Origin: Halobacillus kuroshimensis DSM 18393
GTDB lineage: Bacteria > Bacillota > Bacilli > Bacillales > Halobacillaceae
Direction: 5' to 3'
Length of the DNA stretch: 64,000 nt
Assembly (NCBI RefSeq): GCF_000425705.1
Contig: NZ_AUDY01000011.1
Span: forward strand, 1 to 64,000
In this document: one piece after another, positions 1 through 64,000 of the stretch
Layout: each line of letters begins with the position of its first letter
How positions within the stretch are numbered: position 1 is the stretch's first letter
Notes under the pieces: generated by a model
What the model saw: the letters and a program-made list of their open reading frames with translations, nothing else
What the model was told of the DNA's origin: nothing
Database searches by the model: none
Program-made: the position numbers and the translations under genes

Positions 1-105
1 TGAAGGCGAAGAGGTCACACCTGTTCCCATGCCGAACACAGTAGTTAAGCTCTTCAGCGCCGATGGTAGTCGGGTTTACCCCCGTGAGAGTAGGACGTCG
101 CCAGG
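1..105 (+). rRNA. rrf: 5S ribosomal RNA, 5'-truncated by window edge
   Basis: The sequence carries the conserved 5S core (GAAGAGGTCACACC, CCGAACAC, TTAAGCTCTTCAGCGCCGATGGTAGT, split here for length as AGCTCTTCAGCG and CCGATGGTAGT) and the 3' strand GAGAGTAGGACG of Firmicutes 5S rRNA. About 10-12 bases of the 5' end lie outside the window. It is the last rRNA gene of an rrn operon whose 16S and 23S genes would be upstream, and is followed by two tRNAs in the same transcript. Confidence 0.95.
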
Positions 106-142
106 TTGATACAATATTTTATGGGATGCATTCCCACAATAT

Positions 143-219
<77 letters not shown>

Positions 220-289
220 AATTATTTCTTGGTCGTGCTTCACAGGCGCTTCCAAAAATTTTTTTGTCTAAAATGATTTTCCAAATCAT

Positions 290-366
290 GGTCCGGTAGT
301 TCAGTTGGTTAGAATGCCTGCCTGTCACGCAGGAGGTCGCGGGTTCGAGTCCCGTCCGGACCGCCA
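290..366 (+). tRNA. tRNA-Asp (anticodon GTC)
   Basis: A 77-base cloverleaf with acceptor stem GGTCCGG/CCGGACC, T-loop GGTTCGAGTC, anticodon GTC at 324-326 and encoded CCA at 364-366. Last gene of the rrn-tRNA transcript; a hairpin terminator follows 30 bases later. Confidence 0.96.
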
Positions 367-395
367 CTATTTTAAACTTTTAAATGTTATACATA

Positions 396-424
396 AAGCC
401 TTAGGATGCTTTCCTAAGGCTTTT
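396..424 (+). terminator. rrn/tRNA operon terminator
   Basis: Inverted repeat AAGCCTTAGGA / TCCTAAGGCTT with a short loop and a T-run. It ends the 5S-tRNA transcript. A TATACT hexamer at 459-464 is a possible -10 for thiL, but I see no convincing -35. Confidence 0.85.
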
Positions 425-496
425 ATTATGGATTTTTTTATTAGAGGGCGTGTCCTGGTATACTAGGAGTATTCATAACGTACGGAAAGGGTTAGA

Positions 497-1486
497 ATGA
501 TGGATGAGTTTTCATTTATACGTTCCATACAACCGAAATTTTACCGCCAGGCCTCAGTCATGAAGGGGATCAGCGATGATGCAGCTGTTATCCGTCCGTT
601 GGACGGTGATTTCGTCACTGCTGTCGACACGATGGTGGAAGGGGTCCATTTCACAAGAGAAACCATGGATCCTGAGCATATCGGATGGCGGGTACTTGCT
701 GCTAACCTGAGCGATCTGGCTGCGATGGGGAGCACGCCCCGCTTCTACATGGTTTCGATTACGATTCCAAAAAGTTGGTCGGAACAGGAACTGCAGGCGG
801 TCTATCAAGGCATGAAACGGCTTGCTGATCTTTATGATGTCGACTTAATCGGTGGAGATACGGTTTCCGGGCAGGAGCTGTCGCTCACTGTGACCGTGAT
901 CGGGTCTGTATCCAAGGATAAAGCCCGGTACCGCTCTCACGCTCAAGCCGGCGATCTTCTATTTGTTACCGGTACGCTAGGAGATTCCAGAGGGGGCTTG
1001 GAATACCTGCTCACAGGAAGGACAGCATCGTCCGACGGTCTTGATTATTTGATCCAGCGTCACCGTACGCCGGAGCCGAGAATCACCTTCGCTTCTTCTC
1101 TGGCTTCTTTGAACCGCATGGCGCTCAATGATGTGAGTGATGGGATTGCCAGTGAAGCCAATGAAATCGCAGCCGCTTCACACATGGATCTCATCATTGA
1201 TCCGGAGGTGGTTCCTTATTCCAAAGCTCTAGAGAGGTGTTATCCTGGTCATTATCAAGCATGGATGTTTTCCGGTGGTGAAGACTTTGAGCTGCTTGGC
1301 ACAGTTCCGGAGAAGGATTGGGCTGTCGTTGAAAAAACGGCAGAGTCCGTGGGTGTCCGTGTGACCCGGATTGGATATGTGGAGCATATGAGGTCTGACA
1401 GTCCCTCTGTATGGCTCGCCAAAGATGGAGGGCGGGAGAGACTTGACGCCTCCGGGTATACACATTTAAAGGAAGAGGGTGAGTAA
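497..1486 (+). CDS. thiL: thiamine-monophosphate kinase
   Basis: ThiL phosphorylates thiamine monophosphate to thiamine diphosphate with ATP, the last step of cofactor synthesis. The 329-residue protein has the PurM/SelD-type AIR-synthase fold signatures: GISDDAAVI near the N-terminus, AVDTMVEGVHF, NLSDLAAMG, LIGGDTVSG and, near the C-terminus, FSGGEDFELL. Length fits the family. The start ATG follows GAAAGGG. It is the first gene of a tightly packed operon with tsaE, tsaB, rimI and tsaD, the same order as ydiA-ydiB-ydiC-rimI-gcp in Bacillus subtilis. A second ATG three bases downstream is possible. Identity is firm from motifs and synteny. Confidence 0.95.
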   Translation: MMDEFSFIRSIQPKFYRQASVMKGISDDAAVIRPLDGDFVTAVDTMVEGVHFTRETMDPEHIGWRVLAANLSDLAAMGSTPRFYMVSITIPKSWSEQELQAVYQGMKRLADLYDVDLIGGDTVSGQELSLTVTVIGSVSKDKARYRSHAQAGDLLFVTGTLGDSRGGLEYLLTGRTASSDGLDYLIQRHRTPEPRITFASSLASLNRMALNDVSDGIASEANEIAAASHMDLIIDPEVVPYSKALERCYPGHYQAWMFSGGEDFELLGTVPEKDWAVVEKTAESVGVRVTRIGYVEHMRSDSPSVWLAKDGGRERLDASGYTHLKEEGE

Positions 1487-1942
1487 ATGACTGCATTCGA
1501 ATGGAAAAGCAGTTCAGTACAAGAGACAAACGATATGGCTGTCCGGCTTGGAGAGAAGCTGACTGCGGGTGATGTACTCACCCTCGAAGGAGATCTCGGA
1601 GCGGGGAAGACGACGTTTACGAAGGGATTAGGAAAGGGGCTTGGTGTGAAACGGACCATTAACAGCCCGACTTTTACGATTATTAAGGAATATCAGGGGC
1701 GAGTGCCTTTTTATCATATGGATGTTTATCGTCTGGAGGACAGTGATGAGGACCTCGGCTTCGATGAGTATTTGGACGGCGGCGGGGTTACCGTTGTGGA
1801 ATGGGCCCAGTTCATTGAGGAATACCTTCCAGAAGAGCGACTGGACATCACAATCCGGTACCTGGATGATACCGTACGCGTCTTTCACTTTGAAACAGCC
1901 TCTCCTCGATTGGAACAGGTATGTAAGGAGATTTTGTCATGA
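1487..1942 (+). CDS. tsaE: tRNA threonylcarbamoyladenosine biosynthesis ATPase TsaE
   Basis: TsaE is the ATPase of the bacterial t6A complex (TsaB-TsaD-TsaE) that modifies A37 of ANN-decoding tRNAs. The 151-residue protein has the family P-loop GDLGAGKTTF at about residues 34-43, then the NSPTF and H-M-D-V-Y-R-L motifs typical of TsaE. It starts directly after the thiL stop codon and its end overlaps the tsaB start by four bases (ATGA-type coupling), so translation is likely coupled. Normal length and no oddities. Confidence 0.95.
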   Translation: MTAFEWKSSSVQETNDMAVRLGEKLTAGDVLTLEGDLGAGKTTFTKGLGKGLGVKRTINSPTFTIIKEYQGRVPFYHMDVYRLEDSDEDLGFDEYLDGGGVTVVEWAQFIEEYLPEERLDITIRYLDDTVRVFHFETASPRLEQVCKEILS

Positions 1943-2625
1943 ATATTTTAGCGATCGATACTTCGAATTACGTAATGGGAGTCGCGGTTCTCAGAGACGG
2001 TGAAGTTGCCGGGGAATACGTGACCCATATGAAAAAGAACCATTCCATCCGGCTGATGCCTGCGATTGACCAGGTAATGAAGGACACAGGAATGAAACCG
2101 GAAGAACTGGACAGGATCGCTGTCGCTCACGGACCTGGATCCTATACAGGTGTCCGCATCGGACTGACGACGGCGAAAACGATGGCATGGTCTCTTGGAA
2201 TTCCTGTTGTCGGTGTATCCAGCCTGGAGGCGGCTGCACGTCAGGGAGCCTTTTTCCAAGGATATATCAGCCCGTTTTTCGATGCCCGGCGCGGTTTAGT
2301 GTATACCGGGTTGTATGACAGAGAGATGACCCTAGTGAAAGAGGAGCGCAACCTGCTGATGGAGGACTGGCTTCAGGAACTGAAAGAGTCAGGGGAACAG
2401 GTTCTCTTTATCAGCCAGGATACAGCTGTGCATAAGGAACGAATCCTTGAAGTGCTCGGTGACCAGGCTGTCATTCCGGCCGCACCTTACCAGTTCGCTA
2501 GACCTTCCCTAGTCGCAGCTGCTGGAGCTGACAAGGAACCGGGGCCGCTGCATGACCTTGTCCCGAATTATCTCCGCCTTCCTGAAGCAGAGGCCAAATG
2601 GCTGGCCCAGCAGGAGAACAAGTAA
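1939..2625 (+). CDS. tsaB: tRNA threonylcarbamoyladenosine biosynthesis protein TsaB
   Basis: TsaB is the inactive ASKHA-fold partner that scaffolds TsaD in the t6A complex. The 228-residue protein shows the N-terminal ILAIDTSN strand and the AVAHGPGSYTGVRIGL motif that distinguishes TsaB from TsaD; it lacks the metal-binding HxxxH of TsaD. It overlaps tsaE by four bases and is followed one base later by rimI. Presence of tsaB, tsaE and tsaD in one operon supports all three assignments. Confidence 0.95.
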   Translation: MNILAIDTSNYVMGVAVLRDGEVAGEYVTHMKKNHSIRLMPAIDQVMKDTGMKPEELDRIAVAHGPGSYTGVRIGLTTAKTMAWSLGIPVVGVSSLEAAARQGAFFQGYISPFFDARRGLVYTGLYDREMTLVKEERNLLMEDWLQELKESGEQVLFISQDTAVHKERILEVLGDQAVIPAAPYQFARPSLVAAAGADKEPGPLHDLVPNYLRLPEAEAKWLAQQENK

Positions 2626-2626
2626 A

Positions 2627-3070
2627 ATGGCGTCCGTCCGGCGAATGACCATTGACGATGTCGAAGCTGTGATGCAGGTGGAAAAAGCATCTTTTGCTGT
2701 GCCGTGGTCACAGGAAACATTTGAAAAAGAAATGACCGACAATCCATACTCCTTCTACTATGTTGTGGAAGAGGATGAGAAAATCATCGGATATTGTGGG
2801 TTGTGGTTAATTATCGATGAAGCGCATATAACCAACATTGCCATTCTTCCTGAGTACCGTGGATACAAGTATGGGGAGCTGCTCTTCGGACATACGTGCC
2901 GGGAAGCCGTCGAGCGGGGAGCTGTACAGCTTTCCCTTGAAGTCCGTGTCTCCAACATGGCTGCCCAGCATCTATACCGGAAATTCGGTCTTGTCCCCGG
3001 TGGTGTACGGAAGAGGTATTATACAGACAATGGAGAAGATGCGCTCGTTATGTGGGTGGGATTAAAATGA
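2627..3070 (+). CDS. rimI: ribosomal protein S18 alanine N-acetyltransferase
   Basis: GNAT-family N-acetyltransferase that acetylates the N-terminus of ribosomal protein S18. The 147-residue protein has the RimI pattern: [13 protein letters not shown] at the N-terminus, [10 protein letters not shown] (acetyl-CoA binding strand), and the C-terminal [18 protein letters not shown]. The frame stays open 75 bases further upstream inside tsaB, but I choose the ATG at 2627, one base after the tsaB stop, because homology begins there. The stop overlaps the tsaD start. Confidence 0.92.
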
Positions 3071-4110
3071 ATGAAGATCAATACATTCTTGCAATTGAAA
3101 CGAGTTGTGATGAAACAGCCGTTGCTGTCGTGAAAAACGAAACCGAACTGATTACAAACGTCGTTGCCTCACAAATAGAAAGTCATAAGCGCTTTGGCGG
3201 CGTCGTCCCGGAAATCGCGTCAAGGCATCATATTGAGCAGATGACCCTCACGCTTCAGCAGGCACTGGACGACTCGGGCATGACGATTGATGATATGGAT
3301 GCGATTGCTGTGACAGAAGGACCGGGGCTGGTCGGCGCGTTGTTAGTCGGTGTAAACGCCGCGAAGTCGATAGCTTTTGCCAAGCAGAAGCCACTCGTTG
3401 GCGTGCATCATATCGCAGGCCATATCTATGCGAACCGTCTGGAAAAAGAATTTCAGTTTCCACTGTTGGCGCTCGTCGTTTCCGGTGGTCACACGGAGCT
3501 CGTACTGATGCGCGAGCACGGCTCGTTTGAGATTATCGGGGAAACACGCGATGATGCTGCAGGAGAAGCCTATGACAAAGTCGCCCGGACGCTGAAACTT
3601 CCCTATCCAGGTGGTCCCCATATCGATCGTCTGGCTCATGAAGGGGAAGAAACGATCGAGTTTCCACGGGCATGGCTCGAGGACGGTTCCTACGACTTCA
3701 GCTTCAGTGGATTGAAGTCAGCCGTCATCAACCGTCTTCATAAGGCGAAGCAGCGTGGGGAAGAGTTAAAGGCTGAAGACGTTGCGGCCAGCTTCCAGGC
3801 GAGTGTTGTCGATGTTTTATCTACGAAAGCCCTCCGTGCTGCAGAGGAATACGGTGTGAAACAGATGATTGTTGCTGGTGGGGTGGCCGCCAACAAAGGA
3901 TTAAGAAAAGCGTTGGAGGAAAAATTCCAGAACAGTAAGGCAGAACTGCTGATCCCACCCCTTCATTTGTGTACGGATAATGCAGCCATGATTGCTGCAG
4001 CTGGTGCTGTAGCTTTCAATCAAGGCCATCGTTCCGGCTGGGATTTGAATGCCAACCCCGGGCTCGATCTTGAAAGGTACGGAGCAAGGAAAACAGGCTC
4101 TCCTTCCTAA
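3067..4110 (+). CDS. tsaD: tRNA N6-adenosine threonylcarbamoyltransferase TsaD
   Basis: TsaD (Gcp/YdiE) transfers the threonylcarbamoyl group to A37 of tRNA. The 347-residue protein has the ASKHA signature [13 protein letters not shown], the metal-binding HHIAGH (about residue 115), [20 protein letters not shown] and [11 protein letters not shown]. The ATG at 3067 overlaps the rimI stop as ATGA; an upstream GTG at 3052 is in frame but lacks homology. Last gene of the thiL operon. It is followed by a DnaA-box cluster. Confidence 0.96.
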
Positions 4111-4132
4111 AGGGGAGCTTTCTTTTCTTGAG

Positions 4133-4306
4133 TTATCCACATGTGTATAAGTTGTTTTTCCAGTAAAAGGCTGTGGGCAAGTAGATAATGGAAAGAAAAC
4201 GTTACCATTTTGCGTGGATAAGTACGGGTTTTCCTGTGGATAATGTGTATAACCCTGTTGAGAACTGTAAATACGCGTGTGGATCTGTTGAAAACTTTGT
4301 GGATAT
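4133..4306. promoter_or_regulatory. DnaA-box cluster between tsaD and ydiF
   Basis: Counted by eye: perfect DnaA boxes TTATCCACA at 4133-4141 (+) and 4235-4243 (-). One-mismatch boxes lie at 4142-4150, 4213-4221, 4244-4252 and 4298-4306 (all -), and weaker matches at 4172-4180 and 4278-4286. The first two boxes abut head to head. The cluster fills most of the 306-base gap between the convergent tsaD and ydiF genes. From memory, B. subtilis has a DnaA-box cluster in the equivalent gcp-ydiF gap that titrates DnaA; the same role is inferred here. Confidence 0.8.
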
Positions 4307-4384
4307 TGAATAGTGGTTCACAGGGGTATGAGAAGGACCCCTCTTCGGCCTCTGATCTATTGAGGTCACGAGTCTACAGTCTAA

Positions 4385-4414
4385 AAAAGCCGGCGTATGA
4401 GCGCCGGCTTTCTT
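4385..4414. terminator. bidirectional terminator between tsaD and ydiF
   Basis: Stem AAGCCGGCG / CGCCGGCTT with A-run before and T-rich tail after, directly downstream of the convergent ydiF stop. It can serve both the tsaD and ydiF transcripts. Confidence 0.8.
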
Positions 4415-4416
4415 GT

Positions 4417-6351
4417 TTACTCATGAAGAGCTTCCCATTCTTCCATTAAAGCTTCTAAACGAGCATTCTTTTCTTTATTGTCTTCCGTAATTTCAAGAGA
4501 GCGTTCGTGATCCTGGTAAATATCCGGATCACAGAGCAGTTCTTCGTTTTCTTCCAGTACAGCTTCTACTTCCTCGATTTCCTTTTCGATTTCAGCAATC
4601 CGGCGGTTTTTCCGGCGTTCCTCACGCTTCGCGGCTTTATCCTCTTCAAAGCTGTTTTTCGGAGGCGTCTGCTTTTCCGCAGGTTTTTCCTGGGCGCGTT
4701 CGGCTTCTTCCAACTGCTGCAGTTCGTATTCTTCCTGCTTCTTCTCCACATAATAGTCATAGTCCCCGAGGAACAGGCGTGTGTTCTCCGGCTTCATTTC
4801 CACGACTTGATCGGCAATCTTGTTGATGAAGTAACGGTCGTGGGAAACGAACAGCAGGGTGCCCGGGTAGTCGACGAGTGCGGCTTCCAGCACTTCTTTA
4901 CTGTCCAGGTCCAGGTGGTTGGTCGGTTCATCGAGAATGAGGAAATTGGCTTCCTGCATCATCAGCTTGGCGAGGGACAATCGTGCTTTTTCCCCGCCGC
5001 TCAATGCAGAGACCGGTTTCAGCACGTCCTCCCCTGAAAACAGGAAGTTGCCCAGAATCGTCCGGATATCTCTTTCATTTTTCATTGGGTAATCATCCCA
5101 CAGCTCGTTCAGCACCGTTTTCTTAGACTGAAGCTTGAGTTGTTCCTGGTCATAATAGCCGATCTGGACGTTTGTGCCGAGGAGCTTTTTCCCTTTTGTC
5201 CCTTCCAGTTCACCGACAAGCGTCTTCAGGAGGGTCGTTTTTCCAACACCGTTTGGCCCGACGAGCGCTACAGAGTCCCCACGGTTCAGATCAAGCGTCA
5301 GGTTATCGAATAAATAGGACGAGCTGTCCGAATAGCGGAAGGCATAGTCTCTCAGCTTCAGCACATCATTGCCGCTTCTTCTCGCAGCCTGGAAACTGAA
5401 CTTCGCTGACAGGTTGTCTTCCTTGGGCTTGTCCAGCTTATCCATTTTCTCGAGCTGCTTGCGGCGGCTCTGCGCCCGCTTACTCGTTGTCGCCCGGACA
5501 AGGTTCTTCTGGATGAAGTCCTCCATCCGTTTGATTTCTTCCTGCTGCTTTTCAAAGCGCTTCATTTCCTGTTCGAAGTCGGCTTCCTTTTTCTTTAAAT
5601 AGTTGCTGTAGTTGCCATGATACTTCTTCGATGATTGAAAAGCGATCTCGTATACGGTATCGACGATTTTATCCAGGAAGTAACGGTCGTGCGAAACGAT
5701 GACCACGGCACCGGGATAGCCCTGGAGGTAGTTTTCCAGCCAGCTCAGCGTATCGATGTCCAGGTGGTTGGTCGGCTCATCAAGAATCAATAGATCGGGA
5801 CTGGTTAACAGCAGCTTCCCGAGCGCCAGCCGTGTTTTCTGACCTCCACTTAATGTAGAAATCGGTGTAGTCCAGTCAAAATCCTTGAAGTTAAGTCCGT
5901 TCAAGACGGCCCGGATATCGGCTTCATAATGGTAGCCGCCGGCGGTCTTGAACTGCTCCTGTTTCCGGTCGTAGTCCTTCAGCAGCTGCTGATAGCGGGT
6001 CTGATCTTCCATCAGCGCGGGATCGGCCATCTGCACTTCCATGGAGCGGAGTTCTTTTTCCAATGATTTTAAGTGGTCAAAAACCTGCTCCATCTCATCC
6101 CAGATCGACTTTTCGGACTGCAGACCTGTATGCTGCTCCAGGTATCCGACCGATGCATCTTTCGGTTTGAACATATCTCCGGAATCGTAGCTCATCTCTC
6201 CGGCCATAATCTTCAACAGGGTCGATTTTCCTGCCCCGTTCCGGCCGACGATGGCGATCCGGTCATTCTTTTGTACTTCCAATTTAATATTCGTTAAAAT
6301 CAACTCGGCGCCGAAACGCTTCGTCAGTTGATTCAGCTGCATGAGAATCAT
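4417..6351 (-). CDS. ydiF: ABC-F family ATP-binding protein
   Basis: Soluble ABC-F protein with two ATPase domains and no membrane part; the family acts on ribosomes (translation factor or resistance protein). The 644-residue protein has NBD1 (Walker A GRNGAGKST, signature LSGGQKTRL, Walker B LLILDEPTNHLD), the charged linker, NBD2 (GPNGVGKTT, LSGGEKARL, FLILDEPTNHLD), and an acidic coiled-coil C-terminal tail of about 100 residues. The start is the ATG after GAGGTG. Located as in B. subtilis (gcp-ydiF). Its exact ribosomal role cannot be read from sequence. Confidence 0.93.
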   Translation of the reverse strand: MILMQLNQLTKRFGAELILTNIKLEVQKNDRIAIVGRNGAGKSTLLKIMAGEMSYDSGDMFKPKDASVGYLEQHTGLQSEKSIWDEMEQVFDHLKSLEKELRSMEVQMADPALMEDQTRYQQLLKDYDRKQEQFKTAGGYHYEADIRAVLNGLNFKDFDWTTPISTLSGGQKTRLALGKLLLTSPDLLILDEPTNHLDIDTLSWLENYLQGYPGAVVIVSHDRYFLDKIVDTVYEIAFQSSKKYHGNYSNYLKKKEADFEQEMKRFEKQQEEIKRMEDFIQKNLVRATTSKRAQSRRKQLEKMDKLDKPKEDNLSAKFSFQAARRSGNDVLKLRDYAFRYSDSSSYLFDNLTLDLNRGDSVALVGPNGVGKTTLLKTLVGELEGTKGKKLLGTNVQIGYYDQEQLKLQSKKTVLNELWDDYPMKNERDIRTILGNFLFSGEDVLKPVSALSGGEKARLSLAKLMMQEANFLILDEPTNHLDLDSKEVLEAALVDYPGTLLFVSHDRYFINKIADQVVEMKPENTRLFLGDYDYYVEKKQEEYELQQLEEAERAQEKPAEKQTPPKNSFEEDKAAKREERRKNRRIAEIEKEIEEVEAVLEENEELLCDPDIYQDHERSLEITEDNKEKNARLEALMEEWEALHE

Positions 6352-6510
6352 GTCGTTTCACCTCGATGAACTAAGTGTATCTTATACGGATGCCCACTAG
6401 CAACAGAATCCCCCGTGTGAAAAGCGAACGTTGACGACTCCGGTTTGATTTTTTGGTAGAATAAGAGTAGTGTTTCAATCAGAACCATGTAGAAAAAGGG
6501 GAACGTGCCA

Positions 6511-6999
6511 ATGACGGAATTTAGTCATTTCAATGAAGAAGGCCGTGCCCGGATGGTGGATATATCCGGCAAGGAAGATACCGTAAGGACGGCGGTCGCC
6601 TTCACAAGTGTAGAAGTGAACAAAGAGATTTATCATAAAATTACAGAACGGACGATGGAAAAAGGGGACGTTCTGTCTGTAGCCCAGGTGGCCGGTATCA
6701 TGGCTGCTAAAAAAACCCCGGACTGGATTCCAATGTGTCACCCTCTACCGTTGAAGGGTGTCGATATTTCCTTCGACTGGGAGCTTGATGGAGAGAAACC
6801 GCGTTTGATCATCGAGGTTTCCGCCAGGACGAAGGGAAGCACAGGTGTGGAAATGGAAGCGCTCACGGCTGCGTCCGCTGCTGCGCTTACGGTGTATGAC
6901 ATGTGTAAAGCCGTAGATAAAGGGATGGTCATCGGGCCGACGTATTTGTCGGAGAAGACCGGTGGCAAAAATGGCGACTATAAACGAACGGATCGGTAA
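6511..6999 (+). CDS. moaC: cyclic pyranopterin monophosphate synthase MoaC
   Basis: MoaC converts the MoaA product to cyclic pyranopterin monophosphate in molybdenum cofactor synthesis. The 162-residue protein has the family hallmarks [14 protein letters not shown], the HPLPL active-site segment (MCHPLPLKG) and the [22 protein letters not shown] helix. I choose ATG 6511 because AAAGGGG sits about 9 bases before it; an in-frame GTG at 6505 would be too close. It precedes rex by 14 bases. No other moa gene is in the window. Confidence 0.94.
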
Positions 7000-7013
7000 A
7001 GGAGGTCGGAGCC

Positions 7014-7673
7014 ATGGATATGGAACAAGCAAAAATTCCACAGGCGACAGCCAAGCGGCTGCCGCTGTATTACCGCTTCTTGAATAACCTGCACAGTCAG
7101 GGAAAGCTGCGTGTATCATCGAAAGAGCTGAGTGAGGCGGTGAAAGTCGACTCCGCTACGATCCGCCGGGATTTTTCCTACTTCGGAGCACTCGGGAAGA
7201 AGGGCTACGGCTACAACGTGGAATACCTGCTGTCCTTCTTCAGAAAGACGCTCGATCAGGATGAAACGACGAAGGTCGCCCTGATTGGTGTAGGGAATCT
7301 GGGAACGGCTTTTCTGAATTACAATTTTACGAAAAACAACAATACGAAAATTGAAATGGCCTTTGATGCCAACGAGGAGCGGGTCGGTACGGAAGTCGGC
7401 GGTGTCGAAGTGCACCACATCGACGACTTGGAAAACCAGCTCGGTGACCTTGAGGTTGCCATCTTAACGGTACCGGCATCCGCCGCCCAGGGCATTGCAG
7501 AACGCCTTGTAGAAGCGGGCGTGAGCGGGATTCTCAATTTCACGCCGGCGCGGATCAGCGTACCATCGCACGTTCGAGTGCACCATATCGACCTTGCGAT
7601 TGAACTGCAGGCCCTTGTCTATTTCCTGAAGCATTATCCGCTGATGGAGGATGGGCCGGTGGATGAAGCATAA
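7014..7673 (+). CDS. rex: redox-sensing transcriptional repressor Rex
   Basis: Rex represses fermentation and respiration genes and releases DNA when NADH binds. The 219-residue protein has an N-terminal winged helix ([16 protein letters not shown] and [12 protein letters not shown]) and a Rossmann domain (GVGNLGTAF) followed by a C-terminal domain-swapping helix. The ATG follows a strong AAAGGAGG. moaC-rex order matches B. subtilis ydiG-rex. The following tatAy-tatCy genes known from B. subtilis are absent here; a terminator and an SDR gene follow instead. Confidence 0.96.
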
Positions 7674-7710
7674 AAAAGACTTAGAGCGTTGTCTGCTCTA
7701 AGTCTTTTTT
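7673..7710. terminator. bidirectional terminator after rex
   Basis: Near-perfect stem AAAAAAGACTTAGAGC / GCTCTAAGTCTTTTTT with a 7-base loop. It lies between the convergent rex and SDR genes and can stop both. Confidence 0.93.
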
Positions 7711-7711
7711 A

Positions 7712-8533
7712 CTACTTCGTCGTTTCTTTCCAGCTGTTGTCCATCAGCATTTTACCCGGCCACGTGTAGGCGGTCAGTCCGCCGTCCACAGTAAGATCCT
7801 CACCGGTAATGAACGAACTTTCATCAGAAGCGAGGAAAAGGGCGGCGGAGGCGATTTCCTCCGGCTTTCCTAACCGGCCCATCGGTGTCACCCATTTCTG
7901 CGCTTCCCGGAATTCACGACCTTCCTCTTCTTTTTTCGTACCGGCCAGTTCATCAACGAGCGGCGTTTCAATCGTTCCGGGGGATACCGCATTCACACGG
8001 ATGCCCTGACGTGCGTAATCAATCGCCATCGCCCGGGTGAAATTGGTGATTCCGCCCTTGGCTGCGTTGTAGCCGGAACGGTCCAGATCAGCCGCCTGTC
8101 CGGACATGGATGATGTATTGATGATCGAACCACCATTTTCAAACATGAGCGGAAGCAGATATTTACTGACTAAAAAGGTGCCGCGCAAATCGACGGAAAT
8201 GATCTGGTCGAACAAATCGACCGGATATTCGTGCACCTTGCCGCCTTCTTCATCCACACCGGCGTTGTTGAACAGCACATCAATCGTTCCGTACGTTTCC
8301 TCTACATAATTGGCAAAAACGCGGACACTTTCCTGCTCGGACACATCCAGGGCGTAGGATTCCGCCTGCCCGCCGTTGGTGTTGATTCCTTCCACAGTTT
8401 TTCGGACATCCTCTTCATCGACGTCAGCACAGATGACGCGGGCGCCTTCCTGTGCGAAAAGCTTCACGGTCGCTTTACCGATTCCTGTCGCGGCTCCTGT
8501 CACGACTGCCGTTTTATTGTCTAAACGTCCCAT
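7712..8533 (-). CDS. short-chain dehydrogenase/reductase (SDR)
   Basis: Classical SDR of 273 residues: cofactor motif TGAATGIG at 12-19, NNAG near residue 90, catalytic Ser in NTSSMSG and the Y-N-A-A-K catalytic pair, then PGTIETP. D in the strand-2 end (ICADVD) suggests NAD(H) preference. Glucose 1-dehydrogenase-like members have the same architecture, but the substrate cannot be assigned. The start follows AGGAGGAAGATC. It stands alone, convergent with rex and divergent from the MFS exporter, at a place where B. subtilis has tatAy-tatCy. Confidence 0.85.
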   Translation of the reverse strand: MGRLDNKTAVVTGAATGIGKATVKLFAQEGARVICADVDEEDVRKTVEGINTNGGQAESYALDVSEQESVRVFANYVEETYGTIDVLFNNAGVDEEGGKVHEYPVDLFDQIISVDLRGTFLVSKYLLPLMFENGGSIINTSSMSGQAADLDRSGYNAAKGGITNFTRAMAIDYARQGIRVNAVSPGTIETPLVDELAGTKKEEEGREFREAQKWVTPMGRLGKPEEIASAALFLASDESSFITGEDLTVDGGLTAYTWPGKMLMDNSWKETTK

Positions 8534-8719
8534 ATGATCTTCCTCCTTTATTCATCTGGTTGTATACTACCCAGGGGTTATAGACTGGAAACATAAGGGA
8601 ACGCTTACACCGCTCATTTGACCAAAAATAAACTGGAACGGCCGATGGAAGGGTTAATCCGTTTCCGAGGTGGTATAGTAGATAATAGTGTACGAATCGA
8701 CAGAAAGTGAGGGACATCT

Positions 8720-10129
8720 ATGAGTAAGCTGCCGAATAAATGGCTTGTCGTCATATCGGTTCTGTTTGGAACGTTTACCGTCATCTTAAATAATAGTATG
8801 CTGAACCCGATTTTACCGCGGTTCATTGAAATTTTTGATTCCAATGCCGTAGCCGTCGGGTGGATTTTAACGATCTTTATGGTCGCCATGGGGATGACGA
8901 TGCCGCTGACGGGGTATTTCGGAGACCGGTTCGGGAAAAAGAAAGTCTACCTGACCGGTTTGTTTATTTTTATCCTTGGGTCGTTGTCTGGATTCTTTTC
9001 CTTCACGCTCAGTATGGTGATCATCTCCCGGGCGATTCAGGGAATGGCCGGGGGCTTGATGCTGCCGATCGCCATGGCACTCATTTTCAACTCGTTCCCG
9101 AGACATGAGCGGGGACTGGCGGTCGGAGTTTACGGGGTTGCGGCGATGGTCGCTCCGGCAATCGGTCCGACCGTCGGGGGACTGTTGATCCAGTATGTGG
9201 ACTGGCCGTGGCTGTTTGCCTTTAACATTCCGTTTGGACTGACAGGTCTGATTTTATCTGCGAAGTTTCTGGAGCGGACGGAAACGCATCCGGAGAAAAA
9301 GTTCGACCTTGTCGGGTTTCTTATCATTACCTTAGGTATCGGATCCGTGTTGTTCGCGCTCGGACGCGGAAGGACACTGGATAAATTGATGGATCCGCTG
9401 AACCTGACGCTCGTGGTGGTCGGCTTATTGGCAATCGTCTTGTTCGTCTTTTACGAAAACCGTCAGGACGATCCGCTTCTCAATCTATCGGTCTTCAAAG
9501 TGCCGACCTATTCCGTATCCATCCTTGTCACCTCGGCTGCATCGATCGGGTTGTTCTCAGGAATTTTCCTGCTGCCGCTGCTCATTCAAAATGTCTACGG
9601 CTTGAATGAAGTCATGACAGGTCTGTTGTTCCTGCCGGCAGCCGCGGCGAGCGGGGTGTTCATGTCGATCGGCGGACGGATACTTGATAAAAAGGGACCG
9701 AAGTACGTCGTTCCGCCCGGTCTTACGATTATGGCCCTGGCGACACTGGGGCTTGGGATGCTGAAGCTTTCCACCCCATATTGGATGATTCTCGCCTTGA
9801 ACACGGTGCGCGGTCTGGGCATGGGAATGGGGAACATGCCGGCGACGACGTCCGGAATGAATGCTATTCCTGAGCATCTTGTCGCACAGGGAAGTGCGAT
9901 GAACAACATCATCCGGCAGATTTCCTCTTCGCTCGGTATCGTCTTTTTCTCTATTTATTATGAAGTCCGACGCGCGCAGATTTCCGCAGGAGGGGATATC
10001 GAAATGCAGGCGGCCACCCTGCAGACATTAAATGAAGCTTTCCTTGTGTCGGCGGTTGTGCTGCTGATTGCGCTGCCGTTTTCCTTTATTTTGAAAGGCG
10101 TTCCGGATGAGGACGAAAAACAAGCATAA
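8720..10129 (+). CDS. DHA2-type (14-TMS) MFS drug exporter
   Basis: Drug:H+ antiporter of the EmrB/QacA type. The 469-residue protein is highly hydrophobic with about 14 predicted helices, motif A GYFGDRFGKKK between helices 2 and 3, and motif C GPTVGGLL in helix 5. The ATG follows GTGAGGG. It is a single-gene unit with divergent SDR on one side; the substrate is unknown. A half copy of a palindromic repeat follows it. Confidence 0.87.
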   Translation: MSKLPNKWLVVISVLFGTFTVILNNSMLNPILPRFIEIFDSNAVAVGWILTIFMVAMGMTMPLTGYFGDRFGKKKVYLTGLFIFILGSLSGFFSFTLSMVIISRAIQGMAGGLMLPIAMALIFNSFPRHERGLAVGVYGVAAMVAPAIGPTVGGLLIQYVDWPWLFAFNIPFGLTGLILSAKFLERTETHPEKKFDLVGFLIITLGIGSVLFALGRGRTLDKLMDPLNLTLVVVGLLAIVLFVFYENRQDDPLLNLSVFKVPTYSVSILVTSAASIGLFSGIFLLPLLIQNVYGLNEVMTGLLFLPAAAASGVFMSIGGRILDKKGPKYVVPPGLTIMALATLGLGMLKLSTPYWMILALNTVRGLGMGMGNMPATTSGMNAIPEHLVAQGSAMNNIIRQISSSLGIVFFSIYYEVRRAQISAGGDIEMQAATLQTLNEAFLVSAVVLLIALPFSFILKGVPDEDEKQA

Positions 10130-10172
10130 GTAAAGAGCTTGTTCTCGCCTGGAAAGTATGTGGATGGTCGTG

Positions 10173-10210
10173 TTCCACTTATCGGTGGATGCCTGTCCGC
10201 GGGCACGGCC
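10173..10210 (+). repeat. half copy of a palindromic repeat element
   Basis: The stretch containing TCGGTGGATGC and CCGCGGGCACGGCC matches the left arm of the larger repeat at 40370-40408 with only a few differences and one indel. Only the left arm is present, so this is a truncated copy. No coding function is visible. Confidence 0.7.
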
Positions 10211-10224
10211 ACCTTAATAAACAT

Positions 10225-10255
10225 AAAAAACGCAGGCATCGCGCCTGCGTTTTTC
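10225..10255. terminator. bidirectional terminator
   Basis: Stem AAAACGCAGGC / GCCTGCGTTTT, A-run before and T-run after, between the convergent MFS gene and ydiK. Confidence 0.9.
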
Positions 10256-10453
10256 TTATTTCTTCGTATTCTTAATTTTGTTATGAAGGTTGTATAAACG
10301 AACGGCCACGGCAATGTTGAAGGTGGCGACAAGCGACAAAATGATCGTCGTTGCATTCCAGATCGTTTCAACCGCTGCCTGAGCGGCAATATACGTAAAA
10401 GCAATCCCTAAGGAAAAATACAGCAGCGCCATGAATAATGGAGATGTTTTCAT
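10256..10453 (-). CDS. ydiK: YdiK-like small membrane protein
   Basis: A 65-residue protein with two hydrophobic helices (MALLYFSLGIAFTYIAA and TTIILSLVATFNIAVAV) and a basic tail. It resembles B. subtilis YdiK in size, topology and position beside ydiL and groES; function is unknown. I choose ATG 10453, five bases after the ydiL stop, with GGAGGG located inside the end of ydiL; an in-frame TTG at 10474 would start within that ribosome site. Translated from the ydiL transcript. Confidence 0.78.
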   Translation of the reverse strand: MKTSPLFMALLYFSLGIAFTYIAAQAAVETIWNATTIILSLVATFNIAVAVRLYNLHNKIKNTKK

Positions 10454-10457
10454 AAGT

Positions 10458-11168
10458 TTAGAATAACCCTCCAATGAAGATCGTCTCGACCTGCTCCTGC
10501 ATGCGGCGGATATCTTCCTCTGTCAAAAAGTACTGGGTGGCGACAACAAACGAGTTCATCGCCATATGAGCCACGATTGGTGTAATAATTCGTTTTGTTT
10601 TGACGTAAAGGAAGGCGAATACCACACCCATGGAGAAGTAGACTAACATGTGCTTAAAGTCGAAGTGGAACGCACCGAATACAAGTGCAGAAACGAGCAC
10701 TGCAAGCAGGAAGTTCGTGCGTTTGTAAATTTCTCCAAAAATAATTTTACGAAAAATAATCTCTTCTGTAATCGGAGCGAATACAACAGGGAGTAGAATG
10801 AAAAGCGGGGCTTCCCGGGCAATTTCCATCAAGCCCATCGTATTTTCCGAACCGGCCGGCACACCGAACACCTCACGTTCAATGGTGGCGGCGATCGCCT
10901 GTGCAAACAAAGCGAGAAACACACCGGCGATCGACCAGAGAATGACTTTTCCGGCACCAGCTTTTTCATCGCGCGCGTACGCTTCCTTTCTTTCCGGACG
11001 GAGCAGCAGCAGAATGATCAATGTTGCGATCGTAAAGCTGATGACAGACGAGACAGCCACCGCATCAAACCGCTCAAACCCTGCAGCGATCAGAAGAGGA
11101 GCAAAGACAAGCGTGGAAAGCTGTGTCACTACATAAATTAAAATGATATACCAATATCGTTTGGGCAT
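10458..11168 (-). CDS. ydiL: CPBP (CAAX-prenyl-protease-like) family membrane metalloprotease
   Basis: A 236-residue multi-helix membrane protein with the Abi/CPBP motifs: EEIIFRKIIFGEI (EExxxR), FGAFHFDF (FxxxH) and HMAMNSF (HxxxN/B). The family includes Rce1-like proteases and bacteriocin-immunity proteins; the substrate here is unknown. I choose ATG 11168 because AAAGGAG precedes it; the frame is open further upstream to a GTG at 11237. It sits directly upstream and divergent of groES, as ydiL does in B. subtilis. Confidence 0.88.
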   Translation of the reverse strand: MPKRYWYIILIYVVTQLSTLVFAPLLIAAGFERFDAVAVSSVISFTIATLIILLLLRPERKEAYARDEKAGAGKVILWSIAGVFLALFAQAIAATIEREVFGVPAGSENTMGLMEIAREAPLFILLPVVFAPITEEIIFRKIIFGEIYKRTNFLLAVLVSALVFGAFHFDFKHMLVYFSMGVVFAFLYVKTKRIITPIVAHMAMNSFVVATQYFLTEEDIRRMQEQVETIFIGGLF

Positions 11169-11318
11169 ACGTTTACGACTCCTTTTATTCAGCAGCAGGA
11201 ACACTTCCTGCACTACATACTTTATGTATTTTATCACAGTTTCAAAACCACACGTAAGCGATACGCAGGAACGTGCGATTTTTGTCGAAAAACTTGGATA
11301 AATTTCTAGAGTTTCTAC

Positions 11319-11347
11319 TTGAAAAACAGTAGTGAATTGATTATGAT
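11319..11347 (+). promoter_or_regulatory. SigA-type promoter of groES-groEL
   Basis: -35 TTGAAA at 11319-11324, a 17-base spacer, and -10 TATGAT at 11342-11347. The CIRCE operator begins 11 bases downstream of the -10, covering the start of transcription. Confidence 0.88.
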
Positions 11348-11357
11348 AAGAATTGTG

Positions 11358-11384
11358 TTAGCACTCACCTATGTCGAGTGCTAA
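11358..11384 (+). promoter_or_regulatory. CIRCE operator (HrcA binding site)
   Basis: Perfect consensus TTAGCACTC-N9-GAGTGCTAA. HrcA repression of groESL through CIRCE is established in Firmicutes. hrcA itself is not in the window. Confidence 0.97.
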
Positions 11385-11429
11385 TAAACGACTAAAATCT
11401 GAACAACCATATCAAGGAGGGTGTCCTAA

Positions 11430-11714
11430 TTGTTAAAGCCACTTGGTGATCGTATTGTCATTGAACTAGTTGAAGAAGAGCAGACTACTGCAAGCGGAAT
11501 CGTACTTCCGGATTCTGCGAAGGAAAAGCCGCTGGAAGGTAAAGTTGTTGCTGTCGGTAACGGCCGCGTAACCGAACACGGCGAGAAAGTAGCACTTGAA
11601 GTCGCAACCGGCGACCGCGTGATCTACTCCAAATTCGCAGGTACCGAAGTGAAGTATGAAGGCAGTGAATACTTGATTCTCCGCGAATCCGACGTACTTG
11701 CTGTCATTCAGTAA
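11430..11714 (+). CDS. groES: co-chaperonin GroES
   Basis: The 10-kDa lid of the GroEL folding chamber. The 94-residue protein starts [12 protein letters not shown] and has the mobile loop [20 protein letters not shown]. The start codon is TTG at 11430, set by AAGGAGGGTG 7 bases before it; TTG is also used for groES in B. subtilis as I recall. Under CIRCE/HrcA control with groEL, which follows after 50 bases. Confidence 0.98.
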
Positions 11715-11764
11715 ATTCTTCAAAAATACTTAAACATACGATATTAATGAGGAGGGCATTTTAA

Positions 11765-13399
<1,635 letters not shown>

Positions 13400-13451
13400 T
13401 CTGCCCCCAACCCCTTTGATAGACAAGGATTTGAAACCCTAAAATTGAATA

Positions 13452-13473
13452 TTGACTGGATTTTGACTGGATT
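13452..13473 (+). repeat. tandem 11-bp repeat beside attL
   Basis: TTGACTGGATT occurs twice in immediate succession, 53 bases after the left attachment repeat. Short direct repeats in this position can be integrase arm-type binding sites; this is inference from position only. TTGACTGG recurs near 16903, beside the integrase. Confidence 0.5.
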
Positions 13474-13500
13474 TCCCCTGGAAATCTCTTTAAGTCCCAG

Positions 13501-13543
13501 AAGCCTCTTATGAGTTCCCTGAACTTTTGGGAGGCTTTTTTAT
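13501..13543 (+). terminator. terminator downstream of groEL inside the island
   Basis: AAGCCTC ... GAGGCTT with a 23-base loop and a long T-run (inner CCC/GGG pairing possible). Probably ends groESL transcription now that the island separates groEL from its older terminator. Confidence 0.6.
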
Positions 13544-13667
13544 TTAAAAATATGGAAAAAACGATATAAGTGTTGAAGTGAAATTATTAATGATAGTGTA
13601 TGAATCTATTTGTATAAAAACTAAAATTTGGAATAATTGTTTAGGAGATGAGATTAGGAGGGAGCTT

Positions 13668-14648
13668 ATGTCAATAGATAATAAGAAAGTATTTATTAGT
13701 TACAGTTGGGATGATAAGTCTCATGAGCAATGGGTGATGGATCTTGTTGTTGAATTAAGAAATAATGGTGTTGATGCATCTTTCGATAAATATGTAACAC
13801 AATCAAAAACTACAAACCTTTATCAGATGATGATTAATAACATGAGAAATAATGATAATGTCATTATCGTATTAACAGAAAAATTTGCCAAAAAAGCAGA
13901 TGAGATACAAGGAGGAGTAGGCTTTGAGACATTGCTTAGTTTGCCAGATATCCAAGAAGATCCTAACAGGTTTATTTTCATTTTAAAGCACCAGGGAAAC
14001 TTTAAGGAAGCTTTTCCATTTCATTTACGTGGTTATTATGCTATAGATTTTTCTGAGGATGAATTTTTTGATGAAAAGTTTTTGGAACTCCTCCATCGAA
14101 TTGAAGGTGTCCCTATGTACGAAAAAGTTCCTTTAGGAAAGAAGCGAGATCTAAAACCGATACGCGAAATTGATTCTCCTTCAAAAAATGAAAAAGACTT
14201 TTTTAAGAATATAGAATTACCGAATTCAAGAGAAGTAAGGGATATAGATAAGGATAGGTTTCTGTCTGAAAGTTATGAAGAAATTCAAAATTTGTTTGTC
14301 GCACTTTTTAATCACCTTAAAGAAGAGCTTTCAAGCTTTGAATATGTCACCGAACAAATTAGCAATAAGAAACATATATTTAAACTTTATGTCAACGGGC
14401 AACAAAAAATAGGAATTAAGATATGGTTAGGTGGGCACTTCGGTAATGGAATTAATTTAAGTTATGACAACCACATTGATCCCTATTCTGATAACTCTAT
14501 GAATGAAACCATAAGGTGTGAAGTTAATAATAGAAATGAAATGAAGTTAAGTATGACAATGAATATGTTTGGAAATAAAGAAGTAAGTGACCCAAGAAGT
14601 ATAGTGCAAGAAATATGGAGAAATAATTTATCCCATTACATCAAATAA
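13668..14648 (+). CDS. SEFIR (TIR-like) domain protein, probable defence effector
   Basis: The 326-residue protein begins with KVFISYSWDDKSHEQW (residues about 7-22), the hallmark box 1 of SEFIR domains, followed by a VDASFDKY strand, VIIVLTEKFAKKAD and GGVGFE; the domain covers about residues 7-150. The remaining 175 residues are unrecognised. From memory, bacterial SEFIR proteins have been reported as single-gene anti-phage systems that deplete NAD; that role is inferred. ATG 13668 follows AGGAGGGAG; upstream in-frame codons to 13578 lack a ribosome site. AT-rich codon use unlike groEL. Confidence 0.75.
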   Translation: MSIDNKKVFISYSWDDKSHEQWVMDLVVELRNNGVDASFDKYVTQSKTTNLYQMMINNMRNNDNVIIVLTEKFAKKADEIQGGVGFETLLSLPDIQEDPNRFIFILKHQGNFKEAFPFHLRGYYAIDFSEDEFFDEKFLELLHRIEGVPMYEKVPLGKKRDLKPIREIDSPSKNEKDFFKNIELPNSREVRDIDKDRFLSESYEEIQNLFVALFNHLKEELSSFEYVTEQISNKKHIFKLYVNGQQKIGIKIWLGGHFGNGINLSYDNHIDPYSDNSMNETIRCEVNNRNEMKLSMTMNMFGNKEVSDPRSIVQEIWRNNLSHYIK

Positions 14649-14749
14649 AATCCAATGTTCAGTCAATATGCTTTAATATTCGTTTTGAAACGCAACATAA
14701 TCCATTTAGACGTACTTAAAAATACGTAAATAATAGAGGGAGAGTTTAT

Positions 14750-15187
14750 ATGGATTTTATTAGTTTAGAACAATTAAGGAAATATGCGTTACAAGAAAGT
14801 TACTCTAATAATTCTTGGAGAAATCTCGAATATTTTATTGAAGAATTATTAGAGAGTGGAATCTTAGATGATATTAATCACAAAGGATATATGTTTTACC
14901 CTAAGTATCTGTGGCAAGAAAACAACGAAGTTGAATTGATATTTATTTCTAAAGAATCTATACTATCTTGTATTTATAATGATGGGTATATTACTGTAAA
15001 AAAACGTATGCTAAGAGAATTAGTAAGGGTAGAAATAAGTCAAATGAACTTAAATAATAGCCAAGTTGAGTTGTCCCTTATATTTAAAGATGGGGAGAAA
15101 GAAGTTTTTAATAGCAACAATTCAAATCAAGCATGGAAGCGAAAATATTTCACAGCTATTCTAGAAATATATAAAATGATAGCTTAG
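14750..15187 (+). CDS. hypothetical protein in groEL island
   Basis: A 145-residue soluble acidic protein that I do not recognise. The N-terminal 45 residues look helical; the C-terminal half alternates charged and hydrophobic residues (VEISQMNLNNSQVELSLIF) as in a beta-rich fold. The start follows AGAGGGAGAG. It lies 100 bases after the SEFIR gene in the same direction and may share its transcript. AT-rich like the rest of the island. Confidence 0.65.
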   Translation: MDFISLEQLRKYALQESYSNNSWRNLEYFIEELLESGILDDINHKGYMFYPKYLWQENNEVELIFISKESILSCIYNDGYITVKKRMLRELVRVEISQMNLNNSQVELSLIFKDGEKEVFNSNNSNQAWKRKYFTAILEIYKMIA

Positions 15188-15332
15188 TAAAGTCATTAGG
15201 CTATATACCAAAGGTGAAAAATTCAATTAGGCGTTTTTCTGTCCACTTCCTAAAATGAAAAATTAGATAAAAATTGAAACCTTTATTACCTTGATAGCGT
15301 AAGGTAATTAAAATATTTCAGGAGGGATCATT

Positions 15333-15626
15333 TTGAAAGAAAATAAAGTTGATAAGGTTAGGCAAATGGGACTGTATGGAGTGGAAAAGTTAGGTGAAGT
15401 CTCTAAAGATGCTGCGGCACCTGTTATTGAATTTTTTAAAGCCTTTGGAAAAGATATAGACAGTGGTGATAATTTTAGAAATAAGGTTATCGAACTAAAT
15501 CCAGATAACCAAGAGGTTGCAAGCAAGGCTCTAAAACAAAGAACTACTGAAACTTTAATTAGGTATAGTGCTGTACTAGGTGTAGCCGTTACCACAGCAA
15601 TATTTTATAAGAACGGTAAATCCTAA
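15333..15626 (+). CDS. hypothetical small protein with C-terminal membrane helix
   Basis: A 97-residue protein not recognised. The first 70 residues are charged and helical; residues about 73-93 (IRYSAVLGVAVTTAIFYK) could form one membrane helix. The start codon is TTG at 15333, placed by CAGGAGGG 9 bases upstream. It ends at a hairpin that separates it from the convergent integrase. Function unknown. Confidence 0.6.
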   Translation: MKENKVDKVRQMGLYGVEKLGEVSKDAAAPVIEFFKAFGKDIDSGDNFRNKVIELNPDNQEVASKALKQRTTETLIRYSAVLGVAVTTAIFYKNGKS

Positions 15627-15676
15627 TCAACCTTGTGTTCTATTTCTTCTTAAAGGCTATAATAAAAAGTAAATAA

Positions 15677-15710
15677 CCGGATAAACAAAATCTATACTTT
15701 GCATATCCGG
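15677..15710. terminator. hairpin between convergent island genes
   Basis: CCGGATA ... TATCCGG with a 20-base loop and A/T-rich flanks, between the unknown gene ending at 15626 and the integrase remnant. Confidence 0.5.
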
Positions 15711-15738
15711 ATATTATTTAAATACCACTCTTATATAG

Positions 15739-16861
15739 CTAATCTAATGCACCTTTCATAAACTCGCTGAACTTTTCAGATGCTTTTTTCTCCATGTTCT
15801 TTGTAATGTGCGCGTAGATGTTCATGGTAGTATTTATATCACTGTGTCCTAACCTTTGTTGAATTTCTTTGGCACCGACTCCTGCCTCAATTAAAAGAGA
15901 TGTGTGGGTGTGCCTGAATGAATGAGGAGTAACATTTTTTTCAATTCCACTAAGCTTTAATAAACGTCTCATCCGGTTTTCAACCGTCTTTATAAAATCA
16001 GGATAGCCAGGGTTATTGATCTCTTTTGCAAAAACAAATCCAAAATCAGTATACTGATTTCCAAAAGCCATTTTTATTTCTTTTTGATAAGTTAAATGCT
16101 TCTTAAACTCATTGATTACTTGTTTATCCATTTTTATAGTCCGTATAGATCCTTTTGTTTTAGGAGTGAGCAGCTGATAATTTTTTGTATTATTATTCGG
16201 ATTGTAATAGGTCTTTGTAATACGCATGGATTCATTATTAAAATTCACATCGTTCCATTTAAAAGTCTCTATCTAGCTCCTGATCCTTAGCCGTTTTTAA
16301 AAAAGTTATTAGTTCATTTTTCTCAAGAAATTTTATTACCTCATCATTTTATTCAATTTCTTCTACCGTTTCTATTTTCTTTGGAATTTTTGCAAATTCA
16401 TTTGGGTTTGTTTTAATAAGGTTATATTCCAATGCCTTCTTAAAAAGCATTCGGCCAGTAGTATGGATTCCATCTAATGTATTATGTGCACATCCTTTTT
16501 CGTGTAAATCATCAAGAAATGCTTGATAGTGTTTTCTTGTAATATCAGATAGCTTCATTTTCGTAAAATATCTTTTAAAGTGCTTAATTTCTTTAGTACG
16601 CCCACGCAGGGAACTAACCTTAGAATTTTTTGCATAGAAATTCAGCCACTCATCGGCAAATTTGTTGAGAGTAGTATTGTTTTCTTCAACGTAGGATCCT
16701 ACCCTTACCTCCCTTTCTAATTCTTCTGCTTCAATTCTTGCATCGGTTTTTCTAATAAATCCCCCCTTAGACTTTGTTTTTCTTTTTCTTTCTCCGGTGA
16801 CTGGATCTAACCATTCCACTTGATAGGACCACTTGTTACCTCTTTTCCTTATATATGCCAA
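15739..16861 (-). pseudogene. tyrosine recombinase (phage-type integrase), broken
   Basis: The N-terminal piece (16349-16861, 170 residues, from MAYIRKRGNKW) has the AP2-like and SAM-like core-binding domains. The C-terminal piece (15739-16248) holds the catalytic HSFRHTH (HxxR), LGHSDINTTMNIYAH and the nucleophile Tyr. Between them is an in-frame TAA after EEIE. Reading on, the normal segment before LKWxDV with the first catalytic Arg (TGxRxGE) is missing, about 30 residues, and the frame shifts. The enzyme is therefore almost certainly inactive. It probably inserted the island at groEL. Confidence 0.85.
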
Positions 16862-16883
16862 AGTTTCACCTCCCGTCTAAATA

Positions 16884-17390
16884 TTAAGTTATAAAATGGT
16901 TTTTGACTGGTACAATAGGACGTCGCTTTATTTTTTCCAGTCGTTCCTGGCATATATCTAAAGGAATATTGAAATCTTGAGACCATAGGTCAATGATCTC
17001 AGGGTCAGTCAATGTGTACTCTTTAATCATGTGGTAGGGTAGCGAGGCGTAAAGAGTGAAGTGCCTTGCATCTCTTTCTTGTAGCTCATAAAAAGCTTTT
17101 GGCATTATTGACTGACGACCAGTGTGTCTTAATGCGTGGCAAAGTTCATGGAAGAACTGTTCTCGTTGATAGATTATAGGGATCCGACTATCTACAATTA
17201 TCTCTTGAAAATTCCCCACTTTCATGTATCTAGCGTAAGTAGGTTTACTTAGTAGGGAGATATGAGATTTTAACTCAATTCTATGAATACATAAGTCTTC
17301 CGGTAGAATAATTTCATGATTTTTATACCACTTAGTTATTGAGTCCTCAAGAGTAGTGGTTGTATATGGAGTGAATCTCAATCTAATCAA
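16884..17390 (-). CDS. ImmA/IrrE-family metallopeptidase
   Basis: A 168-residue protein with the zinc protease motif HELCHALRH (about residues 81-89), preceded by the IIVDSRIP strand and followed by helices, as in ImmA/IrrE proteins that cleave phage-type repressors of integrative elements. Normally a Cro/CI-like repressor gene sits beside it; none is visible here, so its partner may be lost. It lies just upstream of the integrase on the same strand, the usual ICE/prophage order. Confidence 0.85.
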   Translation of the reverse strand: MIRLRFTPYTTTTLEDSITKWYKNHEIILPEDLCIHRIELKSHISLLSKPTYARYMKVGNFQEIIVDSRIPIIYQREQFFHELCHALRHTGRQSIMPKAFYELQERDARHFTLYASLPYHMIKEYTLTDPEIIDLWSQDFNIPLDICQERLEKIKRRPIVPVKNHFIT

Positions 17391-17547
17391 CCTCCTTGAG
17401 GATAATTATACGAACAAATATTCTTGTTTCCAATTCATATTTAGAAAGATATGTTACTGACAGTATAGGAATACTAGCAGCTTTTTCTTACCAATCTGTA
17501 ATTTGTGATAAAATACCAGTATAAGTAATATTTTCAGGGGGATTAAA

Positions 17548-19674
17548 GTGGAGCATATTAAATTTATGAAAATAGCCGAATCATTAAGGCAATATAGAAG
17601 GGCAGAATTAAGAGATTTTGAGGATGAAATAGGAGTAGACCCGGTGGATAAAATTTATATGGATCCCCTTCCTGGGGATGCTGTATTGCATTCTGTACTA
17701 TCAAGCAACACAACATTTCTTCTAGGGAGAAAAGGAACAGGAAAAAGTACGATTTTTACAAAAGCACAACTTTCAATGAGGGATAAAAAAAATATTATTA
17801 CTACATATCTAGACGTTAAGTCACTTTATGACATGATCCCTACTCAACAAACGTCAAATGAAGTATCTGCAAATGATAATATCAGTGAGACAGCATTCAG
17901 ATCTCATATGTTAAGGAAGTCAATGTTAGGGCAGGTTATATCAGAATTATTAAAGAAAATAAATGTTAGCTGCGAAAATTTATCGATTTGGGAAAGATGG
18001 ACAGGTAAGAAAAAGCGATATGAGGAACTTAGGTCAAGTTTAGAAAAAATACAGGAAGAAGTTAAAACTCCGAAATTAGAGTCAAATGAGTTACCAATTC
18101 TGCAAAGGATAACAACACAAATAAGGACTAAGAATCAAACGGAAAATGCTAAGACCACCAGTGAAAAATTGGGAGGTAAAGGAAGTGTTAAAACTACTGG
18201 TTCAGGGTCTATAGAGGCATCTGCAGAATCCTCTCTCACTGATTTTGATAAATCTTTGGATGACCATGAAATTTATAATGAATACTCTGATGTTGTCTAT
18301 AAATCATTTCCTTTCAGTGAAATCATAACTGAAATTCAAACTTTGTTAAGTGAGTGCGGATTATCTAAGTTGGTTATTTTTTTAGATGATTTTTCAGAGT
18401 TAAGTTTTGTTGATCAAAGGCTCTTTGTAGATGTTATTCTATCTCCATTAAACAATTCTAGTAATGAGGCAATAAAACTAAAAGTAGCAGGGTACCCTGG
18501 AAGGGTTTATTACGGGAAAATAGACCCGAATAAAATTGATACAATAAACTTAGACTTTTCCGACCTATATGAGTCAACTGAAGTACAAGAAATGGAACGA
18601 TCAGCCATGAATTATACAATGGGACTTTTAGAAACTAGATTTAATTTGTTTGAGGTAGATATTGAAGATTATTTTGATTGTTCCTCTAACTCAATGGATG
18701 AGTATTATAGGTTATTGTTTCAAGCGTCTTTTAATGTTCCGAGAATAATTGGTCATTTGTTACACTTTTGCTATATAGATAGAATTTCAAAAGGAAGTAA
18801 AATAAACTTACAAGCAATTAGGTTAGCATCAAGAAAATATTTTGAACAAACTGTCCATCTTTATTTTGATAAGTTAAATAGGTTTGCTCTTGAACCTTTC
18901 GAAAACAAACTAGACAGATATAATCAAAAGGAACTCCTTGGAACTTTAATAAGTGAAGCTAAAGAGACACGTAAAAGAATAATGGGTGATGAACTGGGGG
19001 GGACCTATTTTCAGGGTATTTCAAATCCACCGACTAGCCATTTCATTGTTACTCCAAATTTAAATGAATTCTTTGCTTCTCTTGAATCTAATTTTCTTTT
19101 ATCTAAATATAAAAACACCCGTAATAAGGACGGTCAACAAGTTACTGTTTATGCACTATTTTATGGATTGGTGGAAAGTGAAAGATTTCAATGGGGCTAT
19201 CCTCCAGGTAGGGAGTATAGGAATTACTTTGTTCAAAGGTGTTTTGATTATACTCGTGCTGTTCATAATTACCTTTCTAATAACCAAACCATCGAATGTA
19301 ACAATTGTGGCACTTGTTATTCCTTAGACAAAAGAGAAAGTTTTGAAATGTATCACTGGAAGTGTCCAGAGTGTGCTGTAGGGGATTGTAGAGTAGTTTA
19401 TATTGCTGATAATTTTAAAGAAGAATTCACTCAATTAGATGAGGATATAATGCTAGAAACTATTGAGGTAGAAATACTATCCGTATTGAATTCCGAGGAG
19501 AGAAAAATGAGGGCAGGAGAAATTTCGCATCTTATTGATAGTACTCATCAAATGGTTGGGAAACGGACTAGTAAACTTCAAGAACTTGGTTTAATTGAAA
19601 AAGGAAAAAAAGATATTAATGGAAAAACATACAATGAAATTACAGAACTAGCGAAGAGGATTTACTTCTCTTGA
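17548..19674 (+). CDS. P-loop ATPase with zinc ribbon and winged helix
   Basis: The 708-residue protein has Walker A GRKGTGKST at 60-68, Walker B-like LVIFLDDFSEL near 275, a Ser/Thr-rich linker around 185-230, a Cys cluster (C584, C587, C590, C606, C609, C614) that looks like a zinc ribbon, and a winged-helix domain at about 640-705 (MRAGEISHLIDS, MVGKRTSKLQELGLIEK). The GxKGTGK P-loop resembles STAND/Sll1717-type ATPases found in defence and mobile regions. The GTG start follows AGGGGG. Function unknown; a defence or DNA-associated role is inferred from location. Confidence 0.7.
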   Translation: MEHIKFMKIAESLRQYRRAELRDFEDEIGVDPVDKIYMDPLPGDAVLHSVLSSNTTFLLGRKGTGKSTIFTKAQLSMRDKKNIITTYLDVKSLYDMIPTQQTSNEVSANDNISETAFRSHMLRKSMLGQVISELLKKINVSCENLSIWERWTGKKKRYEELRSSLEKIQEEVKTPKLESNELPILQRITTQIRTKNQTENAKTTSEKLGGKGSVKTTGSGSIEASAESSLTDFDKSLDDHEIYNEYSDVVYKSFPFSEIITEIQTLLSECGLSKLVIFLDDFSELSFVDQRLFVDVILSPLNNSSNEAIKLKVAGYPGRVYYGKIDPNKIDTINLDFSDLYESTEVQEMERSAMNYTMGLLETRFNLFEVDIEDYFDCSSNSMDEYYRLLFQASFNVPRIIGHLLHFCYIDRISKGSKINLQAIRLASRKYFEQTVHLYFDKLNRFALEPFENKLDRYNQKELLGTLISEAKETRKRIMGDELGGTYFQGISNPPTSHFIVTPNLNEFFASLESNFLLSKYKNTRNKDGQQVTVYALFYGLVESERFQWGYPPGREYRNYFVQRCFDYTRAVHNYLSNNQTIECNNCGTCYSLDKRESFEMYHWKCPECAVGDCRVVYIADNFKEEFTQLDEDIMLETIEVEILSVLNSEERKMRAGEISHLIDSTHQMVGKRTSKLQELGLIEKGKKDINGKTYNEITELAKRIYFS

Positions 19675-19698
19675 TTATCCCAAAAAGAATCCGTTAAA

Positions 19699-19730
19699 AA
19701 AGAGCATGTTACTAAACATGCTCTTTATTT
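19699..19730. terminator. terminator after the island ATPase gene
   Basis: Stem AAAGAGCATGTT / AACATGCTCTTT with a four-base loop and a T-rich tail. Confidence 0.88.
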
Positions 19731-19758
19731 TTTCTTCTCCTCAAGTTCCCTTGATTTA

Positions 19759-20339
19759 CTAAGTAAGTATTGAAAGTAGCTTTCCAATGATTTGGAAAAG
19801 GGTGTGTGCGCTTAGTTCATCGAAACTAAAGTAATCTAATTCATCAATAATTAGTAATTCTGGTCGACTATATCTTTTAATAATCCGTTGGATTAACCCT
19901 TGTTTCTCTGCCTTTTGCCACTCAGCTATAAAATCATTTGCTGTGATAAAAAGTGCTTGGTGTCCATTCGTGATAGCTTCAAAAGCCAAATGGCTAAATG
20001 TGTTTTTCCTACTCCTGGTGGTCCGAGAAGTAGGATGTTATCTCCATTATGGATATATCTCCCCGATAACACTTCTTTCACTCTTCGTTCGTCAATACTA
20101 GGTTGAAAACTGAAGTCGAAGTCATGAATACTCTTGATGTAGGGGAGCTTCGCTTTCTTTAGACGCTTATCTAAAGCTGCCTTTTCCTTTTGTTCGATTT
20201 CTTGTGATAATAGCGTGATTAAGAAGTCCGAATATGGTACATTATTTTTAGATGCGTCTTCAAGGAGACCATCTATTTGATCGGCGGTGTAATGCCAACC
20301 GATTTCTTCTAAGCGTTCAACTAAAAGGTTTGTGGTCAT
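19759..20339 (-). pseudogene. istB: IS21-family helper ATPase IstB, frameshifted and truncated
   Basis: IstB is the AAA+ helper of IstA. The first 118 codons are normal up to Walker A (GPPGVGKTHLAI). The frame then breaks near 19990, and the continuation (AFEAITNGHQALFITA, Walker B LLIIDELDYF) is in another frame, consistent with a small deletion. After SAHTLFQIIGKL the protein departs from the family and stops, about 50-60 residues short. Non-functional. Confidence 0.87.
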
Positions 20340-21571
20340 GATTGATCACCTCCTTCTAGTTGCTCATAAATTTGAAGGGAACGCTGTTCTACTTCAATAT
20401 CGGGGGACTGTAAACGGCTGGGGGTCGGCAAACCATCAGTAGTCGTTTGCAGTCCTTTATAATGTTCAAGGTTAATGTGGTCTCTTACCTTTCCAGTCAT
20501 AATAGGGTGTTTAGCCACACATTCATAATGGTCATAAATCTCTAAATGATGATCTAACGTTTCTTTTATCTTCAATTCTTGCCCAACGTACCGAAAGGGT
20601 ACTGAATACCTCTTACCGAGATAGGAAACAAAGCAATCCTTACTCACTTTTCTAATCTCCCAATGATGAATAGGGAATAATGGTTTCGTATTTGAAGCCA
20701 TTAAATGCTTTTGTTCATGCTGGAAACGTCTATGAGGTGATTCAAGCGTTGTCTGATGAACCTTACGGTTTTCTATTTGATCTAACCACACTCTTACATT
20801 TTCATTTAATGCTTTTAACGTAGGTTCATGCTTGCGCTGCAGAAAGTTCTTCTTTAAGTATCCAACAACATTTTTCACCTTTCCTTTTGTTTGTGGTCGG
20901 TGTGGTTTACATGCCTTTGGGACAATTCCATAGTAAGCTGAAAATTCTTCGAACTTCCGATTGAATCTGATTTCGACTGGGCTATGCCTGATAACAGCAG
21001 TTTTCATATTGTCATATAAAATTTGCTCAGGAACTCCATTGAAATAAGCAAAGGCATTCATATGGCACTTCATTAAAGTTTCTAAATCCATGCTGTCTGT
21101 AAACTCTACATATTTAAGCCTCGAATAACTTAGTAAAATTACAAAAGCATAAATATCCTTTATTTCACCATCAACTTCGAATTTACCAATCTGTCCCCAA
21201 TCCATCTGAGCTTGTTTCCCAGGAGGAGTCTCATATCTTATAGTAGCTTGCTTTTTTGGTCGCACCCTGTACGGTCGAATGAAATCCCGGAGGATTGTCA
21301 GTTTGCCCTCGTACCCCATAGATGTAATCTCTTCTAATAATACGGTGCAGTTCGTGGTACCCTCCTTCATGCGTTTCTCTAAGTAACCTTTGAAGGGGTC
21401 AAGCTTACTACCTTTTCTAGGTACTTTCTTCATCCTTGGTAATTCTTCAGATTTTATGTACTTCCTAATAGATTTTGGGTCAAAGCCAGTCTCGTTAGAG
21501 ATAGCTGTGATTGACCACCCTTTTTGAAATAATTCTCTAATCATTAAGAATTCCCCAATCTTGATCATCAC
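20336..21571 (-). CDS. istA: IS21-family transposase IstA
   Basis: A 411-residue transposase with an N-terminal helix-turn-helix (GWSITAISNETGFDPKSIRKY) and an rve DDE core beginning QMDWGQIG. It overlaps istB by four bases as is usual in IS21. The reading frame is intact and the length plausible, although its partner is broken, so independent transposition is unlikely. Confidence 0.88.
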   Translation of the reverse strand: MMIKIGEFLMIRELFQKGWSITAISNETGFDPKSIRKYIKSEELPRMKKVPRKGSKLDPFKGYLEKRMKEGTTNCTVLLEEITSMGYEGKLTILRDFIRPYRVRPKKQATIRYETPPGKQAQMDWGQIGKFEVDGEIKDIYAFVILLSYSRLKYVEFTDSMDLETLMKCHMNAFAYFNGVPEQILYDNMKTAVIRHSPVEIRFNRKFEEFSAYYGIVPKACKPHRPQTKGKVKNVVGYLKKNFLQRKHEPTLKALNENVRVWLDQIENRKVHQTTLESPHRRFQHEQKHLMASNTKPLFPIHHWEIRKVSKDCFVSYLGKRYSVPFRYVGQELKIKETLDHHLEIYDHYECVAKHPIMTGKVRDHINLEHYKGLQTTTDGLPTPSRLQSPDIEVEQRSLQIYEQLEGGDQS

Positions 21572-21813
21572 TTCTACACTCCATATCCTTATCCAGTATA
21601 GAAATGATTATCTGTTATTATTGGGGAATTTGGAACCGTTGTTATTAGGGATTTTACCACCGTTGCTTACAGAATATAATGACATACCGAATGACATACT
21701 CTTTCTCATTATTTAACAATTTCATTTAGGGTTATTAAATGCATAATACTGAATGAAGCTGGAGATAACATATTATTTTGGCATTATTTTTTACTATTTT
21801 GTTTGATGAAGCC

Positions 21814-21831
21814 ATGGCCGGCATGATGTAA
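21814..21831 (+). repeat. attR-like direct repeat (groEL 3'-end copy)
   Basis: ATGG-C-CGGCATGATGTAA, 17 of 18 identical to the groEL end. In the groEL frame it reads M-A-G-M-M-stop, mimicking the chaperonin tail. Between the IS end at 21671 and this repeat I see no gene. Confidence 0.75.
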
Positions 21832-21875
21832 GGTTTTCCATACCTATCCCCCTGATGTGACAATGCTACAAGATA

Positions 21876-21917
21876 AAAGAGCTTACTCTTTTAATGAGGG
21901 GGTAAGCTCTTTTTTTG
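21876..21917 (+). terminator. probable original groEL terminator
   Basis: Stem AGAGCTTAC / GTAAGCTCT with a 16-18-base loop and seven T's, 45 bases after the right attachment repeat. There is no gene immediately upstream, which fits a terminator displaced from groEL by the island. Confidence 0.75.
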
Positions 21918-22133
21918 CTTAAAAAATGAGATTTATATAATAGCGAAATTTGGGAGTTTCTTTGTCGATCGAGAAGAAAAACGAATTGAGTAAATTCAAG
22001 TATGGTTTAGGTTCATAATATAATAGAAACATACGTTTAGTAGGCTGCTGAGGACCTATGCGTCACTTATAAATAATTGAATATTGCAAAAGTAAATCAC
22101 TATGATGTACATTCTAACTCCATTATCTTGTGA

Positions 22134-22147
22134 TGAAAGCGTATACA
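22134..22147 (+). promoter_or_regulatory. candidate cre site upstream of the PTS operon
   Basis: TGAAAGCGTATACA matches the catabolite-response consensus TGWAANCGNTNWCA except at one position. It lies 52 bases before the regulator start, so CcpA repression of the alditol operon is plausible. The rest of the 21918-22198 gap shows no gene. Confidence 0.5.
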
Positions 22148-22198
22148 TTTAAGCTGTTATAGGTGCTAGAATGAAATTGTGGAAGGGGGACAGACGGA

Positions 22199-24250
22199 GT
22201 GAAACTTAATGAAAGAAGTAATAAAATTCTTCGCGAGTTAGTTGTTAACCCGAAGATCACAAGTACAACTTTGGAAAAGAAGTATGATTTGACGAGGAGA
22301 CAACTTGGATATAGTTTCACCAAAATCAATGATTGGTTGGAGTCTCACAACCTACCGGAAATTGAGCGAACGAGGCAGGGGCAGTTCATCATTGATCGTG
22401 CTATCTTTGCTCGAGTTAACGGTGAACACAAGCCGACGTTTGAAACGTCCGTTTTATCAGAGGGGCAAAGAGTTCACTTAATAATACTTATGCTTTTAAG
22501 TAGAAAAGAATTGTCTTTGAATCATTTCACTTACGAGCTGGACTTCAGTAAAAATACCATTTTGAATGACTTGAAGCAGGCTCAGTCCTTCTTGGATCCC
22601 TATCGTGTGTCGATTAAATACTCCAGGAAGACGGGGTATTTGCTGGAAGGTAAAGAGTTTCAAATTCGTCGTGTACTGATTAAGGCGATTTACGAATTGA
22701 TGATACATACCGGGAAAAGCAAAGTGAAAGAATTGGCCGCGCTTTCCACAGAACAGTTATCTCAATTCAAAAATCAAATCGGGGAGCTTGAACACGAACT
22801 TAAAATTCAATTCACTGACGAAAAAATAGAGATCATGCCTTATATTTTGGCTTTGGTTCTGAGGAGGATTGAAAGAGGTTTCGTCATTACGAACTTCCCG
22901 TTGAAACATGATGATGTCTCGAGCACTAAAGCATACAAGCTTGTAGGTCAAATTTTTGAATCAGTCGATATTCCGGAAGAAGAGCGATTATTCATGACAC
23001 TCCATCTATTGACGACAAATGTATATCGATCTGAGGAGCTGGCGGATATTGATGCGACGACTGATTTGATTCCGGTTATTGAACAAGTGCTTCAACTATT
23101 TGAGAAAAGCGCCTGTATCCATTTTCAAAACAGAGAGCATCTGGTGGATAAACTTTACCAACATATACGCCCTGCCTATTACCGAATCAAATATGGATTA
23201 ACAGAGACACAAGTCATCCAAGATTCGATTACGGATGAACTTAAGGAGATCCATCATCTCCTCAAACGCTCCGTTTGGCCATTAGAACGGTTCATGGGAA
23301 CCGAAATTCCAGACAATGAAGCAGCCTATTTGACGATGCTGATTGGTGGGTGGATGACAAGACAAGGAGAAAGCATTGAGGAAAAGATTAAGGCAATAGT
23401 GGTTTGTCCACAGGGGATTTCCGTTTCGAGATTGCTGTTTAATCAGCTGACCGAGCTGTTTCCAGAGTTTGTATTCTTAGATTCTTTGTCCAAACGAGAG
23501 TATATGGAATACGAATTAGATTGTGATTTAGTCTTCTCCACAATTCCTTTAGATAGCAAGGAAATTGAAAAAGTGATCGTGTGCCAAACCTTCCTGAACC
23601 ACGATGACCGCCTGCGCTTGAGGAAACAAGTCATGATGAAAGTTCAAGGGTATGTCTTAAACGACATTCATGTGGATCATCTTATGGATATCATTCGAAA
23701 CTACACGACTATTCATAATGAAAGAGTGTTGGTGGATGAGCTGAACTCTTATATCTACAGTAATGAGGAATCTTCTATTAAACAAAGCTTAGAACAAAGA
23801 ATCCTTCACTTAGATCAACTGATTCCCATTCATCATATTAATTTGAGAAGCGCTGTAAGCTCTTGGGAACAGGCTGTAGAGATCGCTTCCGAACCTTTGA
23901 TTGAGAAAGGTTATGTGGAACGCAGGTATGTGGATAAAATGGTTCATCACATAGAAAGGGATCCTTATATCATTATTGCACCCCATTTTGCTATTCCCCA
24001 TGCAGCCCCTGAGGATGGAGTGATAAAAACAGGGATGAGTCTATTGAAAGTGGAACAAGGTGTATCTTTTAATGAGGAAGAAACGGTCCACGTCATTGTT
24101 GTAATCGCTGCTGAGGATAAGAAAAAGCATATGAATGGATTAATGCAATTGATGAACTTAGCAGGGTCAGAACGAGATCGAACCAGACTTATTCAAGCGG
24201 ACGAAGTAAAAGATGTCCATCATCTGATTCAAGCTTATTCTACCGAGTAA
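22199..24250 (+). CDS. PRD-containing transcriptional regulator with PTS EIIB/EIIA domains
   Basis: A 683-residue activator of the MtlR/LicR type. In order: N-terminal winged HTH (about 1-70, TLEKKYDLTRRQLGYSF), a linker HTH domain, two PTS regulatory domains (about 185-395) with conserved His (MTLHLLTTNVYR, and HIRPAYYRIKYG), a galactitol-type EIIB-like domain (about 395-490, VVCPQGISVSRLL) and a C-terminal EIIA domain with the phospho-His motif APHFAIPHA. The GTG start follows GGAAGGGGG. It heads the PTS operon and should control it according to sugar flux. Confidence 0.9.
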   Translation: MKLNERSNKILRELVVNPKITSTTLEKKYDLTRRQLGYSFTKINDWLESHNLPEIERTRQGQFIIDRAIFARVNGEHKPTFETSVLSEGQRVHLIILMLLSRKELSLNHFTYELDFSKNTILNDLKQAQSFLDPYRVSIKYSRKTGYLLEGKEFQIRRVLIKAIYELMIHTGKSKVKELAALSTEQLSQFKNQIGELEHELKIQFTDEKIEIMPYILALVLRRIERGFVITNFPLKHDDVSSTKAYKLVGQIFESVDIPEEERLFMTLHLLTTNVYRSEELADIDATTDLIPVIEQVLQLFEKSACIHFQNREHLVDKLYQHIRPAYYRIKYGLTETQVIQDSITDELKEIHHLLKRSVWPLERFMGTEIPDNEAAYLTMLIGGWMTRQGESIEEKIKAIVVCPQGISVSRLLFNQLTELFPEFVFLDSLSKREYMEYELDCDLVFSTIPLDSKEIEKVIVCQTFLNHDDRLRLRKQVMMKVQGYVLNDIHVDHLMDIIRNYTTIHNERVLVDELNSYIYSNEESSIKQSLEQRILHLDQLIPIHHINLRSAVSSWEQAVEIASEPLIEKGYVERRYVDKMVHHIERDPYIIIAPHFAIPHAAPEDGVIKTGMSLLKVEQGVSFNEEETVHVIVVIAAEDKKKHMNGLMQLMNLAGSERDRTRLIQADEVKDVHHLIQAYSTE

Positions 24251-24287
24251 AAAGTTGAAAAATATTTAATATAGAGTGGTGAAAACG

Positions 24288-24773
24288 GTGAGCAATATCT
24301 ATTTTAATGAATCTGTCATTCTACTTAATCTGGAGGCAGCTTCCAAAGAAGAAGTACTGAAAATAATGGGAGATAATTTACTCTCTTATAACTTAGTTAA
24401 GGAAAGCTTCATTCCCGCTATCATCGCAAGGGAAGAAGAATACGCCACTGGGCTGCCAACTGCAGGAGTAGCTGTGGCGATTCCTCACACAGACGTGGAT
24501 CATGTCCAGCGTAAAGCAATCAGTGTAGGTGTACTGAAAGATGCGGTCGAGTTTGGTGTGATGGGTGATGATAAGGAAACGATCCCAGTGCGCATTGTCT
24601 TTCTACTGGCGATGGATGAATCTCATTCGCAGCTGTCATTATTACAACAGTTAATGGGTGTTTTTCAAACGGAAGAAGCACTTATGTCTATTCTTAATGA
24701 AAAAAATAAAACGAATATTAGAAGTCTATTAGAAGAGAAATTGGACTTCGGTGTTCTTGAAGGAGAGAAATAA
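24288..24773 (+). CDS. gatA: PTS galactitol-type EIIA component
   Basis: A 161-residue cytoplasmic EIIA of the mannitol/fructose superfamily; the phospho-acceptor His lies in VAVAIPHTD, preceded by GLPTAG, a galactitol-type signature. It passes phosphate from HPr to EIIB. I prefer the GTG at 24288 (reading MSNIYFNES) because a GTGGTGA ribosome-like site precedes it; the in-frame GTG at 24276 is also possible. Two bases separate it from the first EIIB gene. Confidence 0.88.
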   Translation: MSNIYFNESVILLNLEAASKEEVLKIMGDNLLSYNLVKESFIPAIIAREEEYATGLPTAGVAVAIPHTDVDHVQRKAISVGVLKDAVEFGVMGDDKETIPVRIVFLLAMDESHSQLSLLQQLMGVFQTEEALMSILNEKNKTNIRSLLEEKLDFGVLEGEK

Positions 24774-24775
24774 TC

Positions 24776-25060
24776 ATGGCAAAGAAACAAGTATTGGTAG
24801 CATGTGGAGCAGGTATCGCAACATCAACCGTTGTGAATGGAGCGATTGAAGAGATGGCAAAAGAAAACAACTTGGACGTTAACCTGGTGCAGATCAAGAT
24901 TACTGAAGTAGGCGGATATGTGGATTCGGCTGATTTACTGGTGACTACAGCAATGACGCAGAAGGAATACCCATTCCCTGTCATTAACGCAAGATCCTTC
25001 CTTACTGGTATAGGAACAGCTGCTACAAAAGAAGAGATTTTGACAGCGCTTCAAAAATAA
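24776..25060 (+). CDS. gatB: PTS galactitol-type EIIB component, copy 1
   Basis: A 94-residue EIIB with the phosphocysteine loop VACGAGIATST (Cys10). It receives phosphate from EIIA and gives it to the sugar carried by EIIC. The ATG follows GGAGAGAAA. It is followed after 24 bases by a near-identical copy (about 90 percent identical by eye), so one of them is a recent tandem duplicate. Confidence 0.92.
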   Translation: MAKKQVLVACGAGIATSTVVNGAIEEMAKENNLDVNLVQIKITEVGGYVDSADLLVTTAMTQKEYPFPVINARSFLTGIGTAATKEEILTALQK

Positions 25061-25084
25061 AAACTCAAAAGGAGAGAAATAATC

Positions 25085-25369
25085 ATGACAAAGAAACAAG
25101 TATTGGTAGCATGTGGAGCAGGTATTGCAACATCAACTGTTGTGAACGGAGCGATTGAAGAGATGGTCAAAGAAAACAACCTGGACGTTGACCTGGTACA
25201 GATTAAAATTGCAGAAGTAGGGGGTTATGTAGATACGGCAGATTTGTTGGTAACAACGGCGATGACCCAAAAAGACTATCCGTTTCCTGTTATCAATGCC
25301 AGGACATTCTTGACTGGAATTGGTACGGAAGAGACAAAAAAAGAAATTCTACAGGAGCTTAAAAAGTAA
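25085..25369 (+). CDS. gatB: PTS galactitol-type EIIB component, copy 2
   Basis: A 94-residue tandem duplicate of the preceding EIIB; Cys10 and the VACGAGIATST loop are retained. Differences are scattered (MVKENN, VDLVQIKIAE, DTADLL, TEETKKEIL) with the reading frame kept, suggesting both copies are functional. The upstream ribosome region GGAGAGAAATAATC is duplicated too. Confidence 0.92.
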   Translation: MTKKQVLVACGAGIATSTVVNGAIEEMVKENNLDVDLVQIKIAEVGGYVDTADLLVTTAMTQKDYPFPVINARTFLTGIGTEETKKEILQELKK

Positions 25370-25412
25370 GTTATCGCTCTTTGTAACTTGTTAGAACTAG
25401 GGAGGAGTAAAC

Positions 25413-26672
25413 ATGCAGGGTTTCGTCAATATCGTACAAGGATTTTTAGACTTAGGCGCAACGGTCATTTTGCCTGTCGCTATCTTCTTATTAGGTTTGC
25501 TATTCGGGCAGAAACCAGGAAAAGCCTTCCGCTCCGGTCTGACTATTGGAGTAGCGTTTGTGGGGATCTTCTTAGTGGTTGACTTGCTAGTCAATAACTT
25601 AGGACCAGCTGCACAAGGGATGGTAGATCGTTTAGGCGTAGAACTGAACGTCATTGATGTTGGATGGCCGGCATCATCATCAATCGCTTGGGCGTCTGTG
25701 GTAGCAGCATTCATCATCCCACTTGGTCTTGTTGTCAATGTTGTCATGCTTGTGACAAAGACGACAAAGACGATGAATGTTGATATTTGGAATTTTTGGC
25801 ACTATACATTTATGGCAGCATTGATTTACGCAGTATCTGGAAGTATTGTTCAAGGCTTGATTGCTGCTGTGATATTCCAGGTGGTCTGTCTTAAAGTAGC
25901 AGATTGGACCGCCCCGATGGTCAGTAAGTTCTATGATCTTCCCGGGGTTTCTATTGCTACAGGAAGTACCATTTCCTATGCCCCGGGGATATTCTTAGTT
26001 CAGTTGTTGAACAAAATCCCTGTTATTAAGGATTGGAATGCAGATCCAGAGACGATCCAGAAACGATTCGGCATTTTCGGGGAATCGATTTTCATCGGAT
26101 TGTTCTTAGGAGCAGCGATCGGAGTCCTTGCTGGCTACAGTGTAGGGGATGTTATTGAAATAGGTATGGCTATGGCTGCAGTTATGGTGCTGATGCCTAG
26201 AATGGTGAAGATTCTGATGGAAGGGCTCATGCCAGTTTCTGAGTCTGCCCGTGAATGGCTATCTAAGCGCTTCGGTGATCGGGAAATTTATATTGGATTA
26301 GACGCAGCGGTTGCATTAGGTCACCCTGCTGTAATCTCTACAGCTCTCATTCTAGTACCAATAACTGTTGTTTTAGCGGTCGTTTTACCAGGGAATGCGC
26401 TTCTCCCATTTGGTGACTTAGCTACTATACCATTCGTAGTCGCCTTCATTGTTGGAGCCGCGAGAGGGAATATCGTCCATTCCGTCATCGTTGGAACAGT
26501 TATGATCGCTTTATCTCTTTACATGGCGACTGACGTTGCTCATTTATTCACAGAAATGGCTGTAAATGCTGACTTCAACATGCCGGATGGATCAGCGAAA
26601 ATCTCGAGCATTGACCAAGGCGGTAATTTAGTCAATTGGATCATCTATAAAGTATTCAGCTTGTTCAATTAA
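25413..26672 (+). CDS. gatC: PTS galactitol-type EIIC permease
   Basis: A 419-residue integral membrane protein with about 10-12 hydrophobic segments, the sugar channel of a galactitol-family PTS. Start ATG after GGGAGGAG. Family features include the N-terminal FLDLGATVILPVAIFLLGLLFG and the GHPAVISTALILVP segment. With EIIA, two EIIB copies and alditol-phosphate dehydrogenases in the same operon, galactitol or a related alditol is the likely substrate; the exact sugar cannot be settled from sequence. Confidence 0.9.
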   Translation: MQGFVNIVQGFLDLGATVILPVAIFLLGLLFGQKPGKAFRSGLTIGVAFVGIFLVVDLLVNNLGPAAQGMVDRLGVELNVIDVGWPASSSIAWASVVAAFIIPLGLVVNVVMLVTKTTKTMNVDIWNFWHYTFMAALIYAVSGSIVQGLIAAVIFQVVCLKVADWTAPMVSKFYDLPGVSIATGSTISYAPGIFLVQLLNKIPVIKDWNADPETIQKRFGIFGESIFIGLFLGAAIGVLAGYSVGDVIEIGMAMAAVMVLMPRMVKILMEGLMPVSESAREWLSKRFGDREIYIGLDAAVALGHPAVISTALILVPITVVLAVVLPGNALLPFGDLATIPFVVAFIVGAARGNIVHSVIVGTVMIALSLYMATDVAHLFTEMAVNADFNMPDGSAKISSIDQGGNLVNWIIYKVFSLFN

Positions 26673-26686
26673 CTGGAGGGATAAGA

Positions 26687-27721
26687 TTGAAAGCACTTGT
26701 GAAGACAGAACTTGGATTCGGGAATTTAGTAATCCAAGATAGACAGGAGCCGGAAGTGAGCAAGGGTCAGGTGAAGATTGAGGTGAAATATACTGGTGTT
26801 TGTGGATCCGACATTCACACCTATGAAGGCCACTATAAAGTGAAAGTTCCAGTAACGCTTGGTCATGAATTTTCAGGAGTCATTGTCGATGTTGGCGAAG
26901 ACGTTACAGAATTCAAGATTGGGGATCGAGTGACTTCGGAAACAACTTTTTACGTATGCGGCGAATGTGAATATTGTAGAAATGGGGATTATAACCTTTG
27001 CAATTATCGAAAAGGGCTCGGAACACAACAAGATGGTGGTTTTGCCAAATATTTAATTGCCAGGAAGGAAAGCGTTCATCATCTCCCACCTGAAGTAGAT
27101 TACAGGTCTGGCGCCATGACAGAACCGCTTGCATGCACGCTTCATGCCGTGGACAAAACAGTCATTAATCAGGGCGATCTCGTTGTTGTTGTTGGTCCAG
27201 GTCCCATAGGGTTATTTACTGCGCAAGTTGCCAAGAGCAGAGGAGCAAAAGTTATTATTGCTGGCTTATCCCACGATCAAGTTCGATTGAGTAAAGCAGA
27301 AGAGCTTGGGATTGACTACGCCCTGGATATACAGAAGCAGGATTTACAAGAATTCGTCTACGGACTGACGGATGGATATGGAGCAGATGTCGTCTTTGAA
27401 TGTTCCGGTGCTGTACCAGCTGCAAGCCTAGCCTTGAATCTACTAAGGAAAAAAGGACAATACGGGCAAGTAGGTATATTCGCTAAGCCGGAAATCGAAT
27501 TCAACTTAGAGAAAATTATTCAAAAAGAAATTCAAATCATCGGAAGTAGAAGCCAGAAATCTGCTGATTGGGAGCCGAGTCTACATTTGATGAACAGCGG
27601 TCGAGTGAATGCTCGGTCACTTGTGACCCACGAATTTCCGATTACAGAGTGGGATCAGGCATACCAAGTTATAAAGAGTGGTGAAGCTATTAAAGTTTTA
27701 TTGACGCCGGTAGATGAATAG
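26687..27721 (+). CDS. zinc-dependent alditol(-phosphate) dehydrogenase
   Basis: A 344-residue medium-chain dehydrogenase: catalytic zinc Cys and His in GVCGSDIH and GHEFSG, structural zinc cluster CGECEYCRNGDYNLC, and Rossmann motif VVGPGPIGLF. The TTG start is set by GGAGGG. It resembles galactitol-1-phosphate or sorbitol dehydrogenases and should oxidise the phosphorylated alditol delivered by the PTS. A second, diverged dehydrogenase follows in the operon. Confidence 0.87.
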   Translation: MKALVKTELGFGNLVIQDRQEPEVSKGQVKIEVKYTGVCGSDIHTYEGHYKVKVPVTLGHEFSGVIVDVGEDVTEFKIGDRVTSETTFYVCGECEYCRNGDYNLCNYRKGLGTQQDGGFAKYLIARKESVHHLPPEVDYRSGAMTEPLACTLHAVDKTVINQGDLVVVVGPGPIGLFTAQVAKSRGAKVIIAGLSHDQVRLSKAEELGIDYALDIQKQDLQEFVYGLTDGYGADVVFECSGAVPAASLALNLLRKKGQYGQVGIFAKPEIEFNLEKIIQKEIQIIGSRSQKSADWEPSLHLMNSGRVNARSLVTHEFPITEWDQAYQVIKSGEAIKVLLTPVDE

Positions 27722-27742
27722 AAAAGGAAATGAGGGTTTTAC

Positions 27743-27913
27743 ATGGTACATGCATTTCTTGAGTTTATGCTAGGACCGATGCAGTCAATAGGAGACGTCT
27801 ATTTTGAGAACCAACTGATTTTTAATTCCTTGATTGTAGGCAGCGCTTGTTGGAAGTTGATGAAGAAGAGATCTTCCCATTCCGTATCTAAGGAAGAAAC
27901 GGAAAATGTATAA
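27743..27913 (+). CDS. hypothetical 56-residue protein in PTS operon
   Basis: An open frame of 56 codons from ATG 27743 (GAGGG upstream) to TAA 27911, reading MVHAFLEFMLGPMQSIGDVY at the start. The middle is mildly hydrophobic (LIFNSLIVGSACW) and the tail is basic then acidic. It fits exactly between the two dehydrogenase genes with 21- and 19-base gaps, so it is probably translated. I do not recognise it. Confidence 0.6.
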   Translation: MVHAFLEFMLGPMQSIGDVYFENQLIFNSLIVGSACWKLMKKRSSHSVSKEETENV

Positions 27914-27932
27914 AATATAGGAAGTGAGATAC

Positions 27933-28979
27933 ATGAAGACATTAAATCTTTATGGAGCCCAGGATTTAAGATATGAAGAAAAACCTAACCCTGTATTAAC
28001 ACTGGAAGACGAGGTTGTTATTAAGGTGAAGGCGGTAGGTATTTGTGGATCCGATGTTTCCCGATATAAAAAGCTTGGTCCTTATGTAAAAGGGATGACC
28101 TTTGGCCATGAGTTCTCGGGGGAGGTAGTGGAGACAGGCTCCAAGGCAGGTCGTATTAAAGTGGGAGACCGTGTGGCTGGATGCCCAACTTTCTACTGTG
28201 GCGAATGTCATAGTTGTTTGAAAGGAAACTTATCCCAATGTGAGAAATTGACTCTTATTGGCGCTCGCTACCCTGGTGCTTATGCTGAATTTGTCACCCT
28301 CCCTGCATCCCATGTCCTTCAACTCCCCGAGAATGTTGATTATGAATCGGCAGCCATGGTCGAACCATCTTCAGTAGTAGCTCACGGATTTTATCGTACA
28401 AGTGTATCCCCGGGATCTACTGTAGCCATTATGGGGTGTGGAAGTATTGGTTTACTAGCGGTACAGTGGGCTAAAATCTTTGGGGCTGCACAAGTAATAG
28501 CCATTGATATCGATGACAAGAAACTGGAAATAGCCAAGGAAGTAGGAGCTGATGTGATAATCAACCCAACTATTCATCCATTACAGAACCACGTAGCTGA
28601 AGTCACAGATCAGTTAGGTGTCGATTTAGCGGTAGAATGTGCTGGTTCCCCAGTTACTTCAGAACAAATTCTTGCGCTTCCAAAAAAGGGAGGGGAGGTT
28701 CTCTATATGGGAATTCCATATGCAGACATAGAATTTGAACGATTTTACTTTGAGAGAATTGTCCGTAATGAACTGAAAGTAATCGGTTCCTGGAATGCTA
28801 TATCTTCTCCATTTCCAGGTAAGGAATGGGAATCAACACTACATTATATGAATACTGGACAGTTAACCATCCAACCGCTGATTTCTCATCGATTGTCATT
28901 AAAAGATGGACCGGCTGCGTTTGCAAGTCTGAATAATCGAGATGGTTCTTTTGTTAAAGTAATGTTTCTTCCCCATTAG
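27933..28979 (+). CDS. gatD: zinc-dependent alditol-phosphate dehydrogenase (GatD-like)
   Basis: A 348-residue medium-chain dehydrogenase with GICGSDVSRY and GHEFSGE (catalytic zinc), CGECHSCLKGNLSQC (structural zinc) and MGCGSIGLLAVQ (NAD binding). It lies last in the PTS operon and is closest in style to galactitol-1-phosphate 5-dehydrogenases. I choose ATG 27933 after AGGAAGTGA; an in-frame GTG at 27924 overlaps that site. Substrate inferred from context. Confidence 0.86.
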   Translation: MKTLNLYGAQDLRYEEKPNPVLTLEDEVVIKVKAVGICGSDVSRYKKLGPYVKGMTFGHEFSGEVVETGSKAGRIKVGDRVAGCPTFYCGECHSCLKGNLSQCEKLTLIGARYPGAYAEFVTLPASHVLQLPENVDYESAAMVEPSSVVAHGFYRTSVSPGSTVAIMGCGSIGLLAVQWAKIFGAAQVIAIDIDDKKLEIAKEVGADVIINPTIHPLQNHVAEVTDQLGVDLAVECAGSPVTSEQILALPKKGGEVLYMGIPYADIEFERFYFERIVRNELKVIGSWNAISSPFPGKEWESTLHYMNTGQLTIQPLISHRLSLKDGPAAFASLNNRDGSFVKVMFLPH

Positions 28980-28998
28980 GCTATGTGATGGTATAGAC

Positions 28999-29023
28999 CA
29001 AAGACCGCAATTAGCGGTCTTTT
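28999..29023 (+). terminator. PTS operon terminator
   Basis: AAAGACCGC / GCGGTCTTT with a five-base loop, 20 bases after the last gene. Confidence 0.9.
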
Positions 29024-29090
29024 AAATTTTATTTAACGAGAAGGCCTCGACCGGATCATACGATAAGCCCCATGCTCCAACTTTTCTTTC

Positions 29091-30026
29091 TTACTTATAC
29101 AGCTTTTCATAAATCGATTGAACCACAACCAAATCAAATATGGCCGCCCCTACAGATTTGTACACGATCGTCTTTTCTTCTAAATCCTGCGGCGGATCAT
29201 TTTCGGTGATGATTTTTTCGAGGTCCCAGGAGTTCTCTAAGTCCGAACGTAAATGCCCGGCCTGGATCATGTCCCCGGATTCATGCAGGGCGGATCTGGC
29301 ATCTACAAATACTTCATCAGCGATTCTTAGTACTTGATCAGAGATTTCCTGCATGGAAGGGCGGAAGGAGCCGACGCCTACAATGAGTTTGCCTTTCCAA
29401 TCTGAATCGTGTAATTCAGGAAGTACAGGTGTGGTGGAGGTCGTAGTTGTTACGATAATGTCTGCCTCTCTGGCTAATTCTTCGACAGAGGAAACGGTAA
29501 ACGTCACTTGCGGAAAGCGGGTCTCTGCTTTTGCTTTAAACTGATGGGCTTTCTCTTCGGTGCGGTTATAAATATGTACATGTTTAATATCTCTGGCAGC
29601 GAGGGCTGATTCCAAGTGACTCCATCCTTGTGTGCCGGTTCCGATAATGCCTAACGTTTCCGCGTCTGCTTTAGCCAGGTATTTGATTCCGAGTCCTCCC
29701 AGAGCACCTGTACGCAGGGCCGTAATGGCAATGGCATCACATAAGAAAAGGGGTTCCATCGTCTTGCGGTCATTCAGAACCATCAAGCCGTGGATTGTGT
29801 CCTTTCCAGCATTTTTGTTTTCAGGAGCAACGCCTGCAAGTTTCGTTGAGTAATAGTCTTCATAGAAGGCGGGCATAAGCAAAGCCGTATTCTCCCCATC
29901 CTCTATATGCATCCGGTCCGGCGATATGAATTCGCTCTCTTTTTCGGCGTAAAAAGACTCGATGCTGTCCATCGTTTCCTTCATAGAAAAATTACTTGTA
30001 ATCTCTTCTTTTGATATGACTTTCAT
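29091..30026 (-). CDS. ornithine cyclodeaminase / mu-crystallin family protein
   Basis: A 311-residue NAD(P)-binding protein: Rossmann motif GIIGTGTQG near residue 120, RTGALGGLGIKYLA before it, and HIYNRTEEKA after the second strand. Family members include ornithine cyclodeaminase, ketimine reductases, alanine dehydrogenase and SbnB of siderophore synthesis. The frame is open upstream to 30194, but ATG 30026 has AAAGGAGGG before it. It is divergent from cntK, with the Zur box 227 bases upstream. A role in supplying or recycling a metallophore precursor is possible but unproven. Confidence 0.82.
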   Translation of the reverse strand: MKVISKEEITSNFSMKETMDSIESFYAEKESEFISPDRMHIEDGENTALLMPAFYEDYYSTKLAGVAPENKNAGKDTIHGLMVLNDRKTMEPLFLCDAIAITALRTGALGGLGIKYLAKADAETLGIIGTGTQGWSHLESALAARDIKHVHIYNRTEEKAHQFKAKAETRFPQVTFTVSSVEELAREADIIVTTTTSTTPVLPELHDSDWKGKLIVGVGSFRPSMQEISDQVLRIADEVFVDARSALHESGDMIQAGHLRSDLENSWDLEKIITENDPPQDLEEKTIVYKSVGAAIFDLVVVQSIYEKLYK

Positions 30027-30252
30027 GACTATCCCTCCTTTATGATGTACTACAGATACTATCAAATTTTTCTGAAAAAGTGAAAACACCACAAAATTAT
30101 GGTGTACGACTATAAACGTAATGAGTGAGCTTGAAATTTTCGAGTGATAACGGAAAGTCGTTGGGACACAAATAAACTGGACAAATAATTGCAATAATTT
30201 CGAATATCAATTGACAAAATGGTTGGTTATGGTAATATTTAACCGTTCATTA

Positions 30253-30273
30253 AAATCGTAATTATTACGATTT
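30253..30273. promoter_or_regulatory. Zur box of the cnt operon (perfect palindrome)
   Basis: A 21-base perfect palindrome with core TCGTAATTATTACGA flanked by AAA and TTT, matching 20 of 20 scored positions of the B. subtilis Zur consensus (AAATCGTAAT-N-ATTACGATTT, from memory). It lies 51 bases before the cntK start and in the divergent gap with the cyclodeaminase-like gene. Confidence 0.92.
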
Positions 30274-30323
30274 ACTGATATTACACTACATAATCAATCC
30301 TATTAAAAATTGAGGTCATCCGT

Positions 30324-31157
30324 ATGAAACACGAAGTTGAGTTTATGAAATTTAATCCCACGCAGAATATGACCATTTTAATAGATACTCCTTACCCGAT
30401 CGAAAAGCACAAAACAGTTTCTTCTGAGATTATGTCCTATCAAAACGTCTATGCAGAGCAAGTGGGGTTCATTGAAAAACCATTTAACACGAACGCTGAA
30501 GCTCGTTTGCAAATGGCTGGGGGGGAGTTTTGCGGGAACGCTTGTATGGCGCTTGCTTTACTCGTTTCATCCCAAAGAAATCTACTGAAAAATGGTTGTA
30601 CGAAGTTTTCCCTGGAAGTATCTGGATCTGATCGGTTAATACAATGTCAAGTAAAGCAAGATGCTCATAACTTTTATTGTAAAGTTGATATGCCTTTACC
30701 TAAGAAAATTGAGTTAAAACAGATCATTTTTGAAGGAAATGAATTGGAAATCATCATTGTAAGGTACGACGGTTTCCTACATATTATTTTTGAAACTGAT
30801 GAATTTAATGCTGAACAAAAGAAGAGAGCGCAGTCTCTAGCAGAACTCCTGGGAGCGACTTTAGAAGTTAACTTAATTGGAATACTTTTGTATAAAAGAA
30901 AAACACATGAATTGTCACCTCTTATTTATATCCCGGATCTGGATAGCAGTGTATGGGAGAGAGGGTGTGGTTCGGGGACAGCGTCTCTTGGAGCTTATCT
31001 TGCATGGAAACATAATAAGGACATTGTTTCAGAAATTAAGCAGCCAGGAGGAACGATCACCGTTGCATGCCATCATGAAGAAGGTGAACGGACGAAGCTG
31101 ACTATTGAAGGTACTGTCGACCTGGTTGCTGTAGGAAAAGCGTTTATCGATGTATAA
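30324..31157 (+). CDS. cntK: histidine racemase (DapF-fold), CntK-like
   Basis: First enzyme of staphylopine-type metallophore synthesis; CntK converts L-His to D-His. The 277-residue protein has the diaminopimelate-epimerase fold with its two catalytic cysteines: C70 in GGEFCGNAC and C215 in ERGCGSGTAS. True dapF proteins have longer substrate motifs, and the position upstream of cntL and cntM decides the call. The ATG follows TTGAGGTC. A racemase here implies D-His in the product, as in staphylopine and unlike pseudopaline-type clusters that lack it. Confidence 0.87.
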   Translation: MKHEVEFMKFNPTQNMTILIDTPYPIEKHKTVSSEIMSYQNVYAEQVGFIEKPFNTNAEARLQMAGGEFCGNACMALALLVSSQRNLLKNGCTKFSLEVSGSDRLIQCQVKQDAHNFYCKVDMPLPKKIELKQIIFEGNELEIIIVRYDGFLHIIFETDEFNAEQKKRAQSLAELLGATLEVNLIGILLYKRKTHELSPLIYIPDLDSSVWERGCGSGTASLGAYLAWKHNKDIVSEIKQPGGTITVACHHEEGERTKLTIEGTVDLVAVGKAFIDV

Positions 31158-31184
31158 CCATAATGACCTTTGGAGGTGGACGAT

Positions 31185-31979
31185 ATGTTAGAAATGAAAA
31201 CTCTTGGAGAGGATTTACAAAGTTTCAGATTGAGGTTTGATGTACTAGCCAAGGATAGTAATGACACATTGGACCATAATTCTGAATTAGAGGTGCTGCT
31301 TGATGAGTACTCAAAATTTATATTAGATGAAAAGCACAATAATTTATGGGAACAGTTAAGTTCAGCCGATTCGAATAAATATAGCCAGCTTTTATCTGAA
31401 TTAAGAAAGACATCCGCCCAATGTGTAGCCAGAATGGAGAAATATCGTGCATTAAGGTTATTGGAAGGACATGATGAAGGTTCAGGTTACTTTAACAACA
31501 TAGAGTCTTGTATTCAACAGGAATTCGGCTGCTTTGAAATCAGTTCAAACTCAAAGGTATTACTCATAGGATCCGGCTCTTTTCCGATGACTCCACTTCT
31601 GATAGCTAAGCAGACAGGAGCAGAAGTAGTTGGAATTGATATTGATGAAGAAGCTGTCAAACTGGGCCGGCGAGTTATAGAAAAATTGGGTAGTGAGTTA
31701 AATGTCAGGCTTGAACAACAATCAGTGGAGGACCTAGGTTATGTATCACAAGCGACTCACATCATATTTAGTTCTACTGTAGAAAAAAAGTATGAAATAT
31801 TAAATGAATTACATGCATTAACCAAGAATGATGTCGTGGCAGCTATGAGGTATGGGAATAAATTAAAATCATTATTCAACTATCCAATGAAGAATGTTAA
31901 TCAAACGAAGTGGCGATTAGTTGATAATACTGTTCGACCAGACCAGATATTCGACATAGCCTTGTATGAAAAAGCCTAA
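31185..31979 (+). CDS. cntL: nicotianamine-synthase-like aminobutyrate transferase, CntL-like
   Basis: Transfers the aminobutyrate part of S-adenosylmethionine to D-His in the cnt pathway. The 264-residue protein has a helical N-terminal region and a SAM-binding Rossmann fold: LLIGSGSFPMTPLLIA near residue 127, then VVGIDIDEEAVKLGR; the GSGxxPxT variant of motif I is typical of nicotianamine-synthase-like enzymes. ATG 31185 follows TGGAGGTGG; the in-frame TTG at 31170 overlaps that site. It lies between cntK and cntM. Confidence 0.87.
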   Translation: MLEMKTLGEDLQSFRLRFDVLAKDSNDTLDHNSELEVLLDEYSKFILDEKHNNLWEQLSSADSNKYSQLLSELRKTSAQCVARMEKYRALRLLEGHDEGSGYFNNIESCIQQEFGCFEISSNSKVLLIGSGSFPMTPLLIAKQTGAEVVGIDIDEEAVKLGRRVIEKLGSELNVRLEQQSVEDLGYVSQATHIIFSSTVEKKYEILNELHALTKNDVVAAMRYGNKLKSLFNYPMKNVNQTKWRLVDNTVRPDQIFDIALYEKA

Positions 31980-32003
31980 TCTATTTTTGAAAAGGAGTCA
32001 TTT

Positions 32004-33290
32004 ATGAAAGGTTTCAACAGAGTATTGATATTAGGAACTGGTCCAACTGCCATCCAGCTCGCCCTGAATTTTAAAGCGCAAATGAATAGTTATATAGGGA
32101 TTGCTGGGAGAGAATCTGTTCGATCTGAAACATTTTATTCCGATATTGAAAAGAATGATTTTCAGCTAAGGGTGAGTGTTCAAAATGAGAAACATAAAAA
32201 GATGGAAGGTGAATGTCGTATCGATCAGCTTTATAAAGGGATTGATACGGTTGAGGGGAACTGGGAAACCCTTATATTATCTGTAACGACAGATGCGTAC
32301 ATAGATGTTTTGAGGCAGGTTCATCATCATGTTCTGGAAAAAGTGAAATATATTGTTTTAGTGTCCCCTACGTTAGGTTCTAACCATTTACTCCGGAGTT
32401 ACATGAATGAACACAATTCAGACGCTGAAATCATCAGCTTTTCCACTTATTTTGGTGATACTAGATGGGTTGCAGAGCGCCCTTCTAATCATGTATTGAC
32501 TACAGCGGTTAAAGAGAAAGTATTCATTGGCTCGTCCCACTACAATTCTGATTATGTAAATAAATTATGCTTCATGTATAAAGAAATCGGACTGCAGCTG
32601 GAAGTTATGAAGTCTCCTATAGAAGCTGAGACGAGAAATATTTCTCTGTATGTTCACCCTCCATTATTTATGAATGATTTTTCGTTAGATGCGATATTTG
32701 GAGATACAGAAACTAAAAAGTACGTTTATAAAGTATACCCAGAGGGGCCGGTCACCCAATATTTAGTTCGGGAAATGTTATCTCAATGGAAAGAAATCAT
32801 GAATGTTCTTAAGAAGTTAAGAATAAATGGAATAAATCTGCTGCAATTCATGACGGATGATAATTATCCGGTCAGGCAGGAAAGTTTATCTCGTAATGAT
32901 ATCGAGAATTTCAATTCTTTTGACGACATCCACCAGGAATACTTGCTTTACATTAGGTACACTTCTTTGTTAGTGGACCCATTTTCAGAGCCTGATGCTC
33001 AAGGAAGATATTTTGATTTTTCAGCTGTCCCAATTAGAAGGGTTTTTGTGAATAAAGAAGGATATTTGGATGTTCCCAGGATGCCCAAGGAAGATTATTA
33101 CCGGATAAAAATCATACATGGAATAGCAGAACATTTGAATGTACCCTGTCCGACCATTGAAAAGTTTATAAGTAAATATGAGAGTAAGTTAAAGGATGCT
33201 GCAAACTCTCAAGACTCCCGATTATTATCTGATGCCTTTATTGTTAATAGTTTTGAGACAGATATAAAGATGATTTGCAGTGAGATATAA
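32004..33290 (+). CDS. cntM: staphylopine/opine metallophore dehydrogenase, CntM-like
   Basis: Reductively condenses the CntL product with an alpha-keto acid using NAD(P)H to finish the opine metallophore. The 428-residue protein starts with a Rossmann motif VLILGTGPTAIQLAL, followed by a long helical substrate domain as in opine dehydrogenases. Pyruvate (staphylopine) or 2-oxoglutarate cannot be chosen by eye. The ATG follows AAAGGAG, 24 bases after cntL. It completes the cntKLM synthesis module. Confidence 0.87.
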   Translation: MKGFNRVLILGTGPTAIQLALNFKAQMNSYIGIAGRESVRSETFYSDIEKNDFQLRVSVQNEKHKKMEGECRIDQLYKGIDTVEGNWETLILSVTTDAYIDVLRQVHHHVLEKVKYIVLVSPTLGSNHLLRSYMNEHNSDAEIISFSTYFGDTRWVAERPSNHVLTTAVKEKVFIGSSHYNSDYVNKLCFMYKEIGLQLEVMKSPIEAETRNISLYVHPPLFMNDFSLDAIFGDTETKKYVYKVYPEGPVTQYLVREMLSQWKEIMNVLKKLRINGINLLQFMTDDNYPVRQESLSRNDIENFNSFDDIHQEYLLYIRYTSLLVDPFSEPDAQGRYFDFSAVPIRRVFVNKEGYLDVPRMPKEDYYRIKIIHGIAEHLNVPCPTIEKFISKYESKLKDAANSQDSRLLSDAFIVNSFETDIKMICSEI

Positions 33291-33344
33291 GGACGAGCGA
33301 TCATCCGTAATTGAATAGATGAACTAAAAAGGAGTCTACTCTAT

Positions 33345-34955
33345 ATGCATTATAAAAAAATCACCCAATTAAGCTTATTATTGCTGACTATATTCACCTT
33401 AGCGGCTTGTTCTTCAGGAGATGACGCAAAGGCTGAGAATGAAAATGAAAATGAATTGACTTATGCGATGACGAAAGACATTGGTGATATGAACCCACAT
33501 TTATATACGGGTTATATGGCAGCTCAGGGAGTTGTATTTGAGACGTTGGTTGAAAATACAGAAGAGGGAATTAAACCTTCATTAGCCGAGTCGTGGGATA
33601 TATCAGAGAATGGAAAAGTGTATACGTTTACTTTAAGGGATGATGTTAAATTCCATGATGGTGAACCTTTCAATGCAGAAGCTGTAAAGAAAAATATAGA
33701 TGCTGTTCAAGAAAACGCTGAAGTCCACTCATGGATTCAGCTGTCACAAAAGATCACAGAAACAAAAGTAATTGATGAATATACTGTTGAGATTAACTTA
33801 TCAGAGGCATACTACCCTACACTTTCCGAACTATCAACAACAAGGCCGTACACTTTCTTATCGCCTAATGACTTTAAAGATGGGGGTACCAAAAACGGGG
33901 TGAACGGTTATAACGGAACTGGTCCATATATCCTTACTGAACATAAAAAAGAAGAAGCTGCTGTGTTCGAAGCGAATGAACAATATTGGAATGGAGTACC
34001 TGATGTAAAGAAGGTTACTTCGAAAGTTCTTCCCTCGGGAGAAACAACGTTTTTAGCCCTTAAAAAAGGAGAAATTAACTTCCTCTTCACTGATGACCGT
34101 GGAGCAAACAGCATCGATTATGAATCCATGGAAGCTCTTGAGGCATCTGGAGAATACCAAGTCGTGAGAAGTAAACCGATGGATACAAAGTTGATTGCGG
34201 TTAACAGCAGTAATGAAGACAGCCCGATTAGGGAAACGGCGGTACGTGAGGCAATTTGGTACGCAATAGATAGAAAGACGATCAGTGAAAGTATTCTAAA
34301 CGGTACTGAACAGCCGGCAGGCACGTTACTTTCTAAGAACATCCCCTATGCAGATGTTGATTTGAAAGAGCGCGGGTATGACCCGGAAATGGCAATGGAA
34401 TTATTGGATAAGGCTGGCTGGAAGCTGGACGAGGGATCAGGAGTGAGAACAAAAGAGGGAAATGATCTAAATGTAACTTTCTATTACGACAGCAATGCCC
34501 CTGCCCAAAAAACACAGGCGGAGTTTATACAGGATTCCCTGAAAAATATGGGCATTAACCTTGAAATTATTGGAGAAGATTCTACGTCAATCGCAGACAG
34601 AAGAAAGTCAGGAAATTATGAGCTTTTGTACACGCGTACGTGGGGGTTAGCTTATGATCCTGAAAGTACGATTTCAGCTTTTACTGATGTTTCTTACAAT
34701 CTTCATTCAACAAAAGGGATGAAGAATTCGGACGAGCTTTATAAAAAAATCGATGAAGTGATGGTGACAGTGGATAAAGAGGAACGCCAATCTTTGTATG
34801 ATGATATTCTCACAATGGTTCATGATGAAGCTGTATTTATTCCGATCACATATGGTGGTATGACAGTCGTCGCACCTGAAAATCTGGAGAACATTAATTT
34901 TAAGCAAACTCAATATGAACTCCCATTTGAAGAGATGGCATATAGAGAAAAATAA
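33345..34955 (+). CDS. cntA: metallophore-metal binding lipoprotein, CntA-like
   Basis: Extracellular solute-binding protein (SBP_bac_5, nickel/peptide family) of the importer. The 536-residue protein has a lipoprotein signal with lipobox LAAC (Cys about 22) followed by SSGDD, then LTYAMTKDIGDMNPHLYTG and FTLRDDVKFHDGEPFNAEAV. It captures the metal-loaded metallophore and delivers it to CntB/CntC. The ATG follows AAAAGGAG. A hairpin separates it from cntB and may raise its level relative to the permease genes. Confidence 0.88.
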   Translation: MHYKKITQLSLLLLTIFTLAACSSGDDAKAENENENELTYAMTKDIGDMNPHLYTGYMAAQGVVFETLVENTEEGIKPSLAESWDISENGKVYTFTLRDDVKFHDGEPFNAEAVKKNIDAVQENAEVHSWIQLSQKITETKVIDEYTVEINLSEAYYPTLSELSTTRPYTFLSPNDFKDGGTKNGVNGYNGTGPYILTEHKKEEAAVFEANEQYWNGVPDVKKVTSKVLPSGETTFLALKKGEINFLFTDDRGANSIDYESMEALEASGEYQVVRSKPMDTKLIAVNSSNEDSPIRETAVREAIWYAIDRKTISESILNGTEQPAGTLLSKNIPYADVDLKERGYDPEMAMELLDKAGWKLDEGSGVRTKEGNDLNVTFYYDSNAPAQKTQAEFIQDSLKNMGINLEIIGEDSTSIADRRKSGNYELLYTRTWGLAYDPESTISAFTDVSYNLHSTKGMKNSDELYKKIDEVMVTVDKEERQSLYDDILTMVHDEAVFIPITYGGMTVVAPENLENINFKQTQYELPFEEMAYREK

Positions 34956-34975
34956 AAAGGAGCATGCTCCTTTTT
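34954..34975 (+). terminator. palindromic hairpin between cntA and cntB
   Basis: AAAAAGGAGCATGCTCCTTTTT, here cited as AAAAAGGAGC / GCTCCTTTTT around AT, immediately at the cntA stop with a T-rich tail. It could be a partial terminator or a 3'-end stabiliser giving more CntA than permease; the genes beyond it are clearly the same system. Confidence 0.65.
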
Positions 34976-35037
34976 ATTTTTTCTATTATTGGAATGCGAT
35001 ATGAAGTTGAAACTATCACAGTGAGAAGGAGGACCCA

Positions 35038-35970
35038 ATGGCGTTATATACAATAAGGCGGCTGGCAGCTGTATTCCCGATTTTAATTATTATTTCTTTC
35101 TTAACTTTTTTTTTAATCAATCTTTCACCTTTCAATCCTGCTGAAATCCTTTTACAGGCAAGAGGAATCCCCGTTATAACCGACGATTTAATCTTGCAGA
35201 CGGAAGAAGAATTAGGGTTGAATGATCCTTTTATTGTCCAGTATTTTAATTGGCTGATGGATTGTTTTCAATTAAATTTTGGAACATCTTATGTTACAGG
35301 AGAACCAGTATGGAATGAAATTAAACCCGCTTTCATAAATACATTAAAATTAACAGTGCTTTCATCCTTCATCATAGTTGGCTTATCGATTCTTTTAGGA
35401 GTTATCTGTGCCATTAATGAAGGAAAGTTCATTGATAAATCGGTAAGATCCATGTCCTTTGTACTGATTGGAATGCCATCATATTGGTTGGCTTCCTTAA
35501 TGATTTGGTACTTTTCAGTAGAATTAGATTTACTGCCCACAAGCGGCATGTCCTCTGCTGAAAGTTATATTCTCCCAGTAAGCATCATTACGGTAAGTTA
35601 CGTTGGAATCTATTTTAGAGTGATTAGAACATCTATGCTGAGTAATTTAAATGAAGACTATGTATTCTATGGACGTGCAAGTGGTTTACCTGAAAAGAAA
35701 ATAACCTTACACCTGTTGAGGAATTCTCTCCAAGTATCCATTTCAGTTTTTTGTATGGGAATTCCTACAATATTAGGAGGGACTGTTGTGATTGAAAATA
35801 TATTTGCATGGCCAGGTTTAGGAAGTTTGAGTGTCGATTCCATTCTTAAAAGAGATTTCCCTATTATACAAACGTATGTTTTACTGCTTGGCGCATCTTT
35901 TGTAGTATTTAATACTCTATCTGACTTGATAAATATGACTTTGAATCCCAAATTGAGGAAAGGATTTTAA
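35038..35970 (+). CDS. cntB: metallophore ABC transporter permease, CntB-like
   Basis: DppB/NikB-type permease of 310 residues with the typical N-terminal helix (RRLAAVFPILIIISFLTFF), a long external loop and about six membrane segments, with the EAA-like GRASGLPEKKITLHLLRNSL loop that contacts the ATPases. Start ATG after GAAGGAGG. Its stop codon directly abuts the cntC start, so translation is coupled. Confidence 0.88.
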   Translation: MALYTIRRLAAVFPILIIISFLTFFLINLSPFNPAEILLQARGIPVITDDLILQTEEELGLNDPFIVQYFNWLMDCFQLNFGTSYVTGEPVWNEIKPAFINTLKLTVLSSFIIVGLSILLGVICAINEGKFIDKSVRSMSFVLIGMPSYWLASLMIWYFSVELDLLPTSGMSSAESYILPVSIITVSYVGIYFRVIRTSMLSNLNEDYVFYGRASGLPEKKITLHLLRNSLQVSISVFCMGIPTILGGTVVIENIFAWPGLGSLSVDSILKRDFPIIQTYVLLLGASFVVFNTLSDLINMTLNPKLRKGF

Positions 35971-36831
35971 ATGAGGTTTTTAAAAAGCTTATTTAAGGAT
36001 AAATTAGCTGCCAGTTCTTTAGTTGTTATTTTGGCAGTTATCATAATTGGTGTCTTTGCACCCGTATTCGCTCCTCATGACCCTCTTGAAGTAAACATAA
36101 GTAAGAAATACGCTGGATCATCATGGGAATACTTACTCGGTACGGATCAGCTTGGTCGCTGTGTGTTATCGAGGTTAATTTATGGGATTCGTCCAAGCAT
36201 ATTGTGGGTGATGGCGGCATTGATGCTTTCTGTTTTAATTGGAGCAGTACTAGGCTTTATTGCCGGCTATTTTAAAGGTAAAGTTGATGCTTTAATTATG
36301 AGAGTGTGTGACATCATGCTTTCTTTTCCAGGCTATGTAATGCCTATCGCATTTGTTGGTATCTTTGGCGTAGGTCTTGAGAATATATTGATCGCCTTTA
36401 TCATTATGAAATGGGCATGGTTCACAAGAGTCATTCGAACATCTGTTATGCAGTATACGGAGCTTGAATACATACAATTTGCAAAAGCTGCAGGGGTCAA
36501 TCATTTTAAAATCATCCGCAGGCATCTTATACCTGTTACGTTGGCGGATATTGCTGTTATATCCAGCAGTTCTGTTTGTTCAATGATTCTTCAAATATCT
36601 GGATTCTCCTTTCTTGGTCTGGGAGTACAGGCCCCGGCTCCGGAATGGGGCATGATGCTGAATGAAGCAAGAAGTGTCATGTTTACCAGACCTGAATTAA
36701 TGCTTGCCCCTGGAATTGCAATTATTACTGTTGTTTTTGCTTTTAATTTTTTGTCTGATTCTCTGCAAACTATATTTGATCCAAAGTTAATGAAATCGAA
36801 AAAAATAAGAACAGAAAAAGTAGAGGCATGA
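35971..36831 (+). CDS. cntC: metallophore ABC transporter permease, CntC-like
   Basis: DppC/NikC-type permease of 286 residues: N-terminal helix, the LLGTDQLGRCVLSRLIYG segment typical of the family, five further helices and the EAA-type loop FAKAAGVNHFKIIRRHLIP. It pairs with CntB to form the channel. Coupled to cntB (no gap) and four bases before cntD. Confidence 0.88.
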   Translation: MRFLKSLFKDKLAASSLVVILAVIIIGVFAPVFAPHDPLEVNISKKYAGSSWEYLLGTDQLGRCVLSRLIYGIRPSILWVMAALMLSVLIGAVLGFIAGYFKGKVDALIMRVCDIMLSFPGYVMPIAFVGIFGVGLENILIAFIIMKWAWFTRVIRTSVMQYTELEYIQFAKAAGVNHFKIIRRHLIPVTLADIAVISSSSVCSMILQISGFSFLGLGVQAPAPEWGMMLNEARSVMFTRPELMLAPGIAIITVVFAFNFLSDSLQTIFDPKLMKSKKIRTEKVEA

Positions 36832-36835
36832 ACGT

Positions 36836-37645
36836 ATGAACCTATTAGAAGTTCGAGCATTAAAAGTATGGAATAAAAACGACAATGTATCTATTGTACA
36901 AGACAGTTCGTTTGAGTTAAAAGAAGGAAGCTGCTTAGCGATCGTAGGAGAAAGTGGAAGTGGGAAATCGGTGACGTGTCAGGCTATAACGAGGCTGAAT
37001 AAACCGTCTCTTCAACAATCTGGAGAAATATTGTTTAAAGGAGAAGATTTAACACATTTATCAAATAAAGTGATGAGAAAAAGAAGAGGGAAAAATATAT
37101 GTATGATCATTCAAAATGGAATGAGCGCATTTGATCCGACGTGCGTAGTCGGCGTCCATTTGAGAGAAACCATCAACGAGCATTTTGACTGGAGCAAAGG
37201 CAAAGTAGAGGATAGATTATTAGAAGCAATGAGGAGCGTCATGCTAAAGCACCCGGCTGAGATATTAAAAAAATATCCTCACCAATTATCCGGGGGGATG
37301 CTTCAAAGAATTATGATTGCTTTAAGTATTGTGTTGGAGCCGGACATTATTATCGCAGATGAGCCTACAACGGCGCTTGATACAGTCTCGCAATATGAGG
37401 TGATTGAGCAGTTCATCAAGTTGAGGCAGAATGTGGGCTGCTCTATGATTTTTGTATCTCATGATTTAGGGGTTGTAAGACGGATAGCAGATGAGGTTTT
37501 AGTAATGAAGGATGGAGCGATTGTTGAGAGAGGAAGAAATGAAGACATTTTTGAAAACCCACAACATGAATACACAAAGTATTTGATTTCTACCCGGCGT
37601 TCTCTAAATGATCACTTTAGAAGAATTATGAAGGAGGAACTGTAG
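36836..37645 (+). CDS. cntD: metallophore ABC transporter ATP-binding protein, CntD-like
   Basis: OppD/NikD-type ATPase of 269 residues: Walker A GESGSGKS, Q-loop IQNGMSAFDPT, signature QLSGGMLQR, Walker B IIIADEPTTALD and switch His FVSHDLG. It powers uptake with CntF. Its stop is adjacent to the GTG start of cntF. Confidence 0.9.
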   Translation: MNLLEVRALKVWNKNDNVSIVQDSSFELKEGSCLAIVGESGSGKSVTCQAITRLNKPSLQQSGEILFKGEDLTHLSNKVMRKRRGKNICMIIQNGMSAFDPTCVVGVHLRETINEHFDWSKGKVEDRLLEAMRSVMLKHPAEILKKYPHQLSGGMLQRIMIALSIVLEPDIIIADEPTTALDTVSQYEVIEQFIKLRQNVGCSMIFVSHDLGVVRRIADEVLVMKDGAIVERGRNEDIFENPQHEYTKYLISTRRSLNDHFRRIMKEEL

Positions 37646-38392
37646 GTGTTACAGGTTAAACGAGTAGAAAAAAGTTATGCGAAAGGAGGAATATTCTCCA
37701 AGGAAAGACAACAGGTCCTAAACCGTGTCACTTTTGACTGTAGAGAAGGCGAGTGTCTTGGAATTATAGGAGAAAGCGGCAGTGGAAAGTCGACCTTGGG
37801 ACGCTTAATTTTGGGAATCGAAAAACCTGATAGCGGTTCTGTTTTATTCGATGGGAAGAAATTGAAGAAGAGTCTGTCGAAGTCTGGGATTATTAGTGTA
37901 GTATTTCAAAACTACAAATCTTCCATTAACCCGTTTTTTACAGTTCAACAAGCGATTATGGAACCTATGGAGATTACCAGCAGAAATACAATGGAAAGCA
38001 GAAAAAAGGTTGTATGGCTGTTGAATCAAGTTGGTTTACCTTCCTCTTACTTAAATAAATATCCTCATGAATTATCGGGCGGAGAGGTTCAAAGAGTTTG
38101 CATTGCGAGAGCGATTTCCACTGAACCCAAATGTATCATCTTAGACGAGGCCATCAGTTCATTGGATGTATCTATTCAAACACAGATTCTGGAACTACTG
38201 AAGCGTCTGAAAGACACTCATAACATAAGTTATCTGTTTATCACGCATGATATCCAGTCAGCTGCGTATATTTGCGACAGAATTATTATATTCAAAAATG
38301 GTCAAATAGAGGAAATCGTAAAAACTGAGAATCTGAAAAATACACAGTCTGCATACGCAAAGCAGCTCTTGAAGTCGTTAATGATTTATTGA
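37646..38392 (+). CDS. cntF: metallophore ABC transporter ATP-binding protein, CntF-like
   Basis: OppF/NikE-type ATPase of 248 residues: Walker A GESGSGKST, signature ELSGGEVQR, Walker B IILDEAISSLD and FITHDIQ. GTG start directly after the cntD stop, with GAAGGAGGAAC before it. The second NBD of the importer. The Walker B aspartate-glutamate pair is followed by AISS rather than the common PTxA, a mild deviation. Confidence 0.9.
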   Translation: MLQVKRVEKSYAKGGIFSKERQQVLNRVTFDCREGECLGIIGESGSGKSTLGRLILGIEKPDSGSVLFDGKKLKKSLSKSGIISVVFQNYKSSINPFFTVQQAIMEPMEITSRNTMESRKKVVWLLNQVGLPSSYLNKYPHELSGGEVQRVCIARAISTEPKCIILDEAISSLDVSIQTQILELLKRLKDTHNISYLFITHDIQSAAYICDRIIIFKNGQIEEIVKTENLKNTQSAYAKQLLKSLMIY

Positions 38393-38437
38393 TGAAAGAA
38401 AAAGGTGAAATTCAATGTGTCTGGAGGGATATGAATC

Positions 38438-39628
38438 TTGAGCGGAGCTATGTCTTGGCCATTTCTTAGGTTATATTTACTTGTGCTTCTATATTTCAGC
38501 GCAAATGCAATACTTAATGTGATCATTCCTTTGCAGGGAAGTGCCCTGGGAGCTACGAATACAACAATTGGTCTGATCATGGGTGCATACCTATTCACAA
38601 CTATGTTTTTCAGACCGTGGGCAGGTCAAATCATAAAAAAATACGGTCCGATAAAGATATTACGTATTATTCTTATTCTGAATGGCTGTGCGTTAATTTT
38701 ATATACAATTACAGGCCTGGGAGGATATTTGGTAGCGAGGATGCTGCAAGGTGTATCAACGGCGTTCTTTTCAATGGCTTTGCAGATAGGGATTATTGAT
38801 GCATTGCCTGAAAAAGATCGGTCTCAGGGTATTTCATTATATTCTTTGTTCTCATACATACCAGGAATCATCGGCCCCCTATTGGCATTGGGTATTTGGC
38901 AGGGGGGGATGGAGTACTTTTCATTTGTAATGATTACAATCGCGGTTTCTGCTGTGATTTTTGGCTACAGTGCCAAAATTGATGAAAAAGATAAAGAAGC
39001 TCCTTCTTCGTCCGATGAAAAAGAACCCAGCAGCAGTACCTTCGCTTCGTTTAGTGAACTATTCAAAAATCCTCACTTGTTCAAATCCAGTGTGATCATG
39101 TTAGTGGGTTCCGTTGTGTTTGGAGCAGTGACTGTATTTATTCCGCTTTATGCTGAACAAATAGAAAATGGTAATGCCGGAGTTTATCTGATGCTGATGG
39201 CAATTACTGTTGTTGTTTGCAGGTTTACTTTAAGAAAAAGTATTCCTTCAGATGGAAAATGGCATTCGCGTTTTATGATGGGGACCATGTTTGTGCTGGC
39301 GTTAGGCGCCCAGTTTGTAAGTTTCTCTATAACTGGAGGCGCAGCTTTCTTCTATATGGGTGCTATTCTGCTGGGAATTGCCCAGGCGCTGATCTATCCT
39401 ACATTGACAACCTATCTAAGTTTTGTTCTTCCCAAGTTCAATCGAAATGTTCTTCTTGGATTGTTTATTGCTATGGCGGATCTGGGCGTCTCATTCGGAG
39501 GTGTTGCCATGGGGCCGCTTGCAGATTTGTTCTCTTACTCAATCATGTATCAAATTTGCGCAGTCATGGGTGCTTTCATGATTGTTTTTTCTCACGATCG
39601 CCGCAAGGTATTAGTTGTACAGACTTGA
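38438..39628 (+). CDS. cntE: MFS metallophore exporter, CntE-like
   Basis: A 396-residue MFS protein with 12 predicted helices and a charged central loop (DEKDKEAPSSSDEKEPSSS, about residues 185-203). In Staphylococcus aureus the last cnt gene encodes an MFS exporter of staphylopine; the same position here supports the call. The TTG start at 38438 follows CTGGAGGG; ATG 38450 is an alternative. It completes the order K-L-M-A-B-C-D-F-E. Confidence 0.85.
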   Translation: MSGAMSWPFLRLYLLVLLYFSANAILNVIIPLQGSALGATNTTIGLIMGAYLFTTMFFRPWAGQIIKKYGPIKILRIILILNGCALILYTITGLGGYLVARMLQGVSTAFFSMALQIGIIDALPEKDRSQGISLYSLFSYIPGIIGPLLALGIWQGGMEYFSFVMITIAVSAVIFGYSAKIDEKDKEAPSSSDEKEPSSSTFASFSELFKNPHLFKSSVIMLVGSVVFGAVTVFIPLYAEQIENGNAGVYLMLMAITVVVCRFTLRKSIPSDGKWHSRFMMGTMFVLALGAQFVSFSITGGAAFFYMGAILLGIAQALIYPTLTTYLSFVLPKFNRNVLLGLFIAMADLGVSFGGVAMGPLADLFSYSIMYQICAVMGAFMIVFSHDRRKVLVVQT

Positions 39629-39775
39629 CTCATCGGAAGCTGTATTATGATGCTGATAATCGAATCGTAGTTCATCCTCCATGTCTTTTTTTAAAAGTTG
39701 ATTCCTGGATGGAAAAAGAGGGGGAATTATGATGATTTTACTCAGGTGCATTTTTGTTATCTTTTAAGGTTTTGA

Positions 39776-39810
39776 TTATACACACCAGATAAAGAAGCTG
39801 GTGTGTATAA
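39776..39810. terminator. hairpin between cntE and His-rich gene
   Basis: TTATACACACCAG / CTGGTGTGTATAA with a nine-base loop. The stem is strong but neither side has a T-run, so it may terminate weakly in both directions or stabilise RNA ends. The rest of 39629-39817 holds no gene I can support. Confidence 0.55.
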
Positions 39811-39817
39811 GGAGAAC

Positions 39818-40159
39818 CTATTTAAGGGTAACTAATTCTACAGGTCCGTGGTCATCACAGTGATCGCCATGGACATGGTGTAGACGTCCATTCACCAAGT
39901 AGTCCATATGGTCACCATGTGGGACTAATTCATGACCGCAGTCACGATCATGATTACATCCACAACTCAAAGGAGCACACTGATCAGGATTGGTTTCTGT
40001 AACTGGAACCGTACATTCATCCCAGTGACCATTATGCTCATGATGAAGATGGCCGTTATGCACATAATCAATGTGATCATCATGTTTTATTTTTGTATGA
40101 CCACATGAAAGGCTGTGCTTGTGAGAGTGCTGCTCATGAATTTCGTGTCCGTTCTCCAT
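39818..40159 (-). CDS. histidine-rich metal-binding protein
   Basis: A 113-residue protein with about 25 histidines and 6 cysteines, built from two diverged repeats: CGH-TKIKHDDHIDYVHNGHLHH and CGHELVPHGDHMDYLVNGRLHH. No signal peptide or membrane helix. It looks like a zinc-binding or buffering protein; placement between cntE and zinc genes agrees. The ATG follows AAAGGAGG. No Zur box upstream; a GACCTTA-N6-TAAGGTC palindrome lies 27-46 bases before the start. Function inferred only from composition. Confidence 0.75.
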   Translation of the reverse strand: MENGHEIHEQHSHKHSLSCGHTKIKHDDHIDYVHNGHLHHEHNGHWDECTVPVTETNPDQCAPLSCGCNHDRDCGHELVPHGDHMDYLVNGRLHHVHGDHCDDHGPVELVTLK

Positions 40160-40185
40160 AAATAAACCTCCTTTGTATTGGTTTT

Positions 40186-40205
40186 GACCTTACTTTTATA
40201 AGGTC
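40186..40205. promoter_or_regulatory. palindromic operator candidate before the His-rich gene
   Basis: GACCTTA-CTTTTA-TAAGGTC, a perfect 7-bp inverted repeat of the general MerR-family form (ACCTT...AAGGT). The gap before it (40206-40271) contains no gene. Binding protein unknown. Confidence 0.45.
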
Positions 40206-40271
40206 TCCAGAATGAACAGGTAATAACCATAAAATGATGCCATGGCTTGCATACTCTAAATGAATTTTTAC

Positions 40272-40303
40272 AAAAAAACCTCTCAATTTTATTGAGAGGT
40301 TTT
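40272..40303. terminator. rho-independent terminator
   Basis: AAAACCTCTCAA / TTGAGAGGTTTT around TTTTA. A-run and T-run make it usable on either strand. A 13-base repeat of its right arm occurs at 40753-40765, on the far side of the repeat element. Confidence 0.75.
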
Positions 40304-40765
40304 CAGGCTGTAGAAAAATCCGTGTTATCCAGTTAGAGTTGTCCGCATGTCGTGTTGAGGGGGGACACATTCCGCTTTTCGGTGGATGCTTGCCGCGGGC
40401 ACGGCCTCAGCTAACTTGGTCAAAAAAACATTTGACCAAGTGGATCTTTCGGCTCGCGCTGTTCCCGCAGGCGTCACCACCGAACGCTCCTCGTGCCAAT
40501 GCCTGTGGGAAGACAGCTTTACCCTATGATAAAAGAGAACGTTGAGCATAGCTCCTTCGTCGTTTCAAAAGAACGGCATGGGCTGCGTTATTGCGACTTG
40601 CCCTGAAAAAAAGTGAAGGAGCAGGCGCTGACGACGGCTGCCTGCCAGAATATGAAAAAGATTGTCCTCCATCCAACAAAGGTGAGCTGGGTAAAGGAGA
40701 GTCTTTGTCGATTTTAAAGAACTCCCAAGGGGCTTTCGCTCCTGGCGGTAAGATTGAGAGGTTTT
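40304..40765. repeat. interspersed palindromic repeat element
   Basis: About 450 non-coding bases. The core at about 40378-40488 is an imperfect palindrome: TTCGGTGG...GCGGG...AC and its mirror GTTCCCGC...CACCGAA, closing on ACTTGGTCAAA / TTTGACCAAGT (40414-40424, 40431-40441). Its left arm recurs at 10173-10210. The 13-base sequence ATTGAGAGGTTTT lies at both edges (40291-40303 and 40753-40765), as if duplicated on insertion. Open frames here look like chance frames. Confidence 0.65.
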
Positions 40766-40859
40766 GTTTTCATGAGTATTGTATTTGATACTTTCTATTC
40801 TTTCATGATTCTTTTTCAACATCACCTGCCTTGATGTCTGACCATTCTCTTGACATTAT

Positions 40860-41633
40860 TTATTTGGCCTTCCACTTATACGTACCATGATCTTGTTCAA
40901 TATACCCCAGACCTGGAAATGGATAATGACATACAAAAAGCATGAGGCCCTGCTGTTCCGCATACTCTATGATGTCTTTTCTCGTTTCACGACCTTGTTC
41001 TGGTGATATCTCCAACCCAATATGAGAGGAAGGGTGGTTGAGTGTACGTGGGTCGCTTAATATATCGGAAACGACGAGCAGCTTTTCATCTTCTGAATGG
41101 ATCATGACAGCCAGATGCCCGTTCGTGTGCCCCGGGGTAAGGAAAAGTTTAATTCCCGGCAGGATTTCGATGTCTTCCTGGATAATGTTGATAGAACTCC
41201 CTAAGTTAGACAGAATTTCATGCTCTTTTGAAGATGGTCTGGACGCCCACATTTCCCATTCTGCTGCATGAAGATAATAATCTGCATTAGGAAAGGAAGG
41301 CTTCCCCTCAGATACAGCTCCGCCAATATGGTCTAAATGCCCGTGGGTCAGAATGACATGATCAATGTCATCCCTGGTGATCCCGTGATTATCCAGCGCC
41401 TGAATGAGCTGACCTGCATCTTCGCATTCTGCACCAAATCCTGCATCTATTAAAATATGTTCATTATCTACTTCAAGATGAATAAAATTAAGGGGAGCAT
41501 GAAACTCTTCAGGAAACTGCTGAGTGATAGGATCAGGTGTATTGGCTAGAAAAAACTCTCTAGTCACAGGCATACCGCCGTCGGATATCACCAAAGCATG
41601 ATAGTTACCTATAGTAAAAGGATATGTATTCAT
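40860..41633 (-). CDS. metallo-beta-lactamase-fold hydrolase under a Zur box
   Basis: A 257-residue MBL-fold enzyme with the dinuclear metal motif HGHLDHIGG (about residues 96-104), DAGFG before it, a later HTNGH (TPGHTNGHLAV) and C-terminal His in VCHYPFPGLG. Lactonases such as AiiA have this layout, but the substrate is unknown. The ATG follows AAAGGAGG. The Zur box 41732-41752 is 99 bases upstream, so the enzyme is probably made under zinc shortage, which is odd for a zinc enzyme. Confidence 0.82.
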   Translation of the reverse strand: MNTYPFTIGNYHALVISDGGMPVTREFFLANTPDPITQQFPEEFHAPLNFIHLEVDNEHILIDAGFGAECEDAGQLIQALDNHGITRDDIDHVILTHGHLDHIGGAVSEGKPSFPNADYYLHAAEWEMWASRPSSKEHEILSNLGSSINIIQEDIEILPGIKLFLTPGHTNGHLAVMIHSEDEKLLVVSDILSDPRTLNHPSSHIGLEISPEQGRETRKDIIEYAEQQGLMLFVCHYPFPGLGYIEQDHGTYKWKAK

Positions 41634-41731
41634 TATTAACCTCCTTTGTATTAGTTGATCCGTTATACCAATCCCGTACTTATTCTTGATGCGTTTCGTA
41701 AGGTTAAATCATGGACTGTATTCTTGTCATT

Positions 41732-41752
41732 AAAACGTAATCATTACGAATT
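41732..41752. promoter_or_regulatory. Zur box upstream of the MBL hydrolase
   Basis: Core ACGTAATCATTACGA; 18 of 20 scored positions match the Zur consensus. It lies 99 bases before the minus-strand hydrolase gene and about 395 before the COG0523 gene on the other strand. Confidence 0.82.
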
Positions 41753-41853
41753 TTAAACCAATAAAATGAGCCAGTCAATAAATAGAGAAGGGTTGTCGTA
41801 GAGTCAGTTGACAGATATGAGTCCCGGAAGGTAGAACACTTAATAAAATATAA

Positions 41854-41992
41854 GAAGGGCGAACCCTAATGCTGTGGTTCGCTCTTTTCGTTAAACAGAG
41901 GTCAGTATGGTTCCTAAATGGCTTACGTTTTTCACTCCATCCAATATAACTGTCCGCGAACGCTCAGTATGATTATTCTTCTTGTACCCACA
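41854..41992 (-). pseudogene. possible gene remnant with terminator
   Basis: On the minus strand a 33-codon open frame ends KNVSHLGTILTSV at 41891 and is followed at 41854-41888 by a GAGCGAACC / GGTTCGCCC hairpin with T-rich tail. There is no start codon with a ribosome site and I do not recognise the peptide, so this may be the 3' end of a lost gene. The remainder of 41634-42101 shows only the Zur box. Confidence 0.3.
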
Positions 41993-42101
41993 CCACTATA
42001 ACTGATGTACAGTACTTCAAACGACCAGTCCATTCCGGTCATTTTCATGAAATTCCTTTATCATCAAGCATACTTTGTCTCTTTAAATAATAGAGTGGAA
42101 T

Positions 42102-42122
42102 AAATAGTACTGATTACTATTT
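42102..42122. promoter_or_regulatory. Zur box of the first COG0523 operon
   Basis: AAATAGTACT-G-ATTACTATTT; 17 of 20 scored positions match. It sits 25 bases before the COG0523 start, overlapping the probable promoter. Confidence 0.75.
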
Positions 42123-42146
42123 ATTTGCAAAAGGAGGGTGTTGCCG

Positions 42147-43112
42147 ATGGCTGTACCGACGTACACCATTAGTGGGTTTTTGGGAAGTGGAAAAACGACG
42201 GTTTTACTGAAAATGATAGAGGAATGTGAAAAGAATCATAGACGGGTAGGTGTGATTTTAAATGAGCTGGGAGACGTAAATATAGAGAAACCACTATTTA
42301 AAGAACAAAACGTGAAAGAACTATTAAATGGCTGCATATGCTGTACGATAAAAGAGGATTTAAAATCGACGTTAGATGAATTTATCAAGGAGATGCATTC
42401 GAATAAACTGGATCTGCTATTCATTGAAGGGACAGGCGTTTCCAACCCTTTGGAAGTGAAGAGAGTATTAGAGGATCCTATATACGCTGCTCACTTCGAT
42501 TTAATTTCTATGATCAGCCTGATTGACTCTAGTACCTTTCTGGAGTATCAAAGTATTTTCTCAAGCACTGCCGACATGAGAAAACTGTTAGAAGAACAGA
42601 TTACCAGTGCCAATATCATTTTGTTAAATAAACAGGATCTTGCTAAAGAGAAGGTGTTAAATAAATCCATCAAGAAAATTAAAGGTCTTGTTGGAGAATC
42701 CGTTCCCATCTTTCAAACGTCCCATGGAAATGTCCCATTGTCAGAGTTATTCAAGAGACGGAACGGTCATCTTCCTACTTCTATACATTCAGATATTAGA
42801 GAAGAGACTAACCATTCCCATCATCACCACCATTCCGGTCTGCACGCCGTGAAGATTGATCCGGGGCCAACCGTTATGAAACATAATTTGGAAGATTGGT
42901 TGAGCCACTTACCTAAAGCTGTATTAAGAGGAAAAGGAGTGGTTAATCTTGAAGGCAGTGAGGGGCTTTATTCCTTTCAACTTGCCTCCAATACTCTTAT
43001 CTTTGAAGAAATTCCAGATCCCGCCGGTATGCGCCCTGCTATTATCTTGATTGGTGATCAACTAAAGGAAACAGAACTGTTGAATAGCTTTAATCGGATA
43101 GTGAAGGCATGA
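42147..43112 (+). CDS. COG0523 (CobW/ZagA-type) GTPase metallochaperone 1
   Basis: A 321-residue G3E-family GTPase with Walker A GFLGSGKTT (10-18), the metal-binding CxCC (C63, C65, C66 in NGCICCT), GTP specificity motif NKQD near 170, and a His-rich stretch NHSHHHHHSGLH near 225, then a CobW C-terminal domain. Zur-controlled COG0523 proteins deliver zinc to key enzymes; ZagA of B. subtilis is the model. ATG 42147 follows AAAGGAGGG. It heads an operon with an ArsP-like permease and a DUF1980 protein. Confidence 0.88.
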   Translation: MAVPTYTISGFLGSGKTTVLLKMIEECEKNHRRVGVILNELGDVNIEKPLFKEQNVKELLNGCICCTIKEDLKSTLDEFIKEMHSNKLDLLFIEGTGVSNPLEVKRVLEDPIYAAHFDLISMISLIDSSTFLEYQSIFSSTADMRKLLEEQITSANIILLNKQDLAKEKVLNKSIKKIKGLVGESVPIFQTSHGNVPLSELFKRRNGHLPTSIHSDIREETNHSHHHHHSGLHAVKIDPGPTVMKHNLEDWLSHLPKAVLRGKGVVNLEGSEGLYSFQLASNTLIFEEIPDPAGMRPAIILIGDQLKETELLNSFNRIVKA

Positions 43113-43198
43113 AAATTGTAAATCAGCTTCATCGTCAAGGGTTGCTGTATGAATCCTTGACGATGGGTTGAAGAGGGAGTAGAGGGGAGGAGGGAACC

Positions 43199-44212
43199 AT
43201 GACTTTCAGGCTCTACAACACATTGCTGGATGTGACAGCCATCTTGGCTTTTGTCCTTGTTGCTTACTTTGTTACGTATAGTCAAAGGGTCGGGGAAAGC
43301 ACGTTGATGATTCTTCCTGATTCTTTCAAGCAGCTGAATACAATTTTTCTCAGCTTAATTATAGAGGCCATTCCGTTCGTGCTCATTGGTGTCCTCATTG
43401 CAGGGTGTATTCAAATATTTGTCACAGAGGAACATGTGAAGCGGTGGATTCCAGAAAACAAGTATCGTGCCATCTTGATGGGGTGTCTCGTAGGAGCTGT
43501 ATTTCCTGCCTGTGAATGTGGAATTGTCCCGATCGTCCGGCGATTAGTAGCCAAGGGCGTACCATTGCATGCAGGAATTGGATTTCTTCTAACAGGACCA
43601 TTAATTAACCCTATTGTTATTTTATCGACGTTTATGGCCTTTGGAAATGATATAAGAATGGCAGGTTTACGGATGGGCGTGGGATTTATTGCGGCGCTGC
43701 TAATCTCCCTCTTCATCAGTTCTTTTTTTAGATCAAACCAGCTCAAACATACAGTTTCCGGCTTGTATGGATCTGAGAACACTTCCACAGGAGACGTGTC
43801 CTTTATGGACAAGCTCAAAGGTATGTGTGTGCATTCCATCGATGAGTTTTTTGACATGGGCAAGTATTTAATTATAGGAGCCTTTGTTGCTGCTTTCGTT
43901 CAAACGTATGTCCAAGCACAGTCGCTCTTTTTGTTTGGAGAAGGAATGATGGGGGCGACAGGTGTCATGATGGGCTTGGCTTTCTTTTTATCCCTATGTT
44001 CAGAAGCAGACGCATTTATCGGAGCTTCCTTTAGCAGTTTATTTCCTCCCACCGCTGTTTTGGCCTTTTTAATTTACGGACCTATGATTGATTTGAAGAA
44101 TACGATCATGCTCCTGAGCGTATTTAAATCCAAATTTGTTTTCATCTTACTCCTGACCATTACTGTCGTTGTTTTTGTCTGTACGATTACTATATCTTTG
44201 GTGGGCAGGTGA
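43199..44212 (+). CDS. permease of the ArsP/DUF318 (YcgR-like) family
   Basis: A 337-residue membrane protein with about 8-9 helices and the family motif PACECGIVPIVRRL (Cys in CECG) and GFLLTGPLINPIV. Members move organic or metal compounds; substrate unknown. It is followed by a DUF1980 protein, the pairing seen in ycgR-ycgQ of B. subtilis. Downstream of the Zur-boxed COG0523 gene, so a zinc-linked transport role is inferred. The ATG follows GGAGGAGGGAACC. Its end is eight bases before the next start. Confidence 0.85.
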   Translation: MTFRLYNTLLDVTAILAFVLVAYFVTYSQRVGESTLMILPDSFKQLNTIFLSLIIEAIPFVLIGVLIAGCIQIFVTEEHVKRWIPENKYRAILMGCLVGAVFPACECGIVPIVRRLVAKGVPLHAGIGFLLTGPLINPIVILSTFMAFGNDIRMAGLRMGVGFIAALLISLFISSFFRSNQLKHTVSGLYGSENTSTGDVSFMDKLKGMCVHSIDEFFDMGKYLIIGAFVAAFVQTYVQAQSLFLFGEGMMGATGVMMGLAFFLSLCSEADAFIGASFSSLFPPTAVLAFLIYGPMIDLKNTIMLLSVFKSKFVFILLLTITVVVFVCTITISLVGR

Positions 44213-44219
44213 GCAGGTA

Positions 44220-45092
44220 GTGCGCTTTCATTATTATCAATTTTTGAAGCTGATCCTATTGGCCGCCTTTGCTTTTTTTCTAATACAACTGCATCACACC
44301 GGTGATGTTGAGAAGCTGATTAACCCTAAATATGTACGGATGAGTCAGGTGGCCGCAGGGGTTATCGTCCTTCTGTTTTTCGTTCAGCTTGGGAGAGTAT
44401 GGGAAGGGAGTTCCAGTGAACATGCCTTCTGTCCTCCCGGTTGTACGGAAGACCATGATCATAAGCAATCGTATATAAAGAGAGGTGTGAGTTATTTGGT
44501 TCTCCTTTTCCCTTTGTTTACAGGATTTGGACTGAACCTGACATCCTTGGACGCAGCGATTGCCAAGAATAAAGGTTCTCTTCTCCCCCAGGAAGAAAAC
44601 TCATATCAAGTGGATCCCTCATCCAATTCACAGACGCTTGATGAGAGCATGCCGATCCCGAATAACAACTATCTAACAGATGAAGAATATGAACAAAGAA
44701 TGGATCGTTTAAACCAAGATGACATTCAGATGAATGAGGATATTTACGCTTCTTATTATCAAGAAATACAAGACAACCCTCATAGGTATAAGGGGAGAAC
44801 GATTCAAATCAAAGGTTTTGTGTACAAGGAAGAAGGGTTGGAGTCTAATCAGCTGGTCGTGGCAAGATTTCTAATCACCCACTGTGTTGCCGATGCCAGG
44901 GTCATTGGATTGTTGAGTGAGTCTAACGAGGCAGGCAGCCTTAGTGAAAACACGTGGGTGGAAGTGAACGGGAGGATAGATGTACAAAACTACAATGGTG
45001 TAGACATCCCATTCATCGAAGTGAAGGAGATCAATCAGATTCCTGAGCCGGCGAACCCTTATATTTTTCCTATATTAACGAAGGTTCTTTAG
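44220..45092 (+). CDS. DUF1980 / TIGR03943-family membrane protein (YcgQ-like)
   Basis: A 290-residue protein: two N-terminal membrane helices, a cytosolic stretch with HAFCPPGCTEDHDHK (possible Cys/His metal site), a third helix, and a C-terminal OB-like domain (YKGRTIQIKGFVY ... HCVADARVIG). It is the usual partner of the ArsP-like permease upstream. I place the start at GTG 44220 after AGGTGAGC, eight bases after the permease stop; the frame runs open further upstream. Function unknown. Confidence 0.8.
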   Translation: MRFHYYQFLKLILLAAFAFFLIQLHHTGDVEKLINPKYVRMSQVAAGVIVLLFFVQLGRVWEGSSSEHAFCPPGCTEDHDHKQSYIKRGVSYLVLLFPLFTGFGLNLTSLDAAIAKNKGSLLPQEENSYQVDPSSNSQTLDESMPIPNNNYLTDEEYEQRMDRLNQDDIQMNEDIYASYYQEIQDNPHRYKGRTIQIKGFVYKEEGLESNQLVVARFLITHCVADARVIGLLSESNEAGSLSENTWVEVNGRIDVQNYNGVDIPFIEVKEINQIPEPANPYIFPILTKVL

Positions 45093-45331
45093 ACAAAACC
45101 ATCTGCCCCGGTCCATGCTCGTCCAAAAGTTCACAAGGAGGGGGCAGATAGGTGTTTCAATAACCTCATAAACGACGTGAGGAGGGTGACAAACGGACAG
45201 GATCTACTAATGTGTGACCAACAAAAAATAGAAGCCGATTAATTTTCATCAACACTGATTTTTTAAATGAGTGTACAAGAAAGGTGTTGCCAAAGAATTG
45301 AAATTATGATTTAATAACAGTATTCTTCATT
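45093..45331. other. gap with long-loop inverted repeat, no gene
   Basis: ATCTGCCCC (45101-45109) pairs with GGGGCAGAT (45141-45149) across a 31-base loop; there is no T-run, so it is a poor terminator. I see no supported gene in this stretch or between 45353 and 45477. Confidence 0.4.
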
Positions 45332-45352
45332 AAATCGTAACGATTACTATTA
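45332..45352. promoter_or_regulatory. Zur box before the unknown 125-residue gene
   Basis: AAATCGTAAC-G-ATTACTATTA; 17 of 20 scored positions match, 125 bases before the gene start. Confidence 0.75.
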
Positions 45353-45477
45353 ATTATACATAGTTAGACTTGCTGCAGGTTGTCTATGAGGAGAATAAAT
45401 GGAGTGTGTCACGAAATGAAAACGGCAATCGTAACCCAGCTTCTCTAAGTGGCCAGGGTTAATATAGAGGTGAAATC

Positions 45478-45855
45478 ATGAGTGAATATCTACAGAAAAT
45501 CCTAACGGAGAACATTCTCAGCACTCTGCCTGAACAACAGAAAGATCTATATCATTACGTGATAAAGATGGAAGATGATATTGCAGAGGAAGTTGATTCT
45601 GAAGAACAATTTATGAATCATCTCAGGAGTGTTTCGCCGCATAAGCGCGCAGCGAAACATTTCAATATGACTTTGTTTGAACTTCTGAACGTCATGAAGC
45701 AGGTAGAAGAAGAGATCAGCCGCCAGCTTATACCGATGATGGACGCGGTTAAGTGGAAAGATTGCACGGAATTTGTTCTTTCCAGGTCACAGTTGAAAGA
45801 AAATCAAAAGGTGTTTTTTGTATCCATTCCCAGTGTTGACCGTTTACAGAAATGA
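45478..45855 (+). CDS. hypothetical protein in Zur region
   Basis: A 125-residue acidic, soluble, helix-rich protein that I do not recognise. Visible features: MEDDIAEEVDSEEQF, then SPHKRAAKHFNMTLFELLNVMKQVEEEI, which has the look of a small helix-turn-helix (RAAKHFNMTLFELL), and a C-terminal strand VFFVSIPSV. The ATG follows TAGAGGTGAAATC. With Zur boxes on both sides it is probably a single-gene zinc-starvation unit. A regulatory role is only a guess from the HTH-like segment. Confidence 0.65.
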   Translation: MSEYLQKILTENILSTLPEQQKDLYHYVIKMEDDIAEEVDSEEQFMNHLRSVSPHKRAAKHFNMTLFELLNVMKQVEEEISRQLIPMMDAVKWKDCTEFVLSRSQLKENQKVFFVSIPSVDRLQK

Positions 45856-45874
45856 AATTTTTTTGTCTTAAATT

Positions 45875-45895
45875 AAATCGTAATGATTACATTTA
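45875..45895. promoter_or_regulatory. Zur box of the SufU-like operon
   Basis: AAATCGTAAT-G-ATTACATTTA; 17 of 20 scored positions match. An extra half site ATTACGA follows at 45925-45931. The next gene starts at 45949. Confidence 0.78.
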
Positions 45896-45948
45896 ACCTG
45901 AATCCGTATACCGTATAACGAACCATTACGAATCATAGGGGTGGAAGG

Positions 45949-46389
45949 ATGTTAGACGATTTATACCGTCAGGTCGTCATGGACCATGCGAAGTATAAAC
46001 GGAATTATGGAACGATGGAAGACGACACGGGTGTTGATAAAGTTCATTATAAAAACCCTACCTGCGGGGATGTGATGGTTTTACATGTGAGGGCAGGAAA
46101 GGAAGGGATTGAAGAGCTAGCCTTTGAAGGTGAAGGCTGCAGTATTAGTATGGCTTCATGCTCCATGATGACGGAACTCTTGAAAAACAGCAGCATGGAA
46201 GATTGCCTGAATAAGAAACAGGCCTTTGAACGCTTGATCAGAGAAGGTGAAATGGAAGATGAAGTTGATCTAGGAGATGCAGCTTCTCTTGAGGGCGTGC
46301 ACAAATTACGCGCAAGACATAATTGTGCACTTATGCCTTGGAAGGCATTTGAAAAATGGGCGGAGGAACAACGGTATGATGGAAATTGA
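45949..46389 (+). CDS. SufU-like (NifU_N family) sulfur-transfer protein, paralogue
   Basis: A 146-residue protein with all zinc ligands of SufU: C39 and D41 in NPTCGD, C64 in GEGCSIS, and C126 in RHNCALMPW. SufU accepts sulfur from SufS for Fe-S cluster assembly. It has one extra cysteine (C71, SMASC where B. subtilis SufU has SMASA) and its position outside a suf operon, behind a Zur box, marks it as a second, zinc-regulated copy. It overlaps the start of the following COG0523 gene, suggesting a joint role. Confidence 0.85.
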   Translation: MLDDLYRQVVMDHAKYKRNYGTMEDDTGVDKVHYKNPTCGDVMVLHVRAGKEGIEELAFEGEGCSISMASCSMMTELLKNSSMEDCLNKKQAFERLIREGEMEDEVDLGDAASLEGVHKLRARHNCALMPWKAFEKWAEEQRYDGN

Positions 46390-47353
46390 CTCAAGAATAC
46401 CTGTAACCATAGTGACGGGTTACTTAGGAGCAGGGAAGACTACCTTTCTTAACCACATTCTTAATCAAACTGAAGAAAAGGTCGCTCTCATTGTGAATGA
46501 GTTTGGAGATATAGGGATTGATGCTCAGCTTATTGAACAAACCACAGAAGAAATCATAGAAATCAATAGCGGGTGTATCTGCTGTAATGTACGTAAAGAT
46601 ATCGTTGATACTCTATCTATGCTTGCTATATCAAGGGAAGAAAAGATGATTGAGTTTGACCGGATAATCATTGAAACTACAGGGCTTGCTGACCCTGCTC
46701 CCGTTGTACAAACGTTTCTAATGGATAAGGAAATGGTTGAAGATTACTATATTGATGCGGTCTGTACGCTTGTTGATGCCAGGCATATTTCCAATCACTT
46801 AGATCAACAAGGAGAAGCGATCAATCAAATTGCTTTTGCAGATGTCATTCTTGTCAACAAAGTTGATTTGATCACACAAGATCAACTCACAGATTTACGA
46901 AATAGACTGGAAAGTATAAATCCTACTGCATCTCAAAAAATTTGTGAGAACAGCCGGATTCCACTGAGTGATGTTCTGGACATTCGGTCATTTGATTTGC
47001 AGGAAAAAATAAAAATAAACCCGGATTTTCTAAACAATCACCATCACCACCACGATGATGAAATTTCCTCTCTGTCTTTACGAGAAGAGAGACCCTTGGA
47101 TATGAAAAAACTAAATCTCTGGTTATCTTTTTTAGTTCAAGTTCAGGGTGAACGTTTATATCGTTATAAAGGTGTATTGAACATAGACGGAGTGGATCAT
47201 CGCTTTGTCTTTCAAGGTGTTCATATGCTTTTTGCAGGAGAAGAAGCTGCCCTGTGGGGAGATGATGACCGGGTAAGTGAACTTGTGTTTATCGGTAGGA
47301 ACCTGGATAAGAAAATTCTTACAGAACAGTTCGAGCAGTGCATAATGTCCTGA
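46376..47353 (+). CDS. COG0523 GTPase metallochaperone 2
   Basis: A 325-residue G3E GTPase: Walker A GYLGAGKTT near residue 14, NEFGDIGID, the CxCC motif NSGCICCN, ETTGLADPAP, NKVD and a His tract NNHHHHHDDE near 225. I choose ATG 46376 after GGCGGAGGA; the upstream open part lies inside the SufU-like gene. The overlap with that gene implies coupled translation. It belongs to a different subgroup from the longer COG0523 paralogues 3 and 4. Confidence 0.87.
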   Translation: MMEIDSRIPVTIVTGYLGAGKTTFLNHILNQTEEKVALIVNEFGDIGIDAQLIEQTTEEIIEINSGCICCNVRKDIVDTLSMLAISREEKMIEFDRIIIETTGLADPAPVVQTFLMDKEMVEDYYIDAVCTLVDARHISNHLDQQGEAINQIAFADVILVNKVDLITQDQLTDLRNRLESINPTASQKICENSRIPLSDVLDIRSFDLQEKIKINPDFLNNHHHHHDDEISSLSLREERPLDMKKLNLWLSFLVQVQGERLYRYKGVLNIDGVDHRFVFQGVHMLFAGEEAALWGDDDRVSELVFIGRNLDKKILTEQFEQCIMS

Positions 47354-47372
47354 AAAAATTATGTTTGTTTTT

Positions 47373-47393
47373 AAATCGTAATCATTACTATTT
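47373..47393. promoter_or_regulatory. Zur box of the flavoprotein-FeoB-like operon
   Basis: AAATCGTAAT-C-ATTACTATTT; 19 of 20 scored positions match. It begins 40 bases before the flavoprotein start. Confidence 0.88.
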
Positions 47394-47412
47394 ATCGGGA
47401 AGGAGGATTTAC

Positions 47413-48522
47413 ATGAAACATTACGATGTCCTCATAGTAGGTGCAGGTGCTTCTGGGATTGGGTTAGGAATTCTCATGAAGCAGATGGGGTGTGAAAATT
47501 TTAGTATCATGGATCGCGGGGAGATTGGGGAAACATTCCGGAGATGGCCGGAAGAAATGAGGTTTATTACTCCATCGTTTCCTTCTCAAGGATTTGGTCA
47601 AACAGACTTAAATGCAGTGGCTCCTAAAACTTCACCGGGGTATACATTGAACGAAGAACACCCGACAGGAGAAGATTATGCGGAATATCTGGAGCTGTTG
47701 GTCAGCCACTATGAATTACCTGTCCAAACCGGAATTGAAGTGAACAACATAAATAAATCGGAGAATGGTTCTTTTGAGGTCCATACGTCACAAGGAGCGC
47801 TCACCAGTACGTTTGTTGTGTGGGCTGGCGGGGAGTATCAATATCCGAATCAAGAGACGTTTCCTGGTGCAGAACTATGTACTCATAACAGTCATGTTCA
47901 TTCCTGGGAGGATATGAAAGCAGATGAGTATATTGTAATCGGTGGATATGAAAGTGGACTTGATGCCGTTTATCAACTGAATAAAATGAAGAAAAGTTCT
48001 CGTCTGTTAGCAAAGACGCCTACATGGAAAATTGATAGTAGTGACCCGAGCACGGTTTTATCTCCCTATACATTTAAGCGGATGCGGGAAGCAATACCTG
48101 AAGGAAGAATTAAAATATATGAGCAGACGGTCCAGTCCGTAGCTAAGGACGATGGTGTGTATTATGTGAATACGGCTGATGGAAACCAATTAACTTCACA
48201 TACGGCGCCAATCTTAGCGACAGGTTTTAAAGGAAGCACCTCTATGATTTCTCATTTATTCGAAAACGGAAAACATGGAAAACCTTTAGTAAATGATCAA
48301 GATGAATCTACCAAGAGTCAAGGTTTATTCCTGTGCGGGCCCGAACTTCGTCATGATAGTCATGTGTTCTGCTTCATCTATAAGTTCCGCCAACGTTACC
48401 ATGTTGTTGCCGAGGCAATCGGCTCCCGTTTGAATTTAAATATGGAAATTCTGAATCTATACAGAAAAGAAAGCTTTTATCTGGATGACCTCTCTGATTG
48501 TGGAGAGCGTTGTGAATGCTGA
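47413..48522 (+). CDS. FAD-dependent pyridine-nucleotide oxidoreductase (CzcO-like)
   Basis: A 369-residue flavoprotein with an N-terminal FAD motif VGAGASGIGLG (residues about 8-18), GEIGETFRRWP, and a second dinucleotide motif VIGGYESGLDAVY near 180. It resembles the CzcO/YpdA/FMO-like group. The C-terminus ends DCGERCEC, a C-x3-C-x-C tail that could bind metal. ATG 47413 follows GGAAGGAGG. Its stop overlaps the FeoB-like start. The reductive role (thiol or metal reduction) is inferred from context. Confidence 0.8.
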   Translation: MKHYDVLIVGAGASGIGLGILMKQMGCENFSIMDRGEIGETFRRWPEEMRFITPSFPSQGFGQTDLNAVAPKTSPGYTLNEEHPTGEDYAEYLELLVSHYELPVQTGIEVNNINKSENGSFEVHTSQGALTSTFVVWAGGEYQYPNQETFPGAELCTHNSHVHSWEDMKADEYIVIGGYESGLDAVYQLNKMKKSSRLLAKTPTWKIDSSDPSTVLSPYTFKRMREAIPEGRIKIYEQTVQSVAKDDGVYYVNTADGNQLTSHTAPILATGFKGSTSMISHLFENGKHGKPLVNDQDESTKSQGLFLCGPELRHDSHVFCFIYKFRQRYHVVAEAIGSRLNLNMEILNLYRKESFYLDDLSDCGERCEC

Positions 48523-50189
48523 CCGAACAGAAAAGCGAATCGTTAGAAGCGGTAGCTTTAGCAGGACTTGAATCAGTCGGGAAAACAGCTTTGTTCAGAC
48601 ATCTGACAGGCCATCAAACGGGCGTGGAAACCAATGTTAAGGGTTCCACTGTAACCATATCAAGTGGGGCGCTGAAAGACGATTCTACGGTGAAAATCTT
48701 TGATACTCCAGGTATTCGTTTCAAAGATGACAGCGTCACTACCCGAATGGCATTAAATCAAATGAAAGATTTGAATAAGATCATATTGGTCGTAAAGGCT
48801 TCAAATCTTAAAGATGACCTGCTCGTGTTGGAAGAGCAATTGGGATTAAGAGGGAAGAACGTGGTGGTGATCGCTACACACAGCGATAAATATCAGCCAA
48901 ATGAAGAAGAAAAACAGTATGTCCGAACATTGTTGAATGTTCCTGTCGTATGGTGTAACAGCCGGTCACTGAGTCATGAAGAACAACAGGAGATAGGAAA
49001 GGCTGTTCAAACTTCTTCTGTTTGGGAATTGAACAATAATTTACTATCTTTTTTACCCTCCGGTGTAGAAGGAGAAACCACCAACTGGCTGGAAAAACTA
49101 CTGGCTAAGCCTTTGGTCGGGCCTGTCTCTGCCTTATTTATGGTTATCAGCATGTTTGCAGGTCCGGTTTTTGCCGCCTATTTATTTTCCAGTTACCTTC
49201 AACCTATATCCGAAAAGGCATGGTTAAATCCTGTGAAAGAAAGCCTCATCAATGCTCCGGATTTTATTCAAGTCGTATTGATAGGGAATTATGGTGCATT
49301 AACTCTTGGATGGTACTCTTTTTTATGGGCGTTTCCAGTGGTTTTTCTTATCGGTTTAAGTGTGGCGGTAACGGAAGAGACCGGTATCCAGGAACATATC
49401 ACCTATGCTTTAAATCCATGGCTGATGAAGATTGGATTATCAGGGAGAGACCTCATTCCTGTTTTAACTGGTTTCGGGTGTAATGTTGTAGCTGTTATGC
49501 AGAGCAGAACCTGCAGCAGTTGTACAAGAGCGTCGTGTATTTCTTTGATTTCTTTTGGTTCAGCTTGCAGCTACCAAATCGGTGCATCTTTATCGTTATT
49601 CGGTTCAGCTGGTCATCCGCTTATGTTTATTCCGTATATTTTCCTATTGTTTATAGTAGGGGCGGTGCACACTCGAATTTGGGAGAAGCGTTCTGTCTCT
49701 CTTGCGCCTGTTCCTTCCCTTCCATACTTGCAATCCGTGACATGGCGAGGGGTGAAGTTTCGATTAATGGGGATTATGAAACAATTTTTAAAGCAGGCGA
49801 TGCCTATTTTTATAGTCATTTGTATCGTGGCTTCTCTGCTTGAATTTTTTGAAGTTATGAAAGCTATGGCTGCTCTCTTCTCTCCTTTACTGACGTTGTT
49901 TTCATTACCTGCAGAGGCAGCTCCGGGAGTCATTTTTTCTATCTTCCGAAAAGATGGAATGATGGTGCTGAATGAAGGAGAAGGTGCACTTCTTCATACC
50001 CTTGAAACGTGGCAGGTGTTTGTAGTCGTGTACTTGGCTTCTACATTGTCTTCCTGTCTTGTCACTTTGTTCTCCATTTACAAGGAGATGGGTTTGATGC
50101 ACGCATTTAAAGTGTTAGGGAAACAGATGACCACTTCGGTAATAAGTACGCTGCTCCTGGCGGTCTTTTTGTCTGCTTTGTTCCATTAA
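48516..50189 (+). CDS. FeoB-like GTPase-permease, candidate zinc importer
   Basis: A 557-residue protein with an N-terminal G domain (G1 GLESVGKT 17-24, G3 DTPG, THSDK as the NKxD-like motif) and a C-terminal membrane part with about 8 helices and two Gate-like segments. FeoB proteins import ferrous iron. Here the segment after GFGCNV is Cys-rich (TCSSCTRASC, then SACSYQ; residues about 325-355), unlike ordinary FeoB. There is no feoA. With a strong Zur box at the operon head, zinc rather than iron is the inferred cargo. Confidence 0.8.
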   Translation: MLTEQKSESLEAVALAGLESVGKTALFRHLTGHQTGVETNVKGSTVTISSGALKDDSTVKIFDTPGIRFKDDSVTTRMALNQMKDLNKIILVVKASNLKDDLLVLEEQLGLRGKNVVVIATHSDKYQPNEEEKQYVRTLLNVPVVWCNSRSLSHEEQQEIGKAVQTSSVWELNNNLLSFLPSGVEGETTNWLEKLLAKPLVGPVSALFMVISMFAGPVFAAYLFSSYLQPISEKAWLNPVKESLINAPDFIQVVLIGNYGALTLGWYSFLWAFPVVFLIGLSVAVTEETGIQEHITYALNPWLMKIGLSGRDLIPVLTGFGCNVVAVMQSRTCSSCTRASCISLISFGSACSYQIGASLSLFGSAGHPLMFIPYIFLLFIVGAVHTRIWEKRSVSLAPVPSLPYLQSVTWRGVKFRLMGIMKQFLKQAMPIFIVICIVASLLEFFEVMKAMAALFSPLLTLFSLPAEAAPGVIFSIFRKDGMMVLNEGEGALLHTLETWQVFVVVYLASTLSSCLVTLFSIYKEMGLMHAFKVLGKQMTTSVISTLLLAVFLSALFH

Positions 50190-50207
50190 AACAAGGGAGG
50201 AATTTGA

Positions 50208-51407
50208 ATGGAAAAGAAAATACCTGTCACCGTCTTGAGTGGTTACTTAGGTTCAGGGAAAACCACGCTGCTTAATCATATATTAAACAACCGGGATGGA
50301 CTGAAAATCGCTGTTATCGTCAATGATATGAGTGAAATTAATATCGATGCCGACTTAGTAGAAAAAGAGGGGCATTTCTCCAGGATAGATGAAAATTTGG
50401 TCGAGATGTCCAACGGCTGCATTTGCTGTACATTGAGAGAAGATTTACTTATTGAAGTGGAGAAGATTGCAAAGGCGGGTGACATTGACTATATCGTTAT
50501 TGAATCAACGGGAATCAGTGAGCCTGTGCCGGTAGCTCAAACTTTTTCTTATATCGATGAGGAGCTGGGCATTGATCTTACCCAGTTCTGCCGTTTGGAT
50601 ACGATGGTTACGGTTGTAGATGCATATCGGTTTTGGCATGATTATGAATCCGGAGATCGTCTGCTGGACAGAAAACAGGCCGTAGGGGAAGAGGACGAAC
50701 GAAACCTTGCAGATCTGCTTATCGACCAAATTGAGTTTTGCGATGTCCTTCTACTGAATAAATGTGACATGGTAACGAAGGAGCAGCTGGATTCGTTGAC
50801 AAAAGTAGTGAAGACATTACAGCCGGATGCTGAAATCATTCCAACAACGTTTAGTGTAATTGATCCGGAAAAGATTCTAAATACGCATCGTTTTAATTTT
50901 GAGAAGGCAAGTCAATCGGCTGGCTGGCTTAAGGAATTGATGGCAGGTCCCGAAGCTCATACCCCGGAAACCGAAGAGTATGGAATTCAATCGTTTGTGT
51001 ACAACAGAAGACTCCCGTTCCATTCCAAACGCTTCTCCGACTGGATCAGCCGGATGCCGGCATCGATTGTCCGGGCTAAAGGTATTACCTGGTGTGCTAC
51101 AAGGAATGATATAGCGCTCCTTTTATCTCAGGCAGGCCCATCTGTTTCTTTAGAGCCTGTTTCGTACTGGGTAGCTTCACTGCCGAAAGAACAGAAAGAT
51201 CGCACGATTAAGCAGAACCCTGGTGTCTTGAACGATTGGGATGTGGAGTTTGGCGATCGTATGATTAATTTAGTTTTTATAGGGGTTGAACTTGACAGAA
51301 AAGCGATTACCAAAGAGTTGGACGAGTGCTTGTTAACCCCGGAAGAGATGAATGAAAAATGGTCCGGGATGGAAGATCCTTTTCAGTGGGAAGTAAGATC
51401 ACCCTAA
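50208..51407 (+). CDS. COG0523 GTPase metallochaperone 3
   Basis: A 399-residue G3E GTPase: [10 protein letters not shown] near residue 10, [11 protein letters not shown], CxCC in [19 protein letters not shown], and NKCD. It has the long inserted and C-terminal regions of the YciC-type subgroup and no His tract. Close paralogue of copy 4 at 52474 (N-terminal halves about two-thirds identical by eye). The ATG follows AAGGGAGG, 18 bases after the FeoB-like gene; dcd follows. Confidence 0.87.
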
Positions 51408-51428
51408 TCGAACAAAGTAGGTGCCGAC

Positions 51429-51983
51429 ATGATATTATCCAGTGAAACTATATTGAATAAGGTAGAGAAGGCGGAATTGGAAATTGCTCCATTCATTCCG
51501 GAACATGTTCAGCCTGCATCGATTGACTTGACGTTGGGCAGTCACTTTATGACAGTGGATGAGCATAGTACAGGATGTATTTCTGTAAGGAAAAAAGCCC
51601 CTTATCGTGATATTTATATCGGCCGGGGAGAATCCATCATGATCCCTCCTCATTCGTTTGTGCTTGCAACTACGAAAGAATGGGTCCGGCTGCCCAATGA
51701 TCTTACCGCTTTCGTAGAAGGTAGAAGCTCCATTGGAAGGATGGGTTTGTTTGTTCAGAATGCTGGCTGGGTGGACCCGGGGTTTGAAGGACGCATCACT
51801 CTGGAATTGTTTAATTCGAACCGTTCCCCAATCGAATTGATTGAGGGATGGAGAATTTGTCAATTAGTACTCGCCCGAATGGATCGACCTACAAAAACTT
51901 ATAAAGGCAAATACTTCGGACAGTCTAGTACACAGGCCAGTGCAATCTATGAAGATAAAGAAAATCATTTTTTTAATTTTTAA
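51429..51983 (+). CDS. dcd: dCTP deaminase, Zur-operon copy
   Basis: A 184-residue trimeric-dUTPase-fold enzyme with EGRSSIGRMGLFVQNAGWVDPGFEG and ITLELFN, split motif of dCTP deaminase (RSSIGR; catalytic Glu in ITLELFN region). It makes dUTP (or dUMP) from dCTP without a zinc ion. Bacilli normally use the zinc enzyme dCMP deaminase (ComEB) for dTMP supply, so this copy, last in a Zur operon, is a likely zinc-sparing substitute. Function is firm from motifs; the sparing role is inference. Confidence 0.88.
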   Translation: MILSSETILNKVEKAELEIAPFIPEHVQPASIDLTLGSHFMTVDEHSTGCISVRKKAPYRDIYIGRGESIMIPPHSFVLATTKEWVRLPNDLTAFVEGRSSIGRMGLFVQNAGWVDPGFEGRITLELFNSNRSPIELIEGWRICQLVLARMDRPTKTYKGKYFGQSSTQASAIYEDKENHFFNF

Positions 51984-52002
51984 ATCGTAATCATTACTTA
52001 TA
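51982..52002. promoter_or_regulatory. Zur box of rpsN
   Basis: AAATCGTAAT-C-ATTACTTATA; the left half is perfect and 16 of 20 scored positions match. It overlaps the dcd stop codon and lies 20 bases before rpsN. Confidence 0.75.
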
Positions 52003-52021
52003 AAAGGAAGGTTGATTTTAA

Positions 52022-52291
52022 ATGGCTAAGAAATCAAAAGTAGCAAAAGAAAAAAAGAGACAAGAAATGGTAGCGAAATACGCTGATCTTCGAAGAGAAC
52101 TAAAAGCGAAAGGAGATTACGAAGCCCTAAGGAAGCTTCCGCGTGATTCTTCTCCTACTCGTTTGACCGGCAGGTGTGAAGTGACCGGGAGACCGCGCGG
52201 CTATATGAGGAAGTTCAAAATGTCCCGCATTGCTTTTAGGGAATATGCTCATAAAGGCCAGGTTCCAGGTGTGAAAAAAGCAAGCTGGTAA
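52022..52291 (+). CDS. rpsN: zinc-independent 30S ribosomal protein S14 (C- form)
   Basis: An 89-residue S14 that lacks the CxxC pairs of the zinc-binding form and has the longer length of the C- type. It shares the conserved core [27 protein letters not shown] and ends KKASW, with start ATG after AGGAAGG. In B. subtilis the C- paralogue is Zur-repressed and replaces zinc-containing S14 under zinc limitation; the Zur box here agrees. Confidence 0.96.
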
Positions 52292-52342
52292 GTAAAAGGG
52301 TATGAATGTGCCTGAATAAGTAAATCATCATTGGTGGTGAAC

Positions 52343-52400
52343 TTCAAGGGTATTGGCTGCAGGCATACCAGAACGTGTGCAGCTGACTATTACCCTTGAA
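52343..52400 (+). other. structured RNA candidate between rpsN and COG0523 gene
   Basis: Outer stem TTCAAGGGTA (52343-52352) / TACCCTTGAA (52391-52400), inner stem GCTGCA / TGCAGC, 16-base loop. There is no T-run. It may be an RNA-stability or processing element, or the footprint of a small repeat. Confidence 0.45.
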
Positions 52401-52473
52401 TTTAAATGAAAATATGGCAGGGTGCTGGAAAAGCGGTAGATTAAACCGTATCATCCGCTTAGGAGGAGAAAAG

Positions 52474-53652
52474 ATGTCAAAGAAGATACCAGTAACCGTT
52501 TTAAGTGGTTATTTAGGGTCCGGAAAAACGACGTTATTAAATCATTTGTTGCACAATAGAGAAGACCTCAAAATCGCGGTCATTGTAAATGATATGAGTG
52601 AAGTCAACATAGATGCAGATATGATCAAGCAAGGTGGATTCAGCCGGACAGAAGAAAAGTTGGTTGAATTACAGAATGGCTGCATCTGCTGTACTCTGAG
52701 GGACGATTTAATTAAGGAGGTAGAAAAGCTTTCCAACCTGGACATCGATTATATCGTTATTGAGTCCACCGGAATATCAGAACCCATTCCCGTTGCCCAG
52801 AGCTTTACGTATGAAGATGAAGAACTGGGAATCAACCTTGGTAACCACTGTCGATTAGACACTATGGTAACCGTCGTCGATGCCAATCGCTTCTGGGATG
52901 ATTATGGATCAGGAGAAAACTTACTGGACCGTAATCAAGGGGCTGATGAAAACGATGCTAGGGAAGTGATCGACCTATTGATCGACCAAATTGAATTTGC
53001 GAACGTTATTCTGTTGAATAAAATCGATTTAGTAGAAGAAGTCAATAGAGAGGAATTAAAGGCTGTTATCAAACAATTAAATCCTCACGCCAAAGTGGTG
53101 GATACGACTTACAGCCAAGTGCCTCTCCATGAAGTTTTAAATACAGGTTTATTTGATTTTGAACAAGCAAGTCAGGGAGCAGGATGGATGAAAGAACTAA
53201 ATGAAGAACATGTCCCGGAAAGCGAAGAATACGGGATTGGCTCTTTTGTTTATCGGAGGAAGAGGCCATTTCACCCGGAGCGCTGGATGAATTGGCTGGA
53301 GAATTGGCCGGAAGGAATCGTTCGATCCAAAGGATTCTTCTGGCTGGCTTCGAGAAATGACACGTCTGGGTTATTATCTCAGGCTGGAACTTCTCTCGCT
53401 ATCCAAGGAGTCGGAGACTGGATAGCTACGTACCCAGAACAAGAACGGGAAGAGATTTTGAAAGAAGAACCAGAGTTAGCTGAACGATGGGATGATAAGT
53501 ATGGAGACCGCATGACGGAATTGGTATTTATTGGTATAAAAATGAATAAAGAGGAAATCATCAAAGGACTTGATCACTGCCTGCTGACCGACGAAGAAAT
53601 GGAATGGGACTGGCATGACCTCCATGATCCACTACCAGCTTTTACTGGTTGA
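52474..53652 (+). CDS. COG0523 GTPase metallochaperone 4
   Basis: A 392-residue G3E GTPase, close paralogue of copy 3: [45 protein letters not shown] choose ATG 52474 after AGGAGGAG; the upstream open frame (from 52396) has no ribosome site. It shares the rpsN transcript unless the 52343-52400 hairpin stops it. Together with copy 3 it suggests a recent duplication around dcd and rpsN. Confidence 0.87.
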   Translation: MSKKIPVTVLSGYLGSGKTTLLNHLLHNREDLKIAVIVNDMSEVNIDADMIKQGGFSRTEEKLVELQNGCICCTLRDDLIKEVEKLSNLDIDYIVIESTGISEPIPVAQSFTYEDEELGINLGNHCRLDTMVTVVDANRFWDDYGSGENLLDRNQGADENDAREVIDLLIDQIEFANVILLNKIDLVEEVNREELKAVIKQLNPHAKVVDTTYSQVPLHEVLNTGLFDFEQASQGAGWMKELNEEHVPESEEYGIGSFVYRRKRPFHPERWMNWLENWPEGIVRSKGFFWLASRNDTSGLLSQAGTSLAIQGVGDWIATYPEQEREEILKEEPELAERWDDKYGDRMTELVFIGIKMNKEEIIKGLDHCLLTDEEMEWDWHDLHDPLPAFTG

Positions 53653-53660
53653 GAAAACAA

Positions 53661-53697
53661 AAAAGGATTACACCCTTAGATAGGTTGTGGTTTCCTT
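53661..53697 (+). terminator. terminator after COG0523 copy 4
   Basis: AAAGGA...ACACC / GGTTGT...TCCTTT imperfect stem with a T-rich tail, 10 bases after the stop codon. Confidence 0.55.
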
Positions 53698-53809
53698 TCC
53701 TTACACAACGTCCCGCTTGAAGCTTTCCTGGATTGTGATTGGTGCGATGATATCGAGGGGGAAATATTCTTGAATCGCTTATATTTCTCCTTTAAAATTA
53801 ATATAAATT

Positions 53810-53830
53810 AAATAGTAATGACTATGAACT
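53810..53830. promoter_or_regulatory. weak Zur-like box before the fur-family gene
   Basis: AAATAGTAAT-G-ACTATGAACT; 15 of 20 scored positions match. A further half site TCGTAAT lies near 53875. The gap 53698-53973 holds no gene. Autoregulation is possible but weakly supported. Confidence 0.35.
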
Positions 53831-53973
53831 GGGTGTTCTTTCTATTAATCAGGTATACAACGCGTGCTAATCGTAATGGCTGAGTGATTTGTCTGTGACG
53901 TATTGTAATAGATGTGGGCATCATCTATGATTTCTAATTCGATCAGCACACAAATGTGGGTAAGGGGTGAAGA

Positions 53974-54384
53974 ATGATGAATTTGAATACAGCTATCCAA
54001 TTGTTAAAAGAAAAAGGGTACAAACATACAAAGCAGAGAGAACGTATGCTTGAGATTTTTGTTAGTCAGGATCAATATATAGCAGCGAAAGATGTGTTGA
54101 GAATGATTCAACAGGACTTTCCCAGTGTGAGTTATGATACGATCTATAGAAATTTATATCTTTTAACGGATGAAGAAATGTTAGAAGCGACTGTGCTTCA
54201 TGGAGAAAAACATTTCCGACTTGCATGCTATTCTAATGAGCATCATCACCATTTCATTTGTAACAGCTGTGGGAGTAAGAAAGAGGTTGAGTTCTGTCCT
54301 ATGAACGTAATAGAAAAGCTGCAGGGTTATCAAATCGAACATCATAAATTTGAGATTTATGGAGAATGTCCACAATGTCACTAA
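53974..54384 (+). CDS. zur: Fur-family regulator, probably Zur
   Basis: A 136-residue Fur-family protein: winged helix (about 1-80, VSYDTIYRNLYLL as recognition helix), the regulatory metal region HHHHFIC, and structural zinc pairs C96-x2-C99 and C132-x2-C135. Zur, Fur and PerR share this plan, and motifs alone do not separate them. Its place inside a region with at least nine Zur boxes, just before the Zur-boxed adcA, favours Zur. The ATG (53974 or 53977) follows AAGGGGTGAAGA. A terminator follows. Confidence 0.8.
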   Translation: MMNLNTAIQLLKEKGYKHTKQRERMLEIFVSQDQYIAAKDVLRMIQQDFPSVSYDTIYRNLYLLTDEEMLEATVLHGEKHFRLACYSNEHHHHFICNSCGSKKEVEFCPMNVIEKLQGYQIEHHKFEIYGECPQCH

Positions 54385-54414
54385 GCCGGTTGGAATAAAC
54401 CGGCTTTATTTTTT
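54383..54414 (+). terminator. zur terminator
   Basis: AAGCCGGTT / AACCGGCTT with a seven-base loop and T-rich tail at the stop codon. Confidence 0.9.
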
Positions 54415-54419
54415 GGGAA

Positions 54420-54463
54420 TCATCGTAATGATTACTGTTTACAATTCGTAATCATTACGATAG
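54420..54463. promoter_or_regulatory. double Zur box of adcA
   Basis: Box a 54420-54440 (16 of 20 scored positions, core TCGTAATGATTAC). Box b 54443-54463 (17 of 20, perfect core TCGTAATCATTACGA). They are offset by 23 bases, about two helical turns, so cooperative Zur binding is plausible. Box b ends 30 bases before adcA. Confidence 0.86.
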
Positions 54464-54492
54464 AATGATTTAGGAAATAAGGAGGAGAAAAT

Positions 54493-56172
54493 ATGTTAAA
54501 AAAAATAATAGGCGTAGTGAGTTTATTTGCTTTCATATTCGTACTTACAGCATGTGGAGAAGAAGAATCAAGCAATAGTGAAGAAGGAGAACAGTCCGAT
54601 GGTTCAAGTGAAGCGTTGAGTATTTATACGACGGTTTATCCTCTTCAGTATTTTGCCGAGCAGATTACAGGGGAGCAGGCGGATGTGCAATCAATTCTGC
54701 CTCCGGGTTCAGACCCTCACACATATGAACCAACATCAAAAGAAATGATTGAAATGGCAGAAGCAGACGCATTTATTTACAACGGTGCCGGGTTAGAACC
54801 CTATGCCGAAAAAATTTCAGACTCTATCAAATCTGAAGATGTGAAAATTCTGGAAGCATCCAAGGGGATTGAATTAAAAGAGCATGCTCATAACCATGAG
54901 GAAGAAGAAGGAACTCACGAGGATGAACATGCTCATGAAGAAGAAGAAAATCATGAGGGCGAACATGCTCATGAGGAGGAAGAAGGAAGCAGCCATGAAG
55001 ATGAACACGCTGGACATAACCACGGGGACCAGGACCCGCACGTCTGGCTTGATCCTATCCTTTCTATTCAGGTAGCTGAGAATATTAAAGATACACTGGT
55101 TGAACTGAATCCTGAGCAGGAAGATACCTATAATGAAAACTTCCAGGAACTAAAAAGCAACCTTGAAGGTCTGGATCAGGAATTTCACGATCAGCTGGAA
55201 ACAGCACCAAAGAATAAATTCATCGTGTCTCATGCCGCTTATGGATATTGGGAACAATCCTACGGCGTCGAGCAGGTTTCTGTTTCTGGTTTAAGTCCAA
55301 CCAATGAACCTTCTCAAAAAGATTTGGAAGAAATCATTAAAACGGCTGAACAGCATAACATCAAACACGTATTCTTTGAGCAGAATGTCACGCCTAAAGT
55401 TGCGGACATCGTTAGAAAAGAAATTGGGGCAGAAGCTCTGCGTCTTCATAATTTGTCTGTGTTGACGGAAGAAGATATAAACAATGAAGAAGATTATTTC
55501 ACTCTCATGAAGCGGAATTTAGAAGTATTGACAGAAGGGTTATCCGGAGAACCATCTGATTCAGAGGAATCTTCTGAATCAGAAGAACACAGCGAACACA
55601 ACCATAACCATGGCCATGCGGATGACGAAGAAGCCCAGCAGATTTATGATGGGTACTTTGAAGATGAGCAGGTGAAGGATCGTGAACTGACAGACTGGGA
55701 AGGAGACTGGCAGTCTGTATATCCATACCTTCAGGACGGAACACTTGATGAAGTGTTTGCTCATAAGGCTGAGAATGACGGAGATATGACAGCAGAAGAA
55801 TATAAAGAGTACTATAAGATCGGTTACGAAACCGATGTGGAACGCATTATTTTTGAGGGAAATGACGTAACGTTCTTCGAAAATGGAGAAAAGTCGTCGG
55901 GGACATATACCTATGATGGTTATGAAATCCTTACCTATGAAGCTGGCAATAGAGGGGTCCGTTATATTTATGAGTTAACGGAAGAGGATGGGGATCTTCC
56001 TCAATACATCCAATTCAGCGATCACAGTATCACTCCAACTGATGCGGACCACTACCACCTCTACTGGGGAGATGACCGTGAAGCTCTATTGGACGAAGTG
56101 ACAAACTGGCCGACGTATTATCCATCAGACCTGGATGGCCAGGAGATCGCTCATGAAATGATGGCGCATTGA
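54493..56172 (+). CDS. adcA: zinc-binding lipoprotein AdcA (ZnuA-ZinT fusion)
   Basis: A 559-residue lipoprotein: signal with lipobox LTAC, a cluster A-1 (ZnuA/TroA) domain (about 35-345) with DPHTYEP, a long His/Glu-rich loop at about 132-175, DPHVWLDP and SHAAYGY, then a His-rich linker (EHNHNHGH) and a C-terminal ZinT domain (about 395-559) with WEGDWQSVYPYL and ADHYHLYWGD. It captures zinc outside the cell for an ABC importer. The znuB/znuC partners are not beside it, so it must serve a remote transporter. Confidence 0.93.
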   Translation: MLKKIIGVVSLFAFIFVLTACGEEESSNSEEGEQSDGSSEALSIYTTVYPLQYFAEQITGEQADVQSILPPGSDPHTYEPTSKEMIEMAEADAFIYNGAGLEPYAEKISDSIKSEDVKILEASKGIELKEHAHNHEEEEGTHEDEHAHEEEENHEGEHAHEEEEGSSHEDEHAGHNHGDQDPHVWLDPILSIQVAENIKDTLVELNPEQEDTYNENFQELKSNLEGLDQEFHDQLETAPKNKFIVSHAAYGYWEQSYGVEQVSVSGLSPTNEPSQKDLEEIIKTAEQHNIKHVFFEQNVTPKVADIVRKEIGAEALRLHNLSVLTEEDINNEEDYFTLMKRNLEVLTEGLSGEPSDSEESSESEEHSEHNHNHGHADDEEAQQIYDGYFEDEQVKDRELTDWEGDWQSVYPYLQDGTLDEVFAHKAENDGDMTAEEYKEYYKIGYETDVERIIFEGNDVTFFENGEKSSGTYTYDGYEILTYEAGNRGVRYIYELTEEDGDLPQYIQFSDHSITPTDADHYHLYWGDDREALLDEVTNWPTYYPSDLDGQEIAHEMMAH

Positions 56173-56205
56173 TCATCATTGTTCACGATAAATATATATG
56201 CGAGG

Positions 56206-56245
56206 ATAAGCTGGGGACGGATATGACCGTCTCCAGCTTATTTTT
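56206..56245 (+). terminator. adcA terminator
   Basis: ATAAGCTGG-GGACGG / CCGTC-TCCAGCTTAT, 15-bp near-perfect stem, T-run after. Confidence 0.93.
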
Positions 56246-56418
56246 GATTGGTATGCCTCTGGAGTGTGGGAAATGATTAAGCCACAGGGGCAATAATTCT
56301 TGAATGAGAATAGGTGATTAGACAAGAACCACTTCTGTCCGTATAATCAGGTTTTTACGTATAAGAATAAAGCTGGAGTTAAAGCCTGAATCATAAAAGA
56401 ACACATGGAGGTATATAC

Positions 56419-57162
56419 ATGGCTGACTTAACGAACCAAGTCATTTTGATCACGGGAGCCAATCGCGGACAGGGAAAAGCGATGGCGGAGCACCTTGCCT
56501 CTCTTGGGGCAAAGGTGATTGTAGGCGCAAGGAAATGGGAAGATGCTCAAGCAACAGCAAACGAATTCGATGAGGCCTATCCCGTAAAACTGGATGTTAC
56601 GAAAGATTCGGATTGGGACGGGGCCGTAGAAGAGATCGTAGGGAAGTTCGGAGCTATTGACGTTCTCATCAATAACGCAGGTGTCTTGATCCGCAAACCA
56701 TTTGAAGAGATTACGATGGATGAATACCAGCAAATGATTGATGTGAATCAGCTTGGTGTCTTTCGAGGAATGAAGGCTGTTACGCCTCAAATGGAAAAAC
56801 AGAGAAAAGGTTCTATCATCAACAATTTATCTATTTCCTCGTTTTCTCCGATTGCCAAGTCATCGGCGTATGCCGCGACGAAAGCATCGGTGGTCGCAAT
56901 GTCCAAAGCGGCAGCGATTGAGCTCGGTAAGAAGGGAATCCGGGTGAATATGATTCATCCCGGCGGTATTGAGACGGAAATGGCTACCCAGGGGCAGGGA
57001 GTTCCTTCGTTTTATGATTCGGTCCCCCTTGGGCGTATCGGGCAGCCGGTTGAAATTGCCCGCGTAGCTGCCTTTCTAGCCTCTGATGAAAGTTCCTACT
57101 GTACCGGAACGGAAATTGTGGTAGATGGCGGCATGACGCTTGGAGTGAATGAAGAAGAATAG
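56419..57162 (+). CDS. short-chain dehydrogenase/reductase (FabG-like)
   Basis: A 247-residue classical [11 protein letters not shown] cofactor motif at 13-20, NNAG near 86, Ser in NLSISS, catalytic Y-A-A-T-K, and HPGGIETEM. It resembles gluconate or sugar-acid dehydrogenases in length and pattern, but the substrate is open. Start after ATGGAGG. A terminator follows it, so it is probably a unit of its own beside the oxygenase cluster. Confidence 0.87.
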
Positions 57163-57201
57163 CTACATCAAGTCTGTAATGAACCCATATGTGAAGGCCA
57201 A

Positions 57202-57240
57202 ACAGCCATCTATTCGTTTGATAACGAATGGGTGGTTTAA
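57202..57240 (+). terminator. terminator after SDR
   Basis: CCATC-ATTCGTT / AACGAAT-GGTGG stem with a TGAT loop (one mismatch region) followed by T-rich sequence. Confidence 0.7.
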
Positions 57241-57284
57241 TTATTATATTTTCGTTTTATTCCAATTTTTAGAATTATCCCTTG

Positions 57285-57337
57285 ACATGAAACCCGTTTC
57301 ATAAAATACCTTGTACTCATAGCGTTGTAAGCATTCT
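57285..57337 (+). promoter_or_regulatory. promoter with LacI-type and cre-like sites
   Basis: TTGACA at 57280-57285 is a good -35. It is followed by ATGAAAC-CC-GTTTCAT (57285-57300), a LacI-family-style palindrome, which overlaps the spacer. TGTAAGCATTCTCA (57324-57337) matches the cre consensus except at one position. Repression by the LacI-family protein encoded at 61333 is the simplest reading. The -10 is not clear. Confidence 0.5.
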
Positions 57338-57376
57338 CAATAATTGAAGTTAATGAAATGGAAGGATGGATGAAGA

Positions 57377-58315
57377 ATGAGTAAACAAGTGAAAAACAAG
57401 GGGAATCATGATTCACTGAAGATCACGCAGTCTTTGAACGAGCGGCACAACAACGAACCTTTACGCGTATTGAGTGAAGAGGATTGGAAGTTTTGGAAGA
57501 GAAACGGCTATGTCATTATTCGGAATGCTGTACCTCAGGAAAATATCGAACGTCTTCGCAATTTGATCTGGGAGTTTGAAGAAAAAGACCCTGATGACCA
57601 GGATACATGGTATACCTCTCCACGGGCAGAGATGAAAATGGAAGAGTTGAAAGGTACAGGAATGGTCGAGTTGTATAACCACCAATATTTATGGGATAAC
57701 CGGATGCATCCTCGAGTTTACAACGCTTTTGTAGATATATGGGGGATGGAAGAACTTTGGAACAGTATTGACCGTTGTAACTTAAATATGCCGAAGAAAG
57801 ACAAAAATGATAACGGAGGATTCATTCACTGGGATATCGATACCAGCCAAGAACCGCTTCCTCAGAATGTACAAGGCGTTTTATCCTTAGTGGATACAAA
57901 AAAAGAAATGGGAGGCTTTCAATGTATCCCAGAGCTATATCGTGAATTCCCTGAGTGGGTTAAAACACAGCCGAGTGATCGTGACCCCTATCATCCTGAT
58001 ACATCTGGATATGAAACGACGAAAATCACCCAAAATGCAGGGGACCTTCTTATTTTTAATTCTATGCAGCCTCATGGAATTCGTCCGAACTTTGCTGATA
58101 GACCAAGAATTGCCCAGTATATTTCTATGTTTCCGTCTCAAGAAGACAATGAAGAACTCCGCCAAGAGCGGATTGTGTCATGGCGTGATAGGATTCCTCC
58201 AAAAGGGGATGCATTCCCAGGTGACCCACGTAACTGGGAGCAGGAAAAGTATGAGAAAGCTGAGCTAAGTGATCTAGGTAAGAAATTGCTTGGCTTGAAA
58301 CTCTGGGCAAAATAA
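57377..58315 (+). CDS. phytanoyl-CoA dioxygenase (PhyH) family oxygenase
   Basis: A 312-residue Fe(II)/2-oxoglutarate oxygenase. The iron ligands are visible: H151 and D153 in HWDID, and the distal H233 in QPHG, followed by an Arg (R236, R243 or R245) for 2-oxoglutarate. N-terminal NGYVIIRNAVP is typical of PhyH. Substrates in this family vary widely (hydroxylated small molecules, phosphonates, ectoine), so none is assigned. The ATG follows GGAAGGATGG. The MFS gene follows after 86 bases. Confidence 0.83.
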   Translation: MSKQVKNKGNHDSLKITQSLNERHNNEPLRVLSEEDWKFWKRNGYVIIRNAVPQENIERLRNLIWEFEEKDPDDQDTWYTSPRAEMKMEELKGTGMVELYNHQYLWDNRMHPRVYNAFVDIWGMEELWNSIDRCNLNMPKKDKNDNGGFIHWDIDTSQEPLPQNVQGVLSLVDTKKEMGGFQCIPELYREFPEWVKTQPSDRDPYHPDTSGYETTKITQNAGDLLIFNSMQPHGIRPNFADRPRIAQYISMFPSQEDNEELRQERIVSWRDRIPPKGDAFPGDPRNWEQEKYEKAELSDLGKKLLGLKLWAK

Positions 58316-58401
58316 ATCATGTGCATAGAGAAAGCCATCTTGCTCCTAGAGTAAATGGCTTCTCTATGTCCATCTAATGATAACCGCAAGGGAGTGGAGT
58401 T

Positions 58402-59658
58402 ATGTATCAAGGTGCTTGGGTTATTCCTCGTTTATCAACGATGATGTTTTTACAATACTTTGTGCTTGGATCCTGGTTTGCCACCATTGGTTTAATTCTA
58501 AGCAGGCATGGATTGGGATCTATAGTAGGAGCGGCTTTTTCGGTAGGAGGAATTGCGGCTATCATCTCTCCGATTATTTTAGGCATGGTCACGGACCGAT
58601 TCTTTTCTTCACAAAAGGTTTTAGGCGTCATTAACCTGGTAGGGGCTGTTGTGTTATGGACGATGCCCCAGCACATATATTCGGGAAATGCGTCTGTTTT
58701 CTTACTATTAATGTTCTGCTATATGCTTTGCTTTAACCCTACATACTCGTTGACCAACAATATCAGTTTCCAGAACATTAAAGATACAACGAAAAAATTT
58801 CCACTGATCCGTGTGTGTGGAACTATTGGGTTTATTACAGCAGGACTTCTCATTGGCATTCTCGGATATTCAGATAGTCCTGTCTCCATTCAAATTGGTG
58901 GAGCAGTCTCAGCTTTTTTAGGGTTCTATAGTTTTACGCTGCCACATACGCCGCCTCTTGCTAAGGGAAAGCCGCTTTCGTTGCGGGACATTTTCTGTAT
59001 AGATGCTTTTTCCTTATTGAAAAACAAGTATTTTCTTCTCTTCATTTTAGGTACGGTGATCTTATTTATCCCCAAGGCAGCCTATCAATCGTATGCTTCT
59101 GTTCTGCTTGGTACACTAAAAGTGGACAGTGTAGCTTCTGTATTGACCATTGGCCAAGTATCTGAAGTATTGTTCTTACTATTAATGCCTTTGTTTTTCC
59201 GCCGGTTGGGTTTCAAATACATGTTTATAATTGGAATTTCAGCGCACATGCTTAGGAATCTTCTTTTTTCTTTTGGAGCAGCTGAAACATTCATCCCTTT
59301 AGTTCTGGCTGGCATTGCTCTGCACGGCCTTTGTTGGGATTTCTTTTTTGTAAGCGGTTATATTTACACCGAGAAAAAAGCGGGAGAAGAAATGAAAAGT
59401 CAGGCTCAAGGCATGCTGATTATGTTTACGCAAGGTATTGGAATGTTTATTGGTGGGGCAGTATCCGGAGTCCTGTACAATAACACCGTCACAAGGGAAG
59501 GACCAGAAGCCCTTTCACAATGGAGTACTTTTTGGATATACCCCTCGATGATAGCCCTTGTTGTTGCTCTTGTGTTTCTATTCTTTTTTAACGATCGGGA
59601 GGCTGATGATACACAGGCTTCGGAAGAAGAGTTGAATAAGGAAAGAGTTTCTATTTGA
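58402..59658 (+). CDS. MFS permease, nucleoside:H+ symporter (NupG/LacY-like) type
   Basis: A 418-residue MFS protein with 12 predicted helices. The N-terminus PRLSTMMFLQYFVLGSWFATIG and GMVTDRFFSSQK match the nucleoside-symporter-like branch used in Bacillaceae for sugar or nucleoside uptake. It follows the oxygenase gene and probably imports the compound that the cluster degrades. The ATG follows AAGGGAGTGG. Substrate unknown. Confidence 0.82.
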   Translation: MYQGAWVIPRLSTMMFLQYFVLGSWFATIGLILSRHGLGSIVGAAFSVGGIAAIISPIILGMVTDRFFSSQKVLGVINLVGAVVLWTMPQHIYSGNASVFLLLMFCYMLCFNPTYSLTNNISFQNIKDTTKKFPLIRVCGTIGFITAGLLIGILGYSDSPVSIQIGGAVSAFLGFYSFTLPHTPPLAKGKPLSLRDIFCIDAFSLLKNKYFLLFILGTVILFIPKAAYQSYASVLLGTLKVDSVASVLTIGQVSEVLFLLLMPLFFRRLGFKYMFIIGISAHMLRNLLFSFGAAETFIPLVLAGIALHGLCWDFFFVSGYIYTEKKAGEEMKSQAQGMLIMFTQGIGMFIGGAVSGVLYNNTVTREGPEALSQWSTFWIYPSMIALVVALVFLFFFNDREADDTQASEEELNKERVSI

Positions 59659-59688
59659 TTTAAGTGGACAGGGTAAAGGAGAATAGCG

Positions 59689-59877
59689 ATGGTTTTTGTA
59701 TGTTCTACACATATCAAGAAGGGCATTTCTTTTTTTTATGTACCACATGTAGTGAAAACCAGATTATCTGTTCCGTGTCATTTTTGTAGTCATTCTGCGT
59801 CTTTTGAAATAGGTTATTTCAAGAAAATTCATCATCAACGCTGCCGTTCCTATCATTCGTTAAAGGGAGGTGCGTAA
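59689..59877 (+). CDS. small CxxC-containing protein
   Basis: A 62-residue protein starting MVFVCSTHIKKGISFFYVPH with CHFC in the middle, basic at the end. The pattern (Cys5-x2-His, PHV, then CxFC) recalls a family of small Bacillaceae proteins with a single zinc-knuckle-like motif; I cannot name it. The ATG is well placed after AAAGGAG. It follows the MFS gene by 30 bases and may be co-transcribed. Confidence 0.55.
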   Translation: MVFVCSTHIKKGISFFYVPHVVKTRLSVPCHFCSHSASFEIGYFKKIHHQRCRSYHSLKGGA

Positions 59878-60158
59878 CATAAATCATGGACACCTTTCTT
59901 TTTTGGAGGAGAGGAAGCACCACTTCAGTTGAGGCAGGAGGGCAGACGTGTGGGTTGATATCAGAGGTGAGTTTGCAATTGGAGACATAGTCGGGAATCT
60001 TCGAATAGGAGAAATGCCTCTTAACTCTAGCGTTCGGTCCTAGTGTTTATATCGGTCAACTAACACGCAGCAGCAGGAGACAGCGTCGTGTGAAGCGAAG
60101 TTAATATGAGATTAGGGAAGGAAGCCTTCTACAAAAACGCCCAGGCGGGAGGAAAGTC
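59878..60158. other. gap before Gfo/Idh gene, one very short open frame
   Basis: Only a 31-codon frame from GTG 59948 (after AGGAGGG) is seen, reading VWVDIRGEFAIGDIVGNL at its start; it looks like a fragment and is not called. No promoter or terminator is clear. Confidence 0.35.
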
Positions 60159-61268
60159 ATGAGAAAACTAAAAGCCGGCATCATAGGGTGCGGATCCATT
60201 GCGGAACAAAAGTATATGCCCGCTTTGATGAAATTGAAAGAAAAAGTGGAGGTGGTGAGTTTTTGTAATCGCCACCTCGATAAAGCACAAAAGTTAGCAG
60301 AAAAATTTCATGTGAAACAGCCGGATTTGTATAAGAATTATCAGGACTTGCTGCAAGACGAGAGCATTGACATGATTTTCATCTGTACCCCTAATTGTTT
60401 CCATTCGGAAATGACCGTTGCGTCATTGGAAGCAGGTAAACATGTCATGTGTGAAAAGCCCATGGCAATCAACACTAAAGAAGCGAAACGGATGTTAGAG
60501 GTTTCTGAAAAAACAGGTAAAAAATTGACGATTGGTTACCAAAATCGTTTCCGGAAGGATTCATTACTATTAAAAAAGGCTTGTGACCATGGAGATTTAG
60601 GGGAGATCTACGCCGCAAAAGCCCACGCTGTCCGTAGACGAGGTGTCCCCACCTGGGGGGTATTTATGAATAAGGAATTGCAGGGGGGAGGTTCTCTGAT
60701 TGATATTGGGACGCATGCACTGGATCTGGCCCTGTGGTGTATGAATAACTATGAGGTGGATTCGGTTACAGGTGTAACATTCAACAAATTGAAAGATCAA
60801 AACCAAGCGAATTTGTTTGGTCCCTGGGATCCAGAAACTTTTGACGTAGAAGAGTCAGCTTTGGCATTTATCAAAATGAAGAACGGATCCGTTATTCACT
60901 TAGAATCGGCCTGGGCGCTTCATACCTTGGACGATAGGGAAGCTATGACAACATTGTCCGGCACAAAAGGCGGTGCAGTGATGCAGAGAAATAAAGCTGC
61001 TAACCGAGATGAATTAATCTTCCATGGGGACATGTATGGAGAGCTCTATGAGAAAACGATCGACAATCACTCAAGTATTGCCTATACTCCTTCATCGCTT
61101 ATAACAGATGCAGACAAGGAAATTGGGCAGTGGATAGATGCTCTCATAGAAGAAAAAGACCCGGTTGTAACTCCCTACCAAGCCTATGTAGTCACGAAAA
61201 TAATTGACGCTGTATATCGTTCCGCAGAGACTGGTGAGACAATAATATATGATGAACTGGATTACTGA
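60159..61268 (+). CDS. Gfo/Idh/MocA-family oxidoreductase
   Basis: A 369-residue NAD(P)-dependent sugar oxidoreductase: N-terminal Rossmann motif GIIGCGSIAEQKYMP, the family EKP motif (MCEKPMAI) near residue 100, and GGGSLIDIGTHALDLALW in the C-terminal domain. Typical substrates are inositols and oxidised sugars. The ATG follows CGGGAGGAAAGTC. It lies between the permease and the LacI regulator and probably acts in the same pathway. Confidence 0.88.
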   Translation: MRKLKAGIIGCGSIAEQKYMPALMKLKEKVEVVSFCNRHLDKAQKLAEKFHVKQPDLYKNYQDLLQDESIDMIFICTPNCFHSEMTVASLEAGKHVMCEKPMAINTKEAKRMLEVSEKTGKKLTIGYQNRFRKDSLLLKKACDHGDLGEIYAAKAHAVRRRGVPTWGVFMNKELQGGGSLIDIGTHALDLALWCMNNYEVDSVTGVTFNKLKDQNQANLFGPWDPETFDVEESALAFIKMKNGSVIHLESAWALHTLDDREAMTTLSGTKGGAVMQRNKAANRDELIFHGDMYGELYEKTIDNHSSIAYTPSSLITDADKEIGQWIDALIEEKDPVVTPYQAYVVTKIIDAVYRSAETGETIIYDELDY

Positions 61269-61332
61269 GTATTTGATCGAAACTTGGTCTGTTTTAGTGA
61301 ATCCTTGAATGAATAAAAGGAAGCTGATAAAA

Positions 61333-62295
61333 ATGCCGAATATCAGGGACATAGCTGAATCCTCAGGTGTTTCTACCACAACAGTATCCCGTGTGATCAA
61401 CAACCACCCTTACGTCAGTGATGAGAAGAGAGAAGCTGTAAGGAGAGCCATTGAGTTACATAATTATCAGAAGAACATCAATGCCGTTCATTTAAGTACC
61501 GGGAAAACCTTCCTTATCGGAGTTGTCGTGCCTTTTACAGATCATCCATATTTCGGGAGGTTACTGAAAGGTATTGCACAAGAGGCCCTGAACAATAACT
61601 ATAAACTCATCCTATTTCAAACCAATTATGACCCTGGTAAAGAGGTAGAAGCGATGGACATGTTAAAGCATAAACAAATTGACGCTCTGATTATTTGTTC
61701 AAGGGTTTGTGAGTGGTCCATGATTTCAAAGTATTTATGCTACGGACCTATTGTATTGTGTGAAGATATTAAGGAGGAGGGAGTTTCCTCTACGTTTGTA
61801 GATCATTATGAGAGTTTTTCTAAAGCACTCGCCTACTTATATGATAAAGGATATGACAAAATCGGTTACTGTGTAGGCAGAATGACTGGAACAAATAGCA
61901 AGCAGAGGGAAAAAGCCTACAAAGATTTTCATGACCAACATAACTTCACCATTAATCCGGATTATATTTTCAGCCAAAGCCTGTACTTTGAGGACGGTAT
62001 ACAAATCGTTCAAGAGTTAAGAGAATTACCGGTTCCGCCTACAGCTTTACTTGTTACCAGCGACCAGATAGCGGCTGGAATCGTCACCTGTTGTGAAAAA
62101 GAGCAGATATCGATCCCCGGTCAATTGGCGATCATAGGGTTCGATAATCAGCCTATCGCTAAATTTATGGACATTACTACAATTGAAATCCCTCTAGAAA
62201 AAATTGGTCAGAAGCTCTTTCTGCAATCATTAGACACAGAACATAACACACATCAGGAAATATCAACGAGGTTGATTGAGAGGAAAACCGTGTAA
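61333..62295 (+). CDS. LacI-family transcriptional regulator
   Basis: A 320-residue repressor: N-terminal HTH NIRDIAESSGVSTTTVSRVIN, hinge helix region, then a periplasmic-binding-like ligand domain (GVVVPFTDHPYFGRLLKGI ... IGFDNQPIAKFMDITTIEIP). I choose ATG 61333 after AAAGGAAG; the upstream ATG 61309 has no ribosome site. It probably controls the oxygenase-permease-oxidoreductase genes through the ATGAAACCCGTTTCAT site at 57285. Confidence 0.9.
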   Translation: MPNIRDIAESSGVSTTTVSRVINNHPYVSDEKREAVRRAIELHNYQKNINAVHLSTGKTFLIGVVVPFTDHPYFGRLLKGIAQEALNNNYKLILFQTNYDPGKEVEAMDMLKHKQIDALIICSRVCEWSMISKYLCYGPIVLCEDIKEEGVSSTFVDHYESFSKALAYLYDKGYDKIGYCVGRMTGTNSKQREKAYKDFHDQHNFTINPDYIFSQSLYFEDGIQIVQELRELPVPPTALLVTSDQIAAGIVTCCEKEQISIPGQLAIIGFDNQPIAKFMDITTIEIPLEKIGQKLFLQSLDTEHNTHQEISTRLIERKTV

Positions 62296-62330
62296 AAAGT
62301 ATGGGGGTTTTAAAAACACCCATACTTTTT
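62294..62330 (+). terminator. terminator after LacI-family gene
   Basis: AAAAAGTATGGG / CCCATACTTTTT with inner pairing, overlapping the stop codon. Confidence 0.93.
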
Positions 62331-62490
62331 AAGTATGATCCTCATAACGACAACAGAATATTAATGCTTAAGGATTGTAGAAAAGTCGTTTGCTATTCTG
62401 GATATAAAGGAAACCTCACCGCCGTATACAGGTGTTATCTAATGTATGACCACCCCCCCTTTGATTATTCATAGGCTAATAGATACACTC

Positions 62491-62612
62491 CCGCTTCCCT
62501 CTTAGCCCGGGAAGCTTTTTAATTAGTAACATAGGTCCGGAATTATTGAACTTCCATGAAAAAAGCTTCTAATGAGTCATCAAACTCTAAGAGACTTTTT
62601 TTCATGGAAGTT
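62491..62612. other. intergenic region with two hairpins
   Basis: GCTTCCC (62493-62499) / GGGAAGC (62509-62515) plus five T's is a terminator without a visible gene. AACTTCCATGAAAAAAG (62549-62565) / CTTTTTTTCATGGAAGTT (62595-62612) is a longer 16-17-bp stem with a 29-base loop and T-rich tail. The whole gap 62331-62917 holds no protein gene; a small RNA or lost gene is possible. Confidence 0.5.
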
Positions 62613-62685
62613 TGTTTTATAAACCCAAAATATTGAGTATATATAAGGTTTTGTATAAAGTTAAAAAATTCAGAAAAATGTATTG

Positions 62686-62703
62686 CGTTCTTCAAAAAGA
62701 ACG
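62686..62703. promoter_or_regulatory. palindrome upstream of the flippase gene
   Basis: CGTTCTT-CAAA-AAGAACG, a perfect 7-bp inverted repeat about 215 bases before the flippase start, in a very AT-rich stretch. It may be an operator; the binding protein is unknown. Confidence 0.35.
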
Positions 62704-62917
62704 ATTATGATGAAATACAAGATAAAAAGTGTTTACTAAAACTGATAATACGTTCGTTTGTATAAGACACCTTTAAATATTATGTTAATTATTGTAAGTG
62801 AGTATTGTATTTTGTTGAAGAGGTGTTATACTATCTCAAAAGGTATTCTCTATTAAGCACAAATAGTTCTTTATAATGTAAAAAATACAATTTATCTTAA
62901 TTTGAAGGGAGACCATC

Positions 62918-64000
62918 GTGCTAGCACGTCACACCATCATGTACTTTTTGGCCAGGGGTATCCCGGGCTTAATAAATTTTTCCGCTCTATATATTTACAC
63001 ACGTTTGCTTCTTCCAGAAGAGTATGGAATCTATGCGTTAGTGCTTATCGTAGCGAAGATGGCCGGAATCATATCGTTCCAATGGTTGAGACTTGGTGCG
63101 TTTCGCTTCTATTCAAATTACATAGAAGAGCACATGGAGCAGTTCTTGAGCACTATTCTGGTTTCTTATGTCGTATTGATGTCATTTGTATCCCTTATAT
63201 ATGGGGTGGCCTTTATTGTAGGAAGTCAGTTTATGGAGGCAGGCTTTATATGGATAATCGGCCTCATGTTCATGTTTGTTACCAATTGGTTCGAAATGAA
63301 TTTGTCCATTCTACGAGCACAGCTTGCTCCTGTGACTTTCGGAATTCTTTCCATGGCCAGGGCTGTAATATCATTGATTGTTGGTGTTGTCCTTGTACTC
63401 TATGGTTTTAGTGCATATGGCTTGTTGATTGGTCTTTTCGTTGGGAACGTCCTTCCTATTCTGTTCGTTCATAAGAAACAATGGGGGAGAGTTCGTCTCC
63501 GAAAAGTGAATGTGACGCTTGTGAAAGAATTGCTTCAGTATGGATTGCCTCTAACAGCTACGTTTGCAATGGCGATGGTCATTTATGGTATGGATCGTTT
63601 GATGCTGGGCTGGATGATAGGTGAAAAGGAAGTGGGACTCTATGCCGTTCCGTACGATTTTATTCAACAGACATTGCTTGTCATTATCAGCGTCATCGTC
63701 TCCGCATCTTCTCCCATCATCATCCGCAAGTTTGAAAGTAGCTCTTTAGAAAGTACGTACGATCAAATGAAGAAGACGTTTGAATTGTTGTTGATCATCG
63801 CTGTTCCGTCTTCCCTTGGGATTGTTTTATTGGCACCGAACATCAGCAGTGTCTTCTTCGGGGAAGCATACCAAAACGCTGCCGCCCTGTTGATACCTTG
63901 GATTGTGCCAGCTGTCTTGTTAAATGGTATGAAGGAATCTTATTTCGACCTTCCGTTTACTCTGAGTAAACGGACGCGTTTACAAGTATGGCCGGTGGTA
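62918..64000 (+). CDS. polysaccharide flippase (MOP/Wzx-type), partial at window end
   Basis: A 361-codon open frame from GTG 62918 (AAGGGAG upstream) that runs off the window. It begins MLARHTIMYFLARGIPGLIN and has repeated hydrophobic helices, with LLLPEEYGIYALVLIVAK and DRLMLGWMIGEKEVGLYAVPY, features of lipid-linked oligosaccharide flippases (RfbX/Wzx, polysaccharide biosynthesis family). It probably starts a surface polysaccharide cluster beyond 64 kb. Other frames here are shadows. Confidence 0.85.
   Translation, partial: MLARHTIMYFLARGIPGLINFSALYIYTRLLLPEEYGIYALVLIVAKMAGIISFQWLRLGAFRFYSNYIEEHMEQFLSTILVSYVVLMSFVSLIYGVAFIVGSQFMEAGFIWIIGLMFMFVTNWFEMNLSILRAQLAPVTFGILSMARAVISLIVGVVLVLYGFSAYGLLIGLFVGNVLPILFVHKKQWGRVRLRKVNVTLVKELLQYGLPLTATFAMAMVIYGMDRLMLGWMIGEKEVGLYAVPYDFIQQTLLVIISVIVSASSPIIIRKFESSSLESTYDQMKKTFELLLIIAVPSSLGIVLLAPNISSVFFGEAYQNAAALLIPWIVPAVLLNGMKESYFDLPFTLSKRTRLQVWPVV

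Follow-up and report, generated by a model that had tools for sequence, protein, structure and literature searches.

Most of the predicted zinc-famine genes of Halobacillus kuroshimensis DSM 18393 lie in one 27-kb stretch (positions 29,091 to 56,172) of the window analysed here, which comprises the first 64,000 nucleotides of contig NZ_AUDY01000011.1. Predicted Zur boxes are found at its promoters beyond what chance would give, together with known uptake and sparing targets of Bacillota Zur regulons, namely AdcA, RpsN2 and COG0523 proteins (Table 1). The explanation that we favour, and regard as fairly probable, is that the 27 kb constitute a Zur-repressed zinc-starvation island, which includes a second metal route (a flavoprotein/FeoB-like pair), metal loading by COG0523 proteins and zinc sparing by RpsN2 and Dcd. 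When zinc is plentiful, Zur-Zn would occupy the nine boxes and keep these units off. We propose that the pair imports metal during zinc starvation, the permease being joined by a partner for thiol hand-off; such a route seems to be undescribed, and no description of it was found in the literature searched.

Table 1. Genes and predicted Zur boxes of the 27-kb stretch (window positions)
Feature	Position	Strand	Evidence or remark
Ornithine cyclodeaminase/mu-crystallin (OCD) family protein	29091..30026	-	PF02423 E 1.2e-56; divergent from cntK
Zur box between OCD gene and cntK	30253..30273	.	perfect, 0 mismatches; matrix 33.2
CntK-like histidine racemase	30324..31157	+	NF033599 223.5 bits, below cut-off 300
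CntL-like nicotianamine-synthase-type enzyme	31170..31979	+	NF033601 315.5 bits, below cut-off 350
CntM-like opine dehydrogenase	32004..33290	+	PF10100 E 1.4e-200; NF033600 534 bits, below cut-off 675
CntA-B-C-D-F-like ABC importer	33345..38392	+	SBP_bac_5, two BPD_transp_1, two ABC_tran
CntE metallophore exporter	38438..39628	+	NF047574 680 bits, cut-off 235
113-aa His/Cys-rich protein	39818..40159	-	sequence; relatives 54-81% identical in 4 other fetched loci
Metallo-beta-lactamase (MBL)-fold hydrolase, AidB-lactonase-like	40860..41633	-	PF00753; NF047979 103.5 bits, below cut-off 360; box 41732 upstream
Zur box upstream of MBL gene	41732..41752	.	2 mismatches; matrix 25.8
Zur box upstream of COG0523-a	42102..42122	.	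3 mismatches; matrix 21.4
COG0523-a GTPase	42138..43112	+	cobW E 2.8e-43
ArsP_1 permease (43199-44212) and DUF1980/TIGR03943 protein (44169-45092)	43199..45092	+	PF03773, PF21537; TIGR03943 190.7 bits, cut-off 88.8
Zur box upstream of 125-aa orphan	45332..45352	.	3 mismatches; matrix 25.4
125-aa orphan protein	45478..45855	+	no Pfam/NCBIfam match; recurs in Zur clusters
Zur box upstream of sufU2	45875..45895	.	3 mismatches; matrix 24.7
SufU2, paralogue of housekeeping SufU	45949..46389	+	TIGR01994 145.6 bits, cut-off 92.5
COG0523-b GTPase	46376..47353	+	cobW E 1.4e-54; start overlaps sufU2 end
Zur box of flavoprotein/permease pair	47373..47393	.	1 mismatch; matrix 30.6
FAD/NAD(P) flavoprotein, YpdA/monooxygenase-like	47413..48522	+	Pyr_redox_3 E 1.1e-95; C-terminal tail CGERCEC
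FeoB-like permease	48516..50189	+	FeoB_N + Gate; has Cys triad C333-C336-C341 besides G and Gate domains
COG0523-c, ZigA-like	50208..51407	+	NF038288 526 bits, below cut-off 600
dCTP deaminase Dcd	51429..51983	+	TIGR02274 183 bits, cut-off 92.8
Zur box upstream of rpsN2	51982..52002	.	4 mismatches; matrix 22.3
RpsN2, zinc-free type S14	52022..52291	+	PRK08881 120 bits, cut-off 77
COG0523-d, ZigA-like	52474..53652	+	NF038288 531 bits, below cut-off 600
Fur-family regulator, taken as Zur	53974..54384	+	PF01475; 69% identical to Fur-family protein of contig 6 znu operon
Two Zur boxes upstream of adcA	54420..54463	.	54420: 4 mismatches, matrix 20.5; 54443: 3 mismatches, matrix 20.6
AdcA, ZnuA-ZinT fusion binding protein	54493..56172	+	ZnuA E 9.6e-82, ZinT E 1.1e-85

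Zur boxes in the window, the genome and the genus

An earlier note had claimed nine boxes and a weak one at 53810, and all ten coordinates proved exact: counted against the consensus AAATCGTAATNATTACGATTT, nine sites carry 0-4 mismatches, and the weak candidate, with 5 mismatches and a matrix score of 9.2, is left out of the box count. Sites with up to three mismatches number seven in the window, compared with a shuffle mean of 0.01, and seven were reached in none of 100 shuffles. A matrix was built from 34 boxes, all taken from other genomes and chosen by their closeness to the same consensus, and is thus independent of the window and not of the consensus; it places exactly the nine boxes at ranks 1-9 (scores 20.5-33.2), the runners-up being 30186 (12.2), 53810 and 36713 (8.6). 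All ten window sites scoring at least 12 fall within 29091-56172; the 60 simulated windows gave 0.18 such sites on average.

In the whole genome (3,845,569 bases in 15 contigs), 11 sites have up to three mismatches and the reversed-pattern control gives none; seven of them lie in a 24-kb stretch here, three at 110-114 kb of the same contig, and one on contig 6, where it directly precedes znuC of a znuC-znuB-zur-znuA operon. A looser search, with a 15-base core and up to two mismatches, yielded 28 sites (12 in the control), 11 of them within the 27-kb region. An origin by chance is ruled out by the shuffles, the controlled genome scan and the matrix ranking, and by the mismatch scan such boxes are not as frequent elsewhere in the genome. 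The idea of a single gathering with zur inside holds in part: genes for zincophore synthesis, uptake, zinc allocation and zinc sparing do share a box-dense stretch with a Fur-family gene, but the boxes at 110-114 kb and on contig 6 show that the region is not the whole zinc regulon. Nor is the gathering special to this strain, since all 22 genus genomes have 2-11 boxes and a nearly identical cluster, lacking the cnt operon and the pair, is present in two of the 21 other congeners (G305 and G268). As the contig 6 znu operon has its own zur, the genome encodes two Zurs, of which the window carries one, and AdcA has its permease elsewhere.

According to the available portion of PMC4324032, the Zur, Fur and PerR boxes of B. 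subtilis are closely similar, and the sites could thus belong to Fur or PerR. No iron-uptake operon was found among the genes read around the boxes, which argues against this assignment. Moreover, the same boxes precede znuC, adcA, rpsN2 and COG0523 genes, and elsewhere folE2, all of them textbook Zur targets, making Fur or PerR control highly improbable. The regulon shares with that of B. subtilis AdcA/ZnuA-type uptake, RpsN2 and COG0523 targets, as well as the box consensus (available portion of PMC4324032), and differs in that its genes are gathered in one stretch and that it goes further, with a zincophore operon, a second Zur, Dcd, SufU2 and the flavoprotein/FeoB-like pair.

Predicted zincophore operon and zinc uptake

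A racemase, a nicotianamine-synthase-like enzyme, an opine dehydrogenase, an ABC importer (gene starts 33345, 35038, 35971, 36836 and 37646) and CntE form one operon-like run, with the gene set and order of staphylopine/Cnt systems, K-L-M-A-B-C-D-F-E. CntE scores above its curated cut-off, whereas CntK, CntL and CntM all fall below the staphylopine equivalog cut-offs, and hence their opine product may differ from staphylopine. Under zinc scarcity, CntKLM would make a staphylopine-type zincophore, to be exported by CntE and re-imported as the zinc complex by CntABCDF, and AdcA would supply the ZnuCB permease encoded on contig 6. The divergent OCD gene probably starts at ATG 30026 (the longest ORF starts at 30194); a 93% homologue of its product adjoins a box in a congener (L170).

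The flavoprotein/FeoB-like pair

The permease resembles FeoB in its N-terminal G domain, Gate membrane domains, GFGCN motif and Cys514, and departs from it in its score against the NCBIfam feoB equivalog TIGR00437 (109.2 bits, cut-off 315.65), in the extra residues Cys333/336/341, His385 and Cys436, in its Zur box and in its flavoprotein partner. Among 73 aligned relatives, C333 and C341 are conserved in all rows and C336 in 71, and the G domain is absent from 12; E. coli FeoB, which also lacks Cys436, has L, P and M at the triad positions. Among the 50 Foldseek matches listed were the G domain of FeoB and further small GTPases, and no membrane-domain match. Neither feoA nor feoC is present among the annotated neighbours within the window.

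The flavoprotein matches PDB 3d1c over its entire length (E 7.9e-75). This putative flavin-containing monooxygenase from S. aureus has the same kind of tail (YLDDYSCCEVSCTC), and its solved structure is listed with neither an assigned function nor a partner. The flavoprotein tail is predicted to be unstructured in a structure model. YpdA, the bacillithiol disulphide reductase, belongs to the same superfamily, and an assignment as YpdA/Bdr was rejected (TIGR04018 85.1 bits, cut-off 339.9). The N-terminal cysteine of YpdA corresponds to a serine here, and the cysteine tail is extra.

It is proposed that the FeoB-like permease would admit zinc, possibly a substitute metal, by a second, thiol-based route, and that the flavoprotein, through its flexible Cys-x3-Cys-x-Cys tail, would receive the metal or keep the site reduced, and hand the metal to the GCxCC motif of neighbouring COG0523 proteins. 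Against zinc as the substrate, Fe(II), Mn(II) or Co(II) could be the metal that a protein of FeoB type transports, in the service of metal swapping.

In one alternative, the Zur regulon is real and the permease imports one of these three metals to load enzymes that normally use zinc, the flavoprotein reducing or handling that metal. The relationship to FeoB, an Fe(II) transporter, agrees with this, as does the fact that no canonical FeoB above the family cut-off was found in this genome. Nevertheless, the triad and Cys436, not present in E. coli FeoB, would better suit a soft metal such as zinc, and the boxes are of Zur type with zinc genes as neighbours, so that we consider this alternative unlikely. 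A second alternative, less likely still, makes the flavoprotein a thiol-disulphide (bacillithiol-type) reductase or an N-oxidising enzyme freeing zinc from thiols or metallophores, with the Gate protein moving an organic product. Its distant relationship to YpdA (E 3.7e-24; PDB 7a7b) and the naming of Gate domains for nucleoside recognition are compatible with such a role; however, the permease core matches the FeoB profile and retains the FeoB GCN motif, and the pair is present in Klebsiella and other phyla, where, to our knowledge, bacillithiol is not expected.

Distribution of the pair and its boxes

Counting the present genome, 14 of 299 genomes in the order and 24 of 398 in the class have the permease. 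Loci were retrieved with two peptide patterns, and the best 80 of 128 were analysed, so that conservation inside the patterns is built in; neither pattern covers the cysteine triad, His385 or Cys436. Two records are each present twice (L028/L050 and L029/L049), and 30 of the 80 loci are labelled non-Bacillota from record titles. In 70 of these best 80 named-genome loci, from several phyla, the flavoprotein gene adjoins the permease gene on the same strand, and in seven it was not seen; in the order it stands beside the permease in all 13 other genomes. The cysteine tail is present in 60 of these 70 flavoproteins and missing from ten; nine of the latter come mainly from records of Verrucomicrobiota or Kiritimatiellae. 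The pair also occurs on Klebsiella plasmids, and is absent from all 21 other congeners, and is thus dispensable. In this genome it sits between COG0523-b and COG0523-c, and it is missing from that exact place in two congeners.

The earlier suggestion that such a cluster lets genes of unknown function be assigned to zinc biology is borne out by this pair. A box lies within 4.5 kb upstream in 47 of 47 Bacillota pairs, and 34 of them have one at most 250 bp from the start of the flavoprotein gene (control 0/47 in both cases); in the 13 with a distant box, all ORFs between box and pair are on the same strand. Boxes were also found at the pair in nine of ten fetched class-level loci. Four of six Pseudomonadota pairs (Klebsiella, Superficieibacter, Erwinia and Stutzerimonas) have an exact GTTATANNATAACA, the enterobacterial-type Zur box, 34-247 bp upstream, with no hit for the reversed pattern; it was not found at either Achromobacter pair, and upstream of most pairs outside Bacillota and Pseudomonadota no palindrome was found.

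Among the best 80 of 128 loci, 55 have a COG0523 neighbour and 61 any zinc marker, none being found in the fetched DNA of the other 19; the FolE2 neighbours tested were confirmed by Pfam. COG0523 density reaches 72 per Mb in the pair loci compared with five strong copies in 3.85 Mb of the own genome, which is the sole yardstick, in place of a matched control genome. The CysRS of a Klebsiella locus was considered as a zinc-free form and discarded, as it retains the residues that are zinc ligands in the E. coli enzyme.

A comparable arrangement is that of Corynebacterium glutamicum cg0794/cg0795, where, in the available part of PMC2823685, a COG0523 protein beside a putative oxidoreductase is under Zur control, as predicted here; that part mentions no FeoB-like gene, unlike the present case. 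A bolder reading, to which we give slightly less than even chances, is that the pair represents a class of zinc importer that is new and spans several phyla, in which a cysteine-lined, often GTP-gated FeoB-type channel is coupled to a flavoprotein with a redox or metal-receiving cysteine tail that passes the metal to COG0523 chaperones, moving between Zur regulons as a two-gene module. Two poorly described genes now have a zinc-import hypothesis that is testable in common laboratory strains, and for the flavoprotein the structure of a close homologue (3d1c) is known.

Proposed metal loading, zinc sparing and orphan proteins

Four of the five strong COG0523 copies of the genome lie in this region; all four match PF02492. 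They would load priority zinc enzymes, SufU2 probably being one, and the overlap of sufU2 with the COG0523-b gene points to a likely zinc chaperone client in iron-sulphur assembly. A second SufU copy is encoded on contig 7. SufU2 is a member of the SufU family with the CGD, GC and late Cys zinc-ligand motifs; a role as zinc-free replacement was rejected because these are kept in it and in all 14 relatives examined.

RpsN2 would substitute for zinc-containing S14. Dcd, which shares the motifs EGRSSxGR and GW(V/I)DPGF with the six relatives compared, is probably also a zinc-sparing protein, converting dCTP to dUTP without zinc and thereby circumventing dCMP deaminase, the zinc enzyme that Bacillota normally use and of which a like enzyme is also encoded in this genome. 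Three of 22 genus genomes have Dcd, in all three inside box-bearing clusters, two of them without the pair. This location predicts a zinc-sparing route to dUMP, and the Zur link would answer why some Bacillota also hold a zinc-free one.

Several orphan proteins acquire a zinc assignment through repeated association. The 113-aa protein is, from its composition, a possible zinc buffer, and the 125-aa orphan has nine relatives in other fetched loci.

Zur Boxes and Gene Content of the Island

The nine Zur boxes that an earlier note had placed in the region 29091-56172 were recovered at the same positions, with 0, 1, 2, 3, 3, 3, 3, 4 and 4 mismatches to the consensus, and the tenth, described there as weak, has five. 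Seven sites are seen in the window against 0.01 in the shuffled window, and a matrix from 34 boxes of other genomes, themselves chosen by closeness to the same consensus, gives its top ranks to the same nine, followed by a drop from 20.5 to 12.2. The note had proposed a whole-genome scan; run with the consensus (3.85 Mb, at most three mismatches), it bore out the clustering, giving 11 sites and none with the reversed control: seven in a 24-kb stretch of the region, three at 110-114 kb of the same contig and one on contig 6. With a loose 15-base core, 28 sites were obtained genome-wide (control, 12), 11 of them in the region. Boxes number 2-11 per genome in all 22 genomes of the genus, the maximum being found here. 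We regard the island as a genuine Zur regulon of rich composition, strongly evidenced by its boxes and genes; the regulation itself is our inference.

Features of the island and of other predicted Zur-linked loci (genes in order from left to right)
Feature	Position	Remark
Ornithine-cyclodeaminase-family gene	29091-30026	Divergent from cntKLM-ABCDF-E, perfect box between
cntKLM-ABCDF-E		Zincophore operon of staphylopine/Cnt type
His/Cys-rich 113-aa protein	39818-40159	No box of its own in the window
Metallo-beta-lactamase-fold hydrolase	40860-41633	Lactonase-like; own Zur box
COG0523-a, ArsP permease, DUF1980 protein		
125-aa orphan (u125)	45478-45855	No family match
SufU2, COG0523-b		
Flavoprotein	47413-48522 (+)	
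FeoB-like permease	48516-50189 (+)	
COG0523-c, Dcd		
RpsN2, COG0523-d, Fur-family regulator, AdcA		Right end
Nine predicted Zur boxes	30253, 41732, 42102, 45332, 45875, 47373, 51982, 54420, 54443	
Weak box	53810	
Second flavoprotein	contig 4:110637-111791 (L012:10637-11791)	NAD_binding_9/Pyr_redox_2; boxes 110447, 110535
Box before znuC, contig 6	L013:7224-7244	Gene start L013:7208
Rfam rli30 match	28182-28297 (-)	56.6 bits vs 41

The island holds four of the five strong COG0523 copies of the genome. CntK, CntL and CntM fall below the staphylopine cut-offs and CntE above its own, which points to a metallophore of the staphylopine family that may differ from staphylopine itself. The G+C content of the cnt part is the lowest (0.37-0.39 vs 0.43 left of the island), a hint that this part was acquired separately.

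A Flavoprotein and a FeoB-Like Permease in the Predicted Zur Regulon

The component that specialists would not expect in a Zur regulon is the flavoprotein/FeoB-like pair. In the clusters of two congeners (G305 and G268) the order is u125-sufU2-COG0523-b, box, COG0523-c-dcd, box, rpsN2-zur, boxes, adcA, box, COG0523-a-arsP-DUF1980, and the pair was not found in them. COG0523-b is there followed by a box and COG0523-c, and in the window the pair and a box stand exactly between those two genes. The pair is thus a discrete module. At E 1e-30, it was found in none of the 21 other congeners.

Of 299 genomes in the order, 14 encode the permease, and of 398 in the class, 24 do so; both counts include the present genome. 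A scan of named genomes gave 128 relatives, from Bacillota, Verrucomicrobiota, Chloroflexota, Pseudomonadota and others. Among the best 80 of these 128, which were kept as loci, a flavoprotein gene lies within 400 bases of the permease gene and on the same strand in 70, upstream of it in 65 of the 70; of the remaining ten loci, three have a flavoprotein nearby and seven show none. Among 47 Bacillota pairs, 34 have a box with at most four mismatches no farther than 250 bases from the start of the flavoprotein gene, and all 47 have one when the distance is widened to 4.5 kb, the reversed pattern giving 0/47 at both distances. In the 13 pairs with a distant box, every ORF from box to pair is on the same strand.

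All 13 loci of the order-level set have the two genes side by side. In 12 of them a box lies at most about 320 bases from the called start or a little way into the called ORF; in the other locus (L032), the box is upstream of the preceding COG0523 gene instead. Nine of ten further class-level loci have a box at the pair, which is interrupted in one of the nine, and the tenth has its box before an upstream COG0523 gene. A single genus with genomes of 2.4-2.8 Mb, probably Staphylococcus to judge from that size and from the 3d1c homologue, accounts for six of the ten, and its permease has no G domain.

The association extends to Pseudomonadota. In the type strain Klebsiella pneumoniae ATCC 13883, a separate zinc-type cluster (L113:4095-14223) contains the pair, three exact boxes, FolE2, a CysRS paralogue and two proteins each of the COG0523 and Fur families. 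An exact GTTATANNATAACA, the enterobacterial-type Zur box, lies 34 bases upstream of its flavoprotein ORF, and other exact sites precede the pair in Superficieibacter (34 bases), Erwinia (247) and Stutzerimonas (85); none was found upstream of the pair in two Achromobacter, and with the reversed control all six Pseudomonadota pairs were free of exact sites. Plasmid records encoding the permease at E 1e-60 number 525, of which 498 are from Klebsiella; an NAD(P)/FAD oxidoreductase is annotated adjacent to the Klebsiella plasmid permease in most of the records listed.

Cys333, Cys341, His385 and Cys436 of the permease are conserved in 73/73 aligned rows and Cys336 in 71/73, whereas the equivalents in E. 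coli FeoB are Leu, Met, Leu, Ser and Pro, respectively; Cys322, Cys351 and Cys514 are common to both proteins. Twelve of the 73 rows lack the G domain, so the core consists of the membrane part and its flavoprotein partner. A C-terminal Cys-x(3,4)-Cys-x-Cys is present in 60/70 flavoproteins (46/47 in Bacillota). In the confident predicted model of the flavoprotein (mean pLDDT 91.8), residues 362-369 are unstructured, as would be the case for a mobile hand-off tail. PDB 3d1c matches the entire chain, Cys tail included. The cytoplasmic C-terminus of E. coli FeoB, which bears cysteine, has been studied as a metal ligand (PMC10647171); in the pair, a tail of this kind is on the flavoprotein partner.

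No description of a Zur-linked pair of this kind, nor of Dcd as a zinc-sparing enzyme, was found in searches of the open-access literature. The text of the COG0523 survey PMC2770081 contains none of the terms flavoprotein, FeoB, dCTP, deaminase, permease or SufU. In the part of PMC10797113 that describes zniCBA of Klebsiella, neither FeoB nor an oxidoreductase appears. The nearest precedent, from PMC2823685, is a Zur-controlled oxidoreductase adjoining a COG0523 gene.

Dcd and SufU2

Dcd of prokaryotes is zinc-independent, whereas the enzyme normally found in Gram-positive bacteria is dCMP deaminase, which needs zinc (PMC12088426). Both routes are encoded in this genome, Dcd in the island and, on contig 3, a PF00383 protein in which the motifs HAE, PCxxC and GYNG are present. 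Dcd occurs in three of the 22 genus genomes, each time within a Zur cluster, and in 25 further loci, all fetched on account of the permease.

A COG0523 gene lies at most 400 bases downstream of SufU2 in 8 of 14 other loci. SufU2 keeps its zinc ligands, which makes it a probable client and speaks against a role as zinc-free substitute.

Other Zur-Linked Genes

Contig 6 carries znuC-znuB-zur-znuA, with a box 15 bases upstream of znuC and a further one upstream of znuA. The Fur-family proteins of this operon and of the window share 69% identity, which indicates two Zur-like proteins in the genome. The boxes at 110-114 kb lie upstream of the second flavoprotein and of an ArsP/DUF1980 pair. Relatives of this flavoprotein occur in six other fetched loci, two of which are the same record.

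The perfect box is common to cntK and the ornithine-cyclodeaminase-family gene, a 93% homologue of which adjoins a box without cnt genes in a congener (L170). Relatives of the His/Cys-rich protein (about 80% identical) lie by Zur clusters in three other loci, and in Gracilibacillus a 48% relative of the metallo-beta-lactamase-fold protein is flanked by sufU2 and zur. The orphan has relatives in nine other fetched loci, all of them Zur clusters or permease loci. Immediately left of the island there is a match to rli30, a Listeria sRNA.
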